Shown in pieces: positions 1 to 64,000 of a stretch of 64,000 nucleotides of DNA (its first letter is position 1; each line of letters begins with the position of its first letter). The position numbers and the translations under genes are program-made. The notes beneath the pieces are model-generated. The model searched no databases and was not told the origin of the DNA. It worked only from the letters and a program-made list of their open reading frames with translations. Origin of the DNA: Amycolatopsis umgeniensis (GTDB lineage: Bacteria; Actinomycetota; Actinomycetes; Mycobacteriales; Pseudonocardiaceae); assembly GCF_014205155.1 (NCBI RefSeq), contig NZ_JACHMX010000001.1:2604001-2668000 (forward strand), written 5' to 3'.

Positions 1-927
1 CGACGGAACGCCGTAGGTGCTCGAGTCCATCGTGTACCCGGTGTGCTCGCTCATCACCGTGTAGGTCCCGGCGGGGGTGCTGCTCGACGGCTTGCCCATC
101 GAGATCGGCATCTGCTTGACCTCTTGGTCGTTCACCACGACCTTCATCTGGTGCGTGCCGCCGTCCGCGGTCGCGACCAGCTTGTCGCCGACGACCACCT
201 TGGCGGGCTTGTCCTCGCGGCCGAAGGTGTTGTTGCCGAGGTTCTTGCCGTAGATCGCCGCGTTGACCGAGATCTTGGTGCCCGGCTTGAAGTACTCCTT
301 GGGCCGCCACATCACGGTCTTCTCGCCGAACCAGTGGAACGCGCCCTCGGCCTGCGGCTCGGTGACGATCTTCAGCGCCTTCTCGGTCGCCGCCTTGTCC
401 GGCACGTTGCCGGTGAAGCTGAAGATCAAGGGCAGCCCGACGCCGACCGTCTCGCCTTCGACCAGGTTGATCGAGACACCGATCTGCTTGCCCGGCTTGG
501 ACGTGGAGAACGTCGAGGTCGCGGTGACCGGCTTGCCGTCGGTCCCGGTCGCGGCGGCGGTGACGGTGTAGGTCTTGCCGTAGCCGAGCGGTTCGGCCGA
601 CTCCCAGCCCGAACCGTCTTCCTTCGGTTTGCCCGCGACGACCTTGCCGTCGGCGCCCGTCAGCTTGACCTCGCCCACCTTGCCGTCGGCGACGGCGACC
701 GTCACCGGCTCTCCGGGGGCCACGTCCGCCGCACCCTGTGCGGGGGTCAGCGTCATCGCGGCGGGCTTCGGGGCAGGTGCCGCGCTGCTCTGCTGCGAAC
801 CACCGGGAGAACCTCCCGGCGACGGCGTTTCACCCGACGGTGTACTGCTGCACGAGGCGAGTGTGAACCCGGCCACCGCAGCCACCAACGCCACCCGCGA
901 CCGCCCCGTCGCTCCCCAGACCCTCAT
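1..927 (-). CDS. L,D-transpeptidase lipoprotein, C-terminus off the window
   Basis: The reading frame on the minus strand starts at ATG 925-927 and runs off the left edge, so about 309 residues are visible. The N-terminus has a short signal segment and a lipobox ending LASC near residue 26, then a Ser/Pro-rich linker. Next come Ig-like repeats of the type found in mycobacterial LdtMt2, with the stretches GAFHWFGEKTVMWRPKEYF and KPGTKISVNAAIYGK. The start of the YkuD domain is visible (MKVVVNDQEVKQMPISMG, then TPAGTYTVMSEHTGYTMDS). The catalytic SHGC motif would lie outside the window. Such enzymes make 3-3 cross-links in actinobacterial peptidoglycan on the outer face of the membrane. Family assignment is confident; completeness cannot be judged. 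Confidence 0.9.
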   Translation of the reverse strand, partial: MRVWGATGRSRVALVAAVAGFTLASCSSTPSGETPSPGGSPGGSQQSSAAPAPKPAAMTLTPAQGAADVAPGEPVTVAVADGKVGEVKLTGADGKVVAGKPKEDGSGWESAEPLGYGKTYTVTAAATGTDGKPVTATSTFSTSKPGKQIGVSINLVEGETVGVGLPLIFSFTGNVPDKAATEKALKIVTEPQAEGAFHWFGEKTVMWRPKEYFKPGTKISVNAAIYGKNLGNNTFGREDKPAKVVVGDKLVATADGGTHQMKVVVNDQEVKQMPISMGKPSSSTPAGTYTVMSEHTGYTMDSSTYGVPS

Positions 928-1131
928 GCACACCGCCCGTTTCGCGTGGTACCAACCCCAACGTCTGGCTATAGTCTGCCTGACCGGCCGCAACGCCTGC
1001 GGCCGGATGGCCGAATACGTCCCCGCGACGCCCACGGCGGCCTAAGGGGCCCCCCTGAAACGGGCCCCAGCAACCCTGTGTTAATGTTTTCCACGTCGCC
1101 GAGGGGAACACCAAAGCGGCGGAACAAGCAG

Positions 1132-1204
1132 GCGCCATTAGCTCAATTGGCAGAGCAGCTGGCTCTTAACCAGCGGGTTCGGGGTTCGAGTCCCTGATGG
1201 CGCA
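1132..1204 (+). tRNA. tRNA-Lys (anticodon CTT)
   Basis: A complete 73-nt cloverleaf. The acceptor stem pairs GCGCCAT with ATGGCGC, the anticodon loop reads CTCTTAA, and the T-loop is GTTCGAGTC with its stem. No CCA is encoded. The 3' half (1163-1206) recurs at 3900, 9305 and 24900, so this gene is the integration target of the island to its right. It is the only copy with a 5' half and therefore the only functional tRNA here. Confidence 0.97.
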
Positions 1205-1206
1205 CA
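1163..1206 (+). repeat. att core copy 1, inside tRNA-Lys
   Basis: This 44-bp segment, from the anticodon arm to just past the tRNA 3' end, is repeated at 3900-3943 and 9305-9348, and with one mismatch at 24900-24943. It is the left-most attachment site of a tandem array. The tRNA stays intact because the integrated sequence regenerates its 3' end. Confidence 0.85.
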
Positions 1207-1213
1207 ATAAGAA

Positions 1214-1270
1214 AGCAAAGCCCGCCAGCAGATTCCCTGAATTTCAGGGAATCTGCTGGCGGGCTTTGCT
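1214..1270 (+). terminator. tRNA-Lys terminator hairpin
   Basis: A perfect 28-bp inverted repeat with a 1-nt centre begins 10 bases after the tRNA. The arms read AGCAAAGCCCGCCAGC and onwards, and their complement. Diverged versions follow the other att copies (3955-4004 and 24951-25006), and half of one follows 9349. No long U-tract is present, as is usual in high-GC actinobacteria. Confidence 0.8.
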
Positions 1271-1310
1271 CGTATGTGCAGCCTGGATGCAGCCGACGTG
1301 TCGCCCCGAT

Positions 1311-1452
1311 TCAGTGACTGGCCGTCACCAGCCGTGCTCGCGGTGACCCGCTGCGCTGTCGGGGCACCACTACCTTGTTGATCTTGGCTCCGCGCTGGTA
1401 TCCCGCCCGCCGGACGAGGGCCGCCGTCGCATCCGCCCTGCTGCGCCAGGCA
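1311..1452 (-). pseudogene. Tyrosine integrase remnant, C-terminal tail (segment 1)
   Basis: The minus frame encodes SRADATAALVRRAGYQRGAKI before its stop. This matches the tail of the larger integrase remnant at 4063-4500 (SAEATASLVRRAGYEQGQKI). The tail points towards the tRNA att site, the usual arrangement for a site-specific integrase beside attL. The catalytic domain (HxLRH and Tyr motifs) is absent, so it cannot recombine. Nothing else identifiable lies between here and the methyltransferase. Confidence 0.6.
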
Positions 1453-1527
1453 CGGCAGGACACCCCAGGAGCATGATCGTTCTCAGCGATAACCGCTGAA
1501 CCGATGTTCCCCGAGGCTGTTTTCAGC

Positions 1528-2190
1528 CTACCGACCGTTCTTGTGCCGACGGCAGGCAAGCAGGGTGGAGTCGGCGGCGTGGATCGTCGTTCCGCCGCGG
1601 ATCAAGGTCCGCGGCCGTTGTTCGACCGCGAGGACGTCGAAACCGTCCGGCAGGCCGGGCAGCAGGTCCTTGGCGTAGAACATCGCCGCGCGCTGCCCGG
1701 CGGTCAGTGGGGCGGACGACCTCATCGGGGCATGGCCCACGATCAGGAGGTGCCCACCGGGGGCGACGGCGTCGGCGAGCCGGCGGGTCACCTGTGTCAT
1801 CCCGCCGTCCGGCGGCTGCAGGTAGTGGCTGGTGACCAGGTCGTAGGATCGGCCGCCTGCGGTGAAGACACGAGCGTCGATCTGCCACCAGTCGACATGG
1901 TCGGCGCCGCCGTCCTGCTCGGCGTGCCGGGCAGCGCGTGCCAGGCCGACTGCGGAAAAGTCAGCGCCCGTGACAGTCCAGCCCTGCCGGGCCAGCCAGA
2001 TCACATCGCCTCCCTCTCCGCAGCCGACGTCGAGAGCGCTGCCCGGTGTCAGCCCGGCCGCCTCGGCTACGAGCTGCACATTGGGCTGTCCGCTGAAGAC
2101 CTGCTCCTGGCCAGCGTAACGATCGTCCCAGCCGTGCGGCTCGAACATTGCGGCCGTCTCCTCGTCGCTGAGCGGCTGGTGTTCTGTCAT
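1528..2190 (-). CDS. Class I SAM-dependent methyltransferase
   Basis: A 220-residue Rossmann-fold methyltransferase. Motif I is SALDVGCGEGGDVIWLA at residues 51-67, followed by an acidic residue at the end of strand 2 (TVTGADFSAVGLARA) and the DLVTSHYLQ motif. The small size fits cytosolic methylation of a small molecule; the substrate cannot be read. A good ribosome site (AGGGAAGG) precedes the ATG at 2188-2190. It lies 96 nt downstream of the thioredoxin-reductase-like gene on the same strand, so the two probably form an operon. This pairing recurs in actinobacteria and suggests redox or thiol chemistry, but that is inference. Confidence 0.9.
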   Translation of the reverse strand: MTEHQPLSDEETAAMFEPHGWDDRYAGQEQVFSGQPNVQLVAEAAGLTPGSALDVGCGEGGDVIWLARQGWTVTGADFSAVGLARAARHAEQDGGADHVDWWQIDARVFTAGGRSYDLVTSHYLQPPDGGMTQVTRRLADAVAPGGHLLIVGHAPMRSSAPLTAGQRAAMFYAKDLLPGLPDGFDVLAVEQRPRTLIRGGTTIHAADSTLLACRRHKNGR

Positions 2191-2286
2191 CTCAAACGCC
2201 TTCCCTTACCTGTGGCCGGGCGAGTGTCAGGACTTCACCTCGTGTCGGCGCTCATCGAACTTCCGCACGCTGGACTCACGAGAAGT

Positions 2287-3246
2287 TCAGAGCGTGGCGG
2301 GATGTGCCGCGACGGCGTGGTGCACGTCCTCGGTGACCAGGTCGATGTTCATCATTGCCCCGGTCAGCCCACCCTGTGCGGCAGCATCGATGACCTGCGC
2401 CCGGTGTCCTCGCACGTTGCCTGCCGCCCACACCCCGGGAACAGAGGTCGCACCCGTCTGGGGGTCGGCGGGCAGGGTCTCGCCGATGAGCTGGCCGTCC
2501 ATGTCCTTGACCTCGGCCGTCAGGCCCAGGTCTGCAAGCAGAGTGTCGACTTTGGCCACCGACACGGGGAAGACGACGGCAGCCTGGACTTCGGTCACGC
2601 TGCCACCGACCCGGACGCCGCTGAGTGCGTCGTCGGTAACCTCGACGCCGGTGACCCGGCCGGGCACCACATTGATCTGGCGCGCGGCGAGCTCGGCGCG
2701 TTGCGGCGCGGTCAGTTCCACGGACTCGTTGGTGAACAGGGTGACCTTCTCGCTCCACTGACGCCACAGCTGCGCCTGGTGGAGTGAGGCGACGCCGCTG
2801 GCGATCAGCCCGATTGCCTTGTCTCGAACCTCGTAGCCGTGGCAGTAGGCACAGTGCAGCACGTCCACGCCCCAGCGGTCGGCGACGCCGGGAATGTCGG
2901 GCAGCTCGTCGACGACACCAGTGGCCACCAATACCCGCCTTGCGTCAACAGTGCTCTCGTCGGCAAGGGTGACCCGCAGGGCATCCTCGCTGACACGCGC
3001 CACGCCGATCACGGTGTTGTCGCGGACGGTGCCGCCGTACTGCTCGACCTCCGATCGGCCGATGGCCAGCAATTCGTGCGGATCGACACCTTCGCGTCCG
3101 AGATAGCTGTGGACCTGGGTGGCAGGCGCGTTGCGGGGCGTGCCCGCGTCGATGACCAGTACGTCACGCCGGGCACGGCCCAACGTCACAGCCGCCGCCA
3201 GGCCCGCTGGTCCACCACCGATGACGACTACGTCGTGAGTGCTCAT
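2287..3246 (-). CDS. Thioredoxin-reductase-like FAD/NAD(P) oxidoreductase
   Basis: A 319-residue flavoprotein. The N-terminal FAD Rossmann motif is VVVIGGGPAGLAAAV (residues 6-20), and the redox pair is C132-A-Y-C135 in HCAYCHGYE. The C-terminal FAD motif is GVWAAGNVRG. The second dinucleotide site (GLIASGVASLHQA) departs from the usual GxGxxG/A, so NADPH use is uncertain. It resembles the thioredoxin-reductase-like group that includes dithiol oxidases of natural-product pathways as well as true TrxB. No thioredoxin gene is adjacent. It is first in a probable operon with the methyltransferase at 1528-2190. Confidence 0.9.
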   Translation of the reverse strand: MSTHDVVVIGGGPAGLAAAVTLGRARRDVLVIDAGTPRNAPATQVHSYLGREGVDPHELLAIGRSEVEQYGGTVRDNTVIGVARVSEDALRVTLADESTVDARRVLVATGVVDELPDIPGVADRWGVDVLHCAYCHGYEVRDKAIGLIASGVASLHQAQLWRQWSEKVTLFTNESVELTAPQRAELAARQINVVPGRVTGVEVTDDALSGVRVGGSVTEVQAAVVFPVSVAKVDTLLADLGLTAEVKDMDGQLIGETLPADPQTGATSVPGVWAAGNVRGHRAQVIDAAAQGGLTGAMMNIDLVTEDVHHAVAAHPATL

Positions 3247-3743
3247 GCGAGCAACGGTGCAGCGGCCAGTTCCTTACCCGCAACTTGCCTTGCCGAAACG
3301 GCAAAGTGGAGGCCCCAGCAAGTGCTGCAGGCGATCACTGGGGCAATCACGGGACTCGACCACGCCCGCACGATCGGGACGCCCATGGCGACGATCAGCG
3401 GGCGCACACGAAGCTCTCGGCGCTGCCGAGATCCACGGCTTGACATTTCGGGCCAGAGGGACATTCCGCACGGGCAGCACGGCGATCACCACGGCCCGGT
3501 GCGATCACGCCCGCGAGCATCGACCTTCGGCGAACCCTGGTAGAACTGCCGAACAGCGTGCTGTACGACCATGATCAATCTCAGCGCCGACGGCTGTACC
3601 TATCTATGTTCCCCAAGGCCGCAATCGAAGCAGGACGTACTCAACTGCCGCTGACCGGCAGTTCGGTCCGGCGGACGAGCGCCAACTGGCGTGGCACGTT
3701 GACCCTGTACGTCGCCGGGCACATTCGCAAAGACGCCGACCAA
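3247..3743. other. Non-coding stretch upstream of the flavoprotein gene
   Basis: About 500 bases between the flavoprotein start and the att arm hold no open frame I can support. It contains a candidate operator (3290-3304). The rest looks like degraded sequence. Confidence 0.5.
3290..3304. promoter_or_regulatory. Inverted repeat upstream of the flavoprotein operon
   Basis: TTGCCG-AAA-CGGCAA, a 6-bp perfect dyad about 45 bp upstream of the divergently read ATG at 3246. The position fits a repressor or activator operator for the flavoprotein/methyltransferase operon. No regulator gene lies next to it. Confidence 0.35.
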
Positions 3744-3943
3744 GCGATAGAACCCGGCATCTGCGAGCCCGAGACGCGCCCGAGAGGTCCGAAGCAGTCC
3801 GACACCAGGCGTCAACTCCGACACAGCGACTGCCCCGCAACCAGTCGAAAAGGTCTTGTCCGGCATCACTCGGCACCATCCGACACGCCCAGGTGCCGAC
3901 TCTTAACCAGCGGGTTCGGGGTTCGAGTCCCTGATGGCGCACA
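3744..3943 (+). repeat. att copy 2 with upstream arm
   Basis: The 44-bp tRNA-Lys 3' core at 3900-3943 is preceded by about 150 bp closely related to the sequences before 9305 and 24900. The arm contains several CCGACA-type repeats (TCCGACACCAGGCG, CTCCGACACAGCG, CATCCGACACGCCC), which look like integrase arm-binding sites. It is the right end of segment 1 and the left end of segment 2. Only the tRNA 3' half is present. Confidence 0.8.
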
Positions 3944-3954
3944 GTAGTGAATCG

Positions 3955-4004
3955 AAGCCCACCGACGATTTCCCCGTCATTTCAGGGGTGTCGTCGGTGG
4001 GCTT
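3955..4004 (+). terminator. Terminator-like hairpin after att copy 2
   Basis: AAGCCCACCGACGA pairs with TCGTCGGTGGGCTT across an inner CCCC/GGGG stem. It is a diverged copy of the tRNA-Lys terminator and sits in the same position relative to the att core. Confidence 0.65.
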
Positions 4005-4062
4005 TGTTGATGTGTAAGCCCGAGGTGAGGCCACCGTGAGCCCCGCCAAGGGCCCTCCACGA

Positions 4063-4500
4063 TGAATGAGGCGCGGACCTCGTCCGCCGCCCTGACCTCG
4101 TTGTTGTCGACCACGAGTGGCGCGCGACCTGCGGATTTTCTGACCCTGTTCGTAGCCGGCCCGACGAACCAGGCTCGCGGTCGCTTCGGCGCTCGCATGG
4201 GCGAGGGACGGGAGCACGCTGGTGTAGGTGTCGGCCGTCAGGACGATGCTGGCGTGGCCCAGCAGCGCCTGCACCGTCTTCAGGTCGTTCCCCGCGGCCA
4301 GCGACAACGTCGCCGCGCCATGACGGAGGTCGTGGAACGTACCAGCGGCAGCCCAGACTCGGTGACCAACCGTCTGAACGCTGGATCTTCGCGCATGAGA
4401 ATGGGCACCAGTGGAGCCCGCGTTACGTATGGACCGGCTTCGCGAACTCGGGAACACAGCGAAGACGTCCAAACCATCCCCGGTGTCGGCCGCATCGCGC
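4063..4500 (-). pseudogene. Tyrosine recombinase (integrase), frameshifted C-terminal half
   Basis: One minus frame encodes the C-terminal catalytic region: FHDLRHGAATLSLAAG, then LLGHASIVLTADTYTSVLP. These supply the HxLRH box, the GH motif and the catalytic Tyr. The residues that should precede it (REDPAFRRLVTESGLPLVR) lie in a different frame, so a frameshift near 4335-4340 breaks the gene. The N-terminal arm-binding and core-binding domains are missing. Its C-terminus faces att copy 2, as expected for the integrase of segment 2. It resembles integrases of actinomycete integrative elements and is inactive as it stands. Confidence 0.8.
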
Positions 4501-4565
4501 ACTGTCACGATGACCAGGACATCGCGTTCGGCCTCTACGAGCCGGCGACCTAGGGCTGAGGATGA

Positions 4566-4985
4566 CCGTGTAACACACTCAGAGGCGTCGAGGAGCGCGA
4601 AGCGAACATCCGCACTGGATGGGTCTACGTGATCTCCAATGTCGGATCCTTCGGCGACAGCGTCGTCAAGGTCGGATTGACCCGGCGGCTCGACCCACTC
4701 GAACGCGTTCGCGAACGCGGCGACGCCTCGGTTCCATTCAGGTTCGACGTCCACGCCAAGATTTTCGACGCCGATGCCGTGAGCCTGGAGACGCGATTAC
4801 ACCAGCACCTCGCCGACCGGCGCGTCAACCGGGTCAATCTCAGGCGCGAGTTCTTCTACGCCACTCCAGCCGAGATCCTCACGATCCTCGAAGACATGGG
4901 CCTGAAGGACAATCTCCTCGACTACGTCGAAGAGCCGGAAGCACAGGAATGGCGCTCCAGCCAGCAGTTGGCCCACGGCACATAA
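4566..4985 (+). pseudogene. Truncated DUF4041-type protein, T5orf172/GIY-YIG domain only
   Basis: After an in-frame stop at 4563-4565 the frame reads EREANIRTGWVYVISNVGSF, then VVKVGLTRRLDPLERVRERG, SVPFRFDVHAKIF and VNRVNLRREFF. This is the C-terminal GIY-YIG-like (T5orf172) half of DUF4041-type proteins, whose long N-terminal coiled region is absent. A GTG at 4629 could start a 118-residue product, but it would begin inside the first strand of the domain. Truncation therefore seems more likely than a stand-alone gene. The family is found on phages and mobile islands. It ends 40 bp before the SIR2-like gene. Confidence 0.75.
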
Positions 4986-5025
4986 GCCTGGACAATCGCT
5001 GCAGAAACGGATTTGAGGTGGACCA

Positions 5026-6087
5026 GTGGACCTCATGGACTACGACGGGGCCATCGCCTGGCTGAGCGAACCGACAAACTCCAAGGGCAGAGCGTCGCCT
5101 ATCCGACTGATACTGGGAAACGGGTTCAGCATCGCCTTCGACCCCGCCAGGTTCTCATACTCGGCTTTGCGATCCCATGCCGAGGCGCAAGGCATGCTCA
5201 GCGCTACTGCCCAGCACCTCTTCCAGAAGTTGGACACTCAGGACTTCGAGATTGTCATCAAGACGCTCGAGGACGCCGCTATCGGGCTCTACGCGCTCGA
5301 TGCAACGAAGTACTCGGCGGAAGCCGCGACACTTGACGAGGAAGCCTCGAAGCTCGAGGATGCCCTGGCTCACATCCTCGCGGCGCTTCACCCTGGACGG
5401 CCGTACGAGATCGACGCCGAAGTCTACTTACGAGTCCGCAGGTTCCTGGAAAAGTTCGACCGCATCTACACCGCGAACTACGACCTCTTGCTCTACTGGA
5501 CTTTCATGCAAGACTTTCCCGAGGAAAACCTGCAGGCAAGGCAGGCGGACGACGGCTTTCGAGATCCCGGGGAGGCTACCGACTACGTCGTGTGGAACCA
5601 CCTGGATCCCCATTCACAGACCATATTTTACCTCCACGGAGCCCTTCACCTGTACCGCAGCGAGGGTGGTTTGAAGAAGCTGACGTGGCGCCGGACCAAC
5701 GAACCGCTGATCGACCAGATCCGCGCTCAGCTCGAAGCGGACTCATTCCCTCTATACGTGGCAGAAGGGACGAGCAGCGAGAAGCTGGCCCGTATCGGCA
5801 CCAGTGACTACCTCGGTCGCGCACTTCGGTCACTCGCAGCGATCAGCGGCGGTTTGCTGTCGTATGGGATGTCGTTCAGCAAGAACGACGCACACATCAT
5901 GGACGCCATCGTCCACTCGAAGATCACCCGACTGGTCATATCCCTCTTCGGCGACGTCGCCACGCCGTCAAACCAAGCAACGATTACGGCCGTACAGGAC
6001 ATGCAATCACGTCGAGCGACGTCGTACGCGAAGGTCGGCTTGGAGATCGCCTTCTTCGACGCACAATCCGTCCGACTGTGGAACTGA
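5026..6087 (+). CDS. SIR2-like (DUF4917-type) protein, putative NADase defence effector
   Basis: 353 residues starting at GTG 5026, with GAGGTGG just upstream. The SIR2-fold signature is visible: LILGNGFSIAF (GNGFS, residues 31-35), IYTANYDLLLYW (NYD, 151-153), IFYLHGALHLY (LHG, 203-205) and SYGMSFSKNDAHI near the C-terminus. The spacing matches DUF4917-family proteins. Related SIR2-like proteins in anti-phage systems deplete NAD+ to abort infection; that role here is inference from family and context. Neighbours are a truncated GIY-YIG gene and an unknown cargo gene on a tRNA-Lys island. There is no membrane segment, so the product is cytosolic. Confidence 0.8.
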   Translation: MDLMDYDGAIAWLSEPTNSKGRASPIRLILGNGFSIAFDPARFSYSALRSHAEAQGMLSATAQHLFQKLDTQDFEIVIKTLEDAAIGLYALDATKYSAEAATLDEEASKLEDALAHILAALHPGRPYEIDAEVYLRVRRFLEKFDRIYTANYDLLLYWTFMQDFPEENLQARQADDGFRDPGEATDYVVWNHLDPHSQTIFYLHGALHLYRSEGGLKKLTWRRTNEPLIDQIRAQLEADSFPLYVAEGTSSEKLARIGTSDYLGRALRSLAAISGGLLSYGMSFSKNDAHIMDAIVHSKITRLVISLFGDVATPSNQATITAVQDMQSRRATSYAKVGLEIAFFDAQSVRLWN

Positions 6088-6312
6088 GCTGCTGTCCTAC
6101 AAGGGACTCACTCGGGCCGGTAGCACCGCTGGGCCGAACGAGTGGCGTGGAAGACAGCCGAGCGAACGGTTTCCGCTGTTCACCGGACAAGGCATACGCA
6201 GCGTCAACCGCCCTGCGCGGATCGTCATCCTTCAGGCGGCAGACAAACTCCGGGAAATCCGGTGAGTTGGAAGGCGGTGCATCACGGCGGACGCACGAGG
6301 GGACGGAAAACC

Positions 6313-7722
6313 ATGAAGCTCAGAGACGCGTTGGAGAAGCTCTTGCAGAGCTCTCATGTGGCGATTCACTCCACCGCAGAGCTGTCCGGAGCCGTAGCCC
6401 GCTACATCGCGAAACAAGACGAGAAGCGTTCCAAAGACGAAAAACCGGAGGTGCTGCGCAAGCCTGAAATCGGGCCCGTCCTTCCGGCCGAACACCGAAG
6501 CGGCTTCACGATCACGCCGTGGGAGTTGCTGCAGACGTTCGGCCGTGCGACCACGCTGTCCGGGCAGAACCCATCGCGCGGCCTCTCACAGCATTGGAAC
6601 TGCTTGCGCTACCTCACCACGCTGGAAGACCATGGTGGCCGGATGGCACTCTCACCCGATGGACATGACCCAAGGTATCACCGTAAGGGCGTGCAAGCGC
6701 AGGAACTCGGTGCAGCGTTCGCGCTGACTGCGGCGCGAGAGATCTTGCAGCGAAGGCATCCTGGGTACCGTTTCGAGCCCGTCGACGTGGACCTCGCACT
6801 CGACGCAGGCTGGGCACTGCGGGGTCAAGGTGCGGAGGCGAAGGGCACACGACGGAGCAGACCTGGGCATTTTCTCGTTGGCAGGAAGGCCGGTGAGCCC
6901 TTGCGCATCGCGCTGGTCGACGGACGCGGATCACACGGTCAGCCCAGTGCGCAGCACAGTCAGCTGATGGCCTCGGCCGAGAGGGTCCAAGTGATCGCAC
7001 TCGGCGATGGGCGCGGCAGTGCCGATCCGCTGCCGAGCCTGCTGATGTCGACGGCTTTCGTCGCGGAAGGCGGGATCGAGATACGCCTGCTTGATCCCGT
7101 GGGCGGCGGTGTACTCGCCGAACCAGGCAAGTCCTCTCCCGACCCGTACGGCCCAGTGCAGGAAGAGAACTTCTTCCCGGATATCCAGACCGTCGACGCA
7201 CAGGGCCAGACCTCGAGTCGTCCCGGTTTCCACATCACATCGGACAGGTTCGAGTGGTTCTCCCGGGTGCTGGTCCGCGCGAGCGCTGCAGCGCTCCTGA
7301 CTTTCGTCGGCGATCGCGACAACGCGTACAAGTACCTGACCGCGCGGCAGCAACGGCGACTGGGCGCCGATCATTCTCCGCAGGCGGTCAACGCGGAATG
7401 TGACGTCCGCGTCGAACTCGGCGGGATCGTATTCGTCGGAACCGACCACGTCTTCCGGTTCGCACGTGAGCGAGTCGAGGTCTTCTCGGCGATGCCGAAA
7501 GAACTGCACGAGATCCTCAAGACGGGTGACGGCGCCCGGGCCTACGCGGAGAAGATGCCGGAGGTGGTCGCCGAGTGCAGGAGGCGCTGGGCGGCGGTAC
7601 AGCGGGACTGGACGGGAGTCATAACCATGGATGGCGATGGAGCGGTCATGGCGCTCCGCATATTGGAAAGCGAAGGGCGAGCGCTCGAAGCGATCCCCGA
7701 ACCGCAGGAAGGACCCGTATAA
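6313..7722 (+). CDS. Hypothetical protein, 469 aa, island cargo
   Basis: The start at 6313 is chosen because GAGGGGA lies about 10 nt upstream; the open frame extends further 5' but with atypical residues. I do not recognise the family. The N-terminus (MKLRDALEKLLQSSHVAI) looks helical. A central part carries VDLALDAGWALRGQG, then EAKGTRRSRPGHFLV and LRIALVDGRGSHG, a D-and-E-x-K arrangement that could be nuclease-like but is not diagnostic. A later block reads ECDVRVELGGIVFVGTDHVFRFARERVEVF. There is no signal peptide or membrane segment. It follows the SIR2-like gene by 225 bp and may act with it or be independent cargo. Confidence 0.75.
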   Translation: MKLRDALEKLLQSSHVAIHSTAELSGAVARYIAKQDEKRSKDEKPEVLRKPEIGPVLPAEHRSGFTITPWELLQTFGRATTLSGQNPSRGLSQHWNCLRYLTTLEDHGGRMALSPDGHDPRYHRKGVQAQELGAAFALTAAREILQRRHPGYRFEPVDVDLALDAGWALRGQGAEAKGTRRSRPGHFLVGRKAGEPLRIALVDGRGSHGQPSAQHSQLMASAERVQVIALGDGRGSADPLPSLLMSTAFVAEGGIEIRLLDPVGGGVLAEPGKSSPDPYGPVQEENFFPDIQTVDAQGQTSSRPGFHITSDRFEWFSRVLVRASAAALLTFVGDRDNAYKYLTARQQRRLGADHSPQAVNAECDVRVELGGIVFVGTDHVFRFARERVEVFSAMPKELHEILKTGDGARAYAEKMPEVVAECRRRWAAVQRDWTGVITMDGDGAVMALRILESEGRALEAIPEPQEGPV

Positions 7723-7727
7723 AGCGC

Positions 7728-7850
7728 TCAGGCCACCTCGCGGGAGTGGAGACGCTTGACCAGTGTCACTGCTAATTCGTAGATCTCGCCCTTGGCGGCC
7801 TTCTCCACCAGCGAAGCAGGCGGCTCGAAGTGGTCGCCGCAGTTGCCCGC
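7728..7850 (-). pseudogene. Possible 3' remnant of an unidentified gene
   Basis: The minus frame ending at TGA 7728-7730 reads PPASLVEKAAKGEIYELAVT, then LVKRLHSREVA. Its codon use and composition look like the end of a real protein. No start and no family can be assigned. It lies tail-to-tail with the 469-residue gene. Confidence 0.25.
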
Positions 7851-7966
7851 GCCTACTTCAGATCACCAGTCGTCGCAGCGCTGCTCGCCAATCCAGCTCA
7901 CATAAGTGACCTCACCGCAGCAGCGCCTCAGCGTGCGCTCACAGCGACCGATGAGAGGAAAGCCCC

Positions 7967-8941
7967 ATGAAGGTCTTGGTAGTAGGCGGAACCGGCTTCA
8001 TCGGACATCACATCGTACGTGAACTACTGGCACACGGGCACGACGTCACGGTGCTGGTCCGCACGCCACCCACGAACCTCCCCGCCACGGTGACAGTCCA
8101 ACTCGGCGACCTCACCGATCTGTCCGAAGAGCGACTCGACTCCATCGTCGCCGGCCAGAGGGGCATCATCGTCGCATCGGCCGCCGCCGTCGCCGCACCA
8201 CGCAGCGCCGACATCGCCGCGTTCTTCCATGACACCAACGTCGCACCCGTCGCCAGATTGCTGGCCACCGGAAGCCACGCGCAGTGCGACCGCGCTGTCA
8301 TCCTCGGCAGTTTCTACGCCACCCTGCAACGCGAACAGCCAGCACTCCGCCTGGCCGAACACAGCCCGTACATCGCCAGCAGAATTGAACAAGCCGAGCA
8401 CGCACGCGCCGCGGTCAACGCGGAAACCTCCGTGGCCGTCCTCGAACTCCCCTACGTCGCAGGCACAACCCCGGGTCGGCAATCACCCCTCGAACCCATG
8501 CTGCAGAGCATGTCTGTCGGCAACGCGGATATTCTCGCCTACCCAGGTACCACCGCCGTCGTCACCGTCACTCAAGTCGCGCAAGCCGCCGTCGCCGCGC
8601 TGGACCGTCGCGCCGACGGCAACTATCCGGTCGTCACCGCAAACCTACCTTGGACCGACCTCTTCACCCGTCTCGCAGTCGCAGCCGGCCGCTCTCCAAA
8701 ACGCATCTGGAAGCTCCCCGCAAGCCTCATCAAACTTATGCTCCGCAGGGAAGGCATACGCCAACGCCGCCAAGGATTCACTCTCGGTTTTCACCCGACG
8801 CAATGGAGCAACCTGCACGCCACCGCCATGATCCTCGACCCGGACATCGCCCGCACCGAACTCGGCGTCGAGCCAGACGACCTCGGCAAAGCCCTGCAAG
8901 ACACCGCACCCACAGCACGAGCAGCCACGGAGCTGTCCTGA
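7967..8941 (+). CDS. NAD(P)-dependent epimerase/dehydratase (extended SDR-like)
   Basis: 324 residues with an N-terminal dinucleotide motif, KVLVVGGTGFIGHHIV (GxxGxxG at 8-14), and a good ribosome site (GAGAGGAAA). The SDR fold continues through VQLGDLTDL and VILGSFYATL. The catalytic YxxxK is not in its usual form: SPYIASRIEQAE has R in place of K. Atypical SDRs of this kind often bind NAD(P) without classical epimerase chemistry. It is the last cargo gene before att copy 3. Its C-terminal 55 or so residues recur as a frameshifted fragment at 25425-25603, beyond the last att copy. Confidence 0.85.
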   Translation: MKVLVVGGTGFIGHHIVRELLAHGHDVTVLVRTPPTNLPATVTVQLGDLTDLSEERLDSIVAGQRGIIVASAAAVAAPRSADIAAFFHDTNVAPVARLLATGSHAQCDRAVILGSFYATLQREQPALRLAEHSPYIASRIEQAEHARAAVNAETSVAVLELPYVAGTTPGRQSPLEPMLQSMSVGNADILAYPGTTAVVTVTQVAQAAVAALDRRADGNYPVVTANLPWTDLFTRLAVAAGRSPKRIWKLPASLIKLMLRREGIRQRRQGFTLGFHPTQWSNLHATAMILDPDIARTELGVEPDDLGKALQDTAPTARAATELS

Positions 8942-9159
8942 CCAACACCTGGTTCAGGCCCGGCATGACTTATGGTCCTCCTGCCAAATCCATGAGCCCG
9001 GACGGGGCGGTTCGGCCTGGGTGTGTGGCATCGATGCCGCTGACGGAAGACCCGACCACCACACGGTCGGTCTCGCCCGCACTCGTCGGCTCGATATCAG
9101 CCGAAAGTTCCGGGACGACCATCCGGAGGCTGAGGGCCTCAACCAGTAACCGGACTACG

Positions 9160-9348
9160 CGACACGATCCAGCACGTGCGAGCCCGAGAGGTCTAAAACA
9201 GTCCGACACCAGGCGACACACCCCGACACAGCGGCTGCCCCGCGACCAGGCGAAAGGGTCTTGTCCGACATCACGCGACACCATCCGACACGCCCAGGTG
9301 CCGACTCTTAACCAGCGGGTTCGGGGTTCGAGTCCCTGATGGCGCACA
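9160..9348 (+). repeat. att copy 3 with upstream arm
   Basis: The 44-bp tRNA core at 9305-9348 is identical to copies 1 and 2, with the same CCGACA-rich arm upstream (about 145 bp). It marks the junction of segments 2 and 3. Downstream only the left arm of the terminator hairpin survives (TCAAAGCCCACCAACGA), and unrelated sequence follows from about 9379. This suggests a deletion that also removed the integrase of segment 3. The 220 bp between the epimerase and this arm hold nothing I can identify. Confidence 0.8.
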
Positions 9349-9378
9349 GTAATAAATCAAAGCCCACCAACGATTTCG

Positions 9379-9690
9379 GCTCGCGCCGGCCTGGCGCGGC
9401 CTCGGCGGAGTCGGGCGACTGCTCACCGCGCGCTTGCTCCGCTGGCTCTGTGCTGACCCGCGGCTTGTCGCCGTACTACCGTTCCCCATCGACCTTGACC
9501 GCGCCCTGCTCAAAGACGACTCGACCTTCGAACCAGCACTTGAAAGGGTGCGCCGCACCTGGGAAGCACTCGGATTCCAACCCGCCACCGATCAGCTGTG
9601 GATCATGGATCCCGCCGCCGGAACGCACCACGGTGCCGTCGCGCAGCTCGAGAAAGCCCTGGGGATCCAGCGATCGCGGTTGCGCTTGAT
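9379..9690 (+). pseudogene. C-terminal fragment of an unidentified actinobacterial protein
   Basis: The frame that later becomes the MFS gene first encodes GLGGVGRLLTARLLRWLCAD, then VAVLPFPIDLDRALL, RVRRTWEALGF and DQLWIMDPAAGTHH. This resembles the C-terminal part of GNAT-like hypothetical proteins common in actinobacteria, though I cannot name the family securely. It has no plausible start and begins at the broken hairpin after att copy 3. It is probably a truncated gene fused by deletion to the island boundary. Confidence 0.35.
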
Positions 9691-9721
9691 CCACACGACG
9701 TCTCATCCCGAGCGGCGTCGT

Positions 9722-9747
9722 GGAACTTTCCGTGCCGTCGATGCGAC
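9722..9747 (+). promoter_or_regulatory. ECF-type promoter GGAAC-N17-CGAC (MFS/GH88 operon)
   Basis: GGAAC at 9722-9726 and CGAC at 9744-9747 are separated by exactly 17 bp, 22 bp upstream of the MFS start. The same arrangement recurs at six other starts between here and 23700. Confidence 0.65.
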
Positions 9748-9769
9748 TGTTGGGCGTGACGATGTGGAG

Positions 9770-10957
9770 ATGTCCGTGACGAGCACCGAACCGAACACCC
9801 GATCGGCCCTGCCGTTGACGTCGTTGCTGACCGCGGCGATGACCTGGTCGATGTTGCCACTGTTCTTGCTCGGTGCGCTGGGCCCCGCGCTGGTGGCGGA
9901 GTTCGGGATCGCCACACCGTTGCTGGGTGTGCTGGTGTCGGTCGGCTTCGCCGTGGCCGCCGCCCTGTCGCTGTTCGCGGGACCGGTGGTCGCAGCGCTC
10001 GGTCCCCGGCGGTGCCTGATCGCGCTCTTCCTGTTCTCTGGTGTGGTGTTGGCCGGGTTCGCCAGTGCGCCCGTCTACGGGCTGCTGGTGGTCGCGGTGG
10101 CCGCGTCCGGCGTGCCCCAGGCGCTGGCGAATCCGACGACGAATCAGCTGATCTCGACGCGGGTTCCCGCGAAACAACGTGGCGGGGTGACGGGCTGGAA
10201 ACAGTCCGGTGTCCAGCTGGGGGCGTTCTTCGCCGGGCTGCCGCTGGCCGCGATCGCCGCGGCTTCGGATTGGCGGGTCGCGGTGGGGATCGCGGCCGGG
10301 ATCGCGGTGATGGCCGGCCTGCTGACGCTGACCTTGCAGCCGGACGCCGAGCCGGTGCGAGCCGTCCGGTGGACCGTGGTCAAACCGACCGGGCAAGCCT
10401 GGTGGTTGTGTGGCTTCTCAGTCCTGCTGGGAGCGGGTATCTCGGCGGTAAACACCTACATCACGTTGTTCGGTACGAAGCAGCTCGCGCTTCCCGCCGG
10501 TGTCGCGAGTGGGCTGGTCGCGGTTCTGGGGGTCGCCGGGATCGCCGGCCGGGTGGGATGGTCACGGGTCGCGGCGAAGTCGGATTCGCCGGGTTCGTTG
10601 CTGGGCCCGCTGACGGCCGGGTCGGCGGTCGCGGCGCTGGGGCTCGTCGCGGCGGCAGTCTGGTGGCCGGGTTGGGCTTGGGTCGCGGCGGCTGGGTTGG
10701 GCGTCTTCGCGGCATCGGCGAACGCGGTGTCGATGGTGACGGTGATCTCGACCTCGCCCGCGGGCTCGGTCGCCCGGGATTCATCGGTGGTGTCGGCGGG
10801 ATTCTTCGCGGGATTCGCGATCGGGCCGCCGGTCGCCGGGGCAGTGGTGGCCGTGGCTGGAGGGCGTTATCAGGCCGGCTGGCTGCTCGTGGCCGCCGAG
10901 TTCCTGGCCGCCGCCGGGGTCGCGTGGTGGTGGCGTAGCCGGGATCCACGTTCATGA
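9770..10957 (+). CDS. MFS transporter
   Basis: 395 residues from ATG 9770, chosen because it follows a GTGGAG ribosome site and the promoter at 9722-9747. About 12 hydrophobic helices are visible, and the loop GPRRC with TRVPAKQRGGVTGWKQSG is typical of major facilitator proteins. It sits in the cytoplasmic membrane. It overlaps the GH88-like gene by 4 bases (ATGA), so the two are translationally coupled. Within this island it could export or import a metal-binding small molecule, but its substrate is not evident from sequence. Confidence 0.9.
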   Translation: MSVTSTEPNTRSALPLTSLLTAAMTWSMLPLFLLGALGPALVAEFGIATPLLGVLVSVGFAVAAALSLFAGPVVAALGPRRCLIALFLFSGVVLAGFASAPVYGLLVVAVAASGVPQALANPTTNQLISTRVPAKQRGGVTGWKQSGVQLGAFFAGLPLAAIAAASDWRVAVGIAAGIAVMAGLLTLTLQPDAEPVRAVRWTVVKPTGQAWWLCGFSVLLGAGISAVNTYITLFGTKQLALPAGVASGLVAVLGVAGIAGRVGWSRVAAKSDSPGSLLGPLTAGSAVAALGLVAAAVWWPGWAWVAAAGLGVFAASANAVSMVTVISTSPAGSVARDSSVVSAGFFAGFAIGPPVAGAVVAVAGGRYQAGWLLVAAEFLAAAGVAWWWRSRDPRS

Positions 10958-11940
10958 CGTGGATCGACGAGAAGCTCGATCGTCTTCTTGACCGGGTGAC
11001 GGCGACGGAAACCGAAGTGGGTGAACGGTTTCCCTTGTCGGCCGATCCGGCGACCGGCTTGTGGAAGACGACCCGGCGCGGTTCCTGGACGGCCGGGTTC
11101 TGGGTCGGCCAGCTCTGGTTGCGCGCACGGCTGACCGGTCTCGACGAGCACCGCGTGACAGCCGGCCGGTGGACAGCGCGGCTGGCCGAATGGACCGATG
11201 CCGACACCGTCACCCGCGGCTTGATCTTCTGGTACGGCGCCGCGGCAGCGAAACGGCTCGGCGTGGATTCCGCCCACGCCGGTCTCGCCCGGAGAGCGGC
11301 ACTCGCCCTGGCGTCGACCTTCGATGAGGCGTCCGCGGTGCTCCCTTGGGGTACGGCCTTCGGTGATGTGGCTTCACCTCCGCTCGCCCGCACGGACGGG
11401 GCCGCCGGTGCGGTGCCGTTGCTGTCCTGGGTTGGGGAGAAAGCCGTTGCGGCATCGCATCTTCGGACACATGTGTCGCTCGCGGAGCAGATCGGCGGGA
11501 ACGCCTGGACTTACGTCTCCGGGAAATGGGGGCCTTCGGCTGAGCCTCCACCAGGCTGGACGCGAGGCGATGCCTGGCTGCTGCTGAGCCTCGCCGACGG
11601 CAGCCGGTGGCTGGACCCTGCGCTGGCCGAACCCGCCAGACAGCGGCTAGCTCACTTACCGCGGAATTTTCCAGCGGTACGCGGAATCCAGGGCAGTCCG
11701 CCGGATTCGTCCGCGGCGGTGATCACCGCGGTGGCCATGGCGAAGCTGGGCTTGCTCGATGAGGCCGCGGACCTGGTGAAGGTCCAGGTCCGCGACCACG
11801 TCCAGGACGATCGTCTCTGGGACGGCTGCCACGATCTGAGTCGCGGTGTCGCAACCGCGCATCAGCTGGTGTGGGGCGACTTCTTCTTGCTCCTGGCGCT
11901 GGCCATCCTGGCAGGCCGGGTGCCTGCGGACGCGCTCTGA
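10954..11940 (+). CDS. GH88/GH105-like (unsaturated glucuronyl hydrolase-type) protein
   Basis: 328 residues with an (alpha/alpha)6-barrel style: SWTAGFWVGQLWL near the N-terminus, PPGWTRGDAWLLLSLADG in the middle, DSSAAVITAVAMAKLG, then VWGDFFLLLAL at the end. These motifs match unsaturated glucuronyl hydrolases, which hydrate and cleave unsaturated uronic residues. There is no signal peptide, so it is cytosolic. It is coupled to the MFS gene, so imported or modified sugar-like ligands are conceivable. Its stop abuts the stop of the convergent metal-binding lipoprotein gene. Confidence 0.75.
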   Translation: MTWIDEKLDRLLDRVTATETEVGERFPLSADPATGLWKTTRRGSWTAGFWVGQLWLRARLTGLDEHRVTAGRWTARLAEWTDADTVTRGLIFWYGAAAAKRLGVDSAHAGLARRAALALASTFDEASAVLPWGTAFGDVASPPLARTDGAAGAVPLLSWVGEKAVAASHLRTHVSLAEQIGGNAWTYVSGKWGPSAEPPPGWTRGDAWLLLSLADGSRWLDPALAEPARQRLAHLPRNFPAVRGIQGSPPDSSAAVITAVAMAKLGLLDEAADLVKVQVRDHVQDDRLWDGCHDLSRGVATAHQLVWGDFFLLLALAILAGRVPADAL

Positions 11941-12744
11941 TCAGGCCGCAGCGAACGCGTCGGTCAGCAGTTTGGCATTGTTCCGGTACACCGGCAGCAG
12001 ATCGAGGTCTTCGCCCGGGAAGTTGACGACGTTGATCTGTTTGGCCGGTGTTCCCGGCAGGACGGTGCCCGTGGTCATGGCTTCGTTGTCGAAGACGTAT
12101 TGCGGGTTCTTCGCCGACAGCTCCGCCAGCTTGCTCGCCGTGACGGGCTCCGGGCCGAAGGTGGCGAGAACGTTCGCGCCGGAGAGCTGGGCGGCGAACT
12201 TCACGAAGGCCTGTTCGATCACCTGTGGCTGTTTGCCGCCAGGCCAAGCCTTCTTGACATCCGCGGTGAGGCGGTCGTATTCCTGCTGGAAACCGGTGAT
12301 CCATTTCTCGGCAGCGGCCTGGGTGCCGAACATCCCGGCAAGACGGCGGACCTCCTTCTCGACGTTGTCCTTGGCGTTGTCGAGGTTCAGTTCCACCGGT
12401 TTCGCCGTGGATCCGGCGGCTTCCTTGAGTTTGCCCGCGAACCCTTCGAACGGCGCATACAGCAGATACTGCGCGCTCGCGACCGCCGCCAGATCGGACG
12501 GTTTCGGATCGTAGTCGGGCGCGTGCTTGATCGACGGCGGCACGATCACCGTGACCTTGCCCGCACCGGCGGCCTTGGCGAACGCTCCTTCCCAGCTGGT
12601 CGCGGCGACCACGGTGGGCCCTTCCCCCACGGCGGGTGCGCTGCTGGGCGAGGAGCCGGACTCCCCGCTCGAACCGCAGGCGGTGAGCAGAACCGCGCCG
12701 AAGGTCAGTGCGCCTGCACGGAAGAAGTGTCTGCCGAATGCCAT
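11941..12744 (-). CDS. Metal ABC transporter substrate-binding lipoprotein (ZnuA/MntA-like)
   Basis: 267 residues with a signal peptide and lipobox (GAVLLTACGSS). Family landmarks are VVAATSWEGAFAKAAG at the start, the metal-ligand loop PPSIKHAPDYDPKPSDLAAV, and a C-terminal INVVNFPGEDLDLL. The canonical receptor has several His ligands; here H in IKHAPDY is kept, while the long His-rich loop of ZnuA is absent. The metal could therefore be Zn, Mn or another ion. It is third in the ATPase-permease-receptor operon read leftwards, and its start overlaps the permease 3' end by 40 bp. Confidence 0.85.
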   Translation of the reverse strand: MAFGRHFFRAGALTFGAVLLTACGSSGESGSSPSSAPAVGEGPTVVAATSWEGAFAKAAGAGKVTVIVPPSIKHAPDYDPKPSDLAAVASAQYLLYAPFEGFAGKLKEAAGSTAKPVELNLDNAKDNVEKEVRRLAGMFGTQAAAEKWITGFQQEYDRLTADVKKAWPGGKQPQVIEQAFVKFAAQLSGANVLATFGPEPVTASKLAELSAKNPQYVFDNEAMTTGTVLPGTPAKQINVVNFPGEDLDLLPVYRNNAKLLTDAFAAA

Positions 12745-13559
12745 TGACGTTTTCTCCAATCGGGAACCAGATACGACACGAGGGTGACCGCGCCGGCCAG
12801 CAGTACCAGGACCGGGCCGGGCGGAAGATCGAGGACGAGCGACAGCAGGAACCCCGCGACGTTGACCACCAGGCCGATCACGACGGCGGCGATCACCATG
12901 CCGTGCAACGAGTTCGCGACCCGGCGCGCGGCGAGTGCCGGGAGCAGGGTGAGCGCGTCGACCAGCAGCGCGCCGGTCAGCCGGATGGCACCCGCGACCG
13001 AAACGGCGACCAGCAGCAGGAGCACGAAGGTGAGCCGGTCGACCCGGACACCCGAGCAGGCCGCGAGTTCCCTGTCGTGCAGCAGAAGCGCGAGCTGACG
13101 TCGCCGCGCGAAGAACAGCGCAGGGATGATGACCGCCAGTACACCGAGCAGCACCACGTCCCAGGTGCGGGTGGCGAGGATCGACCCCCAGAGCAGCTCG
13201 AACGCGCCGTTGGCGTTCACGCCGGATACGGACAGCACCAGCAGGGCCGCGGCGATCGCGAGACTCATCAGCAGTCCCATCGCGCCGGACAGCCCGGACG
13301 GTGTTCGCGCCAGCGGGGTGAGGGCGCCGCCGGAGAGGCCGCAGGCGATCAGCGCGCACAGCAACGGATCCAGGCCGACGAGCATGCCGATGGCGATCCC
13401 GAACAACGCCACGTGCATCATCGCGAACCGCACCGGCATGATGTCCAGCCCGATGATGACGACCCCGATGATCGGCAGTCCGATCGCGCCGAGGACGAGC
13501 CCGAACAGTCCACGTTGGACCGGTGCCAGCTGGAGCAGGTCACCGAGCGAAGCGTTCAC
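12705..13559 (-). CDS. Metal ABC transporter permease (ABC-3 family, ZnuB/MntB-like)
   Basis: 284 residues from GTG 13557-13559, which overlaps the ATPase stop in GTGA. There are about eight hydrophobic helices, including PVRFAMMHVALFGIAIGMLV and the later GALLVDALTLLPALAAR, the usual ABC-3 permease signatures. It forms the membrane channel for the lipoprotein receptor at 11941-12744. The C-terminal tail (RKRQWHSADTSSVQAH) is read through the 5' end of the receptor gene. Confidence 0.9.
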   Translation of the reverse strand: MNASLGDLLQLAPVQRGLFGLVLGAIGLPIIGVVIIGLDIMPVRFAMMHVALFGIAIGMLVGLDPLLCALIACGLSGGALTPLARTPSGLSGAMGLLMSLAIAAALLVLSVSGVNANGAFELLWGSILATRTWDVVLLGVLAVIIPALFFARRRQLALLLHDRELAACSGVRVDRLTFVLLLLVAVSVAGAIRLTGALLVDALTLLPALAARRVANSLHGMVIAAVVIGLVVNVAGFLLSLVLDLPPGPVLVLLAGAVTLVSYLVPDWRKRQWHSADTSSVQAH

Positions 13560-14209
13560 TGGACGACCTCGGCGGTGATCTCCCGAAGGCGGCCGTCGGC
13601 CATCTCGAGCACGCGGTCGCATCGGGCGGCCAGCGCGCGGTCATGGGTCACCACGAGCAGCGTCACCGGCAGGGACGCCAGAAGGCGCGCGGCGTCCTCC
13701 TGCCCGGCGAAGTCGAGGGCGGCCGTCGGCTCGTCGGCCAGCAGCACCCGCGCGCCCGCGGCGACGCAACCGAGCGCGCGAGCGAGATACATGCGTTGCA
13801 GCTGCCCGCCGGAGAGGGTATGCAGTGGACGGCCGGTCAGCGATCCGACACCGAGCTGGTGCGCGGCGTCGAGTGCTTCCGCGGCGGCGCCGCTGCTCGC
13901 GAGAAGTTCTTTGGCGAGCAGGGGGAATCGGCCGGTGGACTGCCGCTGCGGAATCCACGCGGCGACGCGACGCCGCCGATCCCAGTCCGCGGCTGTGCGC
14001 GCCCGGTGGCCGTCGACGTCGATCTCACCGATGACGGCCCGGTGCAGCCCGAGCACGGCGCGCAGCAACGTCGTCTTGCCGGAACCGTTGGTCCCGGTGA
14101 GCGCGACCCGCTGACCCGGTTCGACGAGCAGATCGACGTCGCGCACCACCTGGGTCCGGCCATGGACGCAGGACACGCGCGACAGCGCGATCCGTGCTGC
14201 CTCCGCCAC
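13556..14209 (-). CDS. Metal ABC transporter ATP-binding protein (ZnuC/MntC-like)
   Basis: 217 residues from GTG 14207-14209. Walker A is GTNGSGKTT, the signature is LSGGQLQRM, Walker B is VLLADEPTA, and the switch His is in VVTHDRAL. It is short for the family, as in other actinobacterial Zn/Mn importers. It is first in the operon, with a candidate ECF promoter 46 bp upstream (14255-14280). Confidence 0.92.
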   Translation of the reverse strand: MAEAARIALSRVSCVHGRTQVVRDVDLLVEPGQRVALTGTNGSGKTTLLRAVLGLHRAVIGEIDVDGHRARTAADWDRRRRVAAWIPQRQSTGRFPLLAKELLASSGAAAEALDAAHQLGVGSLTGRPLHTLSGGQLQRMYLARALGCVAAGARVLLADEPTAALDFAGQEDAARLLASLPVTLLVVTHDRALAARCDRVLEMADGRLREITAEVVQ

Positions 14210-14254
14210 GCACTCACTCCTCGTTCACGGGCCCGGTCGTCGTTCGGCGAACTA

Positions 14255-14280
14255 GTCGCGCCGGCGAGCCGGTTGGTTCC
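14255..14280 (-). promoter_or_regulatory. ECF-type promoter GGAAC-N17-CGAC (metal ABC operon)
   Basis: Read on the minus strand, GGAAC (14276-14280) and CGAC (14255-14258) are 17 bp apart, upstream of the ATPase start at 14209. A back-to-back GGAAC at 14283-14287 on the plus strand lacks the CGAC partner. Confidence 0.65.
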
Positions 14281-14304
14281 CGGGAACTTTTGGTGTGCGG
14301 CCCA

Positions 14305-15423
14305 TCACCCTTGGTAAGAGCGGAAGAGCCTGCGCGCGGCCGACTCGATGTGCAGCTCGTCGGCCCCGTCGAGAATGCGCGCCGCCCGTGCTGTTCTCAA
14401 CAGGCGCGGCAGGCCTGTGGCCGCGGTCAGGCCTTCGGCGCCGTACACCTGGATCGCGCCGTCGACGGCGGTCTCCAGTGCTCGCGCGGCGGCCACCTTC
14501 GCCAGGCTGACCTGCACCGCCGCACGCTCTCCCGCGGCGACCAGGCCACCGGCTTCCGCGGTAAGAAGCCGGGCACTGCGAACCTGCAGCTCGGCCTCGA
14601 ACACCAGGCGCTGCACCAGCTGCCGGTCGGCGAGCACTCCACCACCGAGCCGCCGCCCGGTGGCACGCAGGGCGAGCATCTCGGTCGCACGCTGCGCCTG
14701 CCCGACCCAGCGCAAGGCGCGAAGGGTGCGGCCCAGCGCGAGTCTTTCGCCCGCGAGGGCGAGCCCTTGTCCTTCGTCGCCGATCAACTGGGTCTTGGGC
14801 ACGAAGACCCCGGAAAACGTTATCTCGTACTGCCCTCCCGCTCCGAGGACGTCGAGTTCCCGCACGATCTCGAAGCCGCCGGCAGGCACTGCCAGCAGCG
14901 AGTGTTCGTCGCCGGTGCGAACCATCACCAGGACAAGGTCCGCTTTCGCCGCGCCGGTGGTGAACCACTTCCGCCCGGTAACCCGCCACCCGTCGTCGCA
15001 GGGCACGGCGCGTGTCCGCATCGCGTGGGGATCTGATCCGGCGACACCGGGCTCGGTCATCGCGTAGCTCACTGACAATTCGCCGGCGACCAGCGAAGAA
15101 ATCCAGTTGTCGCGGCGATCGGCGTGGGCGTGTGAAGCGAGCATCCGGGCGTTCAACAGCGACGCGGAGCCGAGTACGTCCGGCCCGTGATCGCTGCGTC
15201 CTTCGTGTTCGGCCAGACGAAAGTAGTCGGCCGAAGGGAGGCCGCCGCCACCGTGCTCGACCGGCAAGGGCAAGGCCCACAATCCCGCGCTCCTGGCTTG
15301 CTCGCGTAGCTCGTCGAGCCGCTGTCCATCGCCCTCGTCCAGGGCATCCTCGGCCGGAATCACTGCGGTGTCGATGAATTCCCGCACCCGCCGGGCAAGT
15401 CTGCGCTCGTGCTCTGGCGTCAC
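14305..15423 (-). CDS. Acyl-CoA dehydrogenase family protein
   Basis: 372 residues with the family layout: a helical N-terminus, the FAD/substrate loop SYAMTEPGVAGSDPHAMRTRA, the WFTTGAAKADL strand, and a C-terminal helical domain with QVYGAEGLT and RAARILDGADELH. Such enzymes introduce a double bond next to a CoA thioester using FAD. It is transcribed divergently from the CoA-transferase/ligase pair, with 88 bp between them. I see no GGAAC-N17-CGAC site on its own strand. The shared context suggests it acts on the same acyl group. Confidence 0.9.
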   Translation of the reverse strand: MTPEHERRLARRVREFIDTAVIPAEDALDEGDGQRLDELREQARSAGLWALPLPVEHGGGGLPSADYFRLAEHEGRSDHGPDVLGSASLLNARMLASHAHADRRDNWISSLVAGELSVSYAMTEPGVAGSDPHAMRTRAVPCDDGWRVTGRKWFTTGAAKADLVLVMVRTGDEHSLLAVPAGGFEIVRELDVLGAGGQYEITFSGVFVPKTQLIGDEGQGLALAGERLALGRTLRALRWVGQAQRATEMLALRATGRRLGGGVLADRQLVQRLVFEAELQVRSARLLTAEAGGLVAAGERAAVQVSLAKVAAARALETAVDGAIQVYGAEGLTAATGLPRLLRTARAARILDGADELHIESAARRLFRSYQG

Positions 15424-15440
15424 AGAACCACACTTTCGAG

Positions 15441-15466
15441 GGAACTCGATCCGGAAACCATCCGAC
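15441..15466 (+). promoter_or_regulatory. ECF-type promoter GGAAC-N17-CGAC (CoA-transferase operon)
   Basis: GGAAC at 15441-15445 and CGAC at 15463-15466, 45 bp upstream of the CoA-transferase start at 15512. Spacing is identical to the other sites of the set. Confidence 0.65.
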
Positions 15467-15511
15467 TTTAGTCACGACACGTGGTCGTCATGCGAGGTGG
15501 AGGCTAGCTCA

Positions 15512-17107
15512 ATGGCAGGCAGACAGACGGTGGTCACTCAGGTGGACCAACTGTTAGCGGGAGCGTCGGCCCGGGTGCACGGTACTGGCGCGACCGCCGA
15601 CCTCCTGCGCGGGCACCTGCGGGCGTTGGGAGCCGAGGTGACCACCGGCGCGCAAACGGGCGCGGCCGCCGAAGCGGTCGTGAACATGACCGACGGGACC
15701 CGGCGGGAGATCGGCGTCTCCTGGTCCGGCCCCGTCGACGAGCCCGGCCTCACCGGTGAACTCCCCGTCCAGGCCGTCTGCGGGGTCATGCACGTCAACG
15801 GCCGCCGCCGAGGCGCACCGCAGGCGGTGGCCGTCGACTACTGCTCGACCGCTGCCGGAGTGCTGGCCATGACGGGATTCCTGGCGAGCCTGCACAGCAG
15901 TGAACGCGCTGTCCGCATCGAGACGAGCGTGGCCGAAGCCGCCCTTCTGTCCGTCTCCCAATACCTCGCCGGAGCGGGCGCCGAAGATCCGGAAGCCGTG
16001 GATCTCAGCCCCGGTGGTCCTCCGTTCGTCAGCGCGGACGACGTGAGATTCGAGATCGAGACGCTCCAGCCGGAACCGTGGGGCGATTTCTGGCGGGCGC
16101 TCGCTGTCGATCCCTCGGCGATCCGATCGAGCTGGCGGCCGTTCCAGTTCCGTTACGCCACCGCGACCGCTCCCCTGCCCAGCGGACTGCATGAGGCCAC
16201 CCGTGCTCATTCCTTCGCGGCGATCTCGGACGTCGCCGCGCGGACGGGCATGTACATCTGCCGTCTGCACTCTCCTGGACCGCTCTCCTCGGGAACTCCG
16301 TGGACGTTGCGGGAAACCGGCGGCTCTCCGCGCGAACAACCTCGACCGCAACGGCGGCCGCCCTTGCGCTCACACGTGGTTCTCGAAGCGGGACGGCGCA
16401 TCCAGGCGCCGCTCACAGCGCACCTTCTCCGGCTCCTCGGAGCCGACGTGACCCGGGTCGAACCGCCCGGCGGAGACCCGTTACGGGGCATGCCACCCTG
16501 CACCGGCGGGATCTCCGCACGATGGCTGGCGCTCAACCGCGGCAAGGACTCCATCGAACTCGACATCAAATCCGCCGCCGACCGCGATCGGCTGAAACTG
16601 CTCGCCGCCGACGCTGACGTGTTCCTCCACAACTGGGCACCCGGCAAAGCCGAAGAACTCGGCCTCGCCCCGAAGGACTTCGACGGCGGCCTGGTGCACG
16701 CCTACACCTCCGGATGGGGCGGCTCCACCGAAACGGACCTGCCGCCGGGCACCGACTTCATGGTGCAGGCCCGCACAGGTCTCGCCGAACTCGTCGGCCC
16801 CGCAGGCGAACCATCCGCGCCGTCGCTGATGACCCTGCTGGACGTCCTCGGTGGCCTGCTCGGCGCGGAAACCGTCGTCGCGGCGCTCCTCGCGCGGCGG
16901 CGCCACGACACCGGCATCTCGGCGGAGAGCAGTCTCTTCGGGGCCGCCGAAACCCTTCGGGCGGCACCGGTCTCGCCACGTTTCGAACTCGGCGTCGCGG
17001 TGACCCACGACCTGCCGGCGCTCCTCGAAGACCCTCGTATGACCGCGGTGCTGGAACGCGACGAATACGGCTGTCCGGCCCTGCGCACTCCCTGGAGAAT
17101 CTCATGA
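15512..17107 (+). CDS. CoA transferase, CaiB/BaiF family (class III)
   Basis: 531 residues from ATG 15512, with GGAGG about 10 nt upstream. The C-terminal half carries the class III features: VLEAGRRIQAPLTAHLLRLLGADVTRVEPPGGDP, with the later RGKDSIELD and DVFLHNWAPGKAEELG. The N-terminal half looks like a diverged second copy of the fold (GVMHVNGRRRG). The enzyme moves CoA between carboxylic acids in the cytosol. It overlaps the acyl-CoA ligase gene by 4 bases (ATGA). The acid substrate is unknown. Confidence 0.85.
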   Translation: MAGRQTVVTQVDQLLAGASARVHGTGATADLLRGHLRALGAEVTTGAQTGAAAEAVVNMTDGTRREIGVSWSGPVDEPGLTGELPVQAVCGVMHVNGRRRGAPQAVAVDYCSTAAGVLAMTGFLASLHSSERAVRIETSVAEAALLSVSQYLAGAGAEDPEAVDLSPGGPPFVSADDVRFEIETLQPEPWGDFWRALAVDPSAIRSSWRPFQFRYATATAPLPSGLHEATRAHSFAAISDVAARTGMYICRLHSPGPLSSGTPWTLRETGGSPREQPRPQRRPPLRSHVVLEAGRRIQAPLTAHLLRLLGADVTRVEPPGGDPLRGMPPCTGGISARWLALNRGKDSIELDIKSAADRDRLKLLAADADVFLHNWAPGKAEELGLAPKDFDGGLVHAYTSGWGGSTETDLPPGTDFMVQARTGLAELVGPAGEPSAPSLMTLLDVLGGLLGAETVVAALLARRRHDTGISAESSLFGAAETLRAAPVSPRFELGVAVTHDLPALLEDPRMTAVLERDEYGCPALRTPWRIS

Positions 17108-18768
17108 CCGCGATCCCGCATGCCCGGACGACACCGGTCTACCGCGACCTCGTCCCCGCTGACGTCCGCGCCGGCTGGCGCTATCCCGACCGCGACCTCT
17201 ACACGTTGTTCGCCCGCCAGTGCCTCGACCAGCCGGACAAGATCGCCGTGATCGACGCCGATGGTGAACTGACCTACGCCGAACTCGACGACATGGCCCG
17301 ACGGCTGGCCGCCGGGCTCGCGCGGCTCGGGATCGAGCCCGGTGAAGTGGTCGCGGTCCAGCTGCCCAACGGCCGTCTCGCCTGTGCGGCCGACCTGGCC
17401 ATCGCGGCACTCGGCGCGATCGCCCTTCCGTATCCTGTCGGACGTGGTCAACGGGAGGCGGCGAGCCTGCTCGGCCGATCTCGCGCGGTCGCGGTGATCA
17501 CCGTTACCCTGCACGGGGATTTCGCCTGCGCCGCGGGAATCCGGAACCTCGCCGCGGAACTGCCCGACCTGCGCGCGGTCATCGCCGTCGGCACCGACAC
17601 CCCCGCCGGATGTGTGCCGATCCATGCTCTCCTGGCCGCGGACGCGCGTTCGTTCCGGCCGGCGCGGCCCGATCCGAACGCGCCGGCCCGGATCCTGGTG
17701 ACCTCCGGTTCGGAGGCCGAACCCAAGATGGTGGCCTACTCGCACAACGCGCTCGCCGGCGGGCGGGGCACCATGCTCGCCGAACTGCACGACGTCCCGG
17801 CGGACATGCGCAATCTGTTCCTCGTGCCCCTCGCGACCGCGTTCGGCAGCAGCGGAACCTCGGTCACCCTCGCCACTCTCGGCGGAACCCTGTTGCTGCA
17901 ACCGAAGTTCGACGCGGCCGCCACACTGCGCCTGATCGGACGAGCCCGGCCGACACATCTCCTCGGCGTCGCGACCATGCTCCGCCAGCTGGCCTCCGCG
18001 CCCGAGCTGGCGAGCGCCGACCTGTCGAGCCTCCGGGCTGTCGTGATCGGCGGTGCCGTGCTCGATGAACCCACCGCCCGCCGAGGCCGGGAAGCGCTCG
18101 GCTGCCCGGTGATCAACCTCTACGGTTCCGCAGACGGTGTCAGTACGCACACTGCCCTCGACGACCCGGTCGAGCGCGTCACCACGGCCGGACGCCCGAA
18201 TCCCGGTGTCGCCGAAATCCGGGTCGTCGACGAACACCTCGAGGAACTTCCCATCGGCGAAGTCGGTGAGCTCATCGCCCGCGGCCCGATGTCCCCGCTG
18301 TGTTACGTCGGCGCTCCGGAGCTGGACGCCCGCTATCGCACACCGGACGGCTGGGTCCGCACCGGCGACCTCGGGCGGATCGACGACGAGGGCTACCTGA
18401 CCATCGTCGGGCGGCGCAAGGACGTGATCATCCGCGGCGGCATGAACATCAGCCCGGCGGAAGTCGAAGCCGTTCTGATCACTCACCCGGCGATCCGTGA
18501 CGTCGCGTGTGTCCCGGTCCCGGATCCGCTGTTCGGTGAACGCCTGTGTGCCTGTGTCGCCAGCGAAACCCCGCTGTCCCTGGACGATCTGACCGGCCAT
18601 CTGGAGCGCAGCGGTCTGGAGCGACGCAAGTTTCCGGAACGGCTCGTGGTTCTTCCCTCGCTCCCATTGGGGCCCGCGGGGAAAGTCGACCGGCGGGTCT
18701 TGCGGGCTTTGGCCGTCGAGCACCGTGAGTTTCCTGTCATCGCGACGGACAAGGCGAAACCCAGTTAG
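17104..18768 (+). CDS. AMP-dependent acyl-CoA synthetase/ligase
   Basis: 554 residues of the ANL superfamily. The adenylate motif is LVTSGSEAEPKM, less Thr/Ser-rich than the standard STSGTTGxPK. A further motif is VINLYGSADG, and the hinge is DGWVRTGDLGRID followed by GRRKDVIIRGGMNISP. The C-terminal lysine motif is LPLGPAGKVDRRVLR. It activates a carboxylic acid with ATP, most likely to a CoA thioester, which suits the partner CoA-transferase and nearby acyl-CoA dehydrogenase. No carrier-protein gene is visible. Confidence 0.9.
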   Translation: MTAIPHARTTPVYRDLVPADVRAGWRYPDRDLYTLFARQCLDQPDKIAVIDADGELTYAELDDMARRLAAGLARLGIEPGEVVAVQLPNGRLACAADLAIAALGAIALPYPVGRGQREAASLLGRSRAVAVITVTLHGDFACAAGIRNLAAELPDLRAVIAVGTDTPAGCVPIHALLAADARSFRPARPDPNAPARILVTSGSEAEPKMVAYSHNALAGGRGTMLAELHDVPADMRNLFLVPLATAFGSSGTSVTLATLGGTLLLQPKFDAAATLRLIGRARPTHLLGVATMLRQLASAPELASADLSSLRAVVIGGAVLDEPTARRGREALGCPVINLYGSADGVSTHTALDDPVERVTTAGRPNPGVAEIRVVDEHLEELPIGEVGELIARGPMSPLCYVGAPELDARYRTPDGWVRTGDLGRIDDEGYLTIVGRRKDVIIRGGMNISPAEVEAVLITHPAIRDVACVPVPDPLFGERLCACVASETPLSLDDLTGHLERSGLERRKFPERLVVLPSLPLGPAGKVDRRVLRALAVEHREFPVIATDKAKPS

Positions 18769-18916
18769 AGATCGGGAACTTTTGGCTTGCGCACGCGACA
18801 ACTGCTGAGTGGATGCGGTGCCGTCGGGGCGCATGCCGCCGTCCACGTACCAAGGCCGGCGGCGAAGCGTGTCTTCTACTCCTGAGAGATTACGCCTCGC
18901 CGCCGGTCCGGGCTCC
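18769..18916. other. Intergenic with a GGAAC-N16-CGAC element
   Basis: GGAAC at 18775-18779 and CGAC at 18796-18799 (16-bp spacer) lie just after the ligase gene, on the plus strand. A short GTG-initiated frame (18809, beginning VDAVPSGRMPPSTYQG) follows but runs antisense into the CopZ-like gene, so I do not call it. The 13 bp CGGGAACTTTTGG also occurs at 14281-14293. Confidence 0.35.
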
Positions 18917-19123
18917 TCATCCCACGAGCTGGTATCCGGCTGTCTTGACCGCGTTTTCGACCAGGCCGGGTTCCAGCGCGATGTCGCTGACGATCACGAC
19001 CTTGCCGGTCGGGACGTCGACATCGACCTGCCGAACACCAGGGATCTCACCGATCTCTTCCTTGACCGAGGAGGCGCAATGCCCGCAGGACATGCCAGTC
19101 ACCGCATAGGTGTTCTGGGTCAT
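18917..19123 (-). CDS. Heavy-metal-associated (CopZ-like) metallochaperone
   Basis: 68 residues, a single HMA domain. It opens MTQNTYAVTGMSCGHCASSVKE; GMSCGHC is the classic Cu(I)-binding CxxC loop, and the ferredoxin-like fold ends TAGYQLVG. A ribosome site (AGGAAAG) precedes the ATG at 19121-19123. Such proteins deliver copper in the cytosol to a P-type ATPase or regulator. No ATPase gene is beside it. The promoter at 19186-19211 ties it to the divergent ECF sigma factor. Confidence 0.9.
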   Translation of the reverse strand: MTQNTYAVTGMSCGHCASSVKEEIGEIPGVRQVDVDVPTGKVVIVSDIALEPGLVENAVKTAGYQLVG

Positions 19124-19185
19124 CTTCGCTCGCTTTCCTTGCTGTGCCCAGGTTGTGACGAGGCAGTGGCCTCGCCGTAACAAGG

Positions 19186-19211
19186 TCGGGCGGCACGCGG
19201 GATTGGTTCCC
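19186..19211 (-). promoter_or_regulatory. ECF-type promoter GGAAC-N17-CGAC (metallochaperone)
   Basis: On the minus strand GGAAC (19207-19211) and CGAC (19186-19189) are 17 bp apart, 62 bp upstream of the CopZ-like start. Confidence 0.65.
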
Positions 19212-19213
19212 CG

Positions 19214-19239
19214 GAAATGTCGCAAGATTCCTTTCAACC
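19214..19239 (+). promoter_or_regulatory. Degenerate ECF-type promoter (sigma factor gene)
   Basis: GGAAA (19214-19218) and CAAC (19236-19239) are 17 bp apart, upstream of the sigma gene on its own strand. It differs by one base in each box from GGAAC-N17-CGAC, as expected for a weak autoregulated promoter. Confidence 0.4.
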
Positions 19240-19283
19240 GATCGAGTGATCTGCGCGTATCCATGAAGGTGAGGCGGCAACGC

Positions 19284-19847
19284 ATGGAGGACACCGAGGT
19301 CACGCGTGTGGCCAAGCTGGCCGGTCGCGGCGATCGGGCTGCCCTGGATCTGTTCCTGCGCGCGACCCAGCCACACGTCTGGCGATTCGTGGCCGGCCTG
19401 AGCGACGCGCAAACCGCGGACGACCTCACCCAGGAGACCTACATCCGCGCCATGCGGAGTCTTCCCCGGTTCAAGGGTGATTCCTCCGCGAAGACCTGGC
19501 TGCTGTCCATCGCGCGCCGTGTGGTCGTCGATCACATCCGTGCCGCGCAGTCACGTCCGCGCCGATCCGGCGTCGCGGACTGGGAAGCGGCGATCGATCA
19601 GGCGGAGCCGCCCGCTCGCAGCCGGTTCGAGGAACGTGTCGTCCTCGACCAGCTGATTGCCGCACTCGCCCCCGACCGGCGGGAGGCGTTCGTGCTCACC
19701 CAGACACTCGGGCTCTCCTATGCCGACGCGGCGGAGATCTGCGGCTGCCCGGTCGGGACGATCCGGTCCCGCATCGCGCGAGCCCGCGACGACCTCGTGA
19801 CCGCCATGAACGCGGACTCCCCCACAGGCAAGACCGCGGTCGTCTGA
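19284..19847 (+). CDS. ECF RNA polymerase sigma factor
   Basis: 187 residues from ATG 19284; an alternative ATG at 19263 is in frame, but 19284 has GGTGAGG at the right distance. Region 2 reads DDLTQETYIRAMRSLPRFKG with KTWLLSIARRVVVDHIRA. Region 4 reads YADAAEICGCPVGTIRSRIARAR. It resembles small group IV sigma factors, including the SigC type. The gene for a zinc anti-sigma factor follows 38 bp later, and CopZ-like and importer genes surround it. I infer that it reads the GGAAC-N17-CGAC promoters of this island. Confidence 0.92.
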   Translation: MEDTEVTRVAKLAGRGDRAALDLFLRATQPHVWRFVAGLSDAQTADDLTQETYIRAMRSLPRFKGDSSAKTWLLSIARRVVVDHIRAAQSRPRRSGVADWEAAIDQAEPPARSRFEERVVLDQLIAALAPDRREAFVLTQTLGLSYADAAEICGCPVGTIRSRIARARDDLVTAMNADSPTGKTAVV

Positions 19848-19850
19848 CCG

Positions 19851-19876
19851 GGAACTCCACGCGGCTCGAGTACGAC
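19851..19876 (+). promoter_or_regulatory. ECF-type promoter GGAAC-N17-CGAC (anti-sigma gene)
   Basis: GGAAC 19851-19855 and CGAC 19873-19876, in the 38-bp gap between the sigma and anti-sigma genes. The predicted transcript would start close to the GTG at 19886, so it would be nearly leaderless. Confidence 0.55.
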
Positions 19877-19885
19877 CAATTACCC

Positions 19886-20611
19886 GTGAAGTGCGCAGAG
19901 TTCCGTGAATCGCTCTCCTGCCGGCTCGACGGCGAGACCGAGACGATGCCGGAAGCCGCGCTCGCCCGCCACGCCCGCGCTTGCCCGTACTGCCGCAACT
20001 GGCAGGAACGCGCCATGGATCTGCGGCGACTGATGCTGATCCGGAAAGCACCGCAGATCCCCGACCTGACCGACCGGATCCTGCGGATCGCCGCCTTGCC
20101 TTCGCTGGAACGATGGGGACTGCGCATCGCTTTGGCGATCGTCGCACTCATCCAAAGTGGACTGGGGTTCGGGCAGCTGATCATGCCGGAAACCGGTCAC
20201 GGCGGCCACGCCGGGGTAACCGGCGCCGCACACCTCGGCAACGAGAGCGCCGCCTGGAACCTCGCGGTCGGCATCGGCTTACTCTGGGCCGCGCTCCGCC
20301 CGCGGACCGCGGCCGGCCTGGTGCCGGTACTGGCCGGATTCGTCGTCGTGCTCGGCACGGTCTCGACGATCGATCTCATAAGCGGACAGGTCACCGCCGA
20401 GCGGGTTCTGTCGCACTCACTTGTGGTCGTCGGCGTCGGCTTGCTCATTGCGGTGCGGCGGCAAGTACGCCTCCCACCGGTGCCCGCCCCCGGGGACTTC
20501 ATCGTGCCCGCCGACGAGCTCACCTCGCCGGGCTTCACCGACGTCGCATCGCCGCAACACGACCATGACGGGTCTCCCCGCCTACCCACCGGGCGGCACC
20601 AGATCGCGTGA
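19886..20611 (+). CDS. Membrane zinc-finger anti-sigma factor
   Basis: 241 residues from GTG 19886. The N-terminal anti-sigma domain has the zinc motif H29-x3-C33-x2-C36 in ARHARACPYCRNWQ, plus C3. A multi-helix membrane region spans roughly residues 70-190 (for example LRIALAIVALIQSGLGFGQL and AAGLVPVLAGFVVVLG). A loop rich in His and Gly (ETGHGGHAGVTGAAHLG) between helices could sense a metal at the outer face. It presumably holds the adjacent ECF sigma factor until a signal arrives. Its end converges with the ABC ATPase gene. Confidence 0.88.
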   Translation: MKCAEFRESLSCRLDGETETMPEAALARHARACPYCRNWQERAMDLRRLMLIRKAPQIPDLTDRILRIAALPSLERWGLRIALAIVALIQSGLGFGQLIMPETGHGGHAGVTGAAHLGNESAAWNLAVGIGLLWAALRPRTAAGLVPVLAGFVVVLGTVSTIDLISGQVTAERVLSHSLVVVGVGLLIAVRRQVRLPPVPAPGDFIVPADELTSPGFTDVASPQHDHDGSPRLPTGRHQIA

Positions 20612-20622
20612 CCCCTGCGAGT

Positions 20623-21417
20623 TCAGTCCACGATGCGTGAGGCTTCCGGGACCGAGGTGGCCGCTGTGACGAAATGTGGGCGGCCGGTGATCGGGTGCGG
20701 GACGATCACACTGCGCACCCCGAACACTTCGGCCACCCGATCGGGCTCCAGCACCTCCGCCGGAGATCCGGCGGAAAGCACCCGGCCCGCTCGCAGCAGC
20801 ACCAGGCGATCGCAGTAGGTCGTCGCGTGATCGAGATCGTGCAGGGCCACCACGGTGGTCAACCCGAGTTCGCGAACGAGATCGAGCAGGCCGAGCTGCG
20901 CGCCGATATCGAGATGGTTGGTCGGTTCGTCCAGCAACAGGACCGGTGTCTTCTGCGCCAGCGCCCGCGCCACCAGGACTCGTTGCCGTTCCCCGCCGGA
21001 AAGCCGGGTGAAGACCCGCCGGGCGGCCCAGGCCATCCCCACCCGGCCGAGCGCGTCCCGCACGATGTCGCGATCACCGACGTTGTCCCGTTCCAGGATG
21101 CCTTTGTGCGGGGTCCGTCCCATGAGGACGGTCTCCTCGACCGAGAACCCGTTGTCGAGATCGTGGTCCTGGACGACGACAGCCGCCCGTCGCCCGGCCT
21201 CGCGCGCGGTGCCCCGCCAGACGTCGGACTCTCCGATGTGGACGGATCCGCGGACCGGCTTCAACGCGCGGTAGACGCAACGCAGCAACGTGCTCTTCCC
21301 GGACCCGTTGGGGCCGATGAGCCCGGTCACGGTACCGGATTCGACGTCCACATCGACATCGCCGAGGATCGGGAGGTCGTCGATCACCACGGACACGTCC
21401 CGTATCTGGATCTTCAC
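20623..21417 (-). CDS. Fe-siderophore/cobalamin-type ABC transporter ATP-binding protein
   Basis: 264 residues from GTG 21415-21417. Walker A is GPNGSGKST, the Q-loop is VVQDHDLDN, the signature is LSGGERQRV, Walker B is VLLLDEPTN and the H-loop is VALHDLDHA. It is the FepC/FecE/BtuD type. It is third in the receptor-permease-ATPase operon and overlaps the permease gene by 4 bases. A decayed paralogue lies at 40148-40790. Confidence 0.93.
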   Translation of the reverse strand: MKIQIRDVSVVIDDLPILGDVDVDVESGTVTGLIGPNGSGKSTLLRCVYRALKPVRGSVHIGESDVWRGTAREAGRRAAVVVQDHDLDNGFSVEETVLMGRTPHKGILERDNVGDRDIVRDALGRVGMAWAARRVFTRLSGGERQRVLVARALAQKTPVLLLDEPTNHLDIGAQLGLLDLVRELGLTTVVALHDLDHATTYCDRLVLLRAGRVLSAGSPAEVLEPDRVAEVFGVRSVIVPHPITGRPHFVTAATSVPEASRIVD

Positions 21418-22463
21418 CGCAGCGCTCTCCTCCGGCCACGCAGCAACATCAGGAAGAACGGCGCGCCGAGCGCCGCGGTGAAGATGCCGATCGGCATCTC
21501 GTTCGGTTTGTTCACCGTGCGGGTGGCGAGATCGACCAGTACCAGGAACACCGCACCGCCCAGCAGGGACACCGGGATCACCTTGCGATGGTCCGGGCCC
21601 ACGACCAACCGCACCGCGTGCGGGACCACCAGACCGACGAAGCCGATCCCGCCGGCGACGCTCACCACGGTCGCCGTGAGCAGCGAAGCCGCCACGAGCA
21701 ACAGGACGCGCAGGCGATTGACGTCGACCCCCAGCCCCGCCGCGGTGTCCTCGCCTGTCGCGAGCGCGTTCATCATCCGGCCCCGGCTCATCAGCCACAG
21801 CCCGGCGACCGCGGTCGCAACGGCCGGGATCGCGAGATCGGCCCACGAGGCTCCGGCGACCGAGCCGAGCAACCAGAACATGACCCCGCGCAGTTCCGAC
21901 GGATCGACCAGCAACTGCATCAACCCGGTTCCCGCCATGCCGAGATAGGCGACGGCGACCCCGGCCAGGACAAGGCTGGTACCGACGAGCCTGCCCCCGC
22001 GTTGCGCCATGGCGAAGACCACGAACAGACTCACCGAGGAACCCGCGAACGCACCGCCCGCGACGCCGATCGCCGCCGCGACCCCGGTCGTCATCACCAC
22101 GACGGCGCCCAGTGACGCGCCCGCCGTCACGCCGAAGGTATAGGGATCGGCGAGCGGGTTCCGGACCAAGGTCTGTAAGCACAACCCCGCCAGGCTCAGT
22201 CCTGCTCCGGCCACCGCCGCGAGCAGCACACGCGGCGTACGGAACGTCCACACGATCTGATCGGTCAGCGGATCCAGCCCCGCCGTGTCACCGGTGAGAT
22301 GTGCCCAAACCACGGCGACGACCCGCCCGACCGGGACATCGACGGTGCCGACGCCGACCGAGAAAGCGACCGTCACCGCCAACGAGACGATCAGCCCGGC
22401 GAGCAGAACGGTGAACCCCTTGCCCTGCACCAGATGTGGGCGCCGCTGGTCAACGTGCGGCAT
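21414..22463 (-). CDS. FecCD-family ABC transporter permease
   Basis: 349 residues, about ten helices, with the family signatures TFRTPRVLLAAVAGAGLSLAG, QTLVRNPLADPYTFGVTAGA and GGIGFVGLVVPHAVRLVVGPDH. It is a single permease, which would act as a homodimer in the cytoplasmic membrane. ATG 22461-22463 overlaps the receptor gene 3' end by 14 bp. Confidence 0.93.
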   Translation of the reverse strand: MPHVDQRRPHLVQGKGFTVLLAGLIVSLAVTVAFSVGVGTVDVPVGRVVAVVWAHLTGDTAGLDPLTDQIVWTFRTPRVLLAAVAGAGLSLAGLCLQTLVRNPLADPYTFGVTAGASLGAVVVMTTGVAAAIGVAGGAFAGSSVSLFVVFAMAQRGGRLVGTSLVLAGVAVAYLGMAGTGLMQLLVDPSELRGVMFWLLGSVAGASWADLAIPAVATAVAGLWLMSRGRMMNALATGEDTAAGLGVDVNRLRVLLLVAASLLTATVVSVAGGIGFVGLVVPHAVRLVVGPDHRKVIPVSLLGGAVFLVLVDLATRTVNKPNEMPIGIFTAALGAPFFLMLLRGRRRALR

Positions 22464-23553
22464 CGGCGATCTTCCGGATCGCGACCGTGTTGAGCGGGCC
22501 GAGGTAGAAGCTGTCGGAGACGCTGGTGAAGGTCTTGCTCTTCGACGCCTGCCAATAGGGGAACTTCGCGAACAGGTCCTCGGCCAGCACGTCCGCTTTC
22601 TCCCCGGGCTGGAACAACCCGACGACCAGCACATCGACCCGAGCCGAGGCGAGGGCTTCGGCGTTGATCTCGGCGAGCTGGGTGTTCGTCTTGCCCGCGA
22701 ACGCGTTCACCCCGCCCGCACGGTCGACGATGTCGTCGAAGATCCCGCCCGCGAACACCGCGGGCAGCCCGTTGTTGTTCATCATCGACATGCCCGGATA
22801 GACCACCAGGACATGCTTGCGCTCCCTCCCCGCCGCTTCCTGCTGGATGGCTGCGATGTCGGCGCGGGCCTTGTTCACGTAATCGGCGGCACGCTGCTGC
22901 ACGTCGAAGATCTCACCAAGGCTCAACAGCAGCTCGTACGACGACTCCACAGACTGCTTCTCGTACCGTTCCTTGTCCTCCGGCCGGGCGTTCAGGTCGC
23001 CGTTCGCGCAGTTGGACGGCGTGACGAAACTCTTGATCCCCGCCGCGTCCAGCTGATCACGGGTGACCGAACCGACCTTGTCGTCGAAACCACCCGCCCA
23101 CGTGGAAACCACCAGATCCGGCTTGAGCGCGAGGACCTGCTCACGCGGGACCTCGAAGTTCTCGTTGAGCTTCAGGTTCGCCCTGGGGACAGCCTTGATC
23201 CTGTCCACGAAAGACGGATCGTCCGACACCTCGTAGGACTGGCTGTTGGCCAGGATGTGGTCCTGGATACCGAGAGCGAGGAAGCTCTCCACCTCCGCCA
23301 CCGACGTGCCGTTGAGCAGCACCACCCGCTTCGGGGGCGCGTCGAAGGTGACCTTGCGGCCGCAATTGTCGATCGTCAGCGGATACGCCGTGGGTGTCGC
23401 CACAGCAGGAGGCGGCACGCTCGCGCCCGCCTGCCGATCAGCACGCGTGGGATCACCGCTGCCGCACGCCGCGACCACGGCGAGCATCACGCCTGCCATC
23501 AGGACGCGCGAAACCAGACGTCCGGCGCGGCGCGCGCCGTCAAGAGAGGACAT
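22450..23553 (-). CDS. ABC transporter substrate-binding lipoprotein (metallophore/siderophore type)
   Basis: 367 residues with a signal peptide and lipobox (AVVAACGS). It is a FepB/BtuF-like class III binding protein: YPLTIDNCGRKVTFDAPPKRVVLL, FLALGIQDHIL, LALKPDLVVSTWAGGFD, and a C-terminal RVDVLVVGLFQPGE. The ligand could be a metal chelate or corrinoid. It is first in its operon. The ECF-type promoter ends 9 bp upstream of the ATG, so the message may be nearly leaderless. The divergent gene encodes the Cys-rich 75-residue protein. Confidence 0.92.
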   Translation of the reverse strand: MSSLDGARRAGRLVSRVLMAGVMLAVVAACGSGDPTRADRQAGASVPPPAVATPTAYPLTIDNCGRKVTFDAPPKRVVLLNGTSVAEVESFLALGIQDHILANSQSYEVSDDPSFVDRIKAVPRANLKLNENFEVPREQVLALKPDLVVSTWAGGFDDKVGSVTRDQLDAAGIKSFVTPSNCANGDLNARPEDKERYEKQSVESSYELLLSLGEIFDVQQRAADYVNKARADIAAIQQEAAGRERKHVLVVYPGMSMMNNNGLPAVFAGGIFDDIVDRAGGVNAFAGKTNTQLAEINAEALASARVDVLVVGLFQPGEKADVLAEDLFAKFPYWQASKSKTFTSVSDSFYLGPLNTVAIRKIADAAR

Positions 23554-23562
23554 GACCCAAAA

Positions 23563-23588
23563 GTCGTACGAGCGCGCGAAAAAGTTCC
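23563..23588 (-). promoter_or_regulatory. ECF-type promoter GGAAC-N17-CGAC (FecCD-type importer)
   Basis: On the minus strand GGAAC (23584-23588) and CGAC (23563-23566) are 17 bp apart, upstream of the receptor start at 23553. The decayed copy near 40770 keeps the CGAC box but has lost GGAAC. Confidence 0.65.
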
Positions 23589-23659
23589 GCGTCAAGTTGA
23601 CCTTCCGTACGCGATCACGACACCTGCACAGGCCGGTCGAGTGACAGCAACGAGACCGG

Positions 23660-23685
23660 GGAACCTGATCCCCACCCTGTCCGAC
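23660..23685 (+). promoter_or_regulatory. ECF-type promoter GGAAC-N17-CGAC (Cys-rich protein)
   Basis: GGAAC 23660-23664 and CGAC 23682-23685, 37 bp upstream of the small Cys-rich gene. It is divergent from the importer promoter at 23563-23588. Confidence 0.65.
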
Positions 23686-23722
23686 TACCCACAAGACACC
23701 GCCGACTACGAAAGGCAGGCCC

Positions 23723-23950
23723 ATGTCCGTACCAGAGAACAACCTCCGTCACGTCGCTACCTTCTGCGGACAATGCAACTGCGGCTGCCCCGAACTCTTC
23801 ATCGCCGACGACGCCCCGGCCGAACGCCGGGTGATCATCACCGACGACTTCGGCCAAAAGATCGAGATGAGCCTCGACCAGCTCGACGTCCTCGTCACCG
23901 ACATCAAAACCGGCACCTTGGACGGGCTCCTCACCAAGACCGGCGCCTGA
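23723..23950 (+). CDS. Small Cys-cluster protein (C-x2-C-x-C-x-C), 75 aa
   Basis: Starts MSVPENNLRHVATFCGQCNC, with cysteines at 15, 18, 20 and 22. An acidic, well-ordered C-terminal half follows (RRVIITDDFGQKIEMSLDQL). An AAAGG ribosome site precedes the ATG. I do not recognise a named family. The dense Cys cluster suggests thiolate binding of Cu(I), Zn or an FeS cluster, or a modified-peptide precursor; the conserved-looking C-terminal half argues for a folded protein. It is divergent from a metallophore-type importer and has the same promoter type as the rest of the island's metal genes. Confidence 0.8.
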   Translation: MSVPENNLRHVATFCGQCNCGCPELFIADDAPAERRVIITDDFGQKIEMSLDQLDVLVTDIKTGTLDGLLTKTGA

Positions 23951-24073
23951 TGCACGGGAGCGGCGCCCCGTGACTGCTGCGCGGACGCCGTGCACCACCC
24001 ACCGACGTCGATCAGGACATCGGCTCCGAGGCGGCATACAACGGACTACTTCGTTCCGACCGGACCAGACGCG

Positions 24074-24700
24074 TCAAAGCGCGGGAACGTCCGCACCAAC
24101 GCCCAACGCCTTACGAAGCCCCTCAGCCGAGATCGGGCGCTTGTGCAACTCTCGATGGCGAGCGTCCATCTGCTTCGCCCGCTCAACCAAATCGCCATCC
24201 AAGCCCTGAGCCGACCACGTTCGATACCTCCGGCCCTCGTTCACCTTTACGTTCAACGGCACCGAATCGGCCGGGCGTTCCGCACTCTTGCGGAGCTCGG
24301 CGAGCGCTTGCAGCAAGCCCGGCCCGACCTCGGACCAGCCGATCAGCAACATCGGTCCCACCGCATCGAACAGCGCCTTGCCGATCTCTCCAGCGATCAA
24401 AGGTTCCGCACATTCAGTGCCAGCGTCACCGCGCTCGCGAGAACAAGGAGCCGCCGCGCCGAGCGCCGCACCTCAGAAGCTGCCCCGGGAGCCGAGAGGC
24501 GACGGATCGTCACCGGCAACGCCACGATCGTCAGGTCAACCGCAGGCGCGACCAAAGGGCGCCACCCACACCGGAACCCCCAGCCGGAGGGCGAGCGCGA
24601 ACACATTGCCGAAGCCGAAGAGGAACGTCAGCCCGACCACAGTCCTCACCATCGTGCTCACAGCCGACGCAACCGGATCGCGACGATCCCCCACTGTCAT
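24074..24700 (-). pseudogene. DUF2637 (SpdB-like transfer) protein, two frameshifts
   Basis: Starting at ATG 24698-24700 the minus frame gives VVGLTFLFGFGNVFALALRL, then GVPVWVAP and a premature stop. The next frame continues PLVAPAVDLTIVALPVTIRR up to LALNV. A third frame continues PLIAGEIGKALFDAVGPMLL and ends RPISAEGLRKALGVGAD. Stitched together, these form one DUF2637 protein of about 200 residues: N-terminal membrane helices and a C-terminal helix-turn-helix-like tail. DUF2637 genes are typical of actinomycete plasmids and integrative conjugative elements. Two frameshifts make it inactive. Confidence 0.75.
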
Positions 24701-24742
24701 CGTTCACACCCGTCAAAACAGGCAACCAAATCCGCTGGACCA

Positions 24743-24943
24743 GGCGACAGAACCCGGCAGCTGCGAGCCCGAGACGAGCCCGAGAGGTCTGAAACAGTCC
24801 GACACCAGGCGGTACATCCCGACACAGCGGAAGCGCCGCGACCAGACTAAAGGTCTTGTCCGACATCACTCGACACCATCCGACACGCCCAGGTGCCGAC
24901 TCTTAACCAGCGGGTTCGGGGTTCGATTCCCTGATGGCGCACA
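24743..24943 (+). repeat. att copy 4 with upstream arm, right end of the array
   Basis: The tRNA-Lys core at 24900-24943 differs at one base from the others (GATTCC for GAGTCC at 24927). The CCGACA-rich arm precedes it, and a diverged terminator hairpin follows at 24951-25006. It marks the right boundary of segment 3. Confidence 0.8.
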
Positions 24944-24950
24944 GTAAGAA

Positions 24951-25006
24951 ATCAAAGCCCACCAGAGGTTTAACCCAATTTTCGGGTGCCTTCGGTGGGC
25001 TTTGAT
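24951..25006 (+). terminator. Terminator-like hairpin after att copy 4
   Basis: ATCAAAGCCCACC pairs with GGTGGGCTTTGAT around an AT-richer loop. It is homologous in position and arms to the tRNA-Lys terminator. Confidence 0.6.
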
Positions 25007-25424
25007 AGTATGTGCGGTCGCCGCAGGACGTCGGCGTAAGTAGCGGCGAGCAACAGGACGGTCTCACCGAGTCGCAGGTCTGGAACCTGACGGGCGACGC
25101 GGATGACAAGGCCCCGGCACGCAGGACTTGTCCCGGCTACTCGGTACCCGACTGAGGCGCGACACCTGCCGCCCCGGTGATCGGCTGACCGGCAGTCCAT
25201 GCAGATCAGCGGGTACCGCTCGAATGGCGACGACCAAACGCGCCGCTTGTGCTTCACAGGGCAGGTAGACCACTGACCGCAGAGCGGTTGGATCCGACCG
25301 CGTTTCGCCCCTGATCGCCGTGCTCGTGGTGGTGTAATCCAGCGAGGGCAACGCCAACGTGGCCTCGGAACCCTGTGGCACCTTGTGCCGGCATCGGCCT
25401 GAGAGCGGTCCACCGGACATCGAC

Positions 25425-25603
25425 GTCACCTACTCCAACGCCGCCATCGGTTTCGACCCGGCACAATGGAGCAAACTGCACTCCACCGCCATGGTCCTCG
25501 ACCCGACATCGCCCGCGCCGAACTCGGTGTCGAGCCCGACAACCTCGACAAAGCCCTTCAGAACGTCAGCCCGAAATCACCATCCACTCCAGAGCCGTCC
25601 TGA
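25425..25603 (+). pseudogene. C-terminal remnant of a second epimerase/dehydratase gene
   Basis: Encodes IGFDPAQWSKLHSTAMVLDP, matching LGFHPTQWSNLHATAMILDP of the gene at 7967-8941. A 1-base deletion then occurs (CCGACATC for CCGGACATC, about 25505). In the shifted frame the match continues DIARAELGVEPDNLDKALQ to a TGA at 25601-25603. The upstream part is missing. The rest of 25007-25657 holds no gene I can support. Confidence 0.75.
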
Positions 25604-25657
25604 CCCGACCCGGCTCACGGTCCGCCGTTCCGGCACTGCACCGGTCAGTTTTCGACT

Positions 25658-26851
25658 TCAGCGGCCTTCCAACAGGTTCAAAGCCCGTTCGATCGGCACC
25701 AGTTTGGGGTTGCCCTCTCCGAACGTCTCGATCGCTTGACTGCGCAGCTCGGTCAGGATGAGGGCCGCGGCCGCGCCGTCACCGCTGTCGTGCTCGAAGG
25801 TGGCCTGCCGGATGGCCTCCACGATGTCGGCTTCGGTGAGAAAGTCGCGCCGCTCTCGAGCGCGGAATGGGCGCACGGAGGTCGAACGGTGACCGGCGGC
25901 CGCTTCCGGTGGGTGGACGGCATCCGGAGTGCGGTACGGGATCGTCACGTCGGGCAGGGACACCGGGTTGGGTTCAAGTGCGCCGACCGTCGGCAAATGA
26001 GGACGCAGTACCTCAAGCACCGCCTCGATCCCGGGCCGGTCTTCCATCTTCTTCTCCAGCAGGGCCAGGGTCAGGTCCGCCAGGCCCGGATCGACGTCGG
26101 CGACGAAGCGTGACGGCGGTGCTGGGCTGTCCTCCAGGTGCTGCTTTTCGAGCGTCTTCCTGCCGTCCACGACGAACGGAGGCCGCCCTGTCAGCAGGTG
26201 GTAGAACACGCAACCCAGGCTGTAGAGATCCGATTGTTCGACCGGCTCGGCTCCCAGGAAGCGTTCCGGCGCCGAATAGTCGTCGGTCCCGACGAAGTTC
26301 CTCGTGTACCTCGACGTGTCCTTGTTCAAGGGCAGCGCGATCCCGAAGTCGATCACGTAGACGACGCCGTTTTCACCGACCAAGAGGTTGTCGGGTTTCA
26401 GGTCGCGGTGGACGATTCCAGTCGAGTGACAAGCGGCGAGTGTCTTCGCGACAGACGAGCCGATCGCGGCGAACTCCGCGAGCCGGGGCACCGTGTTCTG
26501 GCGATACTTGGTCAGCTTGTCCCCATGGATGTAGGTCATTGCCAGGTACGGAACAGAACCATACTCGCCCCGATCGATCACCGCCGGGATGTTGAAGTGC
26601 TCAAGCTCGTTCAAGAGCCTGCCTTCTCTGTCAAATCGGCCCATGATTCGCCGTCGAGCTTCGAAATCCAAATCAACCGTTGCCGGCACTTGCGGAATCT
26701 TGACAATTACCTGCTTGCGCGTTTCCAGGTCGAGCGCACGATACGCAACACCCATCCCCCCGGCGCCCTTCTGTTCGACCACCTGGAAACGCTGCCCGAG
26801 CACCACGCCGCCCATAAGGCTCGCCCCAGGATTGTCAGCCATACTCGTCAT
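25658..26851 (-). CDS. Hanks-type serine/threonine protein kinase, cytosolic
   Basis: 397 residues. The Gly loop is GAGGMG (29-34), the ATP lysine K51 is in VIVKIP, the catalytic loop is HRDLKPDN (148-155), DFG is at 168-170 and APE at 194-196. The kinase core ends near residue 290. A Pro-rich linker and a helical tail (FLTEADIVEAIRQATFEHD) follow. There is no transmembrane segment or PASTA repeat, unlike PknB, so it is a soluble kinase. It is divergent from the pPIWI_RE operon with 115 bp between starts. This suggests shared control or a regulatory role in that system, which is inference. Confidence 0.92.
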   Translation of the reverse strand: MTSMADNPGASLMGGVVLGQRFQVVEQKGAGGMGVAYRALDLETRKQVIVKIPQVPATVDLDFEARRRIMGRFDREGRLLNELEHFNIPAVIDRGEYGSVPYLAMTYIHGDKLTKYRQNTVPRLAEFAAIGSSVAKTLAACHSTGIVHRDLKPDNLLVGENGVVYVIDFGIALPLNKDTSRYTRNFVGTDDYSAPERFLGAEPVEQSDLYSLGCVFYHLLTGRPPFVVDGRKTLEKQHLEDSPAPPSRFVADVDPGLADLTLALLEKKMEDRPGIEAVLEVLRPHLPTVGALEPNPVSLPDVTIPYRTPDAVHPPEAAAGHRSTSVRPFRARERRDFLTEADIVEAIRQATFEHDSGDGAAAALILTELRSQAIETFGEGNPKLVPIERALNLLEGR

Positions 26852-26966
26852 GCGCGGAAGGCTACTCGGACAGGGTTATCGCCCCCTGCGCGACCGTCCC
26901 GAATTCCCGGCAATTAAGATTCTTGCGGAGCCGAAGAGGTGCGGAACCGGATAAGAACGGGACGGC

Positions 26967-28529
26967 GTGACAAATTCTGGACAGATTGTGCGGGTCGGTG
27001 CGTCCGACACCGGCTCGGCGGGTTGCCCTCGCGCGCTGGCGCACAAAGCCCGGCGCCGCGCGGAGATCCGGAGGTCGACTTGGACCGACTTCACTTTGGG
27101 CCCGCTCATGGCCGCGGCGGACCTCTCCGAATTCAGCGGCCGGGACGACGCTGCAGTGATCGACGAGCTGGCGCGGACTCGGGGGACGTTCGGGACCGAC
27201 CGCCCACCGGCTCATCCAGGACTGGTGGCTTGGTCGATCGAGGCGTTCCGCAACTACCGCGCGGCATGGCAGGCGCATCAGGACGCCATGCACACGCCGT
27301 GCCCGATCCCGGTGCGATTCCCGTGGACTATCTCCCATCGCCGGGATCCGGTGGACGAACGTGGAGTGCAACGGTACGAGCAGACTTGCTGGGGACGCCG
27401 ATATCGATCCGAGGACGACTCGATCCGGGAAATGTGGCTGATGGGCCTGACCGCTCCGGCGGAACGGCCCGAGATCGTCACCACCGCGGCAGCCAACGTG
27501 GCCACGTTCGGCGGGGGGACCGCCCCGGATCGAGTGCGCGTCGTCCTGTTCGGCGCCAGGTCACCTGTCGCGATGCCGGTTCTCGAGTGGACCTCCGCTC
27601 AAGTCCGTCAACAGGCACAGGATCTCATCGCGCCGAGACTCCTCGAGATCGTCGACGGCACTGCGAGGCGAGCGGGCCGCAACTGCGCCGAATGCCCCGA
27701 CACACCCGACTGTGCCGCTCTGCCGTCGGCGGAACTCCTGCCGAAAGTTCCTCCCGTGCCTGGCCCGCGGCGGACACTGTCGGTCACTGATCTGCGTTAC
27801 CACCAGGGCTGCCCGGCGCGCTACCACCTGCAAAGGCAGCTGAAACTCCGCGACACCGCCCTTGTCGAAGGCCAGCCGATCCAAATCGGTCGCGCGGTCG
27901 ACGCCACCTTGCGAATACGGCACACCGGCCACCCCAGCCGATGTACGCCCGGCGACCCGGCGGGCGAAGAGGTCGCCGCGCTCCCGGAAGACAGCCGGCG
28001 AACCGCGGTGGAGATGCTGGCTCAGCACGCGGCGTTGTGTCCCTTCCCCGATGTCGAAGAAGTCCGTGACGAGCAGGACCGGTTCGTGGTCGCCCATGAC
28101 AAGAGCCTGGATGTGGTCTTCGGCGGCACGCCGGATCTCCTGTACCGGCGAGCCGGCGGGTGGGTGTGGAGGGAGACGAAAACGTCACGCCGCAGGCTGA
28201 GGCGCGACCAGCCTTTGCTGCGCCAGGTCCCCCAGCTGGCACTGGCGATCCTGATCCTGTCCGCCGGGGCACCGGAACGTTCTTCGGGCGGATCCCGGGT
28301 CGAACTGGAACACCTGCGATCCGACGGGTGCGCTCTCGAAGAGCTGGACCCCGCCAGCCCGGCCCTCGTGGCGGAAGCCCGGGAAGTCGTCGGAGAGCTG
28401 GTGAGGCCGTTGCTTGGCGACACCATGTACGCCCCGAACCCCGGCGACGGCTGTGCGGGTTGCGAGGTCCGCCGGTGGTGCGCGCCGGGTGTCGCGTATC
28501 TGACCACGGGTGGGCGAGCCAAGCCGTGA
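26967..28529 (+). CDS. PD-(D/E)XK nuclease family protein, Cas4/AddB-like FeS type, with duplicated halves
   Basis: 520 residues from GTG 26967. The C-terminal half has the Cas4/RecB-like layout: first Cys in QGCPARYHLQ, then GTPDLL and WVWRETKTS (D...E-x-K), and C496-x2-C499-x5-C505 in CAGCEVRRWC. The N-terminal half repeats the pattern in degenerate form: AGCPRALAHKA early, and NCAECPDTPDC (C-x2-C-x5-C) near residue 235. This indicates an internal duplication with one weakened catalytic centre. Such proteins process DNA ends or single strands. It is the first gene of a four-gene overlapping operon with the helicase and the pPIWI_RE protein; its TGA overlaps the next start (GTGA). Confidence 0.8.
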   Translation: MTNSGQIVRVGASDTGSAGCPRALAHKARRRAEIRRSTWTDFTLGPLMAAADLSEFSGRDDAAVIDELARTRGTFGTDRPPAHPGLVAWSIEAFRNYRAAWQAHQDAMHTPCPIPVRFPWTISHRRDPVDERGVQRYEQTCWGRRYRSEDDSIREMWLMGLTAPAERPEIVTTAAANVATFGGGTAPDRVRVVLFGARSPVAMPVLEWTSAQVRQQAQDLIAPRLLEIVDGTARRAGRNCAECPDTPDCAALPSAELLPKVPPVPGPRRTLSVTDLRYHQGCPARYHLQRQLKLRDTALVEGQPIQIGRAVDATLRIRHTGHPSRCTPGDPAGEEVAALPEDSRRTAVEMLAQHAALCPFPDVEEVRDEQDRFVVAHDKSLDVVFGGTPDLLYRRAGGWVWRETKTSRRRLRRDQPLLRQVPQLALAILILSAGAPERSSGGSRVELEHLRSDGCALEELDPASPALVAEAREVVGELVRPLLGDTMYAPNPGDGCAGCEVRRWCAPGVAYLTTGGRAKP

Positions 28530-29611
28530 CCACTCTCGGAAAGGAGGAGCAGCTGCTCGGCACGGTCGCCTCAGCCCTCGTGACCCTGGACGAGCTGCGC
28601 GATCTGACCGCCTTCCGGATGCCGTATCCGGCGAAGGTCCAAAGCGCCTTGGACCGGCTGGCCCTGCATTGCCTGCGCCGGGGCGCTCGCCCACCGTCCT
28701 CGGCGCCGGGGCTGGTCCGCTGGGGTTACCAACGCCCGCTGGGATCCTGGCCCTTAGTGCTCCCCACGGATGTCTATCCCGACGACGGCTTTCTGGTCGA
28801 CAAACTTTCAGGCGCGCCGACCGCGCTGTGCCACGAGATCGCTCTCTGCGCGGAGGCGGCCAATCCGTTCCTGGAGGTGTCGCGCCAGGTCGCGGAGATG
28901 GCGGCGTTCGCGGCGGAACGCGGGCGGACGTCGGCGTACGGCGCCACGCGGAACGTGCTGGCGGCGCACCCGGTCCTCACGGAGGAGCGGCTCAGCAGCA
29001 TGGTATTCAAACCCGGGGTCCGCGTTCTCGACGAGTACCTTGGCAAGTTCTACGTCAAGATCGGACCTGGTTTCGCCATCGACGGGAGGATCCACGCCTG
29101 CGACGGCTGTGGTGGCCTCCTGCTGCCCGCCGGCGAGGAAGGCTGGTGGTGCGAGCGGGAGGAATGCGCGGCCGAGGGCCTCGTGACTCCCGGTGAGTAT
29201 TGGGACTACGAAGTTCGGATCCGCGTTCAGGGGGATCGCCGGCACCGGCAGTTCGTTTCCGATCCCGGCAAGGCAGTCCTGCGTCTCGGCGACAAAATAG
29301 CCCGGGCCGGGGTCCGGGTCGAATACTGGCCACTGACCGGTACCGGCGATCTGCGGGTGACCGTGCCCGGCGGGGAAGCCCGGACCGTGCGGATCGTCGA
29401 TTGGCACAGCCCGGCACTACTCGGCCGGGCGATCGCGGCATCGGTCGCGGGCACCGGCGCCGACATCGCGTACTGGGTCGTCGCCCAGTATCGGATCGAC
29501 GCCGATCCCGGCTACCAGCGGATCGCGACAGAACACGCGAAGTCGTCCCGGATCTTCTCCGAGGACCAGTTCGCCGACATGCTCCGGCAGGAGGCGAGCA
29601 GTCATGCGTAG
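28526..29611 (+). CDS. pPIWI_RE-associated protein with zinc ribbon and REase-like C-terminus
   Basis: 361 residues from GTG 28526, coupled to the gene before it. The N-terminal 190 residues are helical. A zinc ribbon follows (CDGCGG...WWCEREEC). The C-terminal domain reads VRVEYWPLTGTGDLRVTV, then VRIVDWHSPALLGRAIA. This matches the REase domain that accompanies pPIWI_RE proteins (WPxxDxxDL, then D-x-K-D), except that the position expected to hold the catalytic Lys appears as Trp/His. It may be a structural or inactivated nuclease. Its 3' end overlaps the helicase start by 8 bases. Confidence 0.7.
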   Translation: MTTLGKEEQLLGTVASALVTLDELRDLTAFRMPYPAKVQSALDRLALHCLRRGARPPSSAPGLVRWGYQRPLGSWPLVLPTDVYPDDGFLVDKLSGAPTALCHEIALCAEAANPFLEVSRQVAEMAAFAAERGRTSAYGATRNVLAAHPVLTEERLSSMVFKPGVRVLDEYLGKFYVKIGPGFAIDGRIHACDGCGGLLLPAGEEGWWCEREECAAEGLVTPGEYWDYEVRIRVQGDRRHRQFVSDPGKAVLRLGDKIARAGVRVEYWPLTGTGDLRVTVPGGEARTVRIVDWHSPALLGRAIAASVAGTGADIAYWVVAQYRIDADPGYQRIATEHAKSSRIFSEDQFADMLRQEASSHA

Positions 29612-32600
29612 CAAGAAGTGGTACGCCGAGCTCACCGAAGAGCTCAGACAGACCACCTTGGAGCTGCCCCTGGAAGTGCTCTGCCCGGTCGAACTGGGCC
29701 TGACCCTGTTGTCGCGCCTCGACAAAGCGCAGCCTCCGACCTCGGTCTGGCCACTCCTCGGTGGTTACCCGTTCGCCAAGGAGAGCGGGTTGGCGGACGA
29801 CCCGGCGCAAGCCTGGATGATCACCTGCGTGCGGCACCGCCTCTGGCCGCTGCGCAGACCAGAGTCCTGGCTCGAAGCCCTGCGTGACTACCAGGGGGTG
29901 GACTCCGATCTGCGCGCGTTCCGGATTGCGGAGGATTTCAGCTTCTTCGAATGGACCGGGACGACCACCCTGACCACACGCTTCCCGGTGTACGAACAGG
30001 CCCTGAGCACCCTTCCGGACTACGTCGACAGCAGGCCCGCTCCGGCGAAAGCGGGCAGATACTTCTACTACGACCGCGATGAACGCGTCGAGGTGGAGAT
30101 CCCGGCCGACGTCGCGGACCGCGCACGCGACGTGCCGGGGCACGACCTCATGTCCCACACGGTGACGAACGGAGAGCCCCTCGACATAACCTGGGCGGCG
30201 CTCGGCGAGACCGCCCGATGGATGGACACGCGCGCCCACGAGGACGAGCGAGCGAACTGGCAGGCCAGTATCGAATCGACGCGACTGCTCGTCCGTGACA
30301 TTCACGGACACGATTTCGTCGAAGGCGACAGACTGCGGTTCGACGGGCTCCTCCACGCGGTCGGGGTGGTCGGGGTCGGGAAGAGCACCCTCATGAAGGT
30401 GCTCGCGGTCTGGGCGGTGAGACAGGACAAGCCACTGCGGATCACGCTCGTGGTCGGCGACGTCGCGGAACAGCTCGCCACGACCAGAGAACTGCGAAGC
30501 TTCTTGGACGTCGGGAAGGTGGTGCCGATCATCGGTTCCTCCAACCGCGAGCAGCACGTCGAAGGACTGCATCGACGGCTCGCCTCGAACGGCCATGTGC
30601 GGTTCGCCGGGCACCACGAGGATGAGGGGTTCGCCGACCTTGGCACGGCTTGCCCCCTCGATGCGCTTCGGGCGGCGGAAACGCCGGTGCGTTCGGTCGA
30701 CGCGCCGTGCACACGGCTCTACGCCGTGGACAGCCAGGTCACCGACCGGAAGCGCCCGAGCCCATCGAGCTGTCCTCTGTGGCACGAATGCCCGCGGCAC
30801 GTGAACGCCCGCGACCAGGTCGGCGCACGGGTGTGGGTCGCCAACATGGCGTCGCTCGTGGCCAGCCCGCTCCAGACCCACGTGGGCGGAGTACGCCTGC
30901 GCCAGCTCGAACTGGCCTGTCTGCGCAGCGACCTCGTCGTCATCGACGAAGCGGACCGGGTGATGATGAACCTCGACATGGTGTTCGCGCCGACCGCCAC
31001 ACTCGTCTCCCGCGAACCTCATTCGTGGCTGGACACCTTGTACAGGCACAACATCCTCGAACTTTCGCGGGCCGGGCGCCTCCAGTTGTCCGACCGTTAC
31101 GTGCGGAACTGGGAGGTCGCGCTCTCCGTCGTTTCCGGTGCCACGAACCAGCTCTACTCGATGCTGATCGCGGATCAAAGCCTGCGGGATTGGGTGGGAA
31201 TCGAGTACTTCAACTCCTGGACGTTGCAGGGAAAACTCCTGAAAGAGCTGTACCGACCCGGAACCGCCGGGACCGATGACGAGGAAGACGAGGAAATCCC
31301 GGCGGCCGAACCAGGGGTCTCCCGCGCCGAGGCCGCGAAAGTGTTCGACCAGTTCCGCGACGACCCGTTGGGCGACAACGGCCCCTACGAAACTCTCGCC
31401 GACCGGTTGGCCGCGACGACGCAAGACCTGCTGCACACCCTGAACCGCAAGGCCGTCGCTCATCGGCTGGCCGCGGTGATCGGTGAGCTCCTAGTGCTCG
31501 GCACGCCGGAAAAACCGGGTCACGTGGCCGAAACCGACCCTCAGGTACGCAAGCTGGAGTTCGTCCTGCTGCTATCGGCGTTGCACCACCGGCTGGACCG
31601 CCTGACGCACCTCTGGCCACTCGTCGAAGACGCGATGCGACTGGACGCCAAGGACAACGAGCTGATCCGCCGCCCACCGATGGACTACCTGCCGCTCGTA
31701 CCCGAGTCGCCGATGGGCAACGTGCTGGGTTTCCAGTACGTCGTCGACGATGGTGACGGCCACCGCGACGGGGTGACCGGGACGCTGCGTTTCTTCCGGT
31801 GTACTGGTGTCGGGCGGGAACTGCTGCTTTCCCTGCCGTCTCTCGGCGTGGACACCACCACCGGCCGCGGCGGGCCGCATGTACTGCTGCTTTCGGGAAC
31901 CAGCTGGGCCGGGACGTCCACCCGCGCGCATGTGGTCGCACCGGTCAGCGCGGTCCTGCGGCCCTCACACGAAGCCGAGGAGCGTGTGAAGGAAACCGTT
32001 TTCAAGATGCGGTTCTTCCACGACGCCGACGGGAACCCCATCAGCCTGTCGGGGCGGCCGCCCAGGATCAGGTCGTCACTGCTGCGCTCGCTCGTCGACA
32101 AGCTCGGCAAGCCCGGCCCGAGTGGCATTTCGCCGCTGGAAGAGGAGATCCGGGCTGTCGGGAATCCGAACCGGCAGCGTGCGCTGCTCCTCGTCGGGAA
32201 CTACCAGGAAGCCCGCGACGTGGCGGATCAACTGGACGCGATGCCCGGGTGGCACGGTCACGTCAAGGCGCTCGTCCGGGACAACGCCGATCTTGACGAC
32301 GCGGTCGCCGACGGGACCGACGACCTCGACCGCGCCGGGGTCATCCGTCGCGGGAACGCGGGTCTCTTCGCCACCGACGCCATGGCCCGGGTGCTCGTCG
32401 CACCGATGCTTGCCATCGAGCGCGGGTACAACATCTTGAACCGGGACAACGACGCCGCGCTCGGGGTGGCCCTACTGCTCACCCGGCCTCATCCGGTGCC
32501 GACCGACATCGGGCTCTCCGTGCTCGCTATCAACGACTGGGAGAGCCGCTACACGCGAGGCCTGCCCACGGCCGAGGACACCGATCCGGCTTCCTTCGCC

Positions 32601-33101
32601 GCCCTCGTGGCATCCCACGACACGCTCGACTCCGCCGGCCGGGCGTTCCGCGCCCTGGCTCGCAGCAAGTGGGGCCGGCTTCTGATCCGCAAGTACGCGT
32701 ATTCCGTGCTGAGCAAAGACGAACAGCGCTCGTTCGCCTGGGACCAGCTGGTCGTGCTTTGGCAGGTGATCGGCAGGCTCGTCCGGGGTGGAGTCGCTGC
32801 CCGGGTTGTCTTCGTCGACGCGAAGTTCGAACTCGCGATCGCCGAAGCACGGTCGCCGAACGCGCAGAAGCACGCTCGGCGACGGCGGCGCGACCACTCC
32901 CGGTCAAGCCTGCTCCACGGCATCCGGGACGCCCTGCGCCCGTACTTCGAACCTCGCCCGGACGACGACCCGGTCGCTCCGGCGGACATGCGGCTCGCCG
33001 AGCTCCTGTACAAGCCCGTCTACCTGGCGCTCTGCCGGATGCTCGACGAGGTCGAACCCGTCGACCTGGACGGCCCAGACCTTCTCTCCAGGAGGACATG
33101 A
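29604..33101 (+). CDS. DinG/XPD-type FeS helicase of the pPIWI_RE system
   Basis: 1165 residues. Walker A is GVVGVGKST (254-262) and Walker B is LVVIDEAD (DEAD at 448-451). Between them lie four cysteines at 350, 369, 390 and 396 (TACPLDALR, APCTRLY, SSCPLWHEC), which fits the FeS domain of XPD/DinG helicases. Later motifs include VLLLSGTSWAG, ALLLVGNYQEARDVAD and WQVIGRLVRGG (motif VI). It should translocate 5'-3' on single-stranded DNA. It is far longer than DinG, with a 250-residue N-terminal extension. It overlaps the pPIWI_RE gene by 4 bases. Confidence 0.85.
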   Translation: MRSKKWYAELTEELRQTTLELPLEVLCPVELGLTLLSRLDKAQPPTSVWPLLGGYPFAKESGLADDPAQAWMITCVRHRLWPLRRPESWLEALRDYQGVDSDLRAFRIAEDFSFFEWTGTTTLTTRFPVYEQALSTLPDYVDSRPAPAKAGRYFYYDRDERVEVEIPADVADRARDVPGHDLMSHTVTNGEPLDITWAALGETARWMDTRAHEDERANWQASIESTRLLVRDIHGHDFVEGDRLRFDGLLHAVGVVGVGKSTLMKVLAVWAVRQDKPLRITLVVGDVAEQLATTRELRSFLDVGKVVPIIGSSNREQHVEGLHRRLASNGHVRFAGHHEDEGFADLGTACPLDALRAAETPVRSVDAPCTRLYAVDSQVTDRKRPSPSSCPLWHECPRHVNARDQVGARVWVANMASLVASPLQTHVGGVRLRQLELACLRSDLVVIDEADRVMMNLDMVFAPTATLVSREPHSWLDTLYRHNILELSRAGRLQLSDRYVRNWEVALSVVSGATNQLYSMLIADQSLRDWVGIEYFNSWTLQGKLLKELYRPGTAGTDDEEDEEIPAAEPGVSRAEAAKVFDQFRDDPLGDNGPYETLADRLAATTQDLLHTLNRKAVAHRLAAVIGELLVLGTPEKPGHVAETDPQVRKLEFVLLLSALHHRLDRLTHLWPLVEDAMRLDAKDNELIRRPPMDYLPLVPESPMGNVLGFQYVVDDGDGHRDGVTGTLRFFRCTGVGRELLLSLPSLGVDTTTGRGGPHVLLLSGTSWAGTSTRAHVVAPVSAVLRPSHEAEERVKETVFKMRFFHDADGNPISLSGRPPRIRSSLLRSLVDKLGKPGPSGISPLEEEIRAVGNPNRQRALLLVGNYQEARDVADQLDAMPGWHGHVKALVRDNADLDDAVADGTDDLDRAGVIRRGNAGLFATDAMARVLVAPMLAIERGYNILNRDNDAALGVALLLTRPHPVPTDIGLSVLAINDWESRYTRGLPTAEDTDPASFAALVASHDTLDSAGRAFRALARSKWGRLLIRKYAYSVLSKDEQRSFAWDQLVVLWQVIGRLVRGGVAARVVFVDAKFELAIAEARSPNAQKHARRRRRDHSRSSLLHGIRDALRPYFEPRPDDDPVAPADMRLAELLYKPVYLALCRMLDEVEPVDLDGPDLLSRRT

Positions 33102-35947
33102 CCTTGGCTCCGCGCTACACGGCGATCCGCCGGGCGGCCTACGAAACCGTCGCAGACGGAGACGGGCTCACCGTGGACTTCCACAACTTGCAGTTCCCCG
33201 AGGCCCTCGCCACCCACATACTCGACCTGGTCAATCTCGAACGGACGGGCCGGTCCCGATGGCAGACGCCGCCGACACGGCGGCTGGATTCGCTCCTCCA
33301 GGCCCTGGATGTGCGTCTCGGGGTGTTGCCACGCCTGGTCGCGGAGGGCGAGGGGCCGCGGACCTGGTTGTACTGTCCGGAAGACGCGGGGGAGCCGCTG
33401 CCGGTCTCGATCCTGCTACGGCTGCTGGAGTTCTGGATCGAGGAGCTCGGCTCGGATCATCCTGACGAGGCGAACCGGGTCCGTGATGTGCTGCTCGCCA
33501 AACCCCCTGTGTGGCAGCAGGAGAAGAAGATCTCGCTCACGCGATGTGGCGTCAGCGAGGGAGGGACCGCGCAACCGGACGGCCCCCAGTACCTGCTGAC
33601 GACGCAGCACTTCGCCCGCCGCATCCAGGAGCTGGAGCCGTACGACTCCGGCGAGCAGGTACTGCGTTTTCGGTCTGTCGCGCGGCGGTCGCGTCAGCAG
33701 GGGGCGGAGCTCATGTCCCAGCCGCTCTTCCACGACGACAAGCACGGCAGGTGGTGGTTCTCGGTCGTCGCCACCATCACTCTCCACACCATGCCGTTCC
33801 ATCCCCGGCCACGCGTTCACCTGCACTTCGGGGTGCGCCGCTGGGCCACCCACCCCGACCCGAAGACCGGGCTGGTGCGGTTGGGATACCGCCGGGCCAG
33901 TGCCGTCTACCTGCGTCCGGTCGCGCCGTGGCTGCCCGGTGTCCCCGTCAGCGAACGCTACAGCGTGGCACACGTGGCCAAGCTCGACGACGACCTCGGG
34001 TGGAGACAGGGGGATCTCGCGAAGCTGATGGAGCGGCTCGCTCTCGGCACCAGGTCGTTCCCGGATCCTGCCGGACTCCTCAGCGACCCTGAGCGGTGGT
34101 TCAAAGGCGAACGAGGCGTCGACGCGCTGATCGCGTACAGCTCACCCATGGGTGAGCACGGTGTGGGCGCGGGTTTCATGTCCCACGAGCGCTCGCGCCT
34201 TGTCGAGTGGGCCGAGCAGGCTCTGCTGCCGGATCTGGCAAGGGTCTCCGACCTCACCCGGTCGGAGCTACCCGCGAACAAGCCCACCAACGTCCGCAAG
34301 GGCGGTTCCAGCGAACGCACGGCGGAGGGCAAGGCAAAGCTCCGGCTGACCCGCCGCACGTCGCTGGCCGCCCTGTACACGGATTGGTCCGGCACTCCCG
34401 AGTTCGCCGCGCGACTGATGTGGCGCACCGACCGGACCCGCGACGAAGCGATCGTCGCGCTTGCCGAAGTGCTCGGTCTCGAAGGTGACGGCGGGGCGAG
34501 TGAGGTGAGCGCGCAGGCTCACGATCGCAGTGGCCGCGGAGAACCCGTCGTGTTGCGGTGGCGGACTCGAGAGCTGGTTGTGACGTTGAGTTGCCTGCGC
34601 ATGGACAACGGGTTGACGGAAAGCCTGGGTGTGTCAGGGGAACCGGCCAAAGGCCGGGCGGATCGCGCGGCAAGGGCGCTAGCCAAGCGACGGGCGGACA
34701 TGGGCGAGTTTCTCGCCAAGAACGGCGCGGACGCGGCGGTGCCTTCGGTCGCGCTGGTGGAGATCCACGGCCGCACTGTGTTCCGCGGACGGAACGATCC
34801 CAAGTTCGCGTTGCGGCTCGGTGCGGCCGACAGCGGGGTCGTCACCCAGTTCATCACCTCGCCCGGGTCGTCGCACGCGGAGAAGACACTGCCCGCCGCG
34901 GCCGAGTCGTCCTGGGTGGACGCGCTGCGGCAGCTGGGAGCGACGGTCGTGCCGCGCACCGACATCCCGGCAGGCCTACCCGTCGGAACCCAGTACCTGG
35001 CTGTCTGGACGGCGACGAAGGCACGGGGCTCCACCGCTCGGTCGGCCAAGGGCAAATTCCCGGTCGCGGTGCTGGTGCGTCCCGGCGCCGGCGGTCCCGG
35101 GGAGATCTTGGCCTGGGACGCCGAAGCTGTCGAAGGAATGGGAGCTTGGATCGCATATCCGCGTTATCTGGCCCGGCTGCCCGCGCTCGCCGCGGTCTCC
35201 GAACACGACCTCGCCGATGACAGTGAACATGAGGAATCATGGTTCGACTGGCCCCGAACCCGCGACGAACAACGGTCCGCCACAGAGGAGTTCCTGCACC
35301 GGGTGCTCTCCTCGGACGAGATCCGCGGTATCCCGACCGTCGTCCTCGTCGACGCGCAGAACATAAGGAATCTCTGGACATGGGTGCAAGACGGTCAGGT
35401 GCGCCGGGATCTCATCCGCACCGGCGTCGCGCCGGCCGGACGGCCGAACCCCTGGCTACGGCTTGTCCGGATCCGCACCGGGGAGCGACGGGAGACTCCG
35501 CAGTGGTGGGGTCTCGCCGACGGCGACGGCGTGAACGGCCTGCCGGCCAATCTGTGGACGAGTGCCGCGGCGGAGAACGACCGGATCTTCTACAGCACCA
35601 CTCCGAAAGCTTCCACGGCGCAAAGTTCCGCGGTAGGAGCGCACAAACTGCAGAACCGGCCGATCCGTCTGGGCGACCGGGTGGATCTGCCGACGATCGA
35701 CATCGACAAACCCGCGTGGAATCCCGGCCTCGTCGAAATAGCGGTTCTCAGCCACAACCGTGATGAGGACGATCCGCACGCTCTGGCGATGGCCGTCCAC
35801 CAGCTGCGGCAGGCACCGGACTACCGCGACGCGCTCAGCAGTCCGCTGCCGCTGCACCTCGCGAAGAAGGCGCAAGAGTACATCCTGCCGATGCGGAACG
35901 CGGACGATGCACCGGACAGCTCGGCCACGGAGGCGCCCGTGACCTGA
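33098..35947 (+). CDS. pPIWI_RE protein (prokaryotic Argonaute-like)
   Basis: 949 residues from ATG 33098, with AGGAGG just upstream. The N-terminal 400 residues (X region) include RVHLHFGVRRWATHPDPKTG and GYRRASAVYLRP. A MID-like part follows (VALVEIHGRTVFRGRNDPKFALR). The RNase H-fold PIWI domain carries VVLVDAQNIRNLW (D752, R757) and NPGLVEIAVLS (E880). The family is named for its conserved Arg and Glu. These proteins were predicted by Burroughs, Iyer and Aravind to act with a DinG-type helicase and an REase against invading nucleic acid. All three partners are encoded here. I know of no biochemical confirmation, so function is inferred. Confidence 0.85.
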   Translation: MTLAPRYTAIRRAAYETVADGDGLTVDFHNLQFPEALATHILDLVNLERTGRSRWQTPPTRRLDSLLQALDVRLGVLPRLVAEGEGPRTWLYCPEDAGEPLPVSILLRLLEFWIEELGSDHPDEANRVRDVLLAKPPVWQQEKKISLTRCGVSEGGTAQPDGPQYLLTTQHFARRIQELEPYDSGEQVLRFRSVARRSRQQGAELMSQPLFHDDKHGRWWFSVVATITLHTMPFHPRPRVHLHFGVRRWATHPDPKTGLVRLGYRRASAVYLRPVAPWLPGVPVSERYSVAHVAKLDDDLGWRQGDLAKLMERLALGTRSFPDPAGLLSDPERWFKGERGVDALIAYSSPMGEHGVGAGFMSHERSRLVEWAEQALLPDLARVSDLTRSELPANKPTNVRKGGSSERTAEGKAKLRLTRRTSLAALYTDWSGTPEFAARLMWRTDRTRDEAIVALAEVLGLEGDGGASEVSAQAHDRSGRGEPVVLRWRTRELVVTLSCLRMDNGLTESLGVSGEPAKGRADRAARALAKRRADMGEFLAKNGADAAVPSVALVEIHGRTVFRGRNDPKFALRLGAADSGVVTQFITSPGSSHAEKTLPAAAESSWVDALRQLGATVVPRTDIPAGLPVGTQYLAVWTATKARGSTARSAKGKFPVAVLVRPGAGGPGEILAWDAEAVEGMGAWIAYPRYLARLPALAAVSEHDLADDSEHEESWFDWPRTRDEQRSATEEFLHRVLSSDEIRGIPTVVLVDAQNIRNLWTWVQDGQVRRDLIRTGVAPAGRPNPWLRLVRIRTGERRETPQWWGLADGDGVNGLPANLWTSAAAENDRIFYSTTPKASTAQSSAVGAHKLQNRPIRLGDRVDLPTIDIDKPAWNPGLVEIAVLSHNRDEDDPHALAMAVHQLRQAPDYRDALSSPLPLHLAKKAQEYILPMRNADDAPDSSATEAPVT

Positions 35948-35952
35948 CTCCC

Positions 35953-38685
35953 TCAGGAACTATCAGCGGCCAGCCTGCTTCTCACGATTGTGTGCAGCCG
36001 CCGATCTTCGGCTTCCCGCTGGCGTAGCCGGCCATAGCAAGACACGAAGTCACGCAGGGCCTGTAGCTCGTCTTCGACACGTCCCGCCGCCCGATACGCC
36101 CCGGCGAGCCCGGCCAGCACCCGGACCTCGTTGGTCGGCGCGCCGGACTCGAGGTAGCACTCGCGGGCAGCCTCCCCATGGGCGACCGCGTCTTCGAAAC
36201 GCTCCAACCTGAGGTGACAGTCCATCAGGACGCGGTGCAACGCACCCCGGTTGTACGGGGTGCTCGCCCTGCTCATCAGGTCGACGGCGAACGGCTCCCG
36301 TTCGAGGGCTCGCTCCGGCTCTCCCAGTTCAAGGTGGCAGTGGATCTCGGTGGGCAGAGTCGCCGCGACCCCGCGTTCATCGGCCAAAGCCTCGTAGAGG
36401 CGGCCCGCGACTGTGGCATGGCGGCGAGCCGCCTCCCAATTCGTCAGGTTCTCCTGCAGGACACACATCTGCTGGTGACCGTTCGCCGTCTCCAGCGGAT
36501 CGTCGATCCCTTCGGCAAGCGTGATCGAAGTAGCCAGGCTGCGCTCCGCGGCCCCGAACTTAAGCAGCTTCCGCTGGATGTTGCCCAGCACCCGATGGCA
36601 CACCGCCTGGTATCGCGTGCGCTCGGGCTCGCCAAGCTCTGCCTTGGTGATCTCGGCGGCCGAAGCCAGCAGCCGCTCCGCAGTAGGCCACGGGCCGTTG
36701 CGGGTGTGGTAGCAGCACAGCGCGAGCGGCAGGCGCCACCGGTAGGTGTCGTAGGGCAGGAAATCCGGCGAATCCAGTACCGCGAGCAGAGTGTCGTGCT
36801 CGGCCTCGAACCACTGCCGGCCGTCGTCCTCGGTCGCGGGGTCGGGCAGCGGCGCACCATCGGCGACCACGAGGTCGTCGGGCAACTCCCTGCCGGAGCG
36901 GAGGGCGCGGTCACATAGCCTTGCCGCAGCCAGTAACCACCCCAGCAGTCGCCCTCTCACCGCGGACACCTCTTCGGGCGACAGCTCCTCGGCCGCGCGT
37001 TCCCGGGCGAAGGCCCGGACCAGATCGTGGAGGCGGAACCGGTCTCCCGGTAGCGGATCGAGCAGGCTGCCGCGCAGCAGTTCATCCACCGCGTCCTGTG
37101 CCGAGGACGCGGGCAACCCTGACAGGAACAGAAGTACCTCCAGGGCGATCTCAGGGCCCGGATGGAGCGCGATGACTTGCAACACCCGAGCGGCGTCAGG
37201 GGACAACGGCGCGTACGACAACGCGAGTGAGTCGCGCAATGCGGTCTCTCCTTCGGGTTTCGCGGCGAGCAGCGCCGACGCCGAACCCAGCCGAACCAGC
37301 AGGCGCTCCAGGCCCGTACCCGGGTTCAGGTGTGCCTGCGCGGCGACCAGCCGCACCGCCAGCGGGATCCCGCCGCACGCCTCCATCAGTCTCGCCGCCG
37401 CGAAAGGCACCTCCTCACTTCGCGCCGCGCCGATGGCTTCGCGAAGGACTTCCATGCTCGCTTCGGGGCTGATCGGGCTCAAGGCCAGCACCCGTCCGCC
37501 CGCAACGGCCGGCGCGGAAGCCGCAGCTCGTGTCGTGATGACAGTGCGGCTCTGTTTCCCTGCCGCCAGGAGTTCGACCGTGTGCTGGTGATCGCGGGCG
37601 TTGTCGAGGATCACCAGGATCGCGCGCGTGTTCACCGCGGTCCGGTAAGCGGAAAGCACATCTTCGCCGGCGGGAATTCCGAGCTGCCTGGCGAAGGCCG
37701 TCAGCACGACTTCAGGCCGGACCGTGCCGGACGAAGAGAACCCACCGAGGTCGACGAAGAGAACGCCGTCGGGGAACAGCGCGGCCACCTGGTGTGCCCA
37801 GTCGACGACCAGCTCGGTCTTGCCAAGGCCACCGAGCCCGCGCACCGTGACGACCCGGACCCCGCTGCCCTTGTCGGTCAGGCTGTTGAGAAAGGCGAGT
37901 TCGGCATCACGGCCGTAAACCGTCGATCGCACGGGAGGCAACAGGTTCGGCACCCGCGCCGGGACCGCCTCCGAGATCCGCCGAGCCTCGGCGATCAGGG
38001 TTTCGGCTTCCCCTCGCAGCACCATGAGCGACGGCGAACCGAGATCCAAAGGCAGTTTCCCGCGCCGGTGAAGATCGTCGGCGATCGCGCTCGCCCGCCC
38101 GCAACGAGCCCATGCCCGCCACAGCATGGCCCGGATCTCGTCGTCGTCCGGAAAGAGCCCGGCCGCCCGCTCCGCGTGGACCACGGCGGGTTCGGGCCCT
38201 TCGTGTTCCGAGGAGAGCCCGATCAGCTCAAGATAAGCCGAGCGACCTTTCGACTGTAACTCTGCCACCTCGTCGTACACCCAACGCGAGTCGAGGCCGG
38301 CCAGCGGCGGCCCTTGCCAGTAACCGACAGCCTCACGCAGGAGTGGCAGCCGCCGGTGCGGCGGCAGTCCGGCGCAGCGGGCGATCCTGGTTTGGAACTG
38401 CCAGAGATCAACCGCGTCCGGCGCGACCAGCAGTTGCTGCATCGCGCGCTCGTTTCTCTCCACCAGCTCGAATCCCGCGCTGTCCCGAAGCCTCGCCCGG
38501 TAGGTCCGCAGTGTCGGCGGGCTCACCCCGAATCGATCGGCCAGCTCCTCGGAGGCAACCTCACCGCCCGCGACGGCGATGATCGCCAGAACGGTGGCTT
38601 GGCGGGGCTCCAGTCGAATCTCCGTACCGTTCACCGTTAACCGCACTGCGCCGAGAATCCGCAGGTCGATCGCCGGTTCGTCCAT
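35953..38685 (-). CDS. AfsR/SARP-type STAND regulator (wHTH-BTAD, NB-ARC, TPR)
   Basis: 910 residues from ATG 38683-38685. An OmpR-like winged helix opens (DLRILGAVRLTVNGTEIRLE, LADRFGVSPPTLRTYRARL), then a BTAD helical region. The NB-ARC NTPase has P-loop VRGLGGLGKTELV and Walker B AILVILDNARD. C-terminal TPR-like repeats contain GNIQRKLLKFGAAERSL and VLAGLAGAYRAAGR. It is an ATP-dependent transcriptional switch. It converges on the pPIWI_RE gene with 5 bp between stops, so it could sense or control that system, or serve an unrelated pathway. Confidence 0.9.
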   Translation of the reverse strand: MDEPAIDLRILGAVRLTVNGTEIRLEPRQATVLAIIAVAGGEVASEELADRFGVSPPTLRTYRARLRDSAGFELVERNERAMQQLLVAPDAVDLWQFQTRIARCAGLPPHRRLPLLREAVGYWQGPPLAGLDSRWVYDEVAELQSKGRSAYLELIGLSSEHEGPEPAVVHAERAAGLFPDDDEIRAMLWRAWARCGRASAIADDLHRRGKLPLDLGSPSLMVLRGEAETLIAEARRISEAVPARVPNLLPPVRSTVYGRDAELAFLNSLTDKGSGVRVVTVRGLGGLGKTELVVDWAHQVAALFPDGVLFVDLGGFSSSGTVRPEVVLTAFARQLGIPAGEDVLSAYRTAVNTRAILVILDNARDHQHTVELLAAGKQSRTVITTRAAASAPAVAGGRVLALSPISPEASMEVLREAIGAARSEEVPFAAARLMEACGGIPLAVRLVAAQAHLNPGTGLERLLVRLGSASALLAAKPEGETALRDSLALSYAPLSPDAARVLQVIALHPGPEIALEVLLFLSGLPASSAQDAVDELLRGSLLDPLPGDRFRLHDLVRAFARERAAEELSPEEVSAVRGRLLGWLLAAARLCDRALRSGRELPDDLVVADGAPLPDPATEDDGRQWFEAEHDTLLAVLDSPDFLPYDTYRWRLPLALCCYHTRNGPWPTAERLLASAAEITKAELGEPERTRYQAVCHRVLGNIQRKLLKFGAAERSLATSITLAEGIDDPLETANGHQQMCVLQENLTNWEAARRHATVAGRLYEALADERGVAATLPTEIHCHLELGEPERALEREPFAVDLMSRASTPYNRGALHRVLMDCHLRLERFEDAVAHGEAARECYLESGAPTNEVRVLAGLAGAYRAAGRVEDELQALRDFVSCYGRLRQREAEDRRLHTIVRSRLAADSS

Positions 38686-38812
38686 GGTTCCAGTGAACCA
38701 GACCGGCGCCTGGGAGTCCTCGCCCGATCGGTTGCAACGCTTTTCGCCACGGTTTCCGCAACGCCCAGCTGGGACGTTGACATGGTCCGGAACAACGCTC
38801 AGGGAGGAAGCC

Positions 38813-39937
38813 ATGGGTTACTCGCCCCCAGAAGACTTCACACCGCGGTGGTCCGCGCGGTACGGCGCGCAAACCTGCGAAATACGGCGAGTGGTTCTGG
38901 CCGTGGTGCACAGTGTGGCGGCAGGCGAGCGCGTGAGCGCGGCCATCCGGACGATCGAGAGGGAGCCTGGGATCCAGGTCGTCTTCACCTGGCCACCGGG
39001 TCCTGCCGAAGAACTCGTCCGTGACTACCTCGCCATGATCGGTGCCCTCACCACGCCGTGGGAACGCGCGATCCGGGAGCGGTTCGATCTGGTGATCACC
39101 ACGGATCCGGCCGAGACCGGCATTCTGAACGGCGCTTTGCTGGTGCTGCCTGCAGTTTCAGCGGATGGCGACGTCGTGGGACACAGCGGCCGTCGCTGCG
39201 CCACCACGCTCGCGTACGTGTTCCGGCAACGACTGGGCCGCCGCGAACCCATGCTCATCGGTCTGCCGCATCTCTGGGCCCTGACCCGGCTCCGGGCCAG
39301 CGCGCCGCAGGTGGGCAGACAAGCGACCGTCATCGGCGACCCCGGATACGACGAGCTGCTTGAGGCCTGCCACGAACAGGCGTGGGCCCACAGTGGACGA
39401 CGGCAGGGTCTGGTGCTGTCAACGCGGGGCCCCGACTCGCTGTTCGGAAGGACCCCCGCTGTGCTCCAGCGGCTCGTTTCCGACCTGCCGTCACAACGAA
39501 TCAGCCTGGCTTGCCGGTTGGACCCGGAGGTGTGGGCGCGACACGGCAGGCGGCAGCTGCTGGCCTGGGCCGGGCGATCAGTGCGTGAGCGAGTGGACTT
39601 CCTGCAGCCCGAGCACGACTGGCGGGCTGTCGCCGCGGCGGCTGACTTCGTCGTGGGCGATCACGGACACGACACCGCTTGTGCCGCGGCGGCGGAGAAG
39701 CCAGTATATCTGGCCAACCCGGTCCCCAAGATCGAGATCGGACCGCTCAGCGAAGCGGTCGCCAAGTACGGGACCGTCTTGGACCCCAAGGTGCCGCTGG
39801 CACCCCAGTTACGGTGGACGCCGCGTCCCGGCACGCAGGTCGTCCGAAGGATCACGTCCGCCCCAGGCGAGTCCGCTTCCCTGCTGCGCAGGGAATGCTT
39901 CCGTCTGATGCGGCTCACCGGCCCGGCTTTTCACTAG
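38813..39937 (+). CDS. CDP-glycerol glycerophosphotransferase-like hypothetical protein
   Basis: 374 residues from ATG 38813, with an excellent AGGGAGG ribosome site. Landmarks are VIGDPGYDELLEACHEQ, LVLSTRGPDSLFGR and AAADFVVGDHGHDTACAA. They resemble the C-terminal GT-B-like fold of TagB/TagF-type enzymes and a family of actinobacterial hypothetical proteins with GDPCYDRL-type motifs. No signal peptide is present. It is divergent from the STAND regulator by 127 bp, so a regulatory link is possible. The acceptor and donor cannot be told from sequence. Confidence 0.65.
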   Translation: MGYSPPEDFTPRWSARYGAQTCEIRRVVLAVVHSVAAGERVSAAIRTIEREPGIQVVFTWPPGPAEELVRDYLAMIGALTTPWERAIRERFDLVITTDPAETGILNGALLVLPAVSADGDVVGHSGRRCATTLAYVFRQRLGRREPMLIGLPHLWALTRLRASAPQVGRQATVIGDPGYDELLEACHEQAWAHSGRRQGLVLSTRGPDSLFGRTPAVLQRLVSDLPSQRISLACRLDPEVWARHGRRQLLAWAGRSVRERVDFLQPEHDWRAVAAAADFVVGDHGHDTACAAAAEKPVYLANPVPKIEIGPLSEAVAKYGTVLDPKVPLAPQLRWTPRPGTQVVRRITSAPGESASLLRRECFRLMRLTGPAFH

Positions 39938-39952
39938 AAAGGAGAATGTCCT

Positions 39953-40033
39953 ATGTCCACAGCCCGCAGGATCATCCATTCCGTTCCGGAAGACGGCACC
40001 GGCGACCGTGTCCGGCCATCAAAGGCCGGCTGA
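39953..40033 (+). CDS. Short ORF, 26 aa, with strong ribosome site
   Basis: Begins ATG 39953 behind AGAAAGGAGAATGTC and encodes MSTARRIIHSVPEDGTGDRV plus 6 more residues. It follows the previous gene by 15 bp. It may be a genuine small peptide or the 5' stub of a longer gene lost when the sequence to its right was rearranged. No family is recognised. Confidence 0.35.
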   Translation: MSTARRIIHSVPEDGTGDRVRPSKAG

Positions 40034-40147
40034 CGGCAGCCCCGCTACCGGGCGGACGGCCCTGGCGTTCTTGAAAGCGCCCGGCCATCCGCCCGGCGGC
40101 CGGAGGCGTCGGCTTCGGGCACTGAGCCGCCGGGTAATCGTCATTCC

Positions 40148-40790
40148 ATGGCCGGGGAAGCGGCGGTGACGAATGTCTGACGGCCGGTGATCCCTTGGCG
40201 AGTGCAGCAGTACCAGGCCATCGAAGTAAAGTCTTGACGTGTTCTAGGTCGTGCAGGGCGACCACGGCAGACAGCCCAAGTTCGCGGACGAGATCGAGCA
40301 GGCCGAGCTGAGCACCGATGTCCAGATAGTTGGTCGGTTCTTCCAACAGCAGGACTGGCCTCTTCTGCGCGAGCGCCCGCGCCACCAGTACGCGTTGTCT
40401 TTGAGCGTCTGAAGGTCGGGCGAAGACGCGCCGCGGAGGCCCAGGCCACCCCACCGGTCCATTGCATCTCGCATGATGTCGCAGTCACAGTATTGTCCCG
40501 TTTCAGGAGACTCTTGTGCGGTGTCTGGCCCATGAGGACGGTCTCTTCGACCGAGAAGCCGCTATCGAGATCGTGTTCCTAGGCGACGGCTTCCGTCCGT
40601 CTCCCTGCCCTGCGAGCGGTATCGCGGCAGACGACGGACTCTCTGATGTGAACTGACCCGCGCACCGGTTTCGGTGCCTGGTACAAGCAGCGCAGCAGGA
40701 CGCTCTTGCCAGCCACGAGCAGACGCGAAGTCAGCGTGCCGGGCACCGCCCGAGGAGGACATGTCTCAAAAGTCGTGCGGGCAGACGAAA
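40148..40790 (-). pseudogene. Decayed FecCD-type ABC operon: ATPase remnant fused to receptor 5' end
   Basis: The minus strand carries several frames matching the ATPase at 20623-21417: QRQRVLVARALAQKRPVLLL, EEPTNYLDIGAQLGLLDLVR and VVALHDLEH, with FSVEETVLMGQTPHKSLL-like sequence further upstream. Frameshifts and an in-frame stop break it. Near 40708 the Walker A region is joined directly to sequence matching the signal-peptide start of the receptor gene at 22450-23553. An internal deletion has therefore removed the permease and most of the receptor. The upstream CGAC box (40773-40776) remains, while the GGAAC box is lost. Confidence 0.8.
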
Positions 40791-40791
40791 G

Positions 40792-41490
40792 TCATCGGCT
40801 CGCGGCGGTGGTGATGAGATCCGCGATCGCTTCCGGCCGCCCGAACATCGCGGCGTGACCGGCTTCGATCTCGACGGTGGTCGCGCCCATCCGCGCGGCC
40901 ATCTCGCGCTGCCCGGCGGGCGGGATCATCCGGTCGGCGGTGGCGACGGCGTAGTACGACGGCAGAGATTTCCACCCCGGCGGGCCGGACGGTTCCAGCA
41001 GCGCGGCCAAGGCGACCGGACGCTGGGCCGCGGCCAGCGCGTCCGCCGTGGTGGCGTCGACGTCGGGAGCGAACATCTCGTGGTACTTCGCCGGATCGAC
41101 GGTCAGTTCCACGGACGGCGGTTCCGCCGGGCCGGGGAACGGCCTGGGCAGGGTGATCTCGGTGGCCGGACCGCCGTAGCGGCCGTCCAGTTGCCCTGCC
41201 GACTCGCCTTCGTCCGGGGCGAACGCGGCGACGTAGACCAGCGCGGTGACGGCCTCGGTGACGGCGTTGCCGATGACAGCGCCACCGTAGGAGTGACCGG
41301 CCAGGATGACCGGGCCGGTGATCCCGTCGAGTACCGATTTGACGTAGGCCGCGTCATGGCCGAGGCCGCGCAGGGGGTTCGCGGCGGCGATCACCGGGAA
41401 ACCGCGCCGCCGCAGGATCCGGGTGACCGGGTCCCAGCTGCCCGCGTCGGCGAAGGCGCCGTGCACCAGCACGACGGTTGGCTTGTCCAT
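40792..41490 (-). CDS. Alpha/beta hydrolase, cytosolic
   Basis: 232 residues: VVLVHGAFADAGSWDP (oxyanion HG), nucleophile elbow GHSYGG, acid in ATADRMIPP and His in IEAGHAAMF. It is a small-molecule esterase or related hydrolase of unknown substrate. It has no signal peptide, in contrast to its upstream paralogue at 41518-42354 (same elbow and AAFAPDE motif), so the two arose by tandem duplication. They are probably co-transcribed, with a 27-bp gap. Confidence 0.9.
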   Translation of the reverse strand: MDKPTVVLVHGAFADAGSWDPVTRILRRRGFPVIAAANPLRGLGHDAAYVKSVLDGITGPVILAGHSYGGAVIGNAVTEAVTALVYVAAFAPDEGESAGQLDGRYGGPATEITLPRPFPGPAEPPSVELTVDPAKYHEMFAPDVDATTADALAAAQRPVALAALLEPSGPPGWKSLPSYYAVATADRMIPPAGQREMAARMGATTVEIEAGHAAMFGRPEAIADLITTAASR

Positions 41491-41517
41491 AGTGGACTTC
41501 TTTCTGCGTGGGGGTGG

Positions 41518-42354
41518 TCAGGAGCGGGTGCGGCGGGCGGCGGTCTCGATGACCTCGGCCACCGAACCCGGCTGCGACACGGTGACCGCGTGGCTCGCCC
41601 ACCGTTCGATCAGGGTGGCGTTCATCCGGCGGGCCATCTCCCGCTGACCGGCGGCGGGGATCATCCGGTCGTCGCGGGCGAGGAGATACCAGCTGGGCAG
41701 GGTTTTCCACGCCGGGACGCCGGAAACCTCGCTGAAGGCCGCGACGGCGACAGGCCGCTGTCCCGCCGCCATCGCCAGGGCTTCGTTCCTGGAGACGTCC
41801 TGGGCGAAGTAGTGCTGGAACTTGTCCTGGGCGATGGTCAGCTCGACCGCCGTCCCGGAGCCGGACGGGAGCGGGTACTCCGTCGGAGTGGTGATCTTCG
41901 TGGCGGGTCCGCCGAAGCGGCCGTCCAGCGCGCCCACGGTTTCGTTCTGGTCCGGCGCGAAAGCGGCGACGTAGACCAGGCCCGCGGCGTTGGGTTCGCC
42001 CGCGGCCGCGTTCGTGATCACCGCGCCGCCGTAGGAGTGCCCCGCCAGGATCGTCTTGCGCGGCATCGTGCGCAGGACACTCCGGACGTAGGCGGAGTCG
42101 TAGGTCAGGCCGCGCAGCGGGACGGCGGCCATGGTCACTTCGTAGCCGTCGCGGCGGAGCCTCGTGGCGACGCCGTTCCAGCTGGACCCATCGGCGAAAG
42201 CGCCGTGTACCAACAGGATCGCGGGTTTGACCCGGTCGTCCGGTCGCGGGGTGGCCGAGGCGGCACCGGTGGTCAGGGTGGCGGCGGCGATGACCACCGC
42301 GCCGATGGCGAAGCGCCATCTGCGGCGCGCACCCGAACGGATCTTCTCGTGCAT
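41518..42354 (-). CDS. Alpha/beta hydrolase, secreted
   Basis: 278 residues with an N-terminal signal peptide (RRWRFAIGAVVIAAATL, cleavage after ASA). Catalytic features are ILLVHGAFADGSSWNG, GHSYGG and ARDDRMIPA, with the His in RWASHAVTVSQ. It is a close paralogue of the next gene downstream, which lacks the signal. Retention of both suggests the same chemistry on either side of the membrane. Substrate unknown. Confidence 0.9.
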   Translation of the reverse strand: MHEKIRSGARRRWRFAIGAVVIAAATLTTGAASATPRPDDRVKPAILLVHGAFADGSSWNGVATRLRRDGYEVTMAAVPLRGLTYDSAYVRSVLRTMPRKTILAGHSYGGAVITNAAAGEPNAAGLVYVAAFAPDQNETVGALDGRFGGPATKITTPTEYPLPSGSGTAVELTIAQDKFQHYFAQDVSRNEALAMAAGQRPVAVAAFSEVSGVPAWKTLPSWYLLARDDRMIPAAGQREMARRMNATLIERWASHAVTVSQPGSVAEVIETAARRTRS

Positions 42355-42456
42355 TCTTCAGTTTTCCTTTTGACGTTCAGGAGGTCTCGAACACGGCCGA
42401 CGCTAGGCAGCTCCGCTCACTTCGGCATCGGTCATCGAATAGGTCGGTGACCGAGC

Positions 42457-45165
42457 TCACCGACCTATTCGCGGCCCGTCCTCGAAATCCACCTCGGCCA
42501 GTTCGGCCCGGCCCGCGATGCCCAGCTTCGGGAAGACGCTCGACAGGTGGTGGCCGACGGTCCGCGGGCTGATCAGGAGCTGGGCGGCGATCTCCCGGTT
42601 GGTGAGGCCGTCGGCGGCGAGGCGCGCCACCCTCAGCTCTTGGGGAGTCAGCAGGGGGTCGGTCCGCAAGCCGTCCGGCCGGGCACGGTTCGGCCGACGT
42701 CCGGTCAGTTCCTCTTCGTTCAGGCTGCGTTCGAGCAACGGCGCGGCGCCGAGCCGCCGGAAGACCTCCGCGGCCTCGGCCAGCTGCGCCCGCGCTTCGG
42801 TGCGACGTCGTGCCCGCCGCAGCCACTCCCCGTAGAGCAGCCTCGTCCGCGCGTGGGAGAACGGATGCTCGGCCACACCCTGCACCTCCAACGCGTGCAG
42901 GAACGAGTCCTCCGCTCCCTCTCCCGCCAGCTGCGCCGCACAGCGATGCGCCGCGGCCACGGCCCAGGCCGCCCCGGTGCGCTCGGCCCACGTCCGCAAC
43001 GACCTCAGGGCGACCGTGCCCTGTTCAGGACGGCCGACGCGGACCGCCGCCTCCACCATGTCCTCGGCCGCGAGCAGCGCGAAGGTCGCGTGTGCCGCCC
43101 GGTTCCCCGGTTCGGTCAGCCGCGCGAAGTGATCCAAAGCCTCCTGGGGGCGCCCGAGGAAAAGGGCCGCCTGCCCCAGGTTCCAATAGGCCGCGGCCGT
43201 CAGCGCGCGTACTCCCCGCGGTACGGACAGCTCCAAGGTTCGCGTCGTGAGGTCGGCGACAGTCTGTTCGTCGCCGCGCAGCGCGGCGAGCCAAGAGAGG
43301 GAGTTGCGGCATTGCGAAGCCGCGTGATCGGCCTTCATCTCCTCCGCGAGCCGCAGTGTTTCCGCCGCGTTGGCCGCCGCCTCCGTCCACCTTCCGGCGA
43401 CGATGTCGATCGTCACCGTCTGGGAAACGGTCAGCATCAGCCCTTGGACGGCTTCGGTCCTGCGCAGCCTCTCCACCTCGCGCCGGTACACCCGCGCCAT
43501 CGGCCGCTCCGCACCCCACGCGACGGCCAGCGGCGCGGGAGGCAGCAGGCGCCAGGACACCGCGCCGAGCAGGGTGGCGGCCTCGTCCGGCCGCAGCACC
43601 GGACTCGGTCCGCTGCCCCACCATTGCTCGAGGACGGGAAGCAGCGCCGCTTCGGTGAAGTCGCCGTCGACGGCCAGTTTCTCCAGGCGGTGCAACGCTT
43701 CGGCCTGGCGTTCGGGGGAGCCTGCCGACCAACCCGCCCGGACCGCGACGCAGGCCAGCTCGACGGCCGTTCCCGGGTCGGTCACCGCGTAGGTGTCTCG
43801 CAGCAGCAGCCGGTGCGCGTGCTCCTGGTCGCCGTTCGCGAACTCGATGAGGCCCCGCAGACCTCCGCTCGCCGCCGCGACCGCCTCCTCGGACGCCAGC
43901 TCGTCGGCCCGGTCGAGCAGGTCGAGTGCCGTGCTCACCTGCCCGGCCTCGCAGGCGGATTCCGCCCCCAGCGCGAACCGGCGGGCCGCCTCGGAGGGCA
44001 CCGGTGACAGCTCGGCCGCCCGGCGCAGCGCCCGCGCCGCGGACGCGTGACCACCTCGGGTGCGGCTGTTCCCGGCACTGCGTTCGAGGAGGAGGGCCAC
44101 CTCTTCGTCGGGTTCGGCGGCGGCCGCGGCGAGATGCCAGGCCCGCAAGCCTTCGTCGTCCTTGCCGCGCAACGTCTGCGCCAGCGCGCGGTGCACCGCC
44201 TGCCGCTGGGTGAAGGGGGCCTCTTCGTACACCGCCGCCGCGAGCAGCGGCGTCCGGAAGCGAAGCCGCCCCTCGGTGACCATCAGCAGGCCTGAGCGCA
44301 GGACTTCGTCCCCGGCGGCCGTGTTCGCCCCGAGAGCGGCCGCCGCTTCGCGCACCGAGTGGTGGACTCCCCTGTCCTCGGCGGCCGCGACCAGGAGCCA
44401 CGTTCTCGCGGCGGGTGAGAGCCTTGCGACACGGGCACCGAAGGCGCGGCGGAGCCGGGGTCCGATCGAGCCGTGCTCCCCCGCTTCCTTCGAGACGCCG
44501 GGGAGTTCGCGCAACGCCAAGGGATTCCCGGCGGCCGTCCGCACTGTCCGGCGCACGGCCTCCTCGTCCGGCGCGGCCGTCTCACGGCGGACCAGATCGC
44601 TCGCGTCGCTTTCGGACAGTGGGCCGATCTCCAGCCCCGGCACCGATTCCCAGAGACCTTCCGCCGCCGGATCCGTGTGGCCGGTGAGCAGGAGGGCGAT
44701 CGGTTCGGCGCGCAGCCGCCGGGCGACGAAGGCGAGGCATTCGGCGGTCGGCTCGTCGAGCAGGTCGGCGTCGTCCACGGTGATCAGGACCGGCCGCTCG
44801 GCGGCGAGTTCGGAGAGCAGGGTGAGCGTGGCCACCCCGATGAGGAAGCGGTCCGCGGTCTCCTCGCTGTGCCCGAGCGCGCCGCGCAGCGCGGCCGCCT
44901 GGGGCGGTGGCAGGGTGCCGACCCGGTCCACCGCCGGCCAGAGCAGCTCGTGCAACGCGGCGAACGCCAGCCCGGACTCCATCCGGGTGCCGCGGCAGCT
45001 CAGGACGGTGAACCCGGTCGCGGCGGCGGTCGCGTGGTCCAGCAGCGCCGTCTTCCCGATCCCGGGGTCTCCCCAGAGCACCAGTGCCGTCCCCCGGCCC
45101 TGCCGCGCCCCGGCCAAGGCGCGGTCGAGCTCGAGTTTCTCCTGGTGACGTCCATACAAGATCAC
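42457..45165 (-). CDS. LuxR-family LAL transcriptional regulator with AAA ATPase
   Basis: 902 residues. The N-terminal NTPase has Walker A GDPGIGKTALL (residues 32-42) and Walker B VLITVDDADLL. A long TPR-like middle follows (SARALRRAAELSPVPSEA). The C-terminal LuxR helix-turn-helix is LTPQELRVARLAADGLTNRE, then IAAQLLISPRTVGHHLSSVF. Such large ATP-binding regulators activate pathway genes in actinobacteria. The two hydrolase genes lie just downstream on the same strand and are plausible targets. Confidence 0.93.
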   Translation of the reverse strand: MILYGRHQEKLELDRALAGARQGRGTALVLWGDPGIGKTALLDHATAAATGFTVLSCRGTRMESGLAFAALHELLWPAVDRVGTLPPPQAAALRGALGHSEETADRFLIGVATLTLLSELAAERPVLITVDDADLLDEPTAECLAFVARRLRAEPIALLLTGHTDPAAEGLWESVPGLEIGPLSESDASDLVRRETAAPDEEAVRRTVRTAAGNPLALRELPGVSKEAGEHGSIGPRLRRAFGARVARLSPAARTWLLVAAAEDRGVHHSVREAAAALGANTAAGDEVLRSGLLMVTEGRLRFRTPLLAAAVYEEAPFTQRQAVHRALAQTLRGKDDEGLRAWHLAAAAAEPDEEVALLLERSAGNSRTRGGHASAARALRRAAELSPVPSEAARRFALGAESACEAGQVSTALDLLDRADELASEEAVAAASGGLRGLIEFANGDQEHAHRLLLRDTYAVTDPGTAVELACVAVRAGWSAGSPERQAEALHRLEKLAVDGDFTEAALLPVLEQWWGSGPSPVLRPDEAATLLGAVSWRLLPPAPLAVAWGAERPMARVYRREVERLRRTEAVQGLMLTVSQTVTIDIVAGRWTEAAANAAETLRLAEEMKADHAASQCRNSLSWLAALRGDEQTVADLTTRTLELSVPRGVRALTAAAYWNLGQAALFLGRPQEALDHFARLTEPGNRAAHATFALLAAEDMVEAAVRVGRPEQGTVALRSLRTWAERTGAAWAVAAAHRCAAQLAGEGAEDSFLHALEVQGVAEHPFSHARTRLLYGEWLRRARRRTEARAQLAEAAEVFRRLGAAPLLERSLNEEELTGRRPNRARPDGLRTDPLLTPQELRVARLAADGLTNREIAAQLLISPRTVGHHLSSVFPKLGIAGRAELAEVDFEDGPRIGR

Positions 45166-45175
45166 TCGACGGAGC

Positions 45176-46117
45176 CTATACAGGCCAGGTCCAGGCCATT
45201 CCCAGGATGCCGGGCGTCACCGCCGCGGTGAAGGCGACCGCCGGGGAGTGCACCGAGAGCGGCACGTCGGTGACGTCCCGCTCCGGACCGGAGACGTGAT
45301 CCAGCCGATAGGAATGACACCTCTCCGGCATCGCGTCGGGGGCGAAGTGGACCTCGAGGAGGTACTCGGGCACGGAGTGGCGGAATCGCCGGTCGTGGCG
45401 ATCATCGGGCACCCCGTCGGTGTACTCGAATTCGTATTCGAGGATCGCGGTCTCCCCGGGGGCGAGCATCCGGTTCGACACCAGTTCGCTCACGATGAGC
45501 GCCTGCTCCGGGAAGACCTCGGTGCGGCCGGGTACGCAATAGCGGGTCGCCACCAGTCTCGGCGGGCTTCCCGGCGCGCAACCACGCAGGACCACGACCC
45601 TGGCCTGGGCGGGCTCGTCGGTGGCACGGACGACTTCTCGCACCCGCAGCCGGGTCAGTGTCCGATCGGCCCCGATGTGCAGCGACTCGTGCAGGCTCAA
45701 CAGGACAAGGGACGGTTCGTCCGCCGACTCGAACGCGTGCAGCACGGAGAGCACCGGCTCTCGCGGGTCCCACAGCCGGTCCCAGCCGACCACGCGGCGG
45801 ATCGCGGGGCGGTCGCCCTCCGGCCGGTGGAGCAGATCGAGCAACGATCTCGTGGGGAGCCCGAGAAAACCCTCCAGCAAGGCGACGGCGCGCAGCGACT
45901 CGGGACGCTCGGGCCTGGTCCGGCCCGTTCGCCAATAGCTCAGCGTCGTCGTGCTGACCGACACACCCGCTCTGGCGAGCCGCTCCTTCACTCTGCCCAG
46001 CCCGAGGCCACTATGGTCGATCGCCCGTGACAACGCCTTGCTGAAAGGCCCTGTCGCGAGCGCGCGCGTCAATTCCTCCTCGGCCGAGGACCCAGGGGTG
46101 ACGACGAACAGCGACAT
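45176..46117 (-). CDS. XRE-like DNA-binding regulator
   Basis: 313 residues from ATG 46115-46117. The N-terminal helix-turn-helix is LGRVKERLARAGVSVSTTTL, then SYWRTGRTRPERPES. The rest contains a beta-rich domain (ETAILEYEFEYTDG, YLLEVHFAPDAMPERC), perhaps a ligand- or partner-binding module. I know similar architectures as actinobacterial regulators without assigned role. It ends 10 bp before the LAL gene start region on the same strand. Confidence 0.75.
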   Translation of the reverse strand: MSLFVVTPGSSAEEELTRALATGPFSKALSRAIDHSGLGLGRVKERLARAGVSVSTTTLSYWRTGRTRPERPESLRAVALLEGFLGLPTRSLLDLLHRPEGDRPAIRRVVGWDRLWDPREPVLSVLHAFESADEPSLVLLSLHESLHIGADRTLTRLRVREVVRATDEPAQARVVVLRGCAPGSPPRLVATRYCVPGRTEVFPEQALIVSELVSNRMLAPGETAILEYEFEYTDGVPDDRHDRRFRHSVPEYLLEVHFAPDAMPERCHSYRLDHVSGPERDVTDVPLSVHSPAVAFTAAVTPGILGMAWTWPV

Positions 46118-46677
46118 CGGATTCTCTCCCGAAAGAACGATCGCGTCGAAACCGGAGCCGCGGACGGCGGGTCTTCGCCGGTCGCACCCTTGGTACGGCA
46201 AGCCTCGGCAGGGGTCGTGGCCCGCCGGACTCCAGCGGTGATCTTGGACGGTTTTGCGGCGTGAGCGCAATCCGCAGAAAGTAGTGTCCTGTTCAGTTGA
46301 CACGGATTCTTCACATAATCCTCGAGTGCGAACCGTCCGGCGATGACCGATTCCGCGGCGATTTCGGACAATCAGGAGAAACCATTCCAGCGGTGCGAAT
46401 CCCGGCCGCCCTCGGCCCCGTGCCGAAACCGTGAACGTTCCGGGATTTCGGCCGCGATGACCTCCTGCCATGGAAAAGGCCGAGGCAGCCGGTGTTCCGC
46501 GTACCGGCTCCGGGCGGAACGATCCGCGACTTTCGTCTCCCTACCTAGGACGGTATTCCGCTTATCCCGTTGTCGGACATCTTGGATCGACCGGCATCGA
46601 GCTCCTCTGCCGGATTCCGCATCACCCTCGCTCATCCACGACCACCAGGCGGCTCGGCCGCCCGATTGTGAGCAACC
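46118..46677. other. 560-bp intergenic region, no gene seen
   Basis: This stretch separates the divergent XRE-like regulator and the protease gene, so it must hold both promoters. A TTGACA at 46297-46302 is visible, but no well-spaced -10 box follows it. No supported coding frame or RNA gene was found. Confidence 0.4.
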
Positions 46678-47397
46678 ATGCGAAAACTGGCTTCAGTCGC
46701 TCTCGGGATCCTGGCGGCGGCACTCGCGGTGTCCACGCCCGGAATCGCGAACGCTCAAACGGACTCGGGTGTTCAACCTTCGATCATCGGAGGGGGCACC
46801 GCCACGGAGACCTACAGCTTCATGGTCTCGCTCAACAACGGCTGCGGCGGCAGCCTCGTCGCGCCCCAGTGGATCGTGACGGCCACTCACTGCGGCAGCG
46901 CGTCGCAGGGCAGGATCGGTTCGACGAACAAGAACTCCGGCGGCGAGGTCGGCCGGATCGACCGCCGGGTCAACAAGCCGGGCACGGATCTCACCCTCAT
47001 GCACCTGTCCACGGCCGTCCGCGCCGCCCCGGTCGCGATGGCTTCGAGCAATCCGGCGCCGAACACCACCGCACGGCTCCTCGGCTGGGGTTGCACCAGC
47101 TGGCCGAGCTGCAGCACGCCAACCACACTCCGCCAGATCGACCTCCGGGTGCTGCCCAGCAGCTCCTGCTACGCCGGCGGCGGTGGCTCCGGTGACGTCT
47201 GCATCTCCGGCGATCGCACGCATTCCGCCTGCCACGGCGATTCCGGCGGACCGGCGGTCGTCGGCACCACCGGACGCTGGACCCTGGTCGGGGAGACGCA
47301 CGGCCCCGGGGACAACGGCGGCGAATGCGCCACCAGCACCCTCTACACCGGTATCGCCCAGCACCTGAGCTGGATCAGGCAGCAGACCGGCGTCTGA
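46678..47397 (+). CDS. Secreted trypsin-like serine protease (S1)
   Basis: 239 residues with a signal peptide (ASVALGILAAALAVS, cleaved near ANA) and a short propeptide before the mature start IIGGGTA. The triad is H in TATHC, D in TDLTLMHL and S in GDSGGPA. Disulphide cysteines are present around the His and Ser. The mature enzyme would be about 200 residues and exported. A strong terminator follows at 47412-47450. Confidence 0.93.
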   Translation: MRKLASVALGILAAALAVSTPGIANAQTDSGVQPSIIGGGTATETYSFMVSLNNGCGGSLVAPQWIVTATHCGSASQGRIGSTNKNSGGEVGRIDRRVNKPGTDLTLMHLSTAVRAAPVAMASSNPAPNTTARLLGWGCTSWPSCSTPTTLRQIDLRVLPSSSCYAGGGGSGDVCISGDRTHSACHGDSGGPAVVGTTGRWTLVGETHGPGDNGGECATSTLYTGIAQHLSWIRQQTGV

Positions 47398-47411
47398 GCG
47401 CCGCGGCACGG

Positions 47412-47450
47412 AAAACCGGTACGCCTCGTCCGTCGAGGCGTACCGGTTTT
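47412..47450 (+). terminator. Terminator after the first protease gene
   Basis: A perfect 17-bp stem (AAAACCGGTACGCCTCG and its complement) with a 5-nt loop, ending in TTTT. Confidence 0.85.
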
Positions 47451-47599
47451 CGTCCATTTTGGACAGTTTCACCCAGCGCAATCCGCCGAAAGAACTGTTC
47501 TTTCCCGTTGACCGTTTCGGATCTTCTCGCGGATTTCCCGGGGCACCTCGGCTGAATACGTTCGAAGTGTCCCTCTCCCCCTTTCCCCGAGGAGTCCCC

Positions 47600-48358
47600 A
47601 TGCGTGAATCCACCGGCCGGGTCGCCCGCGCCGTCGCCCTTCTCGCCGGTACCTGCGCCGCGTTCGCGACCCTTGCCGCCACGCCCGCCGCGGCGAGCGC
47701 CCCGGTCTCGCCCGATGCCCAGCCGTCGATCATCGGTGGCAGCACGGCCCAGAACCCCGGCTACATCGCCCGGTTCAACGGCCACGCCAACGGCTACACC
47801 TTCTTCTGCACCAGCACGCTGATCAGCACGCGCTGGGTGCTCACCGCCAAGCACTGCCTGTACGACAACAACGGGCAGCGCCTGAAGGACATCGACCTCT
47901 ACATCGGTTCCAACAGCGCTTCCGGTGGCACGCACGTCAAGGCTTCGGCGACCTACCTGTACTCGGATGGCGACCTCGCCCTGATCAAGCTGAACGCCGA
48001 CGGCGGAAGCACTTTCGCTCGCCTCGCGAGCAGCACTTCCGATGCTCAGGAAGGAGACTCCGCCCGCGTGTACGGCTGGGGCGCGACCCAGGCCGACCAC
48101 GAGGGCGACCACCAGTCGAAGGTGCTCAAGCAGGCGTCGGTCCGGATCTCCGACACGAGCGCCCAGGACAACTACGGCGGCCCGGCGATCGCGGCCGACA
48201 CCCCGAACGGCGCGGTCGCGGGCGGGGACTCCGGTGGCCCGATGATCGACGACGGCGTCCAGGTCGGCGTGTGCTCGACCAGCGACCGGTCCAGCACCAC
48301 CAGCTATGGCAGCGTCGCCGCGGGCCGGAGCTGGATCCGTCAGACCAGCGGGGTCTGA
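47600..48358 (+). CDS. Secreted trypsin-like serine protease (S1), paralogue
   Basis: 252 residues from ATG 47600 behind GAGGAG. A signal peptide (AVALLAGTCAAFATLAATPA) and short propeptide precede IIGGSTA. The triad is H in TAKHC, D in DGDLALIKL and S in GGDSGGPM. It shares architecture and genomic position with the protease upstream but is clearly diverged, so the pair is an older tandem duplication. A hairpin follows at 48366-48407. Confidence 0.92.
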   Translation: MRESTGRVARAVALLAGTCAAFATLAATPAAASAPVSPDAQPSIIGGSTAQNPGYIARFNGHANGYTFFCTSTLISTRWVLTAKHCLYDNNGQRLKDIDLYIGSNSASGGTHVKASATYLYSDGDLALIKLNADGGSTFARLASSTSDAQEGDSARVYGWGATQADHEGDHQSKVLKQASVRISDTSAQDNYGGPAIAADTPNGAVAGGDSGGPMIDDGVQVGVCSTSDRSSTTSYGSVAAGRSWIRQTSGV

Positions 48359-48365
48359 CCGCTGC

Positions 48366-48407
48366 GAGCGGGCCGCCCGCCGATCCACGCCGGTGGGCGG
48401 CCCGCTC
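48366..48407 (+). terminator. Terminator between convergent genes
   Basis: GAGCGGGCCGCCCGCC pairs with GGTGGGCGGCCCGCTC (one G-T mismatch) around a 10-nt loop. It lies between the protease gene and the convergent small membrane gene and could serve both. Confidence 0.7.
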
Positions 48408-48421
48408 CCTCGGTTGCTCGA

Positions 48422-48679
48422 CTATCGCCGGGCGAGGACACGCTTCGCCAGCCACCCGGCGTAGACGGCCAGCCCCGCGACACCGGCCTTCCGGGTGGGC
48501 CGGGCCGCGATCGCCAAGCCGATGGCGAGTTCGGTGGCGCCGTTGCGGTAGGTCCAGTTGCGGACGTCGTCGGCGAAGGCCATATTCGTCACGGGCTCGA
48601 AGGCCGCCGGGGCGGCGAAGTGGGCGAGACCGGTCGCGGCGATGCCGAGGCCGAGGACCTTGCCGGTGCGTGAAGACAT
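48422..48679 (-). CDS. Small membrane protein, 85 aa
   Basis: Two to three hydrophobic stretches (VLGLGIAATGLAHFAAPAAF, AGVAGLAVYAGWLA) and a basic C-terminus. It resembles short DoxX-like proteins but is too short for a firm call. It is last in a probable operon read leftwards from the TetR gene, 17 bp after the diiron oxygenase. Confidence 0.7.
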   Translation of the reverse strand: MSSRTGKVLGLGIAATGLAHFAAPAAFEPVTNMAFADDVRNWTYRNGATELAIGLAIAARPTRKAGVAGLAVYAGWLAKRVLARR

Positions 48680-48696
48680 GGATCTACCTTCCTTGT

Positions 48697-49587
48697 TCAG
48701 TCGAGGACGCCGGCACGGCGCCAGAGCCGTCGGCTCGGGCCGCCGATGAGGCCGATTTCGGTGAAGTACTCGACGGCCTTGGCCGCCCAGGACGCCTTGG
48801 TCCGGCGCCAGTGCGGGTTCGCGTCGGCGATCTGGCGGGCTTCCCGGGGATCGAGCCCGACAGAGGTGTACGCCTTGGGGTGCAACAACTCCGAGGTCGC
48901 GACATAAGCCATACCCGCGATCGCCCAGCGGATCAGTTCGCGGCCGACGCGGCCGTGACGAGCCCAAGCCCGGCCCAGTTCGTCCTTGGCGAAGCTGATG
49001 TGACGCGCCTCTTCGATGACGTGGATGCGGGAGATCATCCGGATCATCGGCTGCAGGCTGTCGTCACGCATCATCTCGCGTTGCATGCCGTCGGCGAGTT
49101 CTTCGACGTAGATGGCTCCGGCGAACAGCAGCGCCGGGCCGCAGACGGCGCCGAACACCTTGCCCGCGCGGTGCGCCGTGCGGCTCGGGCGGCGGACGAC
49201 ACCGCCGGTCTTCGCGATCGAGCGGGCGAACATGGTGCTGTGACGGCATTCGTCGGCGATCTCGGTGAGCGCGTACTGCGCGTTGTGCGTCGTCGGGTCG
49301 CTGTTGTACACGTGGCGCACCAGGCCCTGCATCAAGATCAGCTCGAACCAGATGCCCGACGCCGCCGCGGCCGCGGCTTCCTGGCGGCTCAGTTCAGCGC
49401 GCTGACCCTCGTCGAGGCGCTCCCACAAAGCCGTGCCGTACAAGGAACAGCGCTCCGGAGTCTTGCCGTAGGCGCCTTCGACCAGCGGCGCCCGCCAGTC
49501 GACGTCGACGTCCGGGTCGTACGAAAGCCGCGCGGAGGACCGCTGCAGGCGCTCGGCGACACGTTCGCTTTCGGTGTTCGCGGTCAT
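48697..49587 (-). CDS. AurF-like diiron oxygenase
   Basis: 296 residues, mostly helical, with ferritin-like iron ligands: [21 protein letters not shown] (E-x-x-H type), VEELADGMQ and [12 protein letters not shown]. This matches p-aminobenzoate N-oxygenase (AurF) family proteins, which oxidise amines or related groups with a di-iron centre. The ATG (49585-49587) overlaps the crotonase stop by 4 bases, so the two are coupled. A CoA- or amine-containing substrate is plausible but not shown. Confidence 0.85.
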
Positions 49588-50465
49588 GACGACCTCCTTG
49601 AATCCGTGCTCTCCGGCAGCGGTCCGCCGCCGTCCGGGATGACCTGTCCGGAATCGCGATAGGCCACCGCCTCGTGGAAACCGTCGCGTTCGGCGAACTC
49701 GCGAAACCATCGGCCTTCCGGGGTGTGCCGGGTGATGCCGTCGAAGAGGGTCGCGAGGGTCTGGGTGCCGGAAAGGCCCATGTTGTCGTAGGCCTGGTTG
49801 ATCATCAGCTTCTGCATCACCAGCTGGTTCGTCGGCACCCCGGCCATGCGGTCGGCCAGCTCCTCGACGGCGGTTTCGAGCCGCCCTGGTTCCACGGCGT
49901 CGAGAGCGAGCCCCCACTCCGCCGCGGTGGTGCCGTCGATGGTGTCTCCGGTGAGCAGCATCCGCTTCGCGCGCTGGGCACCGACGCGGTAGACCCACAT
50001 CGCGGTCGTCGGGCAGCCCCACACCCGCGCGGGCGGATAGCCGATGCGCGCGTCGGTCGCCATGATCAGCACGTCGCACGAGAGCGCGATGTCGCTGCCG
50101 CCCGCGACAGCGTGCCCTTGGACCTGGCAGATGGTGGGTTTCAGCGAGCGCCACAGGCTGAAGAAGTCGTCGGTGTTGCGCTTCATCACGCGGTAGTCCT
50201 TGACCGGATCCCAGACCGGCCCCTGATTCCAGCGGCCCTCGGTGTCTTCCTCCGCGAACTGCTTGAGGTCGTACCCGGCGCAGAACGACCGGCCCTCGCC
50301 CCGCACCACGATCACGCGGACCGCGTCGTCCTCGTTGGCCCGCTCCACGGCCTGCCGGATCTCGCCGGGCATGACGTCGTTGATCGCGTTGAGCCGCTCG
50401 GGGCGGTTCAACGTCAGGTACGCCTTCCGGTCCTCGACGCGATAGGTCAACGTCTCAAACGCCAT
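49584..50465 (-). CDS. Enoyl-CoA hydratase/isomerase (crotonase) family protein
   Basis: 293 residues: [16 protein letters not shown], the oxyanion loop [15 protein letters not shown], and [17 protein letters not shown]. The usual second catalytic Glu position reads [14 protein letters not shown], so the exact reaction is uncertain. The C-terminal extension (residues 260-293) is longer than in short crotonases. It lies between the TetR and diiron oxygenase genes and overlaps both. Confidence 0.9.
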
Positions 50466-51054
50466 CGGAACCTCCCAGCGCGCGGAGGGTGAAGGTGACC
50501 AGATGCGGGATCGTGTCCGGGCCGCCGTCCCCGGCCAGCGGGCCGACCAGCATTTCCGCACCCGCGCCGACCAGCGCCGCGGCGGTCGCTTCCGCGTCCT
50601 GCGAGGGCAGCAGTCCCCTCGTCACCCCGTCGGCGATGTTCCTGGCGATGACCTCGCGGAACGCGCGGCGGAACACCAGCCGCTCGGCCTCCACCACGGC
50701 GTCGACCGGCTCGGCGAGCAGGGCGTACGCGAGCCGCGGCGCCTTCAACGCCCGGCCTGCGAAGGTCTCGATCACCGCGACCACCCGTTCCCGGACGTCG
50801 CCGTGGGACGCGGCGGCTTCGACGGCGGTGACCTCGCGGGAGACCACCTCACGGAAGACCTCGACGACCAGGTCGGCCTTCGACGGGAACTGCCGGTACA
50901 CGCTGCCGGTGCCCACACCCGCCCGCGCCGCGACCGCGGCCATGGAGCAGCCCGCGTAGCCGGTCTCGGCCAGCAGCGCGATGGCCGCGGCGAGAATCTC
51001 GTCGCGCTGGGAGTCCAGCCTGGCCTGCGTCTTTTCGGTACGTCGGTACGGCAC
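50455..51054 (-). CDS. TetR-family transcriptional regulator
   Basis: 199 residues. The N-terminal helix-turn-helix is [20 protein letters not shown], then [14 protein letters not shown]. The C-terminal ligand domain is unremarkable. It is first in the leftward operon with the crotonase, diiron oxygenase and small membrane protein genes, and probably represses it. Confidence 0.92.
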
Positions 51055-51163
51055 GGAAGGAGTGAAGCACGGATTCCGCGCTTCGGCAATGATCTGCGTT
51101 CAGTCCTCTGGATGCGGTCGTTGCACGGCTTCTCAGCTGAAGAAACCCGAAGCCACAGGCAGG

Positions 51164-51218
51164 TGTTGTGAAAGCCACGTTCGCAACCTTCAGCGTTGCG
51201 AACGTGGCTTTCACAACA
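51164..51218. repeat. 24-bp perfect inverted repeat
   Basis: The arms TGTTGTGAAAGCCACGTTCG plus CAAC, and their exact complement, flank a 7-nt loop. It lies between the divergent TetR and GTPase genes, so it is not an ordinary terminator for either. It may be a dispersed palindromic element or a strong regulatory hairpin. Confidence 0.7.
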
Positions 51219-51394
51219 TCTCGGTGGGGCCGCCGCAAGTCAACGGCCGGTCCTAAATCGCGTGACCGGCCGGAAACACGCTGCTAACCTGCGGCCCGAC
51301 CAGGTGCTTCCCCGGAAGAAGGAGAACGGCGTGCGGTGCGTTGTCGAGTCCCCGAGTCGTACGGACCTTTCGACAGCCCTGGAGCCGTTCATCC

Positions 51395-53296
51395 ATGGAG
51401 TACCTGAACATCGGAATTCTCGCCCATGTCGACGCCGGTAAGACGAGCCTGACGGAGCGCCTGCTCCATCACACCGGTGCCATCGGCACCCTCGGCCGCG
51501 TCGACGCCGGGGACACGCGCACCGACACGATGGAGCTGGAACGCCGTCGCGGCATCACCATCCGCTCGGCCGTCGTCGCGTTCCGCATCGGCGACCTGCG
51601 CGTGAACCTGATCGACACCCCGGGCCACCCGGATTTCATCGCCGAGGTCGAGCGCGCGCTGCGAGTGCTCGACGGCGTCGTCCTCGTCGTTTCCGCCGTC
51701 GAGGGGGTGCAGGCGCAGACCAGGGTGCTCATGCGCGCGCTCGCGCGGCTGCGGATCCCCGTGGTGGTCTTCGCCAACAAGGTCGACAGGGCGGGCGCCC
51801 GCCACGACGGCCTCCTCGAGGACATCACCGAACGCCTCGGCGTCACCTGTGTGCCGATGTCCGAGGTCGACGGCCTCGGCACGGCGGCCGCGAAGGTCCG
51901 GCCGCGGCCGATCGCACCGGCACCCGGGCTGGCCGAACAGTTGGCCGAACACAGCGACGACTTCTTGGCCGCGTACCTCGAGGACAGGGTGACGGCCGCC
52001 GATTACCGGGCCGAGGTCGTCCGCCAGACCCGGCTCGGTGTCGTCTCCCCGGTCTTCTTCGGCTCCGCGCGCAGCGGCGAAGGGATCGCCGAGCTGACCT
52101 CCGGCATCCGCGAATTCCTTGCCGGAGCGGGGAAACCCGTACCGGACGACCGGTTGCGCGCCGCGGTGTTCAAGATCGAACGCGGCCGCGCGCACGAGAA
52201 GATCGCCTACGTCCGCGTGTTCTCCGGCGAGATCGGCGCGCGGGATCACGTCCGATTCCATCACCGGGGCGTCGGCGGGACCGTCACGACCGAGGCGAAG
52301 GTGAGTGCGGTGCGTGTCTTCGAACTGGGCGACGACACCGTCGAGGCAGGTGCGAAGGCCGGGCAGATCGCCAAGATCACCGGGCTCAAGGACATCCGGA
52401 TCGGCGACCGTGTCGGCGTCCCCGACGACGGCGGCGCCGCCACCCAGTTTCCGCCGCCCGCCTTGGAAACCGTGGTCACTCCGGCACGGCCCGCGGACAC
52501 GCCGTCGGTGTTCGCCGCCCTGCTGGAGCTGGCGGAACAGGATCCGCTGATCACCGTCCGGCAGGACGACGAGACCCGGCAGATCTCGGTGCGGCTCTAC
52601 GGCGAGGTGCAAAAGGAGATCATCGCGGAGACGCTCGCCGCGCAGTACGGCCTCGACGTCGAATTCAGCCTCACGCGCACGATCTTCGTCGAGCGGCCGA
52701 TCAGCGTCGGGTCCGCGGTGTGGCTCATCACGGAGAAGCGGAATCCGCACTTCGCCACGCTCGGGTTACGGGTCGGCCCCGGCGCAGTGGGCTCCGGGCT
52801 GACCTTCGGCCTCGACGTAGAACTCGGCTCCCTCCCGCTCGCGTTCCACAAGGCCATCGAGGAGACCGTCGAAGCGACGCTGCGGCGGGGCCCGTCCGGC
52901 AGGGAGGTGCTCGACTGCGTGGTGACCGTCACCCGGACCGGCTACTTCAGCCCGGTCAGCGCGGCGGGCGACTTCCGCAAGGTCACCCCGCTCGTGCTGG
53001 CGGAGGCGCTCCGGGAGGCGGGGACCGAGGTGCTCGAACCGGTCAGCCGCGTCGAGGTGGAGCTACCCGCCGACTCGGTGACCGCGACGCTGTCCCGGCT
53101 GGTCGAACTCGGCGGGGCCGTGACCGGGTCGGTCCCGCGCGGCGACCGGGCGGAACTGACCGGCACCCTGCCCGCGGGCCAGATCACCCGGTTCGAACAG
53201 CAGCTGCCCGGACTCACCCGCGGTGAGGGCTTGATGACGGCCGAACCGGCGGGCCACCGCCCGAGGGTTACCCCGAATCGGCCAATGCCCGGCTAG
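51395..53296 (+). CDS. TetM/OtrA-like ribosomal protection GTPase
   Basis: 633 residues from ATG 51395, an EF-G-like translational GTPase. G1 is AHVDAGKTS, G2 is RRGITIRSA, G3 is DTPGHPDF and G4 is FANKVDRAG. The length and the Tet-type C-terminal domains (FVERPISVGSAVWL, VTRTGYFSPVSAAGDFRKVT) match tetracycline ribosomal protection proteins rather than EF-G. It would bind the ribosome and release tetracyclines. Such genes are often intrinsic in actinobacteria; actual resistance cannot be judged from sequence. Confidence 0.88.
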   Translation: MEYLNIGILAHVDAGKTSLTERLLHHTGAIGTLGRVDAGDTRTDTMELERRRGITIRSAVVAFRIGDLRVNLIDTPGHPDFIAEVERALRVLDGVVLVVSAVEGVQAQTRVLMRALARLRIPVVVFANKVDRAGARHDGLLEDITERLGVTCVPMSEVDGLGTAAAKVRPRPIAPAPGLAEQLAEHSDDFLAAYLEDRVTAADYRAEVVRQTRLGVVSPVFFGSARSGEGIAELTSGIREFLAGAGKPVPDDRLRAAVFKIERGRAHEKIAYVRVFSGEIGARDHVRFHHRGVGGTVTTEAKVSAVRVFELGDDTVEAGAKAGQIAKITGLKDIRIGDRVGVPDDGGAATQFPPPALETVVTPARPADTPSVFAALLELAEQDPLITVRQDDETRQISVRLYGEVQKEIIAETLAAQYGLDVEFSLTRTIFVERPISVGSAVWLITEKRNPHFATLGLRVGPGAVGSGLTFGLDVELGSLPLAFHKAIEETVEATLRRGPSGREVLDCVVTVTRTGYFSPVSAAGDFRKVTPLVLAEALREAGTEVLEPVSRVEVELPADSVTATLSRLVELGGAVTGSVPRGDRAELTGTLPAGQITRFEQQLPGLTRGEGLMTAEPAGHRPRVTPNRPMPG

Positions 53297-53345
53297 CCGG
53301 GACGAGTACGTTCTGGGGAGGCCGGCTCGACCGCGGGAAAGGGAC

Positions 53346-54089
53346 ATGATGGATCAGTTTCGCGACACCGCTTCGGCGTTGCGGGAGCTCACGGAGTCGA
53401 TGCGGCTCGACGAACCCCGCGACGAGCTCCTGGAACGGGTGGCGAAGAAGGTCGTCGGCCTGTTGCCCGGCGCGGACGCGGCGACGGTCACGCTGTACCT
53501 CGACGACGAGCCGAGCACCGTCGCCGCCACCGACGAGTCCCTGCTCCCGCTGGACAAGGCGCAGTACAGCGCCGACGAGGGTCCGTGTCTGAAAGCCGCG
53601 GAGAGCGGGACGATCGTCCGCACCCGGATGGAGACCACGGCCGAGCGGTGGCCGGATTTCGCGGCCACCGCCGAGCAGCTCGGCGTGCGAACCGCGCTGG
53701 CCTGCCCGCTGTTCGTCCCCGACGAGTCCCACTTCAAGCGGCGGGACACCGAGCCGCTGTCGGGCGCGCTCAACGTCTGGAGCTTCCAGGAAAACGCCTT
53801 CGACCCGGTGGAAGCGGCCCTGGTCGCGATGTTCACCTCGGCGATCTCGGCGATCATCCTGACCGCGTCCCGCTGGGCCGCCGCCGAAAGACAGGCGGAG
53901 ACCCTGGTCGCCGCGTTGGAGACCAGGGACGCCATCGCCACCGCGAAAGGCATCGTGATGGCACGTCTGGAACTGAACGCCGAAGAGGCCTTCCGGTGGC
54001 TCACCGAGGCTTCGCAGCACACGAACCGCAAGATCCGGGAGATCTCGGTGCTGATCGCCGAAGACCCGGGAACGGTCTTCGGCCGCTAG
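53346..54089 (+). CDS. GAF-ANTAR RNA-binding regulator
   Basis: 247 residues. The N-terminal GAF domain (residues about 20-170) includes SADEGPCLKAAESG and TALACPLFV. The C-terminal ANTAR domain is ALETRDAIATAKGIVMARLE, then EEAFRWLTEASQHTNRKIRE. ANTAR proteins stop transcription termination by binding paired RNA hairpins. No target hairpins are obvious next to it. Confidence 0.9.
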   Translation: MMDQFRDTASALRELTESMRLDEPRDELLERVAKKVVGLLPGADAATVTLYLDDEPSTVAATDESLLPLDKAQYSADEGPCLKAAESGTIVRTRMETTAERWPDFAATAEQLGVRTALACPLFVPDESHFKRRDTEPLSGALNVWSFQENAFDPVEAALVAMFTSAISAIILTASRWAAAERQAETLVAALETRDAIATAKGIVMARLELNAEEAFRWLTEASQHTNRKIREISVLIAEDPGTVFGR

Positions 54090-55225
54090 GCGAGCGAGAT
54101 CCGGCGGTTCTCCCGTGACGACTCGAGACCTGCCTCGGCGAGCCGGATGCCACGCACCCCTGCCATGAAGTCGTAGGGGTGCGGCGCGTCCTCCACTACG
54201 TGGCGGACGAACTGCTCCCACTGGGCGCGGAAACCGTTGCCGAAGTCCTCGTTGTCCGGGACCTCCTGCCACTGCGCGCGGTACGAGCGCGTCTCGGCGA
54301 GATCCGGGTTCCACACCGGCTTCGGGGTGGCTTCCCTCGGCTGGATGACGCAGTTGTGCAGACCCGCCACCGCGCTGCCGCGGGTGCCGTCGACCTGGAA
54401 CTCGACCAGTTCGTCGCGGTGTACCCGCACGCACCAGGACGAGTTGAGCTGGGCGATGACACCGCCTTCGAGCTCGAAGATCGCGTACGCGGCGTCGTCG
54501 GCCGTGGCGGCGTATCGCTCGCCCTTTTCGTCGACGCGCTCCGGGATGTGCGTGACGGCCTTCGCGGTCACCGCGTTGACGGAGCCGAAGAGGTTCTCCA
54601 GCACGTAGTTCCAGTGACAGAACATGTCGACGACGATGCCGCCGCCGTCTTCCGCGCGGTAGTTCCAGCTCGGGCGCTGCGCGGCCTGCCAGTCACCCTC
54701 GAAGACCCAGTACCCGAACTCCCCGCGCACGGAGAGGATCTGACCGAAGAAACCGCTGTCGATCAGCCGCTTCAGTTTGAGCAGGCCGGGGAGGTACAGC
54801 TTGTCGTGGACGACGCCGTTCTTGACCCCGGCCGCCTCCGCGTGCCGTGCCAGGGCGAGCGCGCCTTCGACCGATTCCGCGACCGGCTTCTCGGTGTAGA
54901 TGTGCTTGCCCGCGTCGATGGCGCGGACGATCGACTTCTCGCGGACGGCGGTCAGCTGCGCGTCGAAGTAGAGCGGGAGGTCGTCGTCGCCGAGTGCCGC
55001 GTCGAGGTCGGTGGTCCAGCGGGTCAGCCCGTGCCGGTCGGCGATCTCCTCGAGCTTGTCCGCGTTGCGCCCCACCAGGACCGGCTCCAGCTGGACCCGC
55101 GACCCGTCGGCCAGCTCGACCCCGCCCGCCTCCCTGATCGCCAGGACCGAGCGCACCAGGTGCTGCCGATAGCCCATCCGCCCGGTGACGCCGTTCATCA
55201 CGACGCCGAGTTTCCGCGTGGTCAT
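54086..55225 (-). CDS. Gfo/Idh/MocA-family oxidoreductase
   Basis: 379 residues with an N-terminal NAD(P) fold (KLGVVMNGVTGRMGYRQHLV) and the family motif IYTEKPVAESVEGALAL (EKP). The C-terminal beta domain follows (ISVRGEFGYWVFEGD). The dinucleotide motif is unusual (GVTGRMG). Members oxidise sugars or inositols in the cytosol. Two GAAAGCGCTTTC operators lie just upstream, so carbon-source control by a LacI-type repressor is likely. Confidence 0.88.
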   Translation of the reverse strand: MTTRKLGVVMNGVTGRMGYRQHLVRSVLAIREAGGVELADGSRVQLEPVLVGRNADKLEEIADRHGLTRWTTDLDAALGDDDLPLYFDAQLTAVREKSIVRAIDAGKHIYTEKPVAESVEGALALARHAEAAGVKNGVVHDKLYLPGLLKLKRLIDSGFFGQILSVRGEFGYWVFEGDWQAAQRPSWNYRAEDGGGIVVDMFCHWNYVLENLFGSVNAVTAKAVTHIPERVDEKGERYAATADDAAYAIFELEGGVIAQLNSSWCVRVHRDELVEFQVDGTRGSAVAGLHNCVIQPREATPKPVWNPDLAETRSYRAQWQEVPDNEDFGNGFRAQWEQFVRHVVEDAPHPYDFMAGVRGIRLAEAGLESSRENRRISLA

Positions 55226-55237
55226 CCGTTCTCCTTT

Positions 55238-55274
55238 GAAAGCGCTTTCCTGAGCACATCCTGAAAGCGCTTTC
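55238..55274. promoter_or_regulatory. Twin LacI-type operators
   Basis: GAAAGCGCTTTC occurs at 55238-55249 and again at 55263-55274, a 25-bp centre-to-centre spacing. Both are perfect palindromes with the CG-centred LacI/GalR signature. They lie 13-50 bp upstream of the oxidoreductase start at 55225. No LacI-family gene is in the window. Confidence 0.75.
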
Positions 55275-55313
55275 TCGTACTGTCAAGACCGATGCGAGGA
55301 ATGTCCCTCCGGC

Positions 55314-55685
55314 TCAGGACGCCGGGTCGTAGGCGCGGACGGCGTCGAGGTACTCCGTGATCGCGTCCCGGTTGCGGAGCAGGCATTCGGCGCGCCGGGT
55401 CATCCGGTCGCGTTCGGCTTCCAGGGTCTCGAGCATCTCCCTGGTCGCGTCCGGGAAGTAGATCTGCCGGGGTTTGTCCAGGCACGGCAGGATCTGCTTG
55501 ATGATCCGGGTCGGCAGCCCGGCGTCGAGCAGGCCACGGACCTGGATGACCCTGTCGACCGAAGACTCGTCGTAATCGCGGTAGCCGTTGGCCTGCCGTT
55601 CCGAGACGATGAGACCCTGTTCCTCGTAGTACCGCAGCAGACGGCGCGAAGTCCCCGTCCGCTCCGACAGCTCTCCGATCCGCAT
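55314..55685 (-). CDS. MerR-family transcriptional regulator
   Basis: 123 residues. The N-terminal winged helix is MRIGELSERTGTSRRLLRYY, then EEQGLIVSERQANGYRDYDE; a coiled-coil dimer helix follows (MLETLEAERDRMTRRAECLL). The C-terminus is short, as in small-ligand sensors. It is divergent from the MFS gene with 64 bp between starts, which it probably controls. Confidence 0.92.
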   Translation of the reverse strand: MRIGELSERTGTSRRLLRYYEEQGLIVSERQANGYRDYDESSVDRVIQVRGLLDAGLPTRIIKQILPCLDKPRQIYFPDATREMLETLEAERDRMTRRAECLLRNRDAITEYLDAVRAYDPAS

Positions 55686-55716
55686 GTGCGCCACCTCACT
55701 CCCGCCGGCTTGACCT

Positions 55717-55730
55717 TCACATCTATGTGA
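55717..55730. promoter_or_regulatory. Candidate MerR operator
   Basis: TCACAT-CT-ATGTGA, a perfect dyad directly after TTGACC (55710-55715) in the intergenic region between the MerR and MFS genes. Its position in the promoter spacer is typical of MerR sites. Confidence 0.5.
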
Positions 55731-55749
55731 TGGTTCGAGCATACGGTTC

Positions 55750-56976
55750 ATGACTCCGAAACTCCCACTAGGCGCGCTGCTCGCGCTGACCACGGCGGCG
55801 TTCGTCACCGTCCTCACCGAAGCGCTGCCCGCGGGGGTGCTGCCCGCGATGAGCAGTGGTCTGGGCGTCGGCGAAGCGGCGACGGGCCAGCTGGTGACGG
55901 TGTACGCGATCGGCACCGCGCTCACCGCGATCCCCCTGTCCGCGGCGACGGCGGGCTGGCGCCGCAAACGCTTGCTCCTGAGCGGCGTGGCCGGTTTCGC
56001 CGTCGCCAACACGGTCACCGCACTGTCCACGAGCTACCCCCTGACCCTCGGCGCGCGGTTCGTCGCCGGGATCGCGGCGGGCGTGGTGTGGGCGCTGCTG
56101 ACCGGGTACGCCCGGCGGCTGGCCCCGGAGCCGGTGCGGGGCAAGGCGATCGCGATCGTGATGACCGGTATCCCGCTCGCGCTCTCGCTCGGCATCCCCG
56201 CCGGCACGTTCCTCGGCGGCCTCTTCGGCTGGCAGGTGACGTTCTCGATCATGTCGGTGCTCGCGGCAGGCCTGCTCGGCTGGATCGCGCTGGCCGTCCC
56301 CGATTTCCCCGGACAGGACAAGGGCGGCAGGCTTCCGGTGCGCCAGACCCTCGCCGTCCCCGGCGTGACCGCGGTCCTGTTCGTGACGCTCACTTTCGTG
56401 CTGGCGCACAACATCCTCTACACCTACATCGCCACCTTCCTCGAGCACGTGTCGATGGGCGGCGCCGTGGACCGGATCCTGCTGGTGTTCGGGCTGGCGT
56501 CGATGGCGGGCATCTGGCTCGTCGGCCTCCGCATCGACCGGCGGCTGCGCGCACTGACCGTCACCGGCACCGTCCTCGTCGCTCTCGGCGCGACGATTTT
56601 GGCTCTGCTGGGCGAAAGTCCGGCGCTCGTCTATCTCGCGGTGGCGCTGTGGGGGCTCGGCTGGGGCGGTATCCCGACCCTGCTGCAGACCGCCGCCGCG
56701 CAGGCGGGCGACAAGGGCGGCGCGGCGGACATCGCGCAGGCCATGCTGGTCACCCTGTGGAACGCCGCGATGGCGGGCGGCGGGATCGCAGGCGGCGTCC
56801 TCCTCGCCGGATTCGGCGCCGGGTCGTTCCCCTGGAGTGTCCTGGTACTGCTCGTGCCGACGCTGGCCGTGGTGCTGGTGGCGCGGCGGCACGGGTTCAC
56901 AGCGGCAGTTCCGGATGACTCCGGATCGCCCCGAGAACCAGGTCGACGGCCGCACGAGGAGCGGAGCCGCGCCTGA
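55750..56976 (+). CDS. MFS efflux transporter
   Basis: 408 residues with about 12 helices. It resembles DHA1-type arabinose/drug efflux proteins: LTEALPAGVLPAMSSGLGV near the N-terminus, GWRRKRLLLSG in loop 2-3 and GIPAGTFLGGLFGWQVTF in helix 5. The C-terminal tail is hydrophilic. Its 3' end overlaps the convergent LysR gene by 80 bp. Regulation by the divergent MerR protein is likely. Confidence 0.9.
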   Translation: MTPKLPLGALLALTTAAFVTVLTEALPAGVLPAMSSGLGVGEAATGQLVTVYAIGTALTAIPLSAATAGWRRKRLLLSGVAGFAVANTVTALSTSYPLTLGARFVAGIAAGVVWALLTGYARRLAPEPVRGKAIAIVMTGIPLALSLGIPAGTFLGGLFGWQVTFSIMSVLAAGLLGWIALAVPDFPGQDKGGRLPVRQTLAVPGVTAVLFVTLTFVLAHNILYTYIATFLEHVSMGGAVDRILLVFGLASMAGIWLVGLRIDRRLRALTVTGTVLVALGATILALLGESPALVYLAVALWGLGWGGIPTLLQTAAAQAGDKGGAADIAQAMLVTLWNAAMAGGGIAGGVLLAGFGAGSFPWSVLVLLVPTLAVVLVARRHGFTAAVPDDSGSPREPGRRPHEERSRA

Positions 56977-57793
56977 TCGCCGCGGTGATGGCGCGGGTGA
57001 CCGGCGTCGCGAGCTCGCGGGTGGCGACCCGGTAGCGCTTGTCGACGGCGAGGGCGGGCAGGAGCGCGATCGCGAGCCCGGCCTCGACGTGCTGCAAGGT
57101 CATCATGTAGTTGCTGAACCGGCTGACCACGCGCGGCTCGAACCCGGCTTCGCGGCAGAGCCGGGTGGCGAGGTTCGCCATGTACGACTTGGGGATGTCG
57201 AACGCCCAAGGCTCGCTCGCGTAGGCGGAGAGGTCCGCGGGGCCCCGGCCCGCGGCGGGATGGCCCGGCGGGACGACGAGCACGACCGGGTCGGCCGCGA
57301 GCGGCACGAGCTCGACGTCCGGCCCCAGCGGCTGTTCGACGAAGTCCGTGGTGGTGATGATGAGGTCGGCGTCACCGACGCGGAGCGCCGGCATGCTCAC
57401 GTGCGGTTCGAGTTCGAGCAGTTCGATGTGCAGCTGCGGATGTGAGCGGGCCAGCCTGGTCACCGCGGGGACGGCGATCGTGTGGATCGCGCTCTGGAAG
57501 GCACCGAGACGCACGAGCCCCGTCGGCGCCTCACCGAGGCCGCGCAGCTCAGCCTCGACGGTGTCCATATGGTCGAGGATCGCCCTCGCGCGGCGGGCCA
57601 GCATCAGCCCGGCCGGGGTCAGCCGGACCCGGCGGCCGGTGCGTTCCAGCAGCTGGGTGCGCGTTTCGGCTTCGAGGACCGCGAGCTGCTGGGACACGCT
57701 CGACGCGCTCAGGTTGGCCGCCTTCGCGACCGCCCGGACGGTGCCGAGGGTGTCCAGCCTGCTCAGCAGGCTGAGCCTCCAAGGGTTGAGCAT
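56897..57793 (-). CDS. LysR-family transcriptional regulator
   Basis: 298 residues. The winged helix is TVRAVAKAANLSASSVSQQL, then AVLEAETRTQLLERTGRRVR. A type 2 periplasmic-binding-like effector domain follows (LVRLGAFQSAIHTIAVPAVT). It is divergent from the 2,2-dialkylglycine decarboxylase gene, which starts 86 bp away and is its probable target. Confidence 0.92.
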   Translation of the reverse strand: MLNPWRLSLLSRLDTLGTVRAVAKAANLSASSVSQQLAVLEAETRTQLLERTGRRVRLTPAGLMLARRARAILDHMDTVEAELRGLGEAPTGLVRLGAFQSAIHTIAVPAVTRLARSHPQLHIELLELEPHVSMPALRVGDADLIITTTDFVEQPLGPDVELVPLAADPVVLVVPPGHPAAGRGPADLSAYASEPWAFDIPKSYMANLATRLCREAGFEPRVVSRFSNYMMTLQHVEAGLAIALLPALAVDKRYRVATRELATPVTRAITAAIRRGSAPRAAVDLVLGAIRSHPELPL

Positions 57794-57795
57794 GA

Positions 57796-59220
<1,425 letters not shown>

Positions 59221-59431
59221 TTCTTCGTCACTTTCGTAACGTCTTCGTATCCGTGCCGGAATTACGGTTTCACGATTCCGTTCCCGCTCCAACCGTGACC
59301 TGATCTTAGGCCAAAGCGGTCAACACCGACCGGCCGTGTCGTCGTCCACGCACGGAATCCCCGAGGCTGTCTATAGTCGACGCTCACAGTGGGCGCGGTC
59401 GAATCGGGGATCCGCGCGGGGAGGGGGGCCG

Positions 59432-61426
59432 ATGCCTGCCGGCATACCCCGAATATCCGGTCTCGGTTCGGTCACCGGCGGGCTGGTCGAGGAACTGCTC
59501 ACCCGCCCGAAAGGGCAAAGCCGCGCCTTGCCCGTCGTGGTCGCGCTCGGCGCGCGGGGCACCGGGAAGTCCGCGTTGCTCGACGCGATCGCCGAGCGTT
59601 GCGAAGAAATCCCGCACGCCTATCTCGATTTCGAGCGGCACGAACGGGAGAACATCCAGCCGCGAGAACTGCTCGCCCATCTCGCTTTCGACCTCGGGAG
59701 GCACCGGAAGCAGTTCGGCAGGCTGGCGTTTCCCCGGTTGTGGCTCTGCATGCTCGTGCTGAGCGCGCCGGTGGAATTGCGCGACCGCCGCGCCGCGTTG
59801 CGCAAGATCCGTGAACTGCTGGCGGAGAACCAGCCGCTCGAACAGAACCGGGAAACGATCGTCGACGTGGTGCGTCTCGTCGGCGGGGTCGCTCCGGCCG
59901 GCGGTTTGAAGGGCTGGCCCGAAGCCACCGATCTGTTGCTCCGCGGGCTCGGCTGGTACGGCAGGCGGCGGCTGGCGGGCAAGATGAAGGCACTGCCCGC
60001 CAGCACCGGCAACCACGAGGACTTCCTCATCGAGATCGCCAAACACGCACGGGGCGACGACGAGGATCGTGCCGCCGTCGACGGCATCTTCTGCGACGCC
60101 TTCCTCACGGATCTGCGTCAGGCCTACCAAGGCGTCAACCGGTCCCGCCGCACGCTCAACAGTGTCGTCCTGCTGGACAACGCGCATACCCCGGGCGGGC
60201 AGGTCTTCCTGCGGACCCTGACCGAGGCGCGGCATCGGTCCGGCGGAGAGCCCGATCCGCTCGCGGTGATCACCACCAGCCGGAGATGGAATCCGGACTG
60301 GAACGAGAGCTGGTCGCTGCTGACTCCCCAGCGAGGCGCCCCGTCGCGAAGACGGCCCGCCGGTCACCGGACGGACGGGCTGCGGACGCCGTCGCCGCGG
60401 CAACCGTCCGATGTGGACACGGATTGGCCGTCGGGCCGGGACCCGCGGTGGTATCCGTGGTATCTCCTCGAACTGGGCGCGCTTTCCGAGGACGACGTGG
60501 TGGACATCGTCGCCCGCGGCGACATCCACCCGACCTCGAAACTGCCGCGATTCCTGTACCGGCTCACCGACGGGCATCCCGGCGCCGTCACCACCGTGTT
60601 CGACGCCACGGCGCAGCTCTACGATTCCCGCGTTCCCGGTGCTCTCCGCGCCGCCTTGCGGACAGGCGTCGAGGCCGGGGACGGCACCGACACGACCTTG
60701 CTCGCCGCCGCGCAGGCCTACCTGCTGCAGGACCTTCCGGTGCCGAGCAGACAGGATCTCGTCACGGCGAGCGCCGCGCGCGACGTGGAAACGCTGTTCC
60801 ACAAGAACATCGTCGATCTGCGCAACGCCACGGAAGAGGGCGCGCTGTTCAAGGAGATCGGCGATCTCCTGTGGTTGCGGGCGGAGCCCGGGGAAGAGCT
60901 CCACTACGTCCTGCACCCTTGGCTGCGCCGGATTCTGTTGCAGGAGCTCGCGTCCCGTCCCGAAGACCATCCGCTGAACTGGGAACGGGTGCACACCCGG
61001 TGCCGGGACTTCTACGAGAAACACGGCCAAACCGTGGCCGCGCGCTATCACGACCTCGCGCTGGAGAACGTCGCCGCCGTGGTCGCGCATCTGGGCAAAC
61101 CGTTCGCCGATGACCAGCACGCGGAGTTCGACGTGGCGGCCGCCGAAGCCTGGCTCGCCGAACTCGACGTCATCACCGCGGCGCCCAACCGGCTGGACGC
61201 GGACGCGGAATCGTACGAACAACTTGAGACGCACGCCGGGCACGCCGACGGAGAACTGGAGACCACCCTCTCCTGGCTGGTGGTCGCGCTGTGGATCGCG
61301 GCGGATCCGCTCGGCGATCCGGGCGGGACGCTGAATTCGACCATCGAAGGCGGTTTCCACCAACTGGCGCATGGCCGGGGCCGGGGATCGATCCTGTTGC
61401 ACGAGAGGGCGGAGAGGTACCGATGA
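59432..61426 (+). CDS. P-loop NTPase (AAA/STAND-like), 664 aa
   Basis: Starts at ATG 59432 behind GAGGGGGG. Walker A is ALGARGTGKSALL (residues 38-50) and a Walker B-like strand is SVVLLDNAHTPGG. The C-terminal 300 residues are helical (QAYLLQDLPVPSRQDLVTAS, LHPWLRRILLQELASRP). There is no signal peptide. It overlaps the next gene by 4 bases (ATGA), so the two products probably act together. I recognise the pair as recurrent in actinobacteria but know no function. Confidence 0.8.
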   Translation: MPAGIPRISGLGSVTGGLVEELLTRPKGQSRALPVVVALGARGTGKSALLDAIAERCEEIPHAYLDFERHERENIQPRELLAHLAFDLGRHRKQFGRLAFPRLWLCMLVLSAPVELRDRRAALRKIRELLAENQPLEQNRETIVDVVRLVGGVAPAGGLKGWPEATDLLLRGLGWYGRRRLAGKMKALPASTGNHEDFLIEIAKHARGDDEDRAAVDGIFCDAFLTDLRQAYQGVNRSRRTLNSVVLLDNAHTPGGQVFLRTLTEARHRSGGEPDPLAVITTSRRWNPDWNESWSLLTPQRGAPSRRRPAGHRTDGLRTPSPRQPSDVDTDWPSGRDPRWYPWYLLELGALSEDDVVDIVARGDIHPTSKLPRFLYRLTDGHPGAVTTVFDATAQLYDSRVPGALRAALRTGVEAGDGTDTTLLAAAQAYLLQDLPVPSRQDLVTASAARDVETLFHKNIVDLRNATEEGALFKEIGDLLWLRAEPGEELHYVLHPWLRRILLQELASRPEDHPLNWERVHTRCRDFYEKHGQTVAARYHDLALENVAAVVAHLGKPFADDQHAEFDVAAAEAWLAELDVITAAPNRLDADAESYEQLETHAGHADGELETTLSWLVVALWIAADPLGDPGGTLNSTIEGGFHQLAHGRGRGSILLHERAERYR

Positions 61427-62904
61427 CCGCACGGAGCGAGCGGATCAGACCGCCACGGCCGACGTGGTCGAAATGGCTGACGGCGAGCGGAGGGGCGCTC
61501 CTGCTCATCGCCGCGCTCGTGGTCGTGTTCGTCGTCGTCCCGGCGATCGACGAGGCCGCGCGCAGCTGCGGCGATGGCGTGGAGAAGCGCGGCGAACACG
61601 CCGAATGCGTCGGTGTCACGGACGGCAGCTACGTGTTCTCGGCGGACCTGTCCGATGTGGAGGGACGCATCCGCACGGAGAACGAGTCCGTCGCCCGCTC
61701 GGGCAAACCCTCCGTGACCATCGCGGTCCTGCTGCCGATGACCTTGGTGGAGAACGACATCCTGTCCGCCGAGTGGGTGCGCCACCAGATCCAGGGCGCC
61801 TACATCGCGCAGCGCAGGGCGAACACCACCGGCTCCTGGGGCAGCCTCCCGCTGATCCGGTTGCTGCTGGCCAACCCGGGCAGCAGGCTGAACCACTGGG
61901 AACCCGTGGTGGACGACCTCATCGGGCGGGTGGACCGCGAACGCCTCGTCGCCGTCACCGGCGTCGGGCTGAGCCTCGGCTCGGCACGCAGCGCCATCGA
62001 ACGGCTGTCCCAGCACAAGATCCCGGTCGTCGCCTCACCCGTGGCCGCCGACGAGTTCTCCGAAATCCCCGGTTTCATGCGGGTGTCCCCGACGAGTTCC
62101 ACCTACGGCACGGCCGCGGCGGGCTACGTCCGCCCGAACGCGCGCACCGCGACCCTCGTGCAGGACATCAACCCCGGCGACCTGTACCCGAAGACGCTCG
62201 CGGTGGCCTTCGCCGACAAGTTCGCGGACGACACCCACCGGATCGTCGGCCGCACCGAGGTGTACGACTCCGGTCTGCCGGGGATCGAGAACACGTTCCT
62301 GCAGATGATGCCGAACATCTGCGGCAACGAGGCGGAAGTGGTGTACTTCGCGGGCCGCGAAAACCATCTCGCCTCGTTCGTGGCGGAACTGGCGCAACGC
62401 CCGTGTCTCGACCGGCCCATCACGGTACTGACCGGCGACCTCGCGCTGGTCGGCCCGCCGAGCCCGGAAATGCGCCGGGGACTGGAATCCAAGGTGACCG
62501 TGCTGGGCCCCGGTCTCGCCCATCCCCGCGCCTGGACGACCGAACCGTCGGTGTTCAACCCCGCGGCCGTCGCGAGCTTCCAGGAGGACGGCTGCACCGA
62601 ATGTTTCCGCGCGGTGTTCCCGAAAGAGCGGCTGGACGACGGAATCGCCATCCTCTCGCACGACGCGATCCTCACCGTGGTGTGGGCGATCCGCGGCATC
62701 CCGAGGACGACACCCGCCCAGGTGACCGCGCAGGACGTGCTCCAGGCCAAGAACCGCCTGCACGGCAAGCTGGCGGTCCCCGGCGCGAGCGGCATGATCT
62801 CATTCGACGACCGGGGCGATCCGGTGAACAAGACGGTGCCGATCCTGCGGGTGCGCGTGAACGACACACCGGAGTACGTCCAGCTCTCCGCTCCGGCGAA
62901 CTGA
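61423..62904 (+). CDS. Membrane-anchored periplasmic-binding-protein-like receptor
   Basis: 493 residues. One transmembrane helix lies near the N-terminus (GALLLIAALVVVFVVVPAI). A type 1 periplasmic-binding fold follows, similar to branched-chain amino-acid receptors: SVTIAVLLPMTL, LVAVTGVGLSLGSARSAIER, GFMRVSPTSSTYGTAAAGYV and EVVYFAGRENHLASFV. No ABC permease or ATPase is adjacent, so it looks like a tethered sensor rather than a transporter part. It is coupled to the NTPase gene upstream. Confidence 0.8.
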   Translation: MTARSERIRPPRPTWSKWLTASGGALLLIAALVVVFVVVPAIDEAARSCGDGVEKRGEHAECVGVTDGSYVFSADLSDVEGRIRTENESVARSGKPSVTIAVLLPMTLVENDILSAEWVRHQIQGAYIAQRRANTTGSWGSLPLIRLLLANPGSRLNHWEPVVDDLIGRVDRERLVAVTGVGLSLGSARSAIERLSQHKIPVVASPVAADEFSEIPGFMRVSPTSSTYGTAAAGYVRPNARTATLVQDINPGDLYPKTLAVAFADKFADDTHRIVGRTEVYDSGLPGIENTFLQMMPNICGNEAEVVYFAGRENHLASFVAELAQRPCLDRPITVLTGDLALVGPPSPEMRRGLESKVTVLGPGLAHPRAWTTEPSVFNPAAVASFQEDGCTECFRAVFPKERLDDGIAILSHDAILTVVWAIRGIPRTTPAQVTAQDVLQAKNRLHGKLAVPGASGMISFDDRGDPVNKTVPILRVRVNDTPEYVQLSAPAN

Positions 62905-62999
62905 GCGCTCGGTTCACCGGGTCGATGCCGCACCCGCGAGTCCCGTCTCTGATCACGCGAGTGCGGTGTCCGATCACGCGAGTCCCGTCTTCGTTCGGT

Positions 63000-63869
63000 T
63001 CACGAGACCGGCGCGCGCTCCCGGGTGCGGGACAACAGGACCGCCGCGATCCCCGCGGGGAAGAACATCAGCACACCGTAGATCCCGGCGGGTACGGCCA
63101 TCGCCTTGTCGCCGAGCACCGAGATCGCCACGGCGATCGCGAGGGTGGCGTTGTGCACGCCGATCTCCATCGCGGACGCGATCGCCTGCCCGCGGTCCAC
63201 CCGGAACAGACGCGGCACGTAGTACCCGATCGCGAGGCTGAGCACGGAAAGCGCCAGCGCCACCGGCCCGAGCGTCCCGATGTTGTCGACCAGGGTCTGG
63301 AACTCCTGCGCGATCGCGGCCCCGATCACCAGCACGAGCACCACGGCCGAGCCGATCTTGACCGGTTTGCGCATCCGCTCCGCCCAGTCGGTGAACCGGC
63401 TCCGTACCGCCATCCCGATCACGACCGGGATCAGCACGATCGCGAACACCTGCACGAACTTCGCGGGCTGGAGCCCGACAGAGGCACCGCCGTCGAGGAA
63501 CGACGCCATCGACACGCCGACCACCAGCGGCAGGGTGAACACGGCCAGCACGGAGTTGATCGCCGTGAGCGTGACGTTGAGGGCGACGTCGCCGCCGGCG
63601 AGGTGACTGAACAGGTTCGCCGACGTCCCGCCGGGTGAGGCGACGAGCAGCATCATCCCGACCGCGAGCACCCCCTCGAGGCCGAACACCACGATGAGGC
63701 CGACGCAGATGGCGGGCAGCACGATCATCTGGCACACCAGCGCGATGACGGCCGCCTTCGGGTACTTCAGCACCCGCGTGAAGTCGCCGACGGTCAGGGT
63801 CAGCCCCAGCCCGAACATGACGAGCGCCAGCGCGATCGGCAGGAGGATCGAGAACATCGCCGAACCCAT
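63000..63869 (-). CDS. Bile acid:sodium symporter (BASS) family transporter
   Basis: 289 residues from ATG 63867-63869, preferred over an upstream in-frame ATG (63938) because GGAGG lies 7 nt before it. Eight to nine helices include LVMFGLGLTLTVGDF near the N-terminus, LVASPGGTSANLFSHLAGGD and MEIGVHNATLAIAVAIS, the two sodium-site regions of the family. It imports an organic anion with sodium; the ligand is unknown. Confidence 0.9.
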   Translation of the reverse strand: MGSAMFSILLPIALALVMFGLGLTLTVGDFTRVLKYPKAAVIALVCQMIVLPAICVGLIVVFGLEGVLAVGMMLLVASPGGTSANLFSHLAGGDVALNVTLTAINSVLAVFTLPLVVGVSMASFLDGGASVGLQPAKFVQVFAIVLIPVVIGMAVRSRFTDWAERMRKPVKIGSAVVLVLVIGAAIAQEFQTLVDNIGTLGPVALALSVLSLAIGYYVPRLFRVDRGQAIASAMEIGVHNATLAIAVAISVLGDKAMAVPAGIYGVLMFFPAGIAAVLLSRTRERAPVS

Positions 63870-63965
63870 CGCAGGGCCTCCGTCCGATATGCCGTTTTCA
63901 GCTCGGCAAATCGTGTCAAGTGGCGAGAACCCGGTCAAGGCACCGAAACCCAGACGTGATCCCGC

Positions 63966-63997
63966 TTGACATTTTCGAGAGCAGTGCTCACTATAGT
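63966..63997 (+). promoter_or_regulatory. Candidate promoter with TetR-like dyad at the right edge
   Basis: TTGACA (63966-63971) and TATAGT (63992-63997) flank GAGCA-G-TGCTC (63979-63989). The 20-bp spacer is long, but both boxes are close to consensus, and the dyad lies where a TetR-type repressor would block the promoter. The gene it serves is outside the window. Confidence 0.4.
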
Positions 63998-64000
63998 TAC

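Follow-up and report, generated by a model that had tools for sequence, protein, structure and literature searches.

The window analysed here, a stretch of DNA of 64,000 nt, contains a gene cluster that opens with an MFS transporter gene (9770..10957, plus strand; MFS_1 E 1.5e-29, longer ORF) and a gene for an unsaturated-glucuronyl-hydrolase-like (UGL-like) protein (10954..11940, plus; 2ahf, E 3.7e-11). An earlier note on this DNA had called the latter protein GH88. Its likeness to unsaturated glucuronyl hydrolases stands, but Thr (T87) is found at the position of Asp88, with D148 at position 149, and the GH88 catalytic pair is thus incomplete. We take Asp88 and Asp149 to be the catalytic residues of these hydrolases (GH88); the matched structure chain, having Asn at position 88, is presumably the D88N mutant. 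A metal ABC importer is encoded on the minus strand by an operon whose first gene specifies the ABC ATPase (13556..14209; ABC_tran E 4.5e-25), followed by an ABC-3 family permease (12705..13559; ABC-3 E 2.5e-33, longer ORF) and a ZnuA-like lipoprotein (11941..12744; ZnuA 25.8 bits, below the cutoff of 29, longer ORF). At most one of the usual metal-binding His residues can be placed in the lipoprotein, and then only with a gap: H74 aligns with the first ligand His of AztC (gapped) and lies two residues off in 4k3v, and the second half of the protein is hardly alignable. Next come an acyl-CoA dehydrogenase (14305..15423, minus; Acyl-CoA_dh_1 E 1.6e-26), a class III CoA-transferase-like enzyme of 531 aa (15512..17107, plus; CoA_transf_3 E 6.2e-53, longer ORF), an AMP-binding acyl-CoA ligase (17104..18768, plus; AMP-binding E 1.5e-66, longer ORF), and a CopZ-like copper chaperone (18917..19123, minus; HMA E 1.4e-14, longer ORF; TIGR00003 53 bits, below the cutoff of 62). 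Beyond the sigma and anti-sigma genes lies a second importer on the minus strand, made of a FecE-type ABC ATPase (20623..21417), a FecCD permease (21414..22454; FecCD E 3.1e-89) and a FecB-type (Peripla_BP_2) receptor (22450..23556; E 4.2e-21). The last gene encodes a Cys-rich protein of 75 aa (23723..23950, plus), to which no function is assigned; it has 614 relatives, of which the 120 listed reveal no Pfam domain, and four Cys are conserved in 21 rows. No NRPS, carrier-protein or isonitrile-forming oxygenase domain was detected by Pfam in the scanned cluster ORFs.

The ECF sigma/anti-sigma pair noticed earlier in the middle of the cluster is indeed present, as judged from its domains, a SigC match and an HxxxCxxC sequence. 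The sigma factor (19263..19847, plus) carries both ECF domains (Sigma70_r2 8.1e-16, Sigma70_r4_2 3.8e-17). Among the 88 models that it matches, NCBIfam SigC is the best, and since the score of 210.3 bits narrowly misses the curated cutoff of 219, the protein is named SigC-like or SigC-type rather than SigC. In a quick tree, the second SigC copy of the same genome groups with the copy of a congener (91% SH-aLRT), and the island sigma sits on a long branch without a stable position within the SigC tree. One set of relatives' sequences was compiled with identical rows and segments shorter than ~140 residues left out. The anti-sigma factor (19886..20611, plus) appears by eye to be membrane-bound and has a conserved H-x3-E-x2-AWN segment. 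Its N-terminal HxxxCxxC, a ZAS feature, occurs in 15 of 16 rows including that of the window, the remaining row being unreadable at the N-terminus; the match to Pfam zf-HC2 (19.7 bits) is below the cutoff of 22.2.

A tRNA-Lys gene (CTT; 1132..1205, plus), the last 40 bp of which are repeated exactly at 3903 and 9308, is the presumed integration anchor of an island. The module itself sits between tRNA-Lys-derived, att-like direct repeats, the left one (9179..9369, plus) containing the tRNA-Lys 3′ end and the right one (24775..24964, plus) being 93% identical to it. The module is missing from a congener, in which the CoA-transferase was not found genome-wide at E 1e-40. No integrase was seen among the ORFs scanned by Pfam, which are part of the island's ORFs. 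The tRNA 3′-end repeats and the congener without the insert are marks of mobility and agree with the earlier proposal of a mobile island; we take the regulon module to be carried on a mobile tRNA-anchored element. The MFS/UGL-like/acyl-CoA/ABC set is not peculiar to the island, being widespread in actinobacteria, Streptomyces included. It was recovered (E 1e-5, no identity cut) in ~75 of the 80 named loci retrieved, these being the best 80 of 287 relatives found via the CoA-transferase, whose own presence there is no evidence. Searches of the open-access literature, outside which most subscription papers lie, found no description of this set, in line with the earlier remark that no description of the exact combination was known.

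Seven sites of the form GGAAC-N17-CGAC with identical boxes and a spacing of exactly 17 bp had been reported before gene starts, and the window scan finds all seven. They precede the MFS gene (9722..9747, plus), the metal importer operon (14255..14280, minus), the CoA-transferase gene (15441..15466, plus), copZ (19185..19210, minus), the anti-sigma gene (19851..19876, plus; 9 nt), the FecB operon (23563..23588, minus) and the Cys-rich gene (23660..23685, plus). Their coordinates agree with those given before, except that the CopZ site had been placed one base off, at 19186. The gap from the −10 box to the chosen start ranges from 6 to 61 nt. All seven also match GGAACY-N16-CGACY, and an extra G precedes GGAAC in five. 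The window as a whole contains 11 matches as compared to 1.76 ± 1.20 in shuffles, none of 100 shuffles reaching 11. Positions 9722–23685 hold 10 matches vs. 0.45 expected from the genome-wide density of 295 in 9.226 Mb (Poisson P ~6e-11); three of the 10 are intragenic (11959−, 17543+, 20005+) and are not counted as promoters. The count check that the earlier note had proposed thus gives a clear excess over shuffles in the window and locally, but only a moderate one genome-wide (295 vs. 214 in the reversed control). There is no genome-wide excess of GGAACY-N16-CGACY (56 vs. 62), and GGGAACY-N16-CGACY occurs 19 times vs. 7 in the control, with five of the 19 inside the cluster; for nine of the 14 outside it, overlap with a gene was checked. 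As the genome-wide excess of the looser patterns is small or nil, isolated matches elsewhere in the genome mean little. In three other genomes, unlinked matches are near the control counts (25 vs. 18, 19 vs. 13, and 13 vs. 9), and for this reason no unlinked regulon is claimed there.

The comparison of orthologous promoters, also suggested earlier, is more telling: the motif is kept at operon starts and absent at internal genes. In a set of 100 related loci, an exact copy of the motif stands before 71/74 orthologues of the metal-ABC operon, 60/72 of the MFS gene, 33/33 of the CoA-transferase, 67/77 of the acyl-CoA dehydrogenase and 14/14 of the anti-sigma gene, and it is absent from operon-internal genes (0/54 to 0/80). 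These counts exclude tblastn matches with E > 1e-8 or below set identity minima, those starting past query residue 25 and those without 250 bp upstream; the random-stretch control was drawn from the same loci and hence contains true sites. The window's own acyl-CoA dehydrogenase gene, unlike most of its orthologues, has no exact motif before it. All four cluster promoters occur together in 57 of the 80 named loci when a wider upstream stretch is used. With an alternative choice of ORFs, the motif is linked to two ligase, one permease and two sigma ORFs among 396. Motif-linked ORFs include three FecB relatives, and locus L237 has the motif before a Peripla_BP_2 gene; one 7-member cluster, one 3-member cluster and 21 single ORFs were also recorded. 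As far as sequence comparison goes, the orthologous promoters settle the reality of the motif. The CopZ and Cys-rich promoters draw their support mainly from the window itself, the motif being found before 2/7 and 1/20 relatives, respectively. Self-regulation appears to run through the anti-sigma gene but not through the sigma gene, which is preceded by the exact motif in 1/87 relatives. Autoregulation via the degenerate site at 19214, which has three mismatches to GGGAACY-N16-CGAC, is accordingly not supported. Nor is a functional site with 16-bp spacing at 18775, since such spacing is found before 1/72 MFS and 1/33 CoA-transferase genes and before none of the other orthologues compared.

The earlier note spoke in general of metal or metallophore handling. 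Metal handling holds good, but the metal can be narrowed down: it is probably copper, since the sigma factor is SigC-like and, in relatives, copper genes either neighbour the cluster or have the motif before them. The latter comprise genes for Cu-ATPase, PCuAC, CtaG, CopC and PepSY proteins. By Pfam assignment of representatives, motif-linked ORF clusters include P1B-ATPase (18 ORFs), CtaG (6) and PepSY (6). Of six copper-type genes, one or more were found in 43 of the 80 named loci vs. 0 of 14 control stretches, the reference proteins being partly picked because they recur at these loci and the controls being drawn from congeners instead of the hosts of these loci; the fetched stretch has none of the six in 37 loci. 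A CopZ relative is present in six of the 80, the Cys-rich gene in 11 and copC in five. In the genome itself, the motif stands ~40 nt before the start of an unlinked copC, 9 nt before the anti-sigma gene of the second SigC locus and before an isocyanide-hydratase-like DJ-1/PfpI gene; DJ-1/PfpI-type ORFs with the motif form a cluster of 10 in relatives. No match to an IdeR-type or a Zur-type consensus box occurs in the window within three mismatches. According to the available text of the respective papers, M. tuberculosis SigC serves copper starvation (PMC7924339, PMC9147137) and is assigned to ECF36 (PMC8999054), and CopC, PCuAC and CtiP take part in the copper handling of C. glutamicum (PMC9145763).

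The earlier proposal that one local regulon links acyl-CoA chemistry to two importers and a copper chaperone is supported, and we consider it likely that the cluster is a mobile SigC-type copper-acquisition regulon. Upon copper shortage, the anti-sigma factor would free the sigma factor, which would switch on the two importers, the copper chaperone and the MFS/UGL-like/acyl-CoA set; anti-sigma factor made anew would close the loop. The ligase, CoA-transferase and dehydrogenase might produce an organic copper ligand without an NRPS, which the MFS protein would export and the ABC systems would re-import with copper. Ligand production is the least certain step and is put forward tentatively. The copper ligand that we infer would be NRPS-free, and the cell would either produce it and take it up again or scavenge it and break it down. 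In its fullest form, the proposal is a so far undescribed pathway for an NRPS-free chalkophore in actinobacteria, with a ligase, a class III CoA-transferase-like enzyme, a dehydrogenase and a UGL-like protein without Asp88, MFS export, and ZnuABC-derived re-import through a lipoprotein that binds an organic copper complex, gated by SigC/anti-SigC under copper starvation and able to spread on tRNA islands; such a pathway is conceivable, though short of probable.

The importers may instead take up a foreign copper ligand, which the ligase, CoA-transferase and dehydrogenase would catabolise to free the metal, with no synthesis at all, a serious possibility that we put somewhat below even. These three enzymes represent the usual chemistry of carboxylate catabolism, and the motif before the isocyanide-hydratase-like DJ-1/PfpI gene of this genome and before DJ-1/PfpI-type ORFs of relatives points the same way. 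The UGL-like protein speaks for both sides: it resembles a hydrolase, but the catalytic Asp88 is replaced by Thr. The frequent motif before the MFS/UGL-like operon (60/72) fits an exporter better, although MFS proteins can also import.

Judged by transporter families, the ABC-3/ZnuA operon would serve zinc uptake and FecBDE iron siderophore uptake, or the system would handle another metallophore, and the 37 loci without a nearby copper-type gene agree with this. The SigC likeness, the company of copper genes, the absence from the window of IdeR-type and Zur-type boxes within three mismatches and the at most one, gapped, metal His of the ZnuA-like protein make it unlikely. A regulon for copper excess is still harder to accept: P1B-ATPases, CopC and CopZ do occur in copper resistance too, but the motif governs two importers, relatives have the CtaG and PCuAC assembly proteins, and M. 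tuberculosis SigC serves starvation, as the available text of PMC7924339 and PMC9147137 has it. Finally, the genome-wide counts, moderately above or not above the reversed control, would suit a motif that arises by chance from the composition of GC-rich DNA. Its conservation at a fixed spacing before orthologous starts, together with its absence from operon-internal genes, leaves this practically no credence, and a chance motif was rejected.

If the SigC-type copper-acquisition regulon is real, it can be set beside several known systems. It shares with the ZnuABC/AztABC zinc importers an ABC-3 permease, an ATPase and a lipoprotein akin to those that bind metal, and differs from them in that at most one metal His can be placed in the lipoprotein and the window contains no match to a Zur-type consensus box within three mismatches. 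In C. glutamicum, sigma C controls CtiP, CopC and PCuAC. The copper handling for cytochrome oxidase in that organism, as described in the available text, is echoed here in relatives by genes for CopC, PCuAC and CtaG with an additional N-terminal membrane part, which neighbour the cluster or have the motif before them; an acyl-CoA/MFS/ABC-3 module is not mentioned in that text (PMC9145763).

The M. tuberculosis SigC (ECF36) regulon, which includes ctpB and ppe1-nrp, resembles the cluster in its SigC-type sigma factor, in the P1B-ATPase that relatives have among their motif-linked genes and in a small-molecule module under sigma control. In the available text on M. tuberculosis, no anti-sigma factor is known for SigC, which activates the nrp isonitrile-lipopeptide operon (PMC7924339) and has been proposed to work by a conformational mechanism (PMC7924339, PMC8999054), and the sensing of copper shortage is an open question (PMC7924339). 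In contrast, an anti-sigma gene is present here and carries the motif, and the scanned ORFs have no NRPS or carrier-protein domain. If our reading is true, a soil actinomycete could serve as a model here, since the cluster combines a cognate anti-sigma factor with a defined promoter and with genes that are conserved as a set; this gene set would predict a new kind of copper ligand, or a route for copper-ligand uptake, in many Streptomyces and relatives. It would also mean that a tRNA island can hold a complete metal-acquisition regulon as a single unit, next to a defence system. As for the isonitrile lipopeptide chalkophores (SF2768, the M. tuberculosis nrp operon), their NRPS and isonitrile-forming oxygenase domains have no counterpart in the scanned cluster ORFs, but the putative production and re-import of a copper ligand and the motif before the isocyanide-hydratase-like gene of this genome are features that the two would have in common.

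Along the plus strand, the cluster (window ~9722-23950) comprises genes for an MFS transporter and an unsaturated-glucuronyl-hydrolase-like (UGL-like) protein; a ZnuA-like lipoprotein, ABC-3 permease and ATPase (minus); an acyl-CoA dehydrogenase (minus), a class III CoA-transferase-like enzyme and an AMP-binding ligase; a CopZ-like chaperone (minus); a SigC-like sigma factor and an anti-sigma factor; FecE, FecD and FecB (minus); and a 75-aa Cys-rich protein. Among the 88 models that the sigma factor matches, NCBIfam SigC ranks first, at 210.3 bits (cutoff 219). The window contains 11 instances of the candidate promoter motif GGAAC-N17-CGAC vs. 1.76 in shuffled sequence, and 10 of the 11 lie within 9722-23685, where the genome density predicts 0.45 (P ~6e-11). 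The seven sites claimed in the earlier note were all recovered upstream of the genes it named, the matches at 11959 (minus), 17543 (plus) and 20005 (plus) being intragenic; the dehydrogenase gene has no exact site. All seven upstream sites fit GGAACY-N16-CGACY, with an extra leading G in five.

The enrichment that was to be checked genome-wide and against shuffled controls stands locally. On the scale of the genome (G000; 9.23 Mb in the single contig C1, the window spanning 2604001-2668000), the excess is moderate for the plain motif (295 matches vs. 214 for the reversed control) and nil for GGAACY-N16-CGACY (56 vs. 62). The refined form, GGGAACY-N16-CGACY, gives 19 vs. 7, five of the 19 belonging to this cluster. 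The motif therefore indicates a promoter only in combination with position or conservation.

Conservation was assessed in loci found by a CoA-transferase scan of genomes, the best 80 of 287 relatives being kept as stretches of 5.5-21.8 kb. Their hosts include Streptomyces, Nocardia, Lentzea, Actinokineospora, Umezawaea and Streptosporangiaceae; a laboratory Streptomyces with the cluster is S. lavendulae CCM 3239 (locus L145). Scored at E 1e-5 without an identity cut, the ligase is present in all 80 of these best loci, the dehydrogenase in 78, the UGL-like protein in 76, the MFS transporter in 75, the ATPase and permease in 74, the ZnuA-like protein in 73 and SigC in 65. The order MFS, UGL-like, dehydrogenase/CoA-transferase, ligase, ZnuA-like, permease, ATPase is identical in 59 of the 80; the window's arrangement, with the ABC operon ahead of the dehydrogenase, is common to two.

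The comparison of orthologous promoters proposed in the earlier note, made on the 80 loci plus 20 others, shows the motif kept at specific starts. It was found in exact form upstream of the ATPase (71/74), MFS (60/72), CoA-transferase (33/33), dehydrogenase (67/77) and anti-sigma (14/14) genes, and never upstream of those for the UGL-like protein (0/75), permease (0/74), ZnuA-like protein (0/54) or ligase (0/80); the SigC gene has it in 1 of 87 cases. The background rate is 2.3% of 10,000 random stretches from the same loci, and alternative spacings from 13 to 21 yield 0-3 occurrences per gene. All four cluster promoters occur together in 57 of the 80 loci when a wider upstream stretch is taken. 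Another ORF-picking method paired the motif with two ligase, one permease and two sigma ORFs among 396. The consensus from 250 instances reads CGGGAAC[CT]-N16-CGAC[TC]. The motif is rare in relatives before the Cys-rich gene (1/20) and CopZ (2/7), and these two promoters are therefore supported mainly by the window. In locus L233, however, CopZ and the Cys-rich gene seem to form a single operon with a site ahead of it. The Cys-rich protein (23723-23950), which contains CGQCNCGCP, has 614 relatives, and no Pfam domain was found among the 120 listed; SigC was not seen in six of nine loci of this gene (20 kb each).

In an alignment of 16 anti-sigma sequences, HxxxCxxC is present in 15 (the remaining row is unreadable there), while H-x3-E-x2-AWN and a C-terminal [AVI]A are present in all 16; hydrophobic segments and His residues ahead of the AWN segment were judged by eye. 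Sigma-driven synthesis of the anti-sigma factor would constitute negative feedback. SigC-type matches number one in each of six sampled congeners and two in the window's genome. The second gene (G000:C1:1722296-1722826) is 61% identical and clusters with a congener's copy; the motif lies 9 nt ahead of its anti-sigma gene, and we infer that both copies may read the same promoters. An anti-sigma factor of the window's type was detected in 9 of the 80 loci. A protein rich in His and Met and lacking any Pfam domain (L164 5318-6130 and relatives), found in 33 of the 80, could be a copper sensor in its loci.

Regarding the proteins of the chemical module, two alignments place H74 of the ZnuA-like protein differently, one on the first metal-binding His (with a gap) and the other two residues away from it, and the second half is hardly alignable to metal-binding homologues. 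Across 32 aligned rows H74, N220, M223 and D248 do not vary. In the UGL-like protein, Thr occupies the position of Asp88 and Asp that of Asp149. In the dehydrogenase (14305-15423), LDG.DE is conserved at the position of the usual acyl-CoA dehydrogenase motif, YEGT, so that the catalytic Glu may be replaced by Asp.

The cluster is flanked by a direct repeat (9179-9369, 191 bp, vs. 24775-24964) of 93% identity, and exact copies of the final 40 bp of tRNA-Lys lie at 3903 and 9308. Congener G085 matches window 1-1231 and 40791-64000 at 92-97% DNA identity and has ~12.8 kb of different sequence between these flanks. An 80-kb stretch of congener G054 contains 4570-9377 at 94% together with the repeat and has no match above 250 bp to 9378-24736; a CoA-transferase match is absent from its whole genome at E 1e-40. 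Congener G223 carries a diverged cluster with motif sites (MFS 75%, permease 87%, CoA-transferase 64%). No integrase was found among the scanned island ORFs. Nested tRNA-Lys-derived repeats (3738-4006, 9179-9369, 24738-25004) partition the island into two or more modules; of these, 4570-9377 is present in G054, which lacks the SigC module. A pPIWI-RE defence island (26967-35947) lies on the same tRNA-Lys island and encodes a PD-(D/E)XK protein, pPIWI_RE_Y/REase, pPIWI_RE_Z and a pPIWI_RE protein that carries MID and RNaseH domains.

Of the 396 motif-to-ORF pairs in the 100 loci, 312 involve cluster genes. The other 84 include ORF clusters represented by an HMA P-type ATPase (18 ORFs), a small membrane protein (13), DJ-1/PfpI (10), CtaG (6) and PepSY (6). 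Pfam confirmed CtaG, PepSY_TM, CopC, PCuAC, DJ-1 and P1B-ATPase on examples, the P1B-ATPase carrying CPC, GYN and MSVSS. At least one of PCuAC, P1B, CtaG, CopC, PepSY and CopZ occurs in 43 of 80 loci vs. 0 of 14 congener stretches, a count in which some reference proteins were picked for recurring in these loci and the control genus differs from that of most loci compared. In L236, a Lentzea-type locus, copC lies immediately 3' of the anti-sigma gene.

The window's genome has 14 refined matches outside the cluster, nine of them checked for gene overlap. The nine comprise six inside a likely gene, one without a gene behind it, one before an 86-aa ORF and one in intergenic sequence ~40 nt ahead of the start of an unlinked copC. 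Among the other five, one lies 38 nt ahead of a methyltransferase gene and one 26 nt ahead of the TTG start of the DJ-1/PfpI gene (G000:C1:7509541; L234 7838-8515, minus), whose product has isocyanide hydratase as its nearest PDB match (E 4e-24), a hint from sequence that isonitrile handling might be controlled by the same sigma factor. SigC corresponds to ECF36 (PMC8999054), and according to PMC9145763 CopC, PCuAC and the fusion protein CtiP act in copper import or oxidase assembly in C. glutamicum. Based on the motif-linked and neighbouring copper genes, the copC and DJ-1 sites in the window's own genome and this literature, copper acquisition is the best reading of the regulon's function.

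No description of the anti-sigma switch with the widely conserved acyl-CoA/MFS/ABC module was found in searches of open-access literature, most subscription papers being outside this scope; neither the type of sigma factor nor its link to copper is new.
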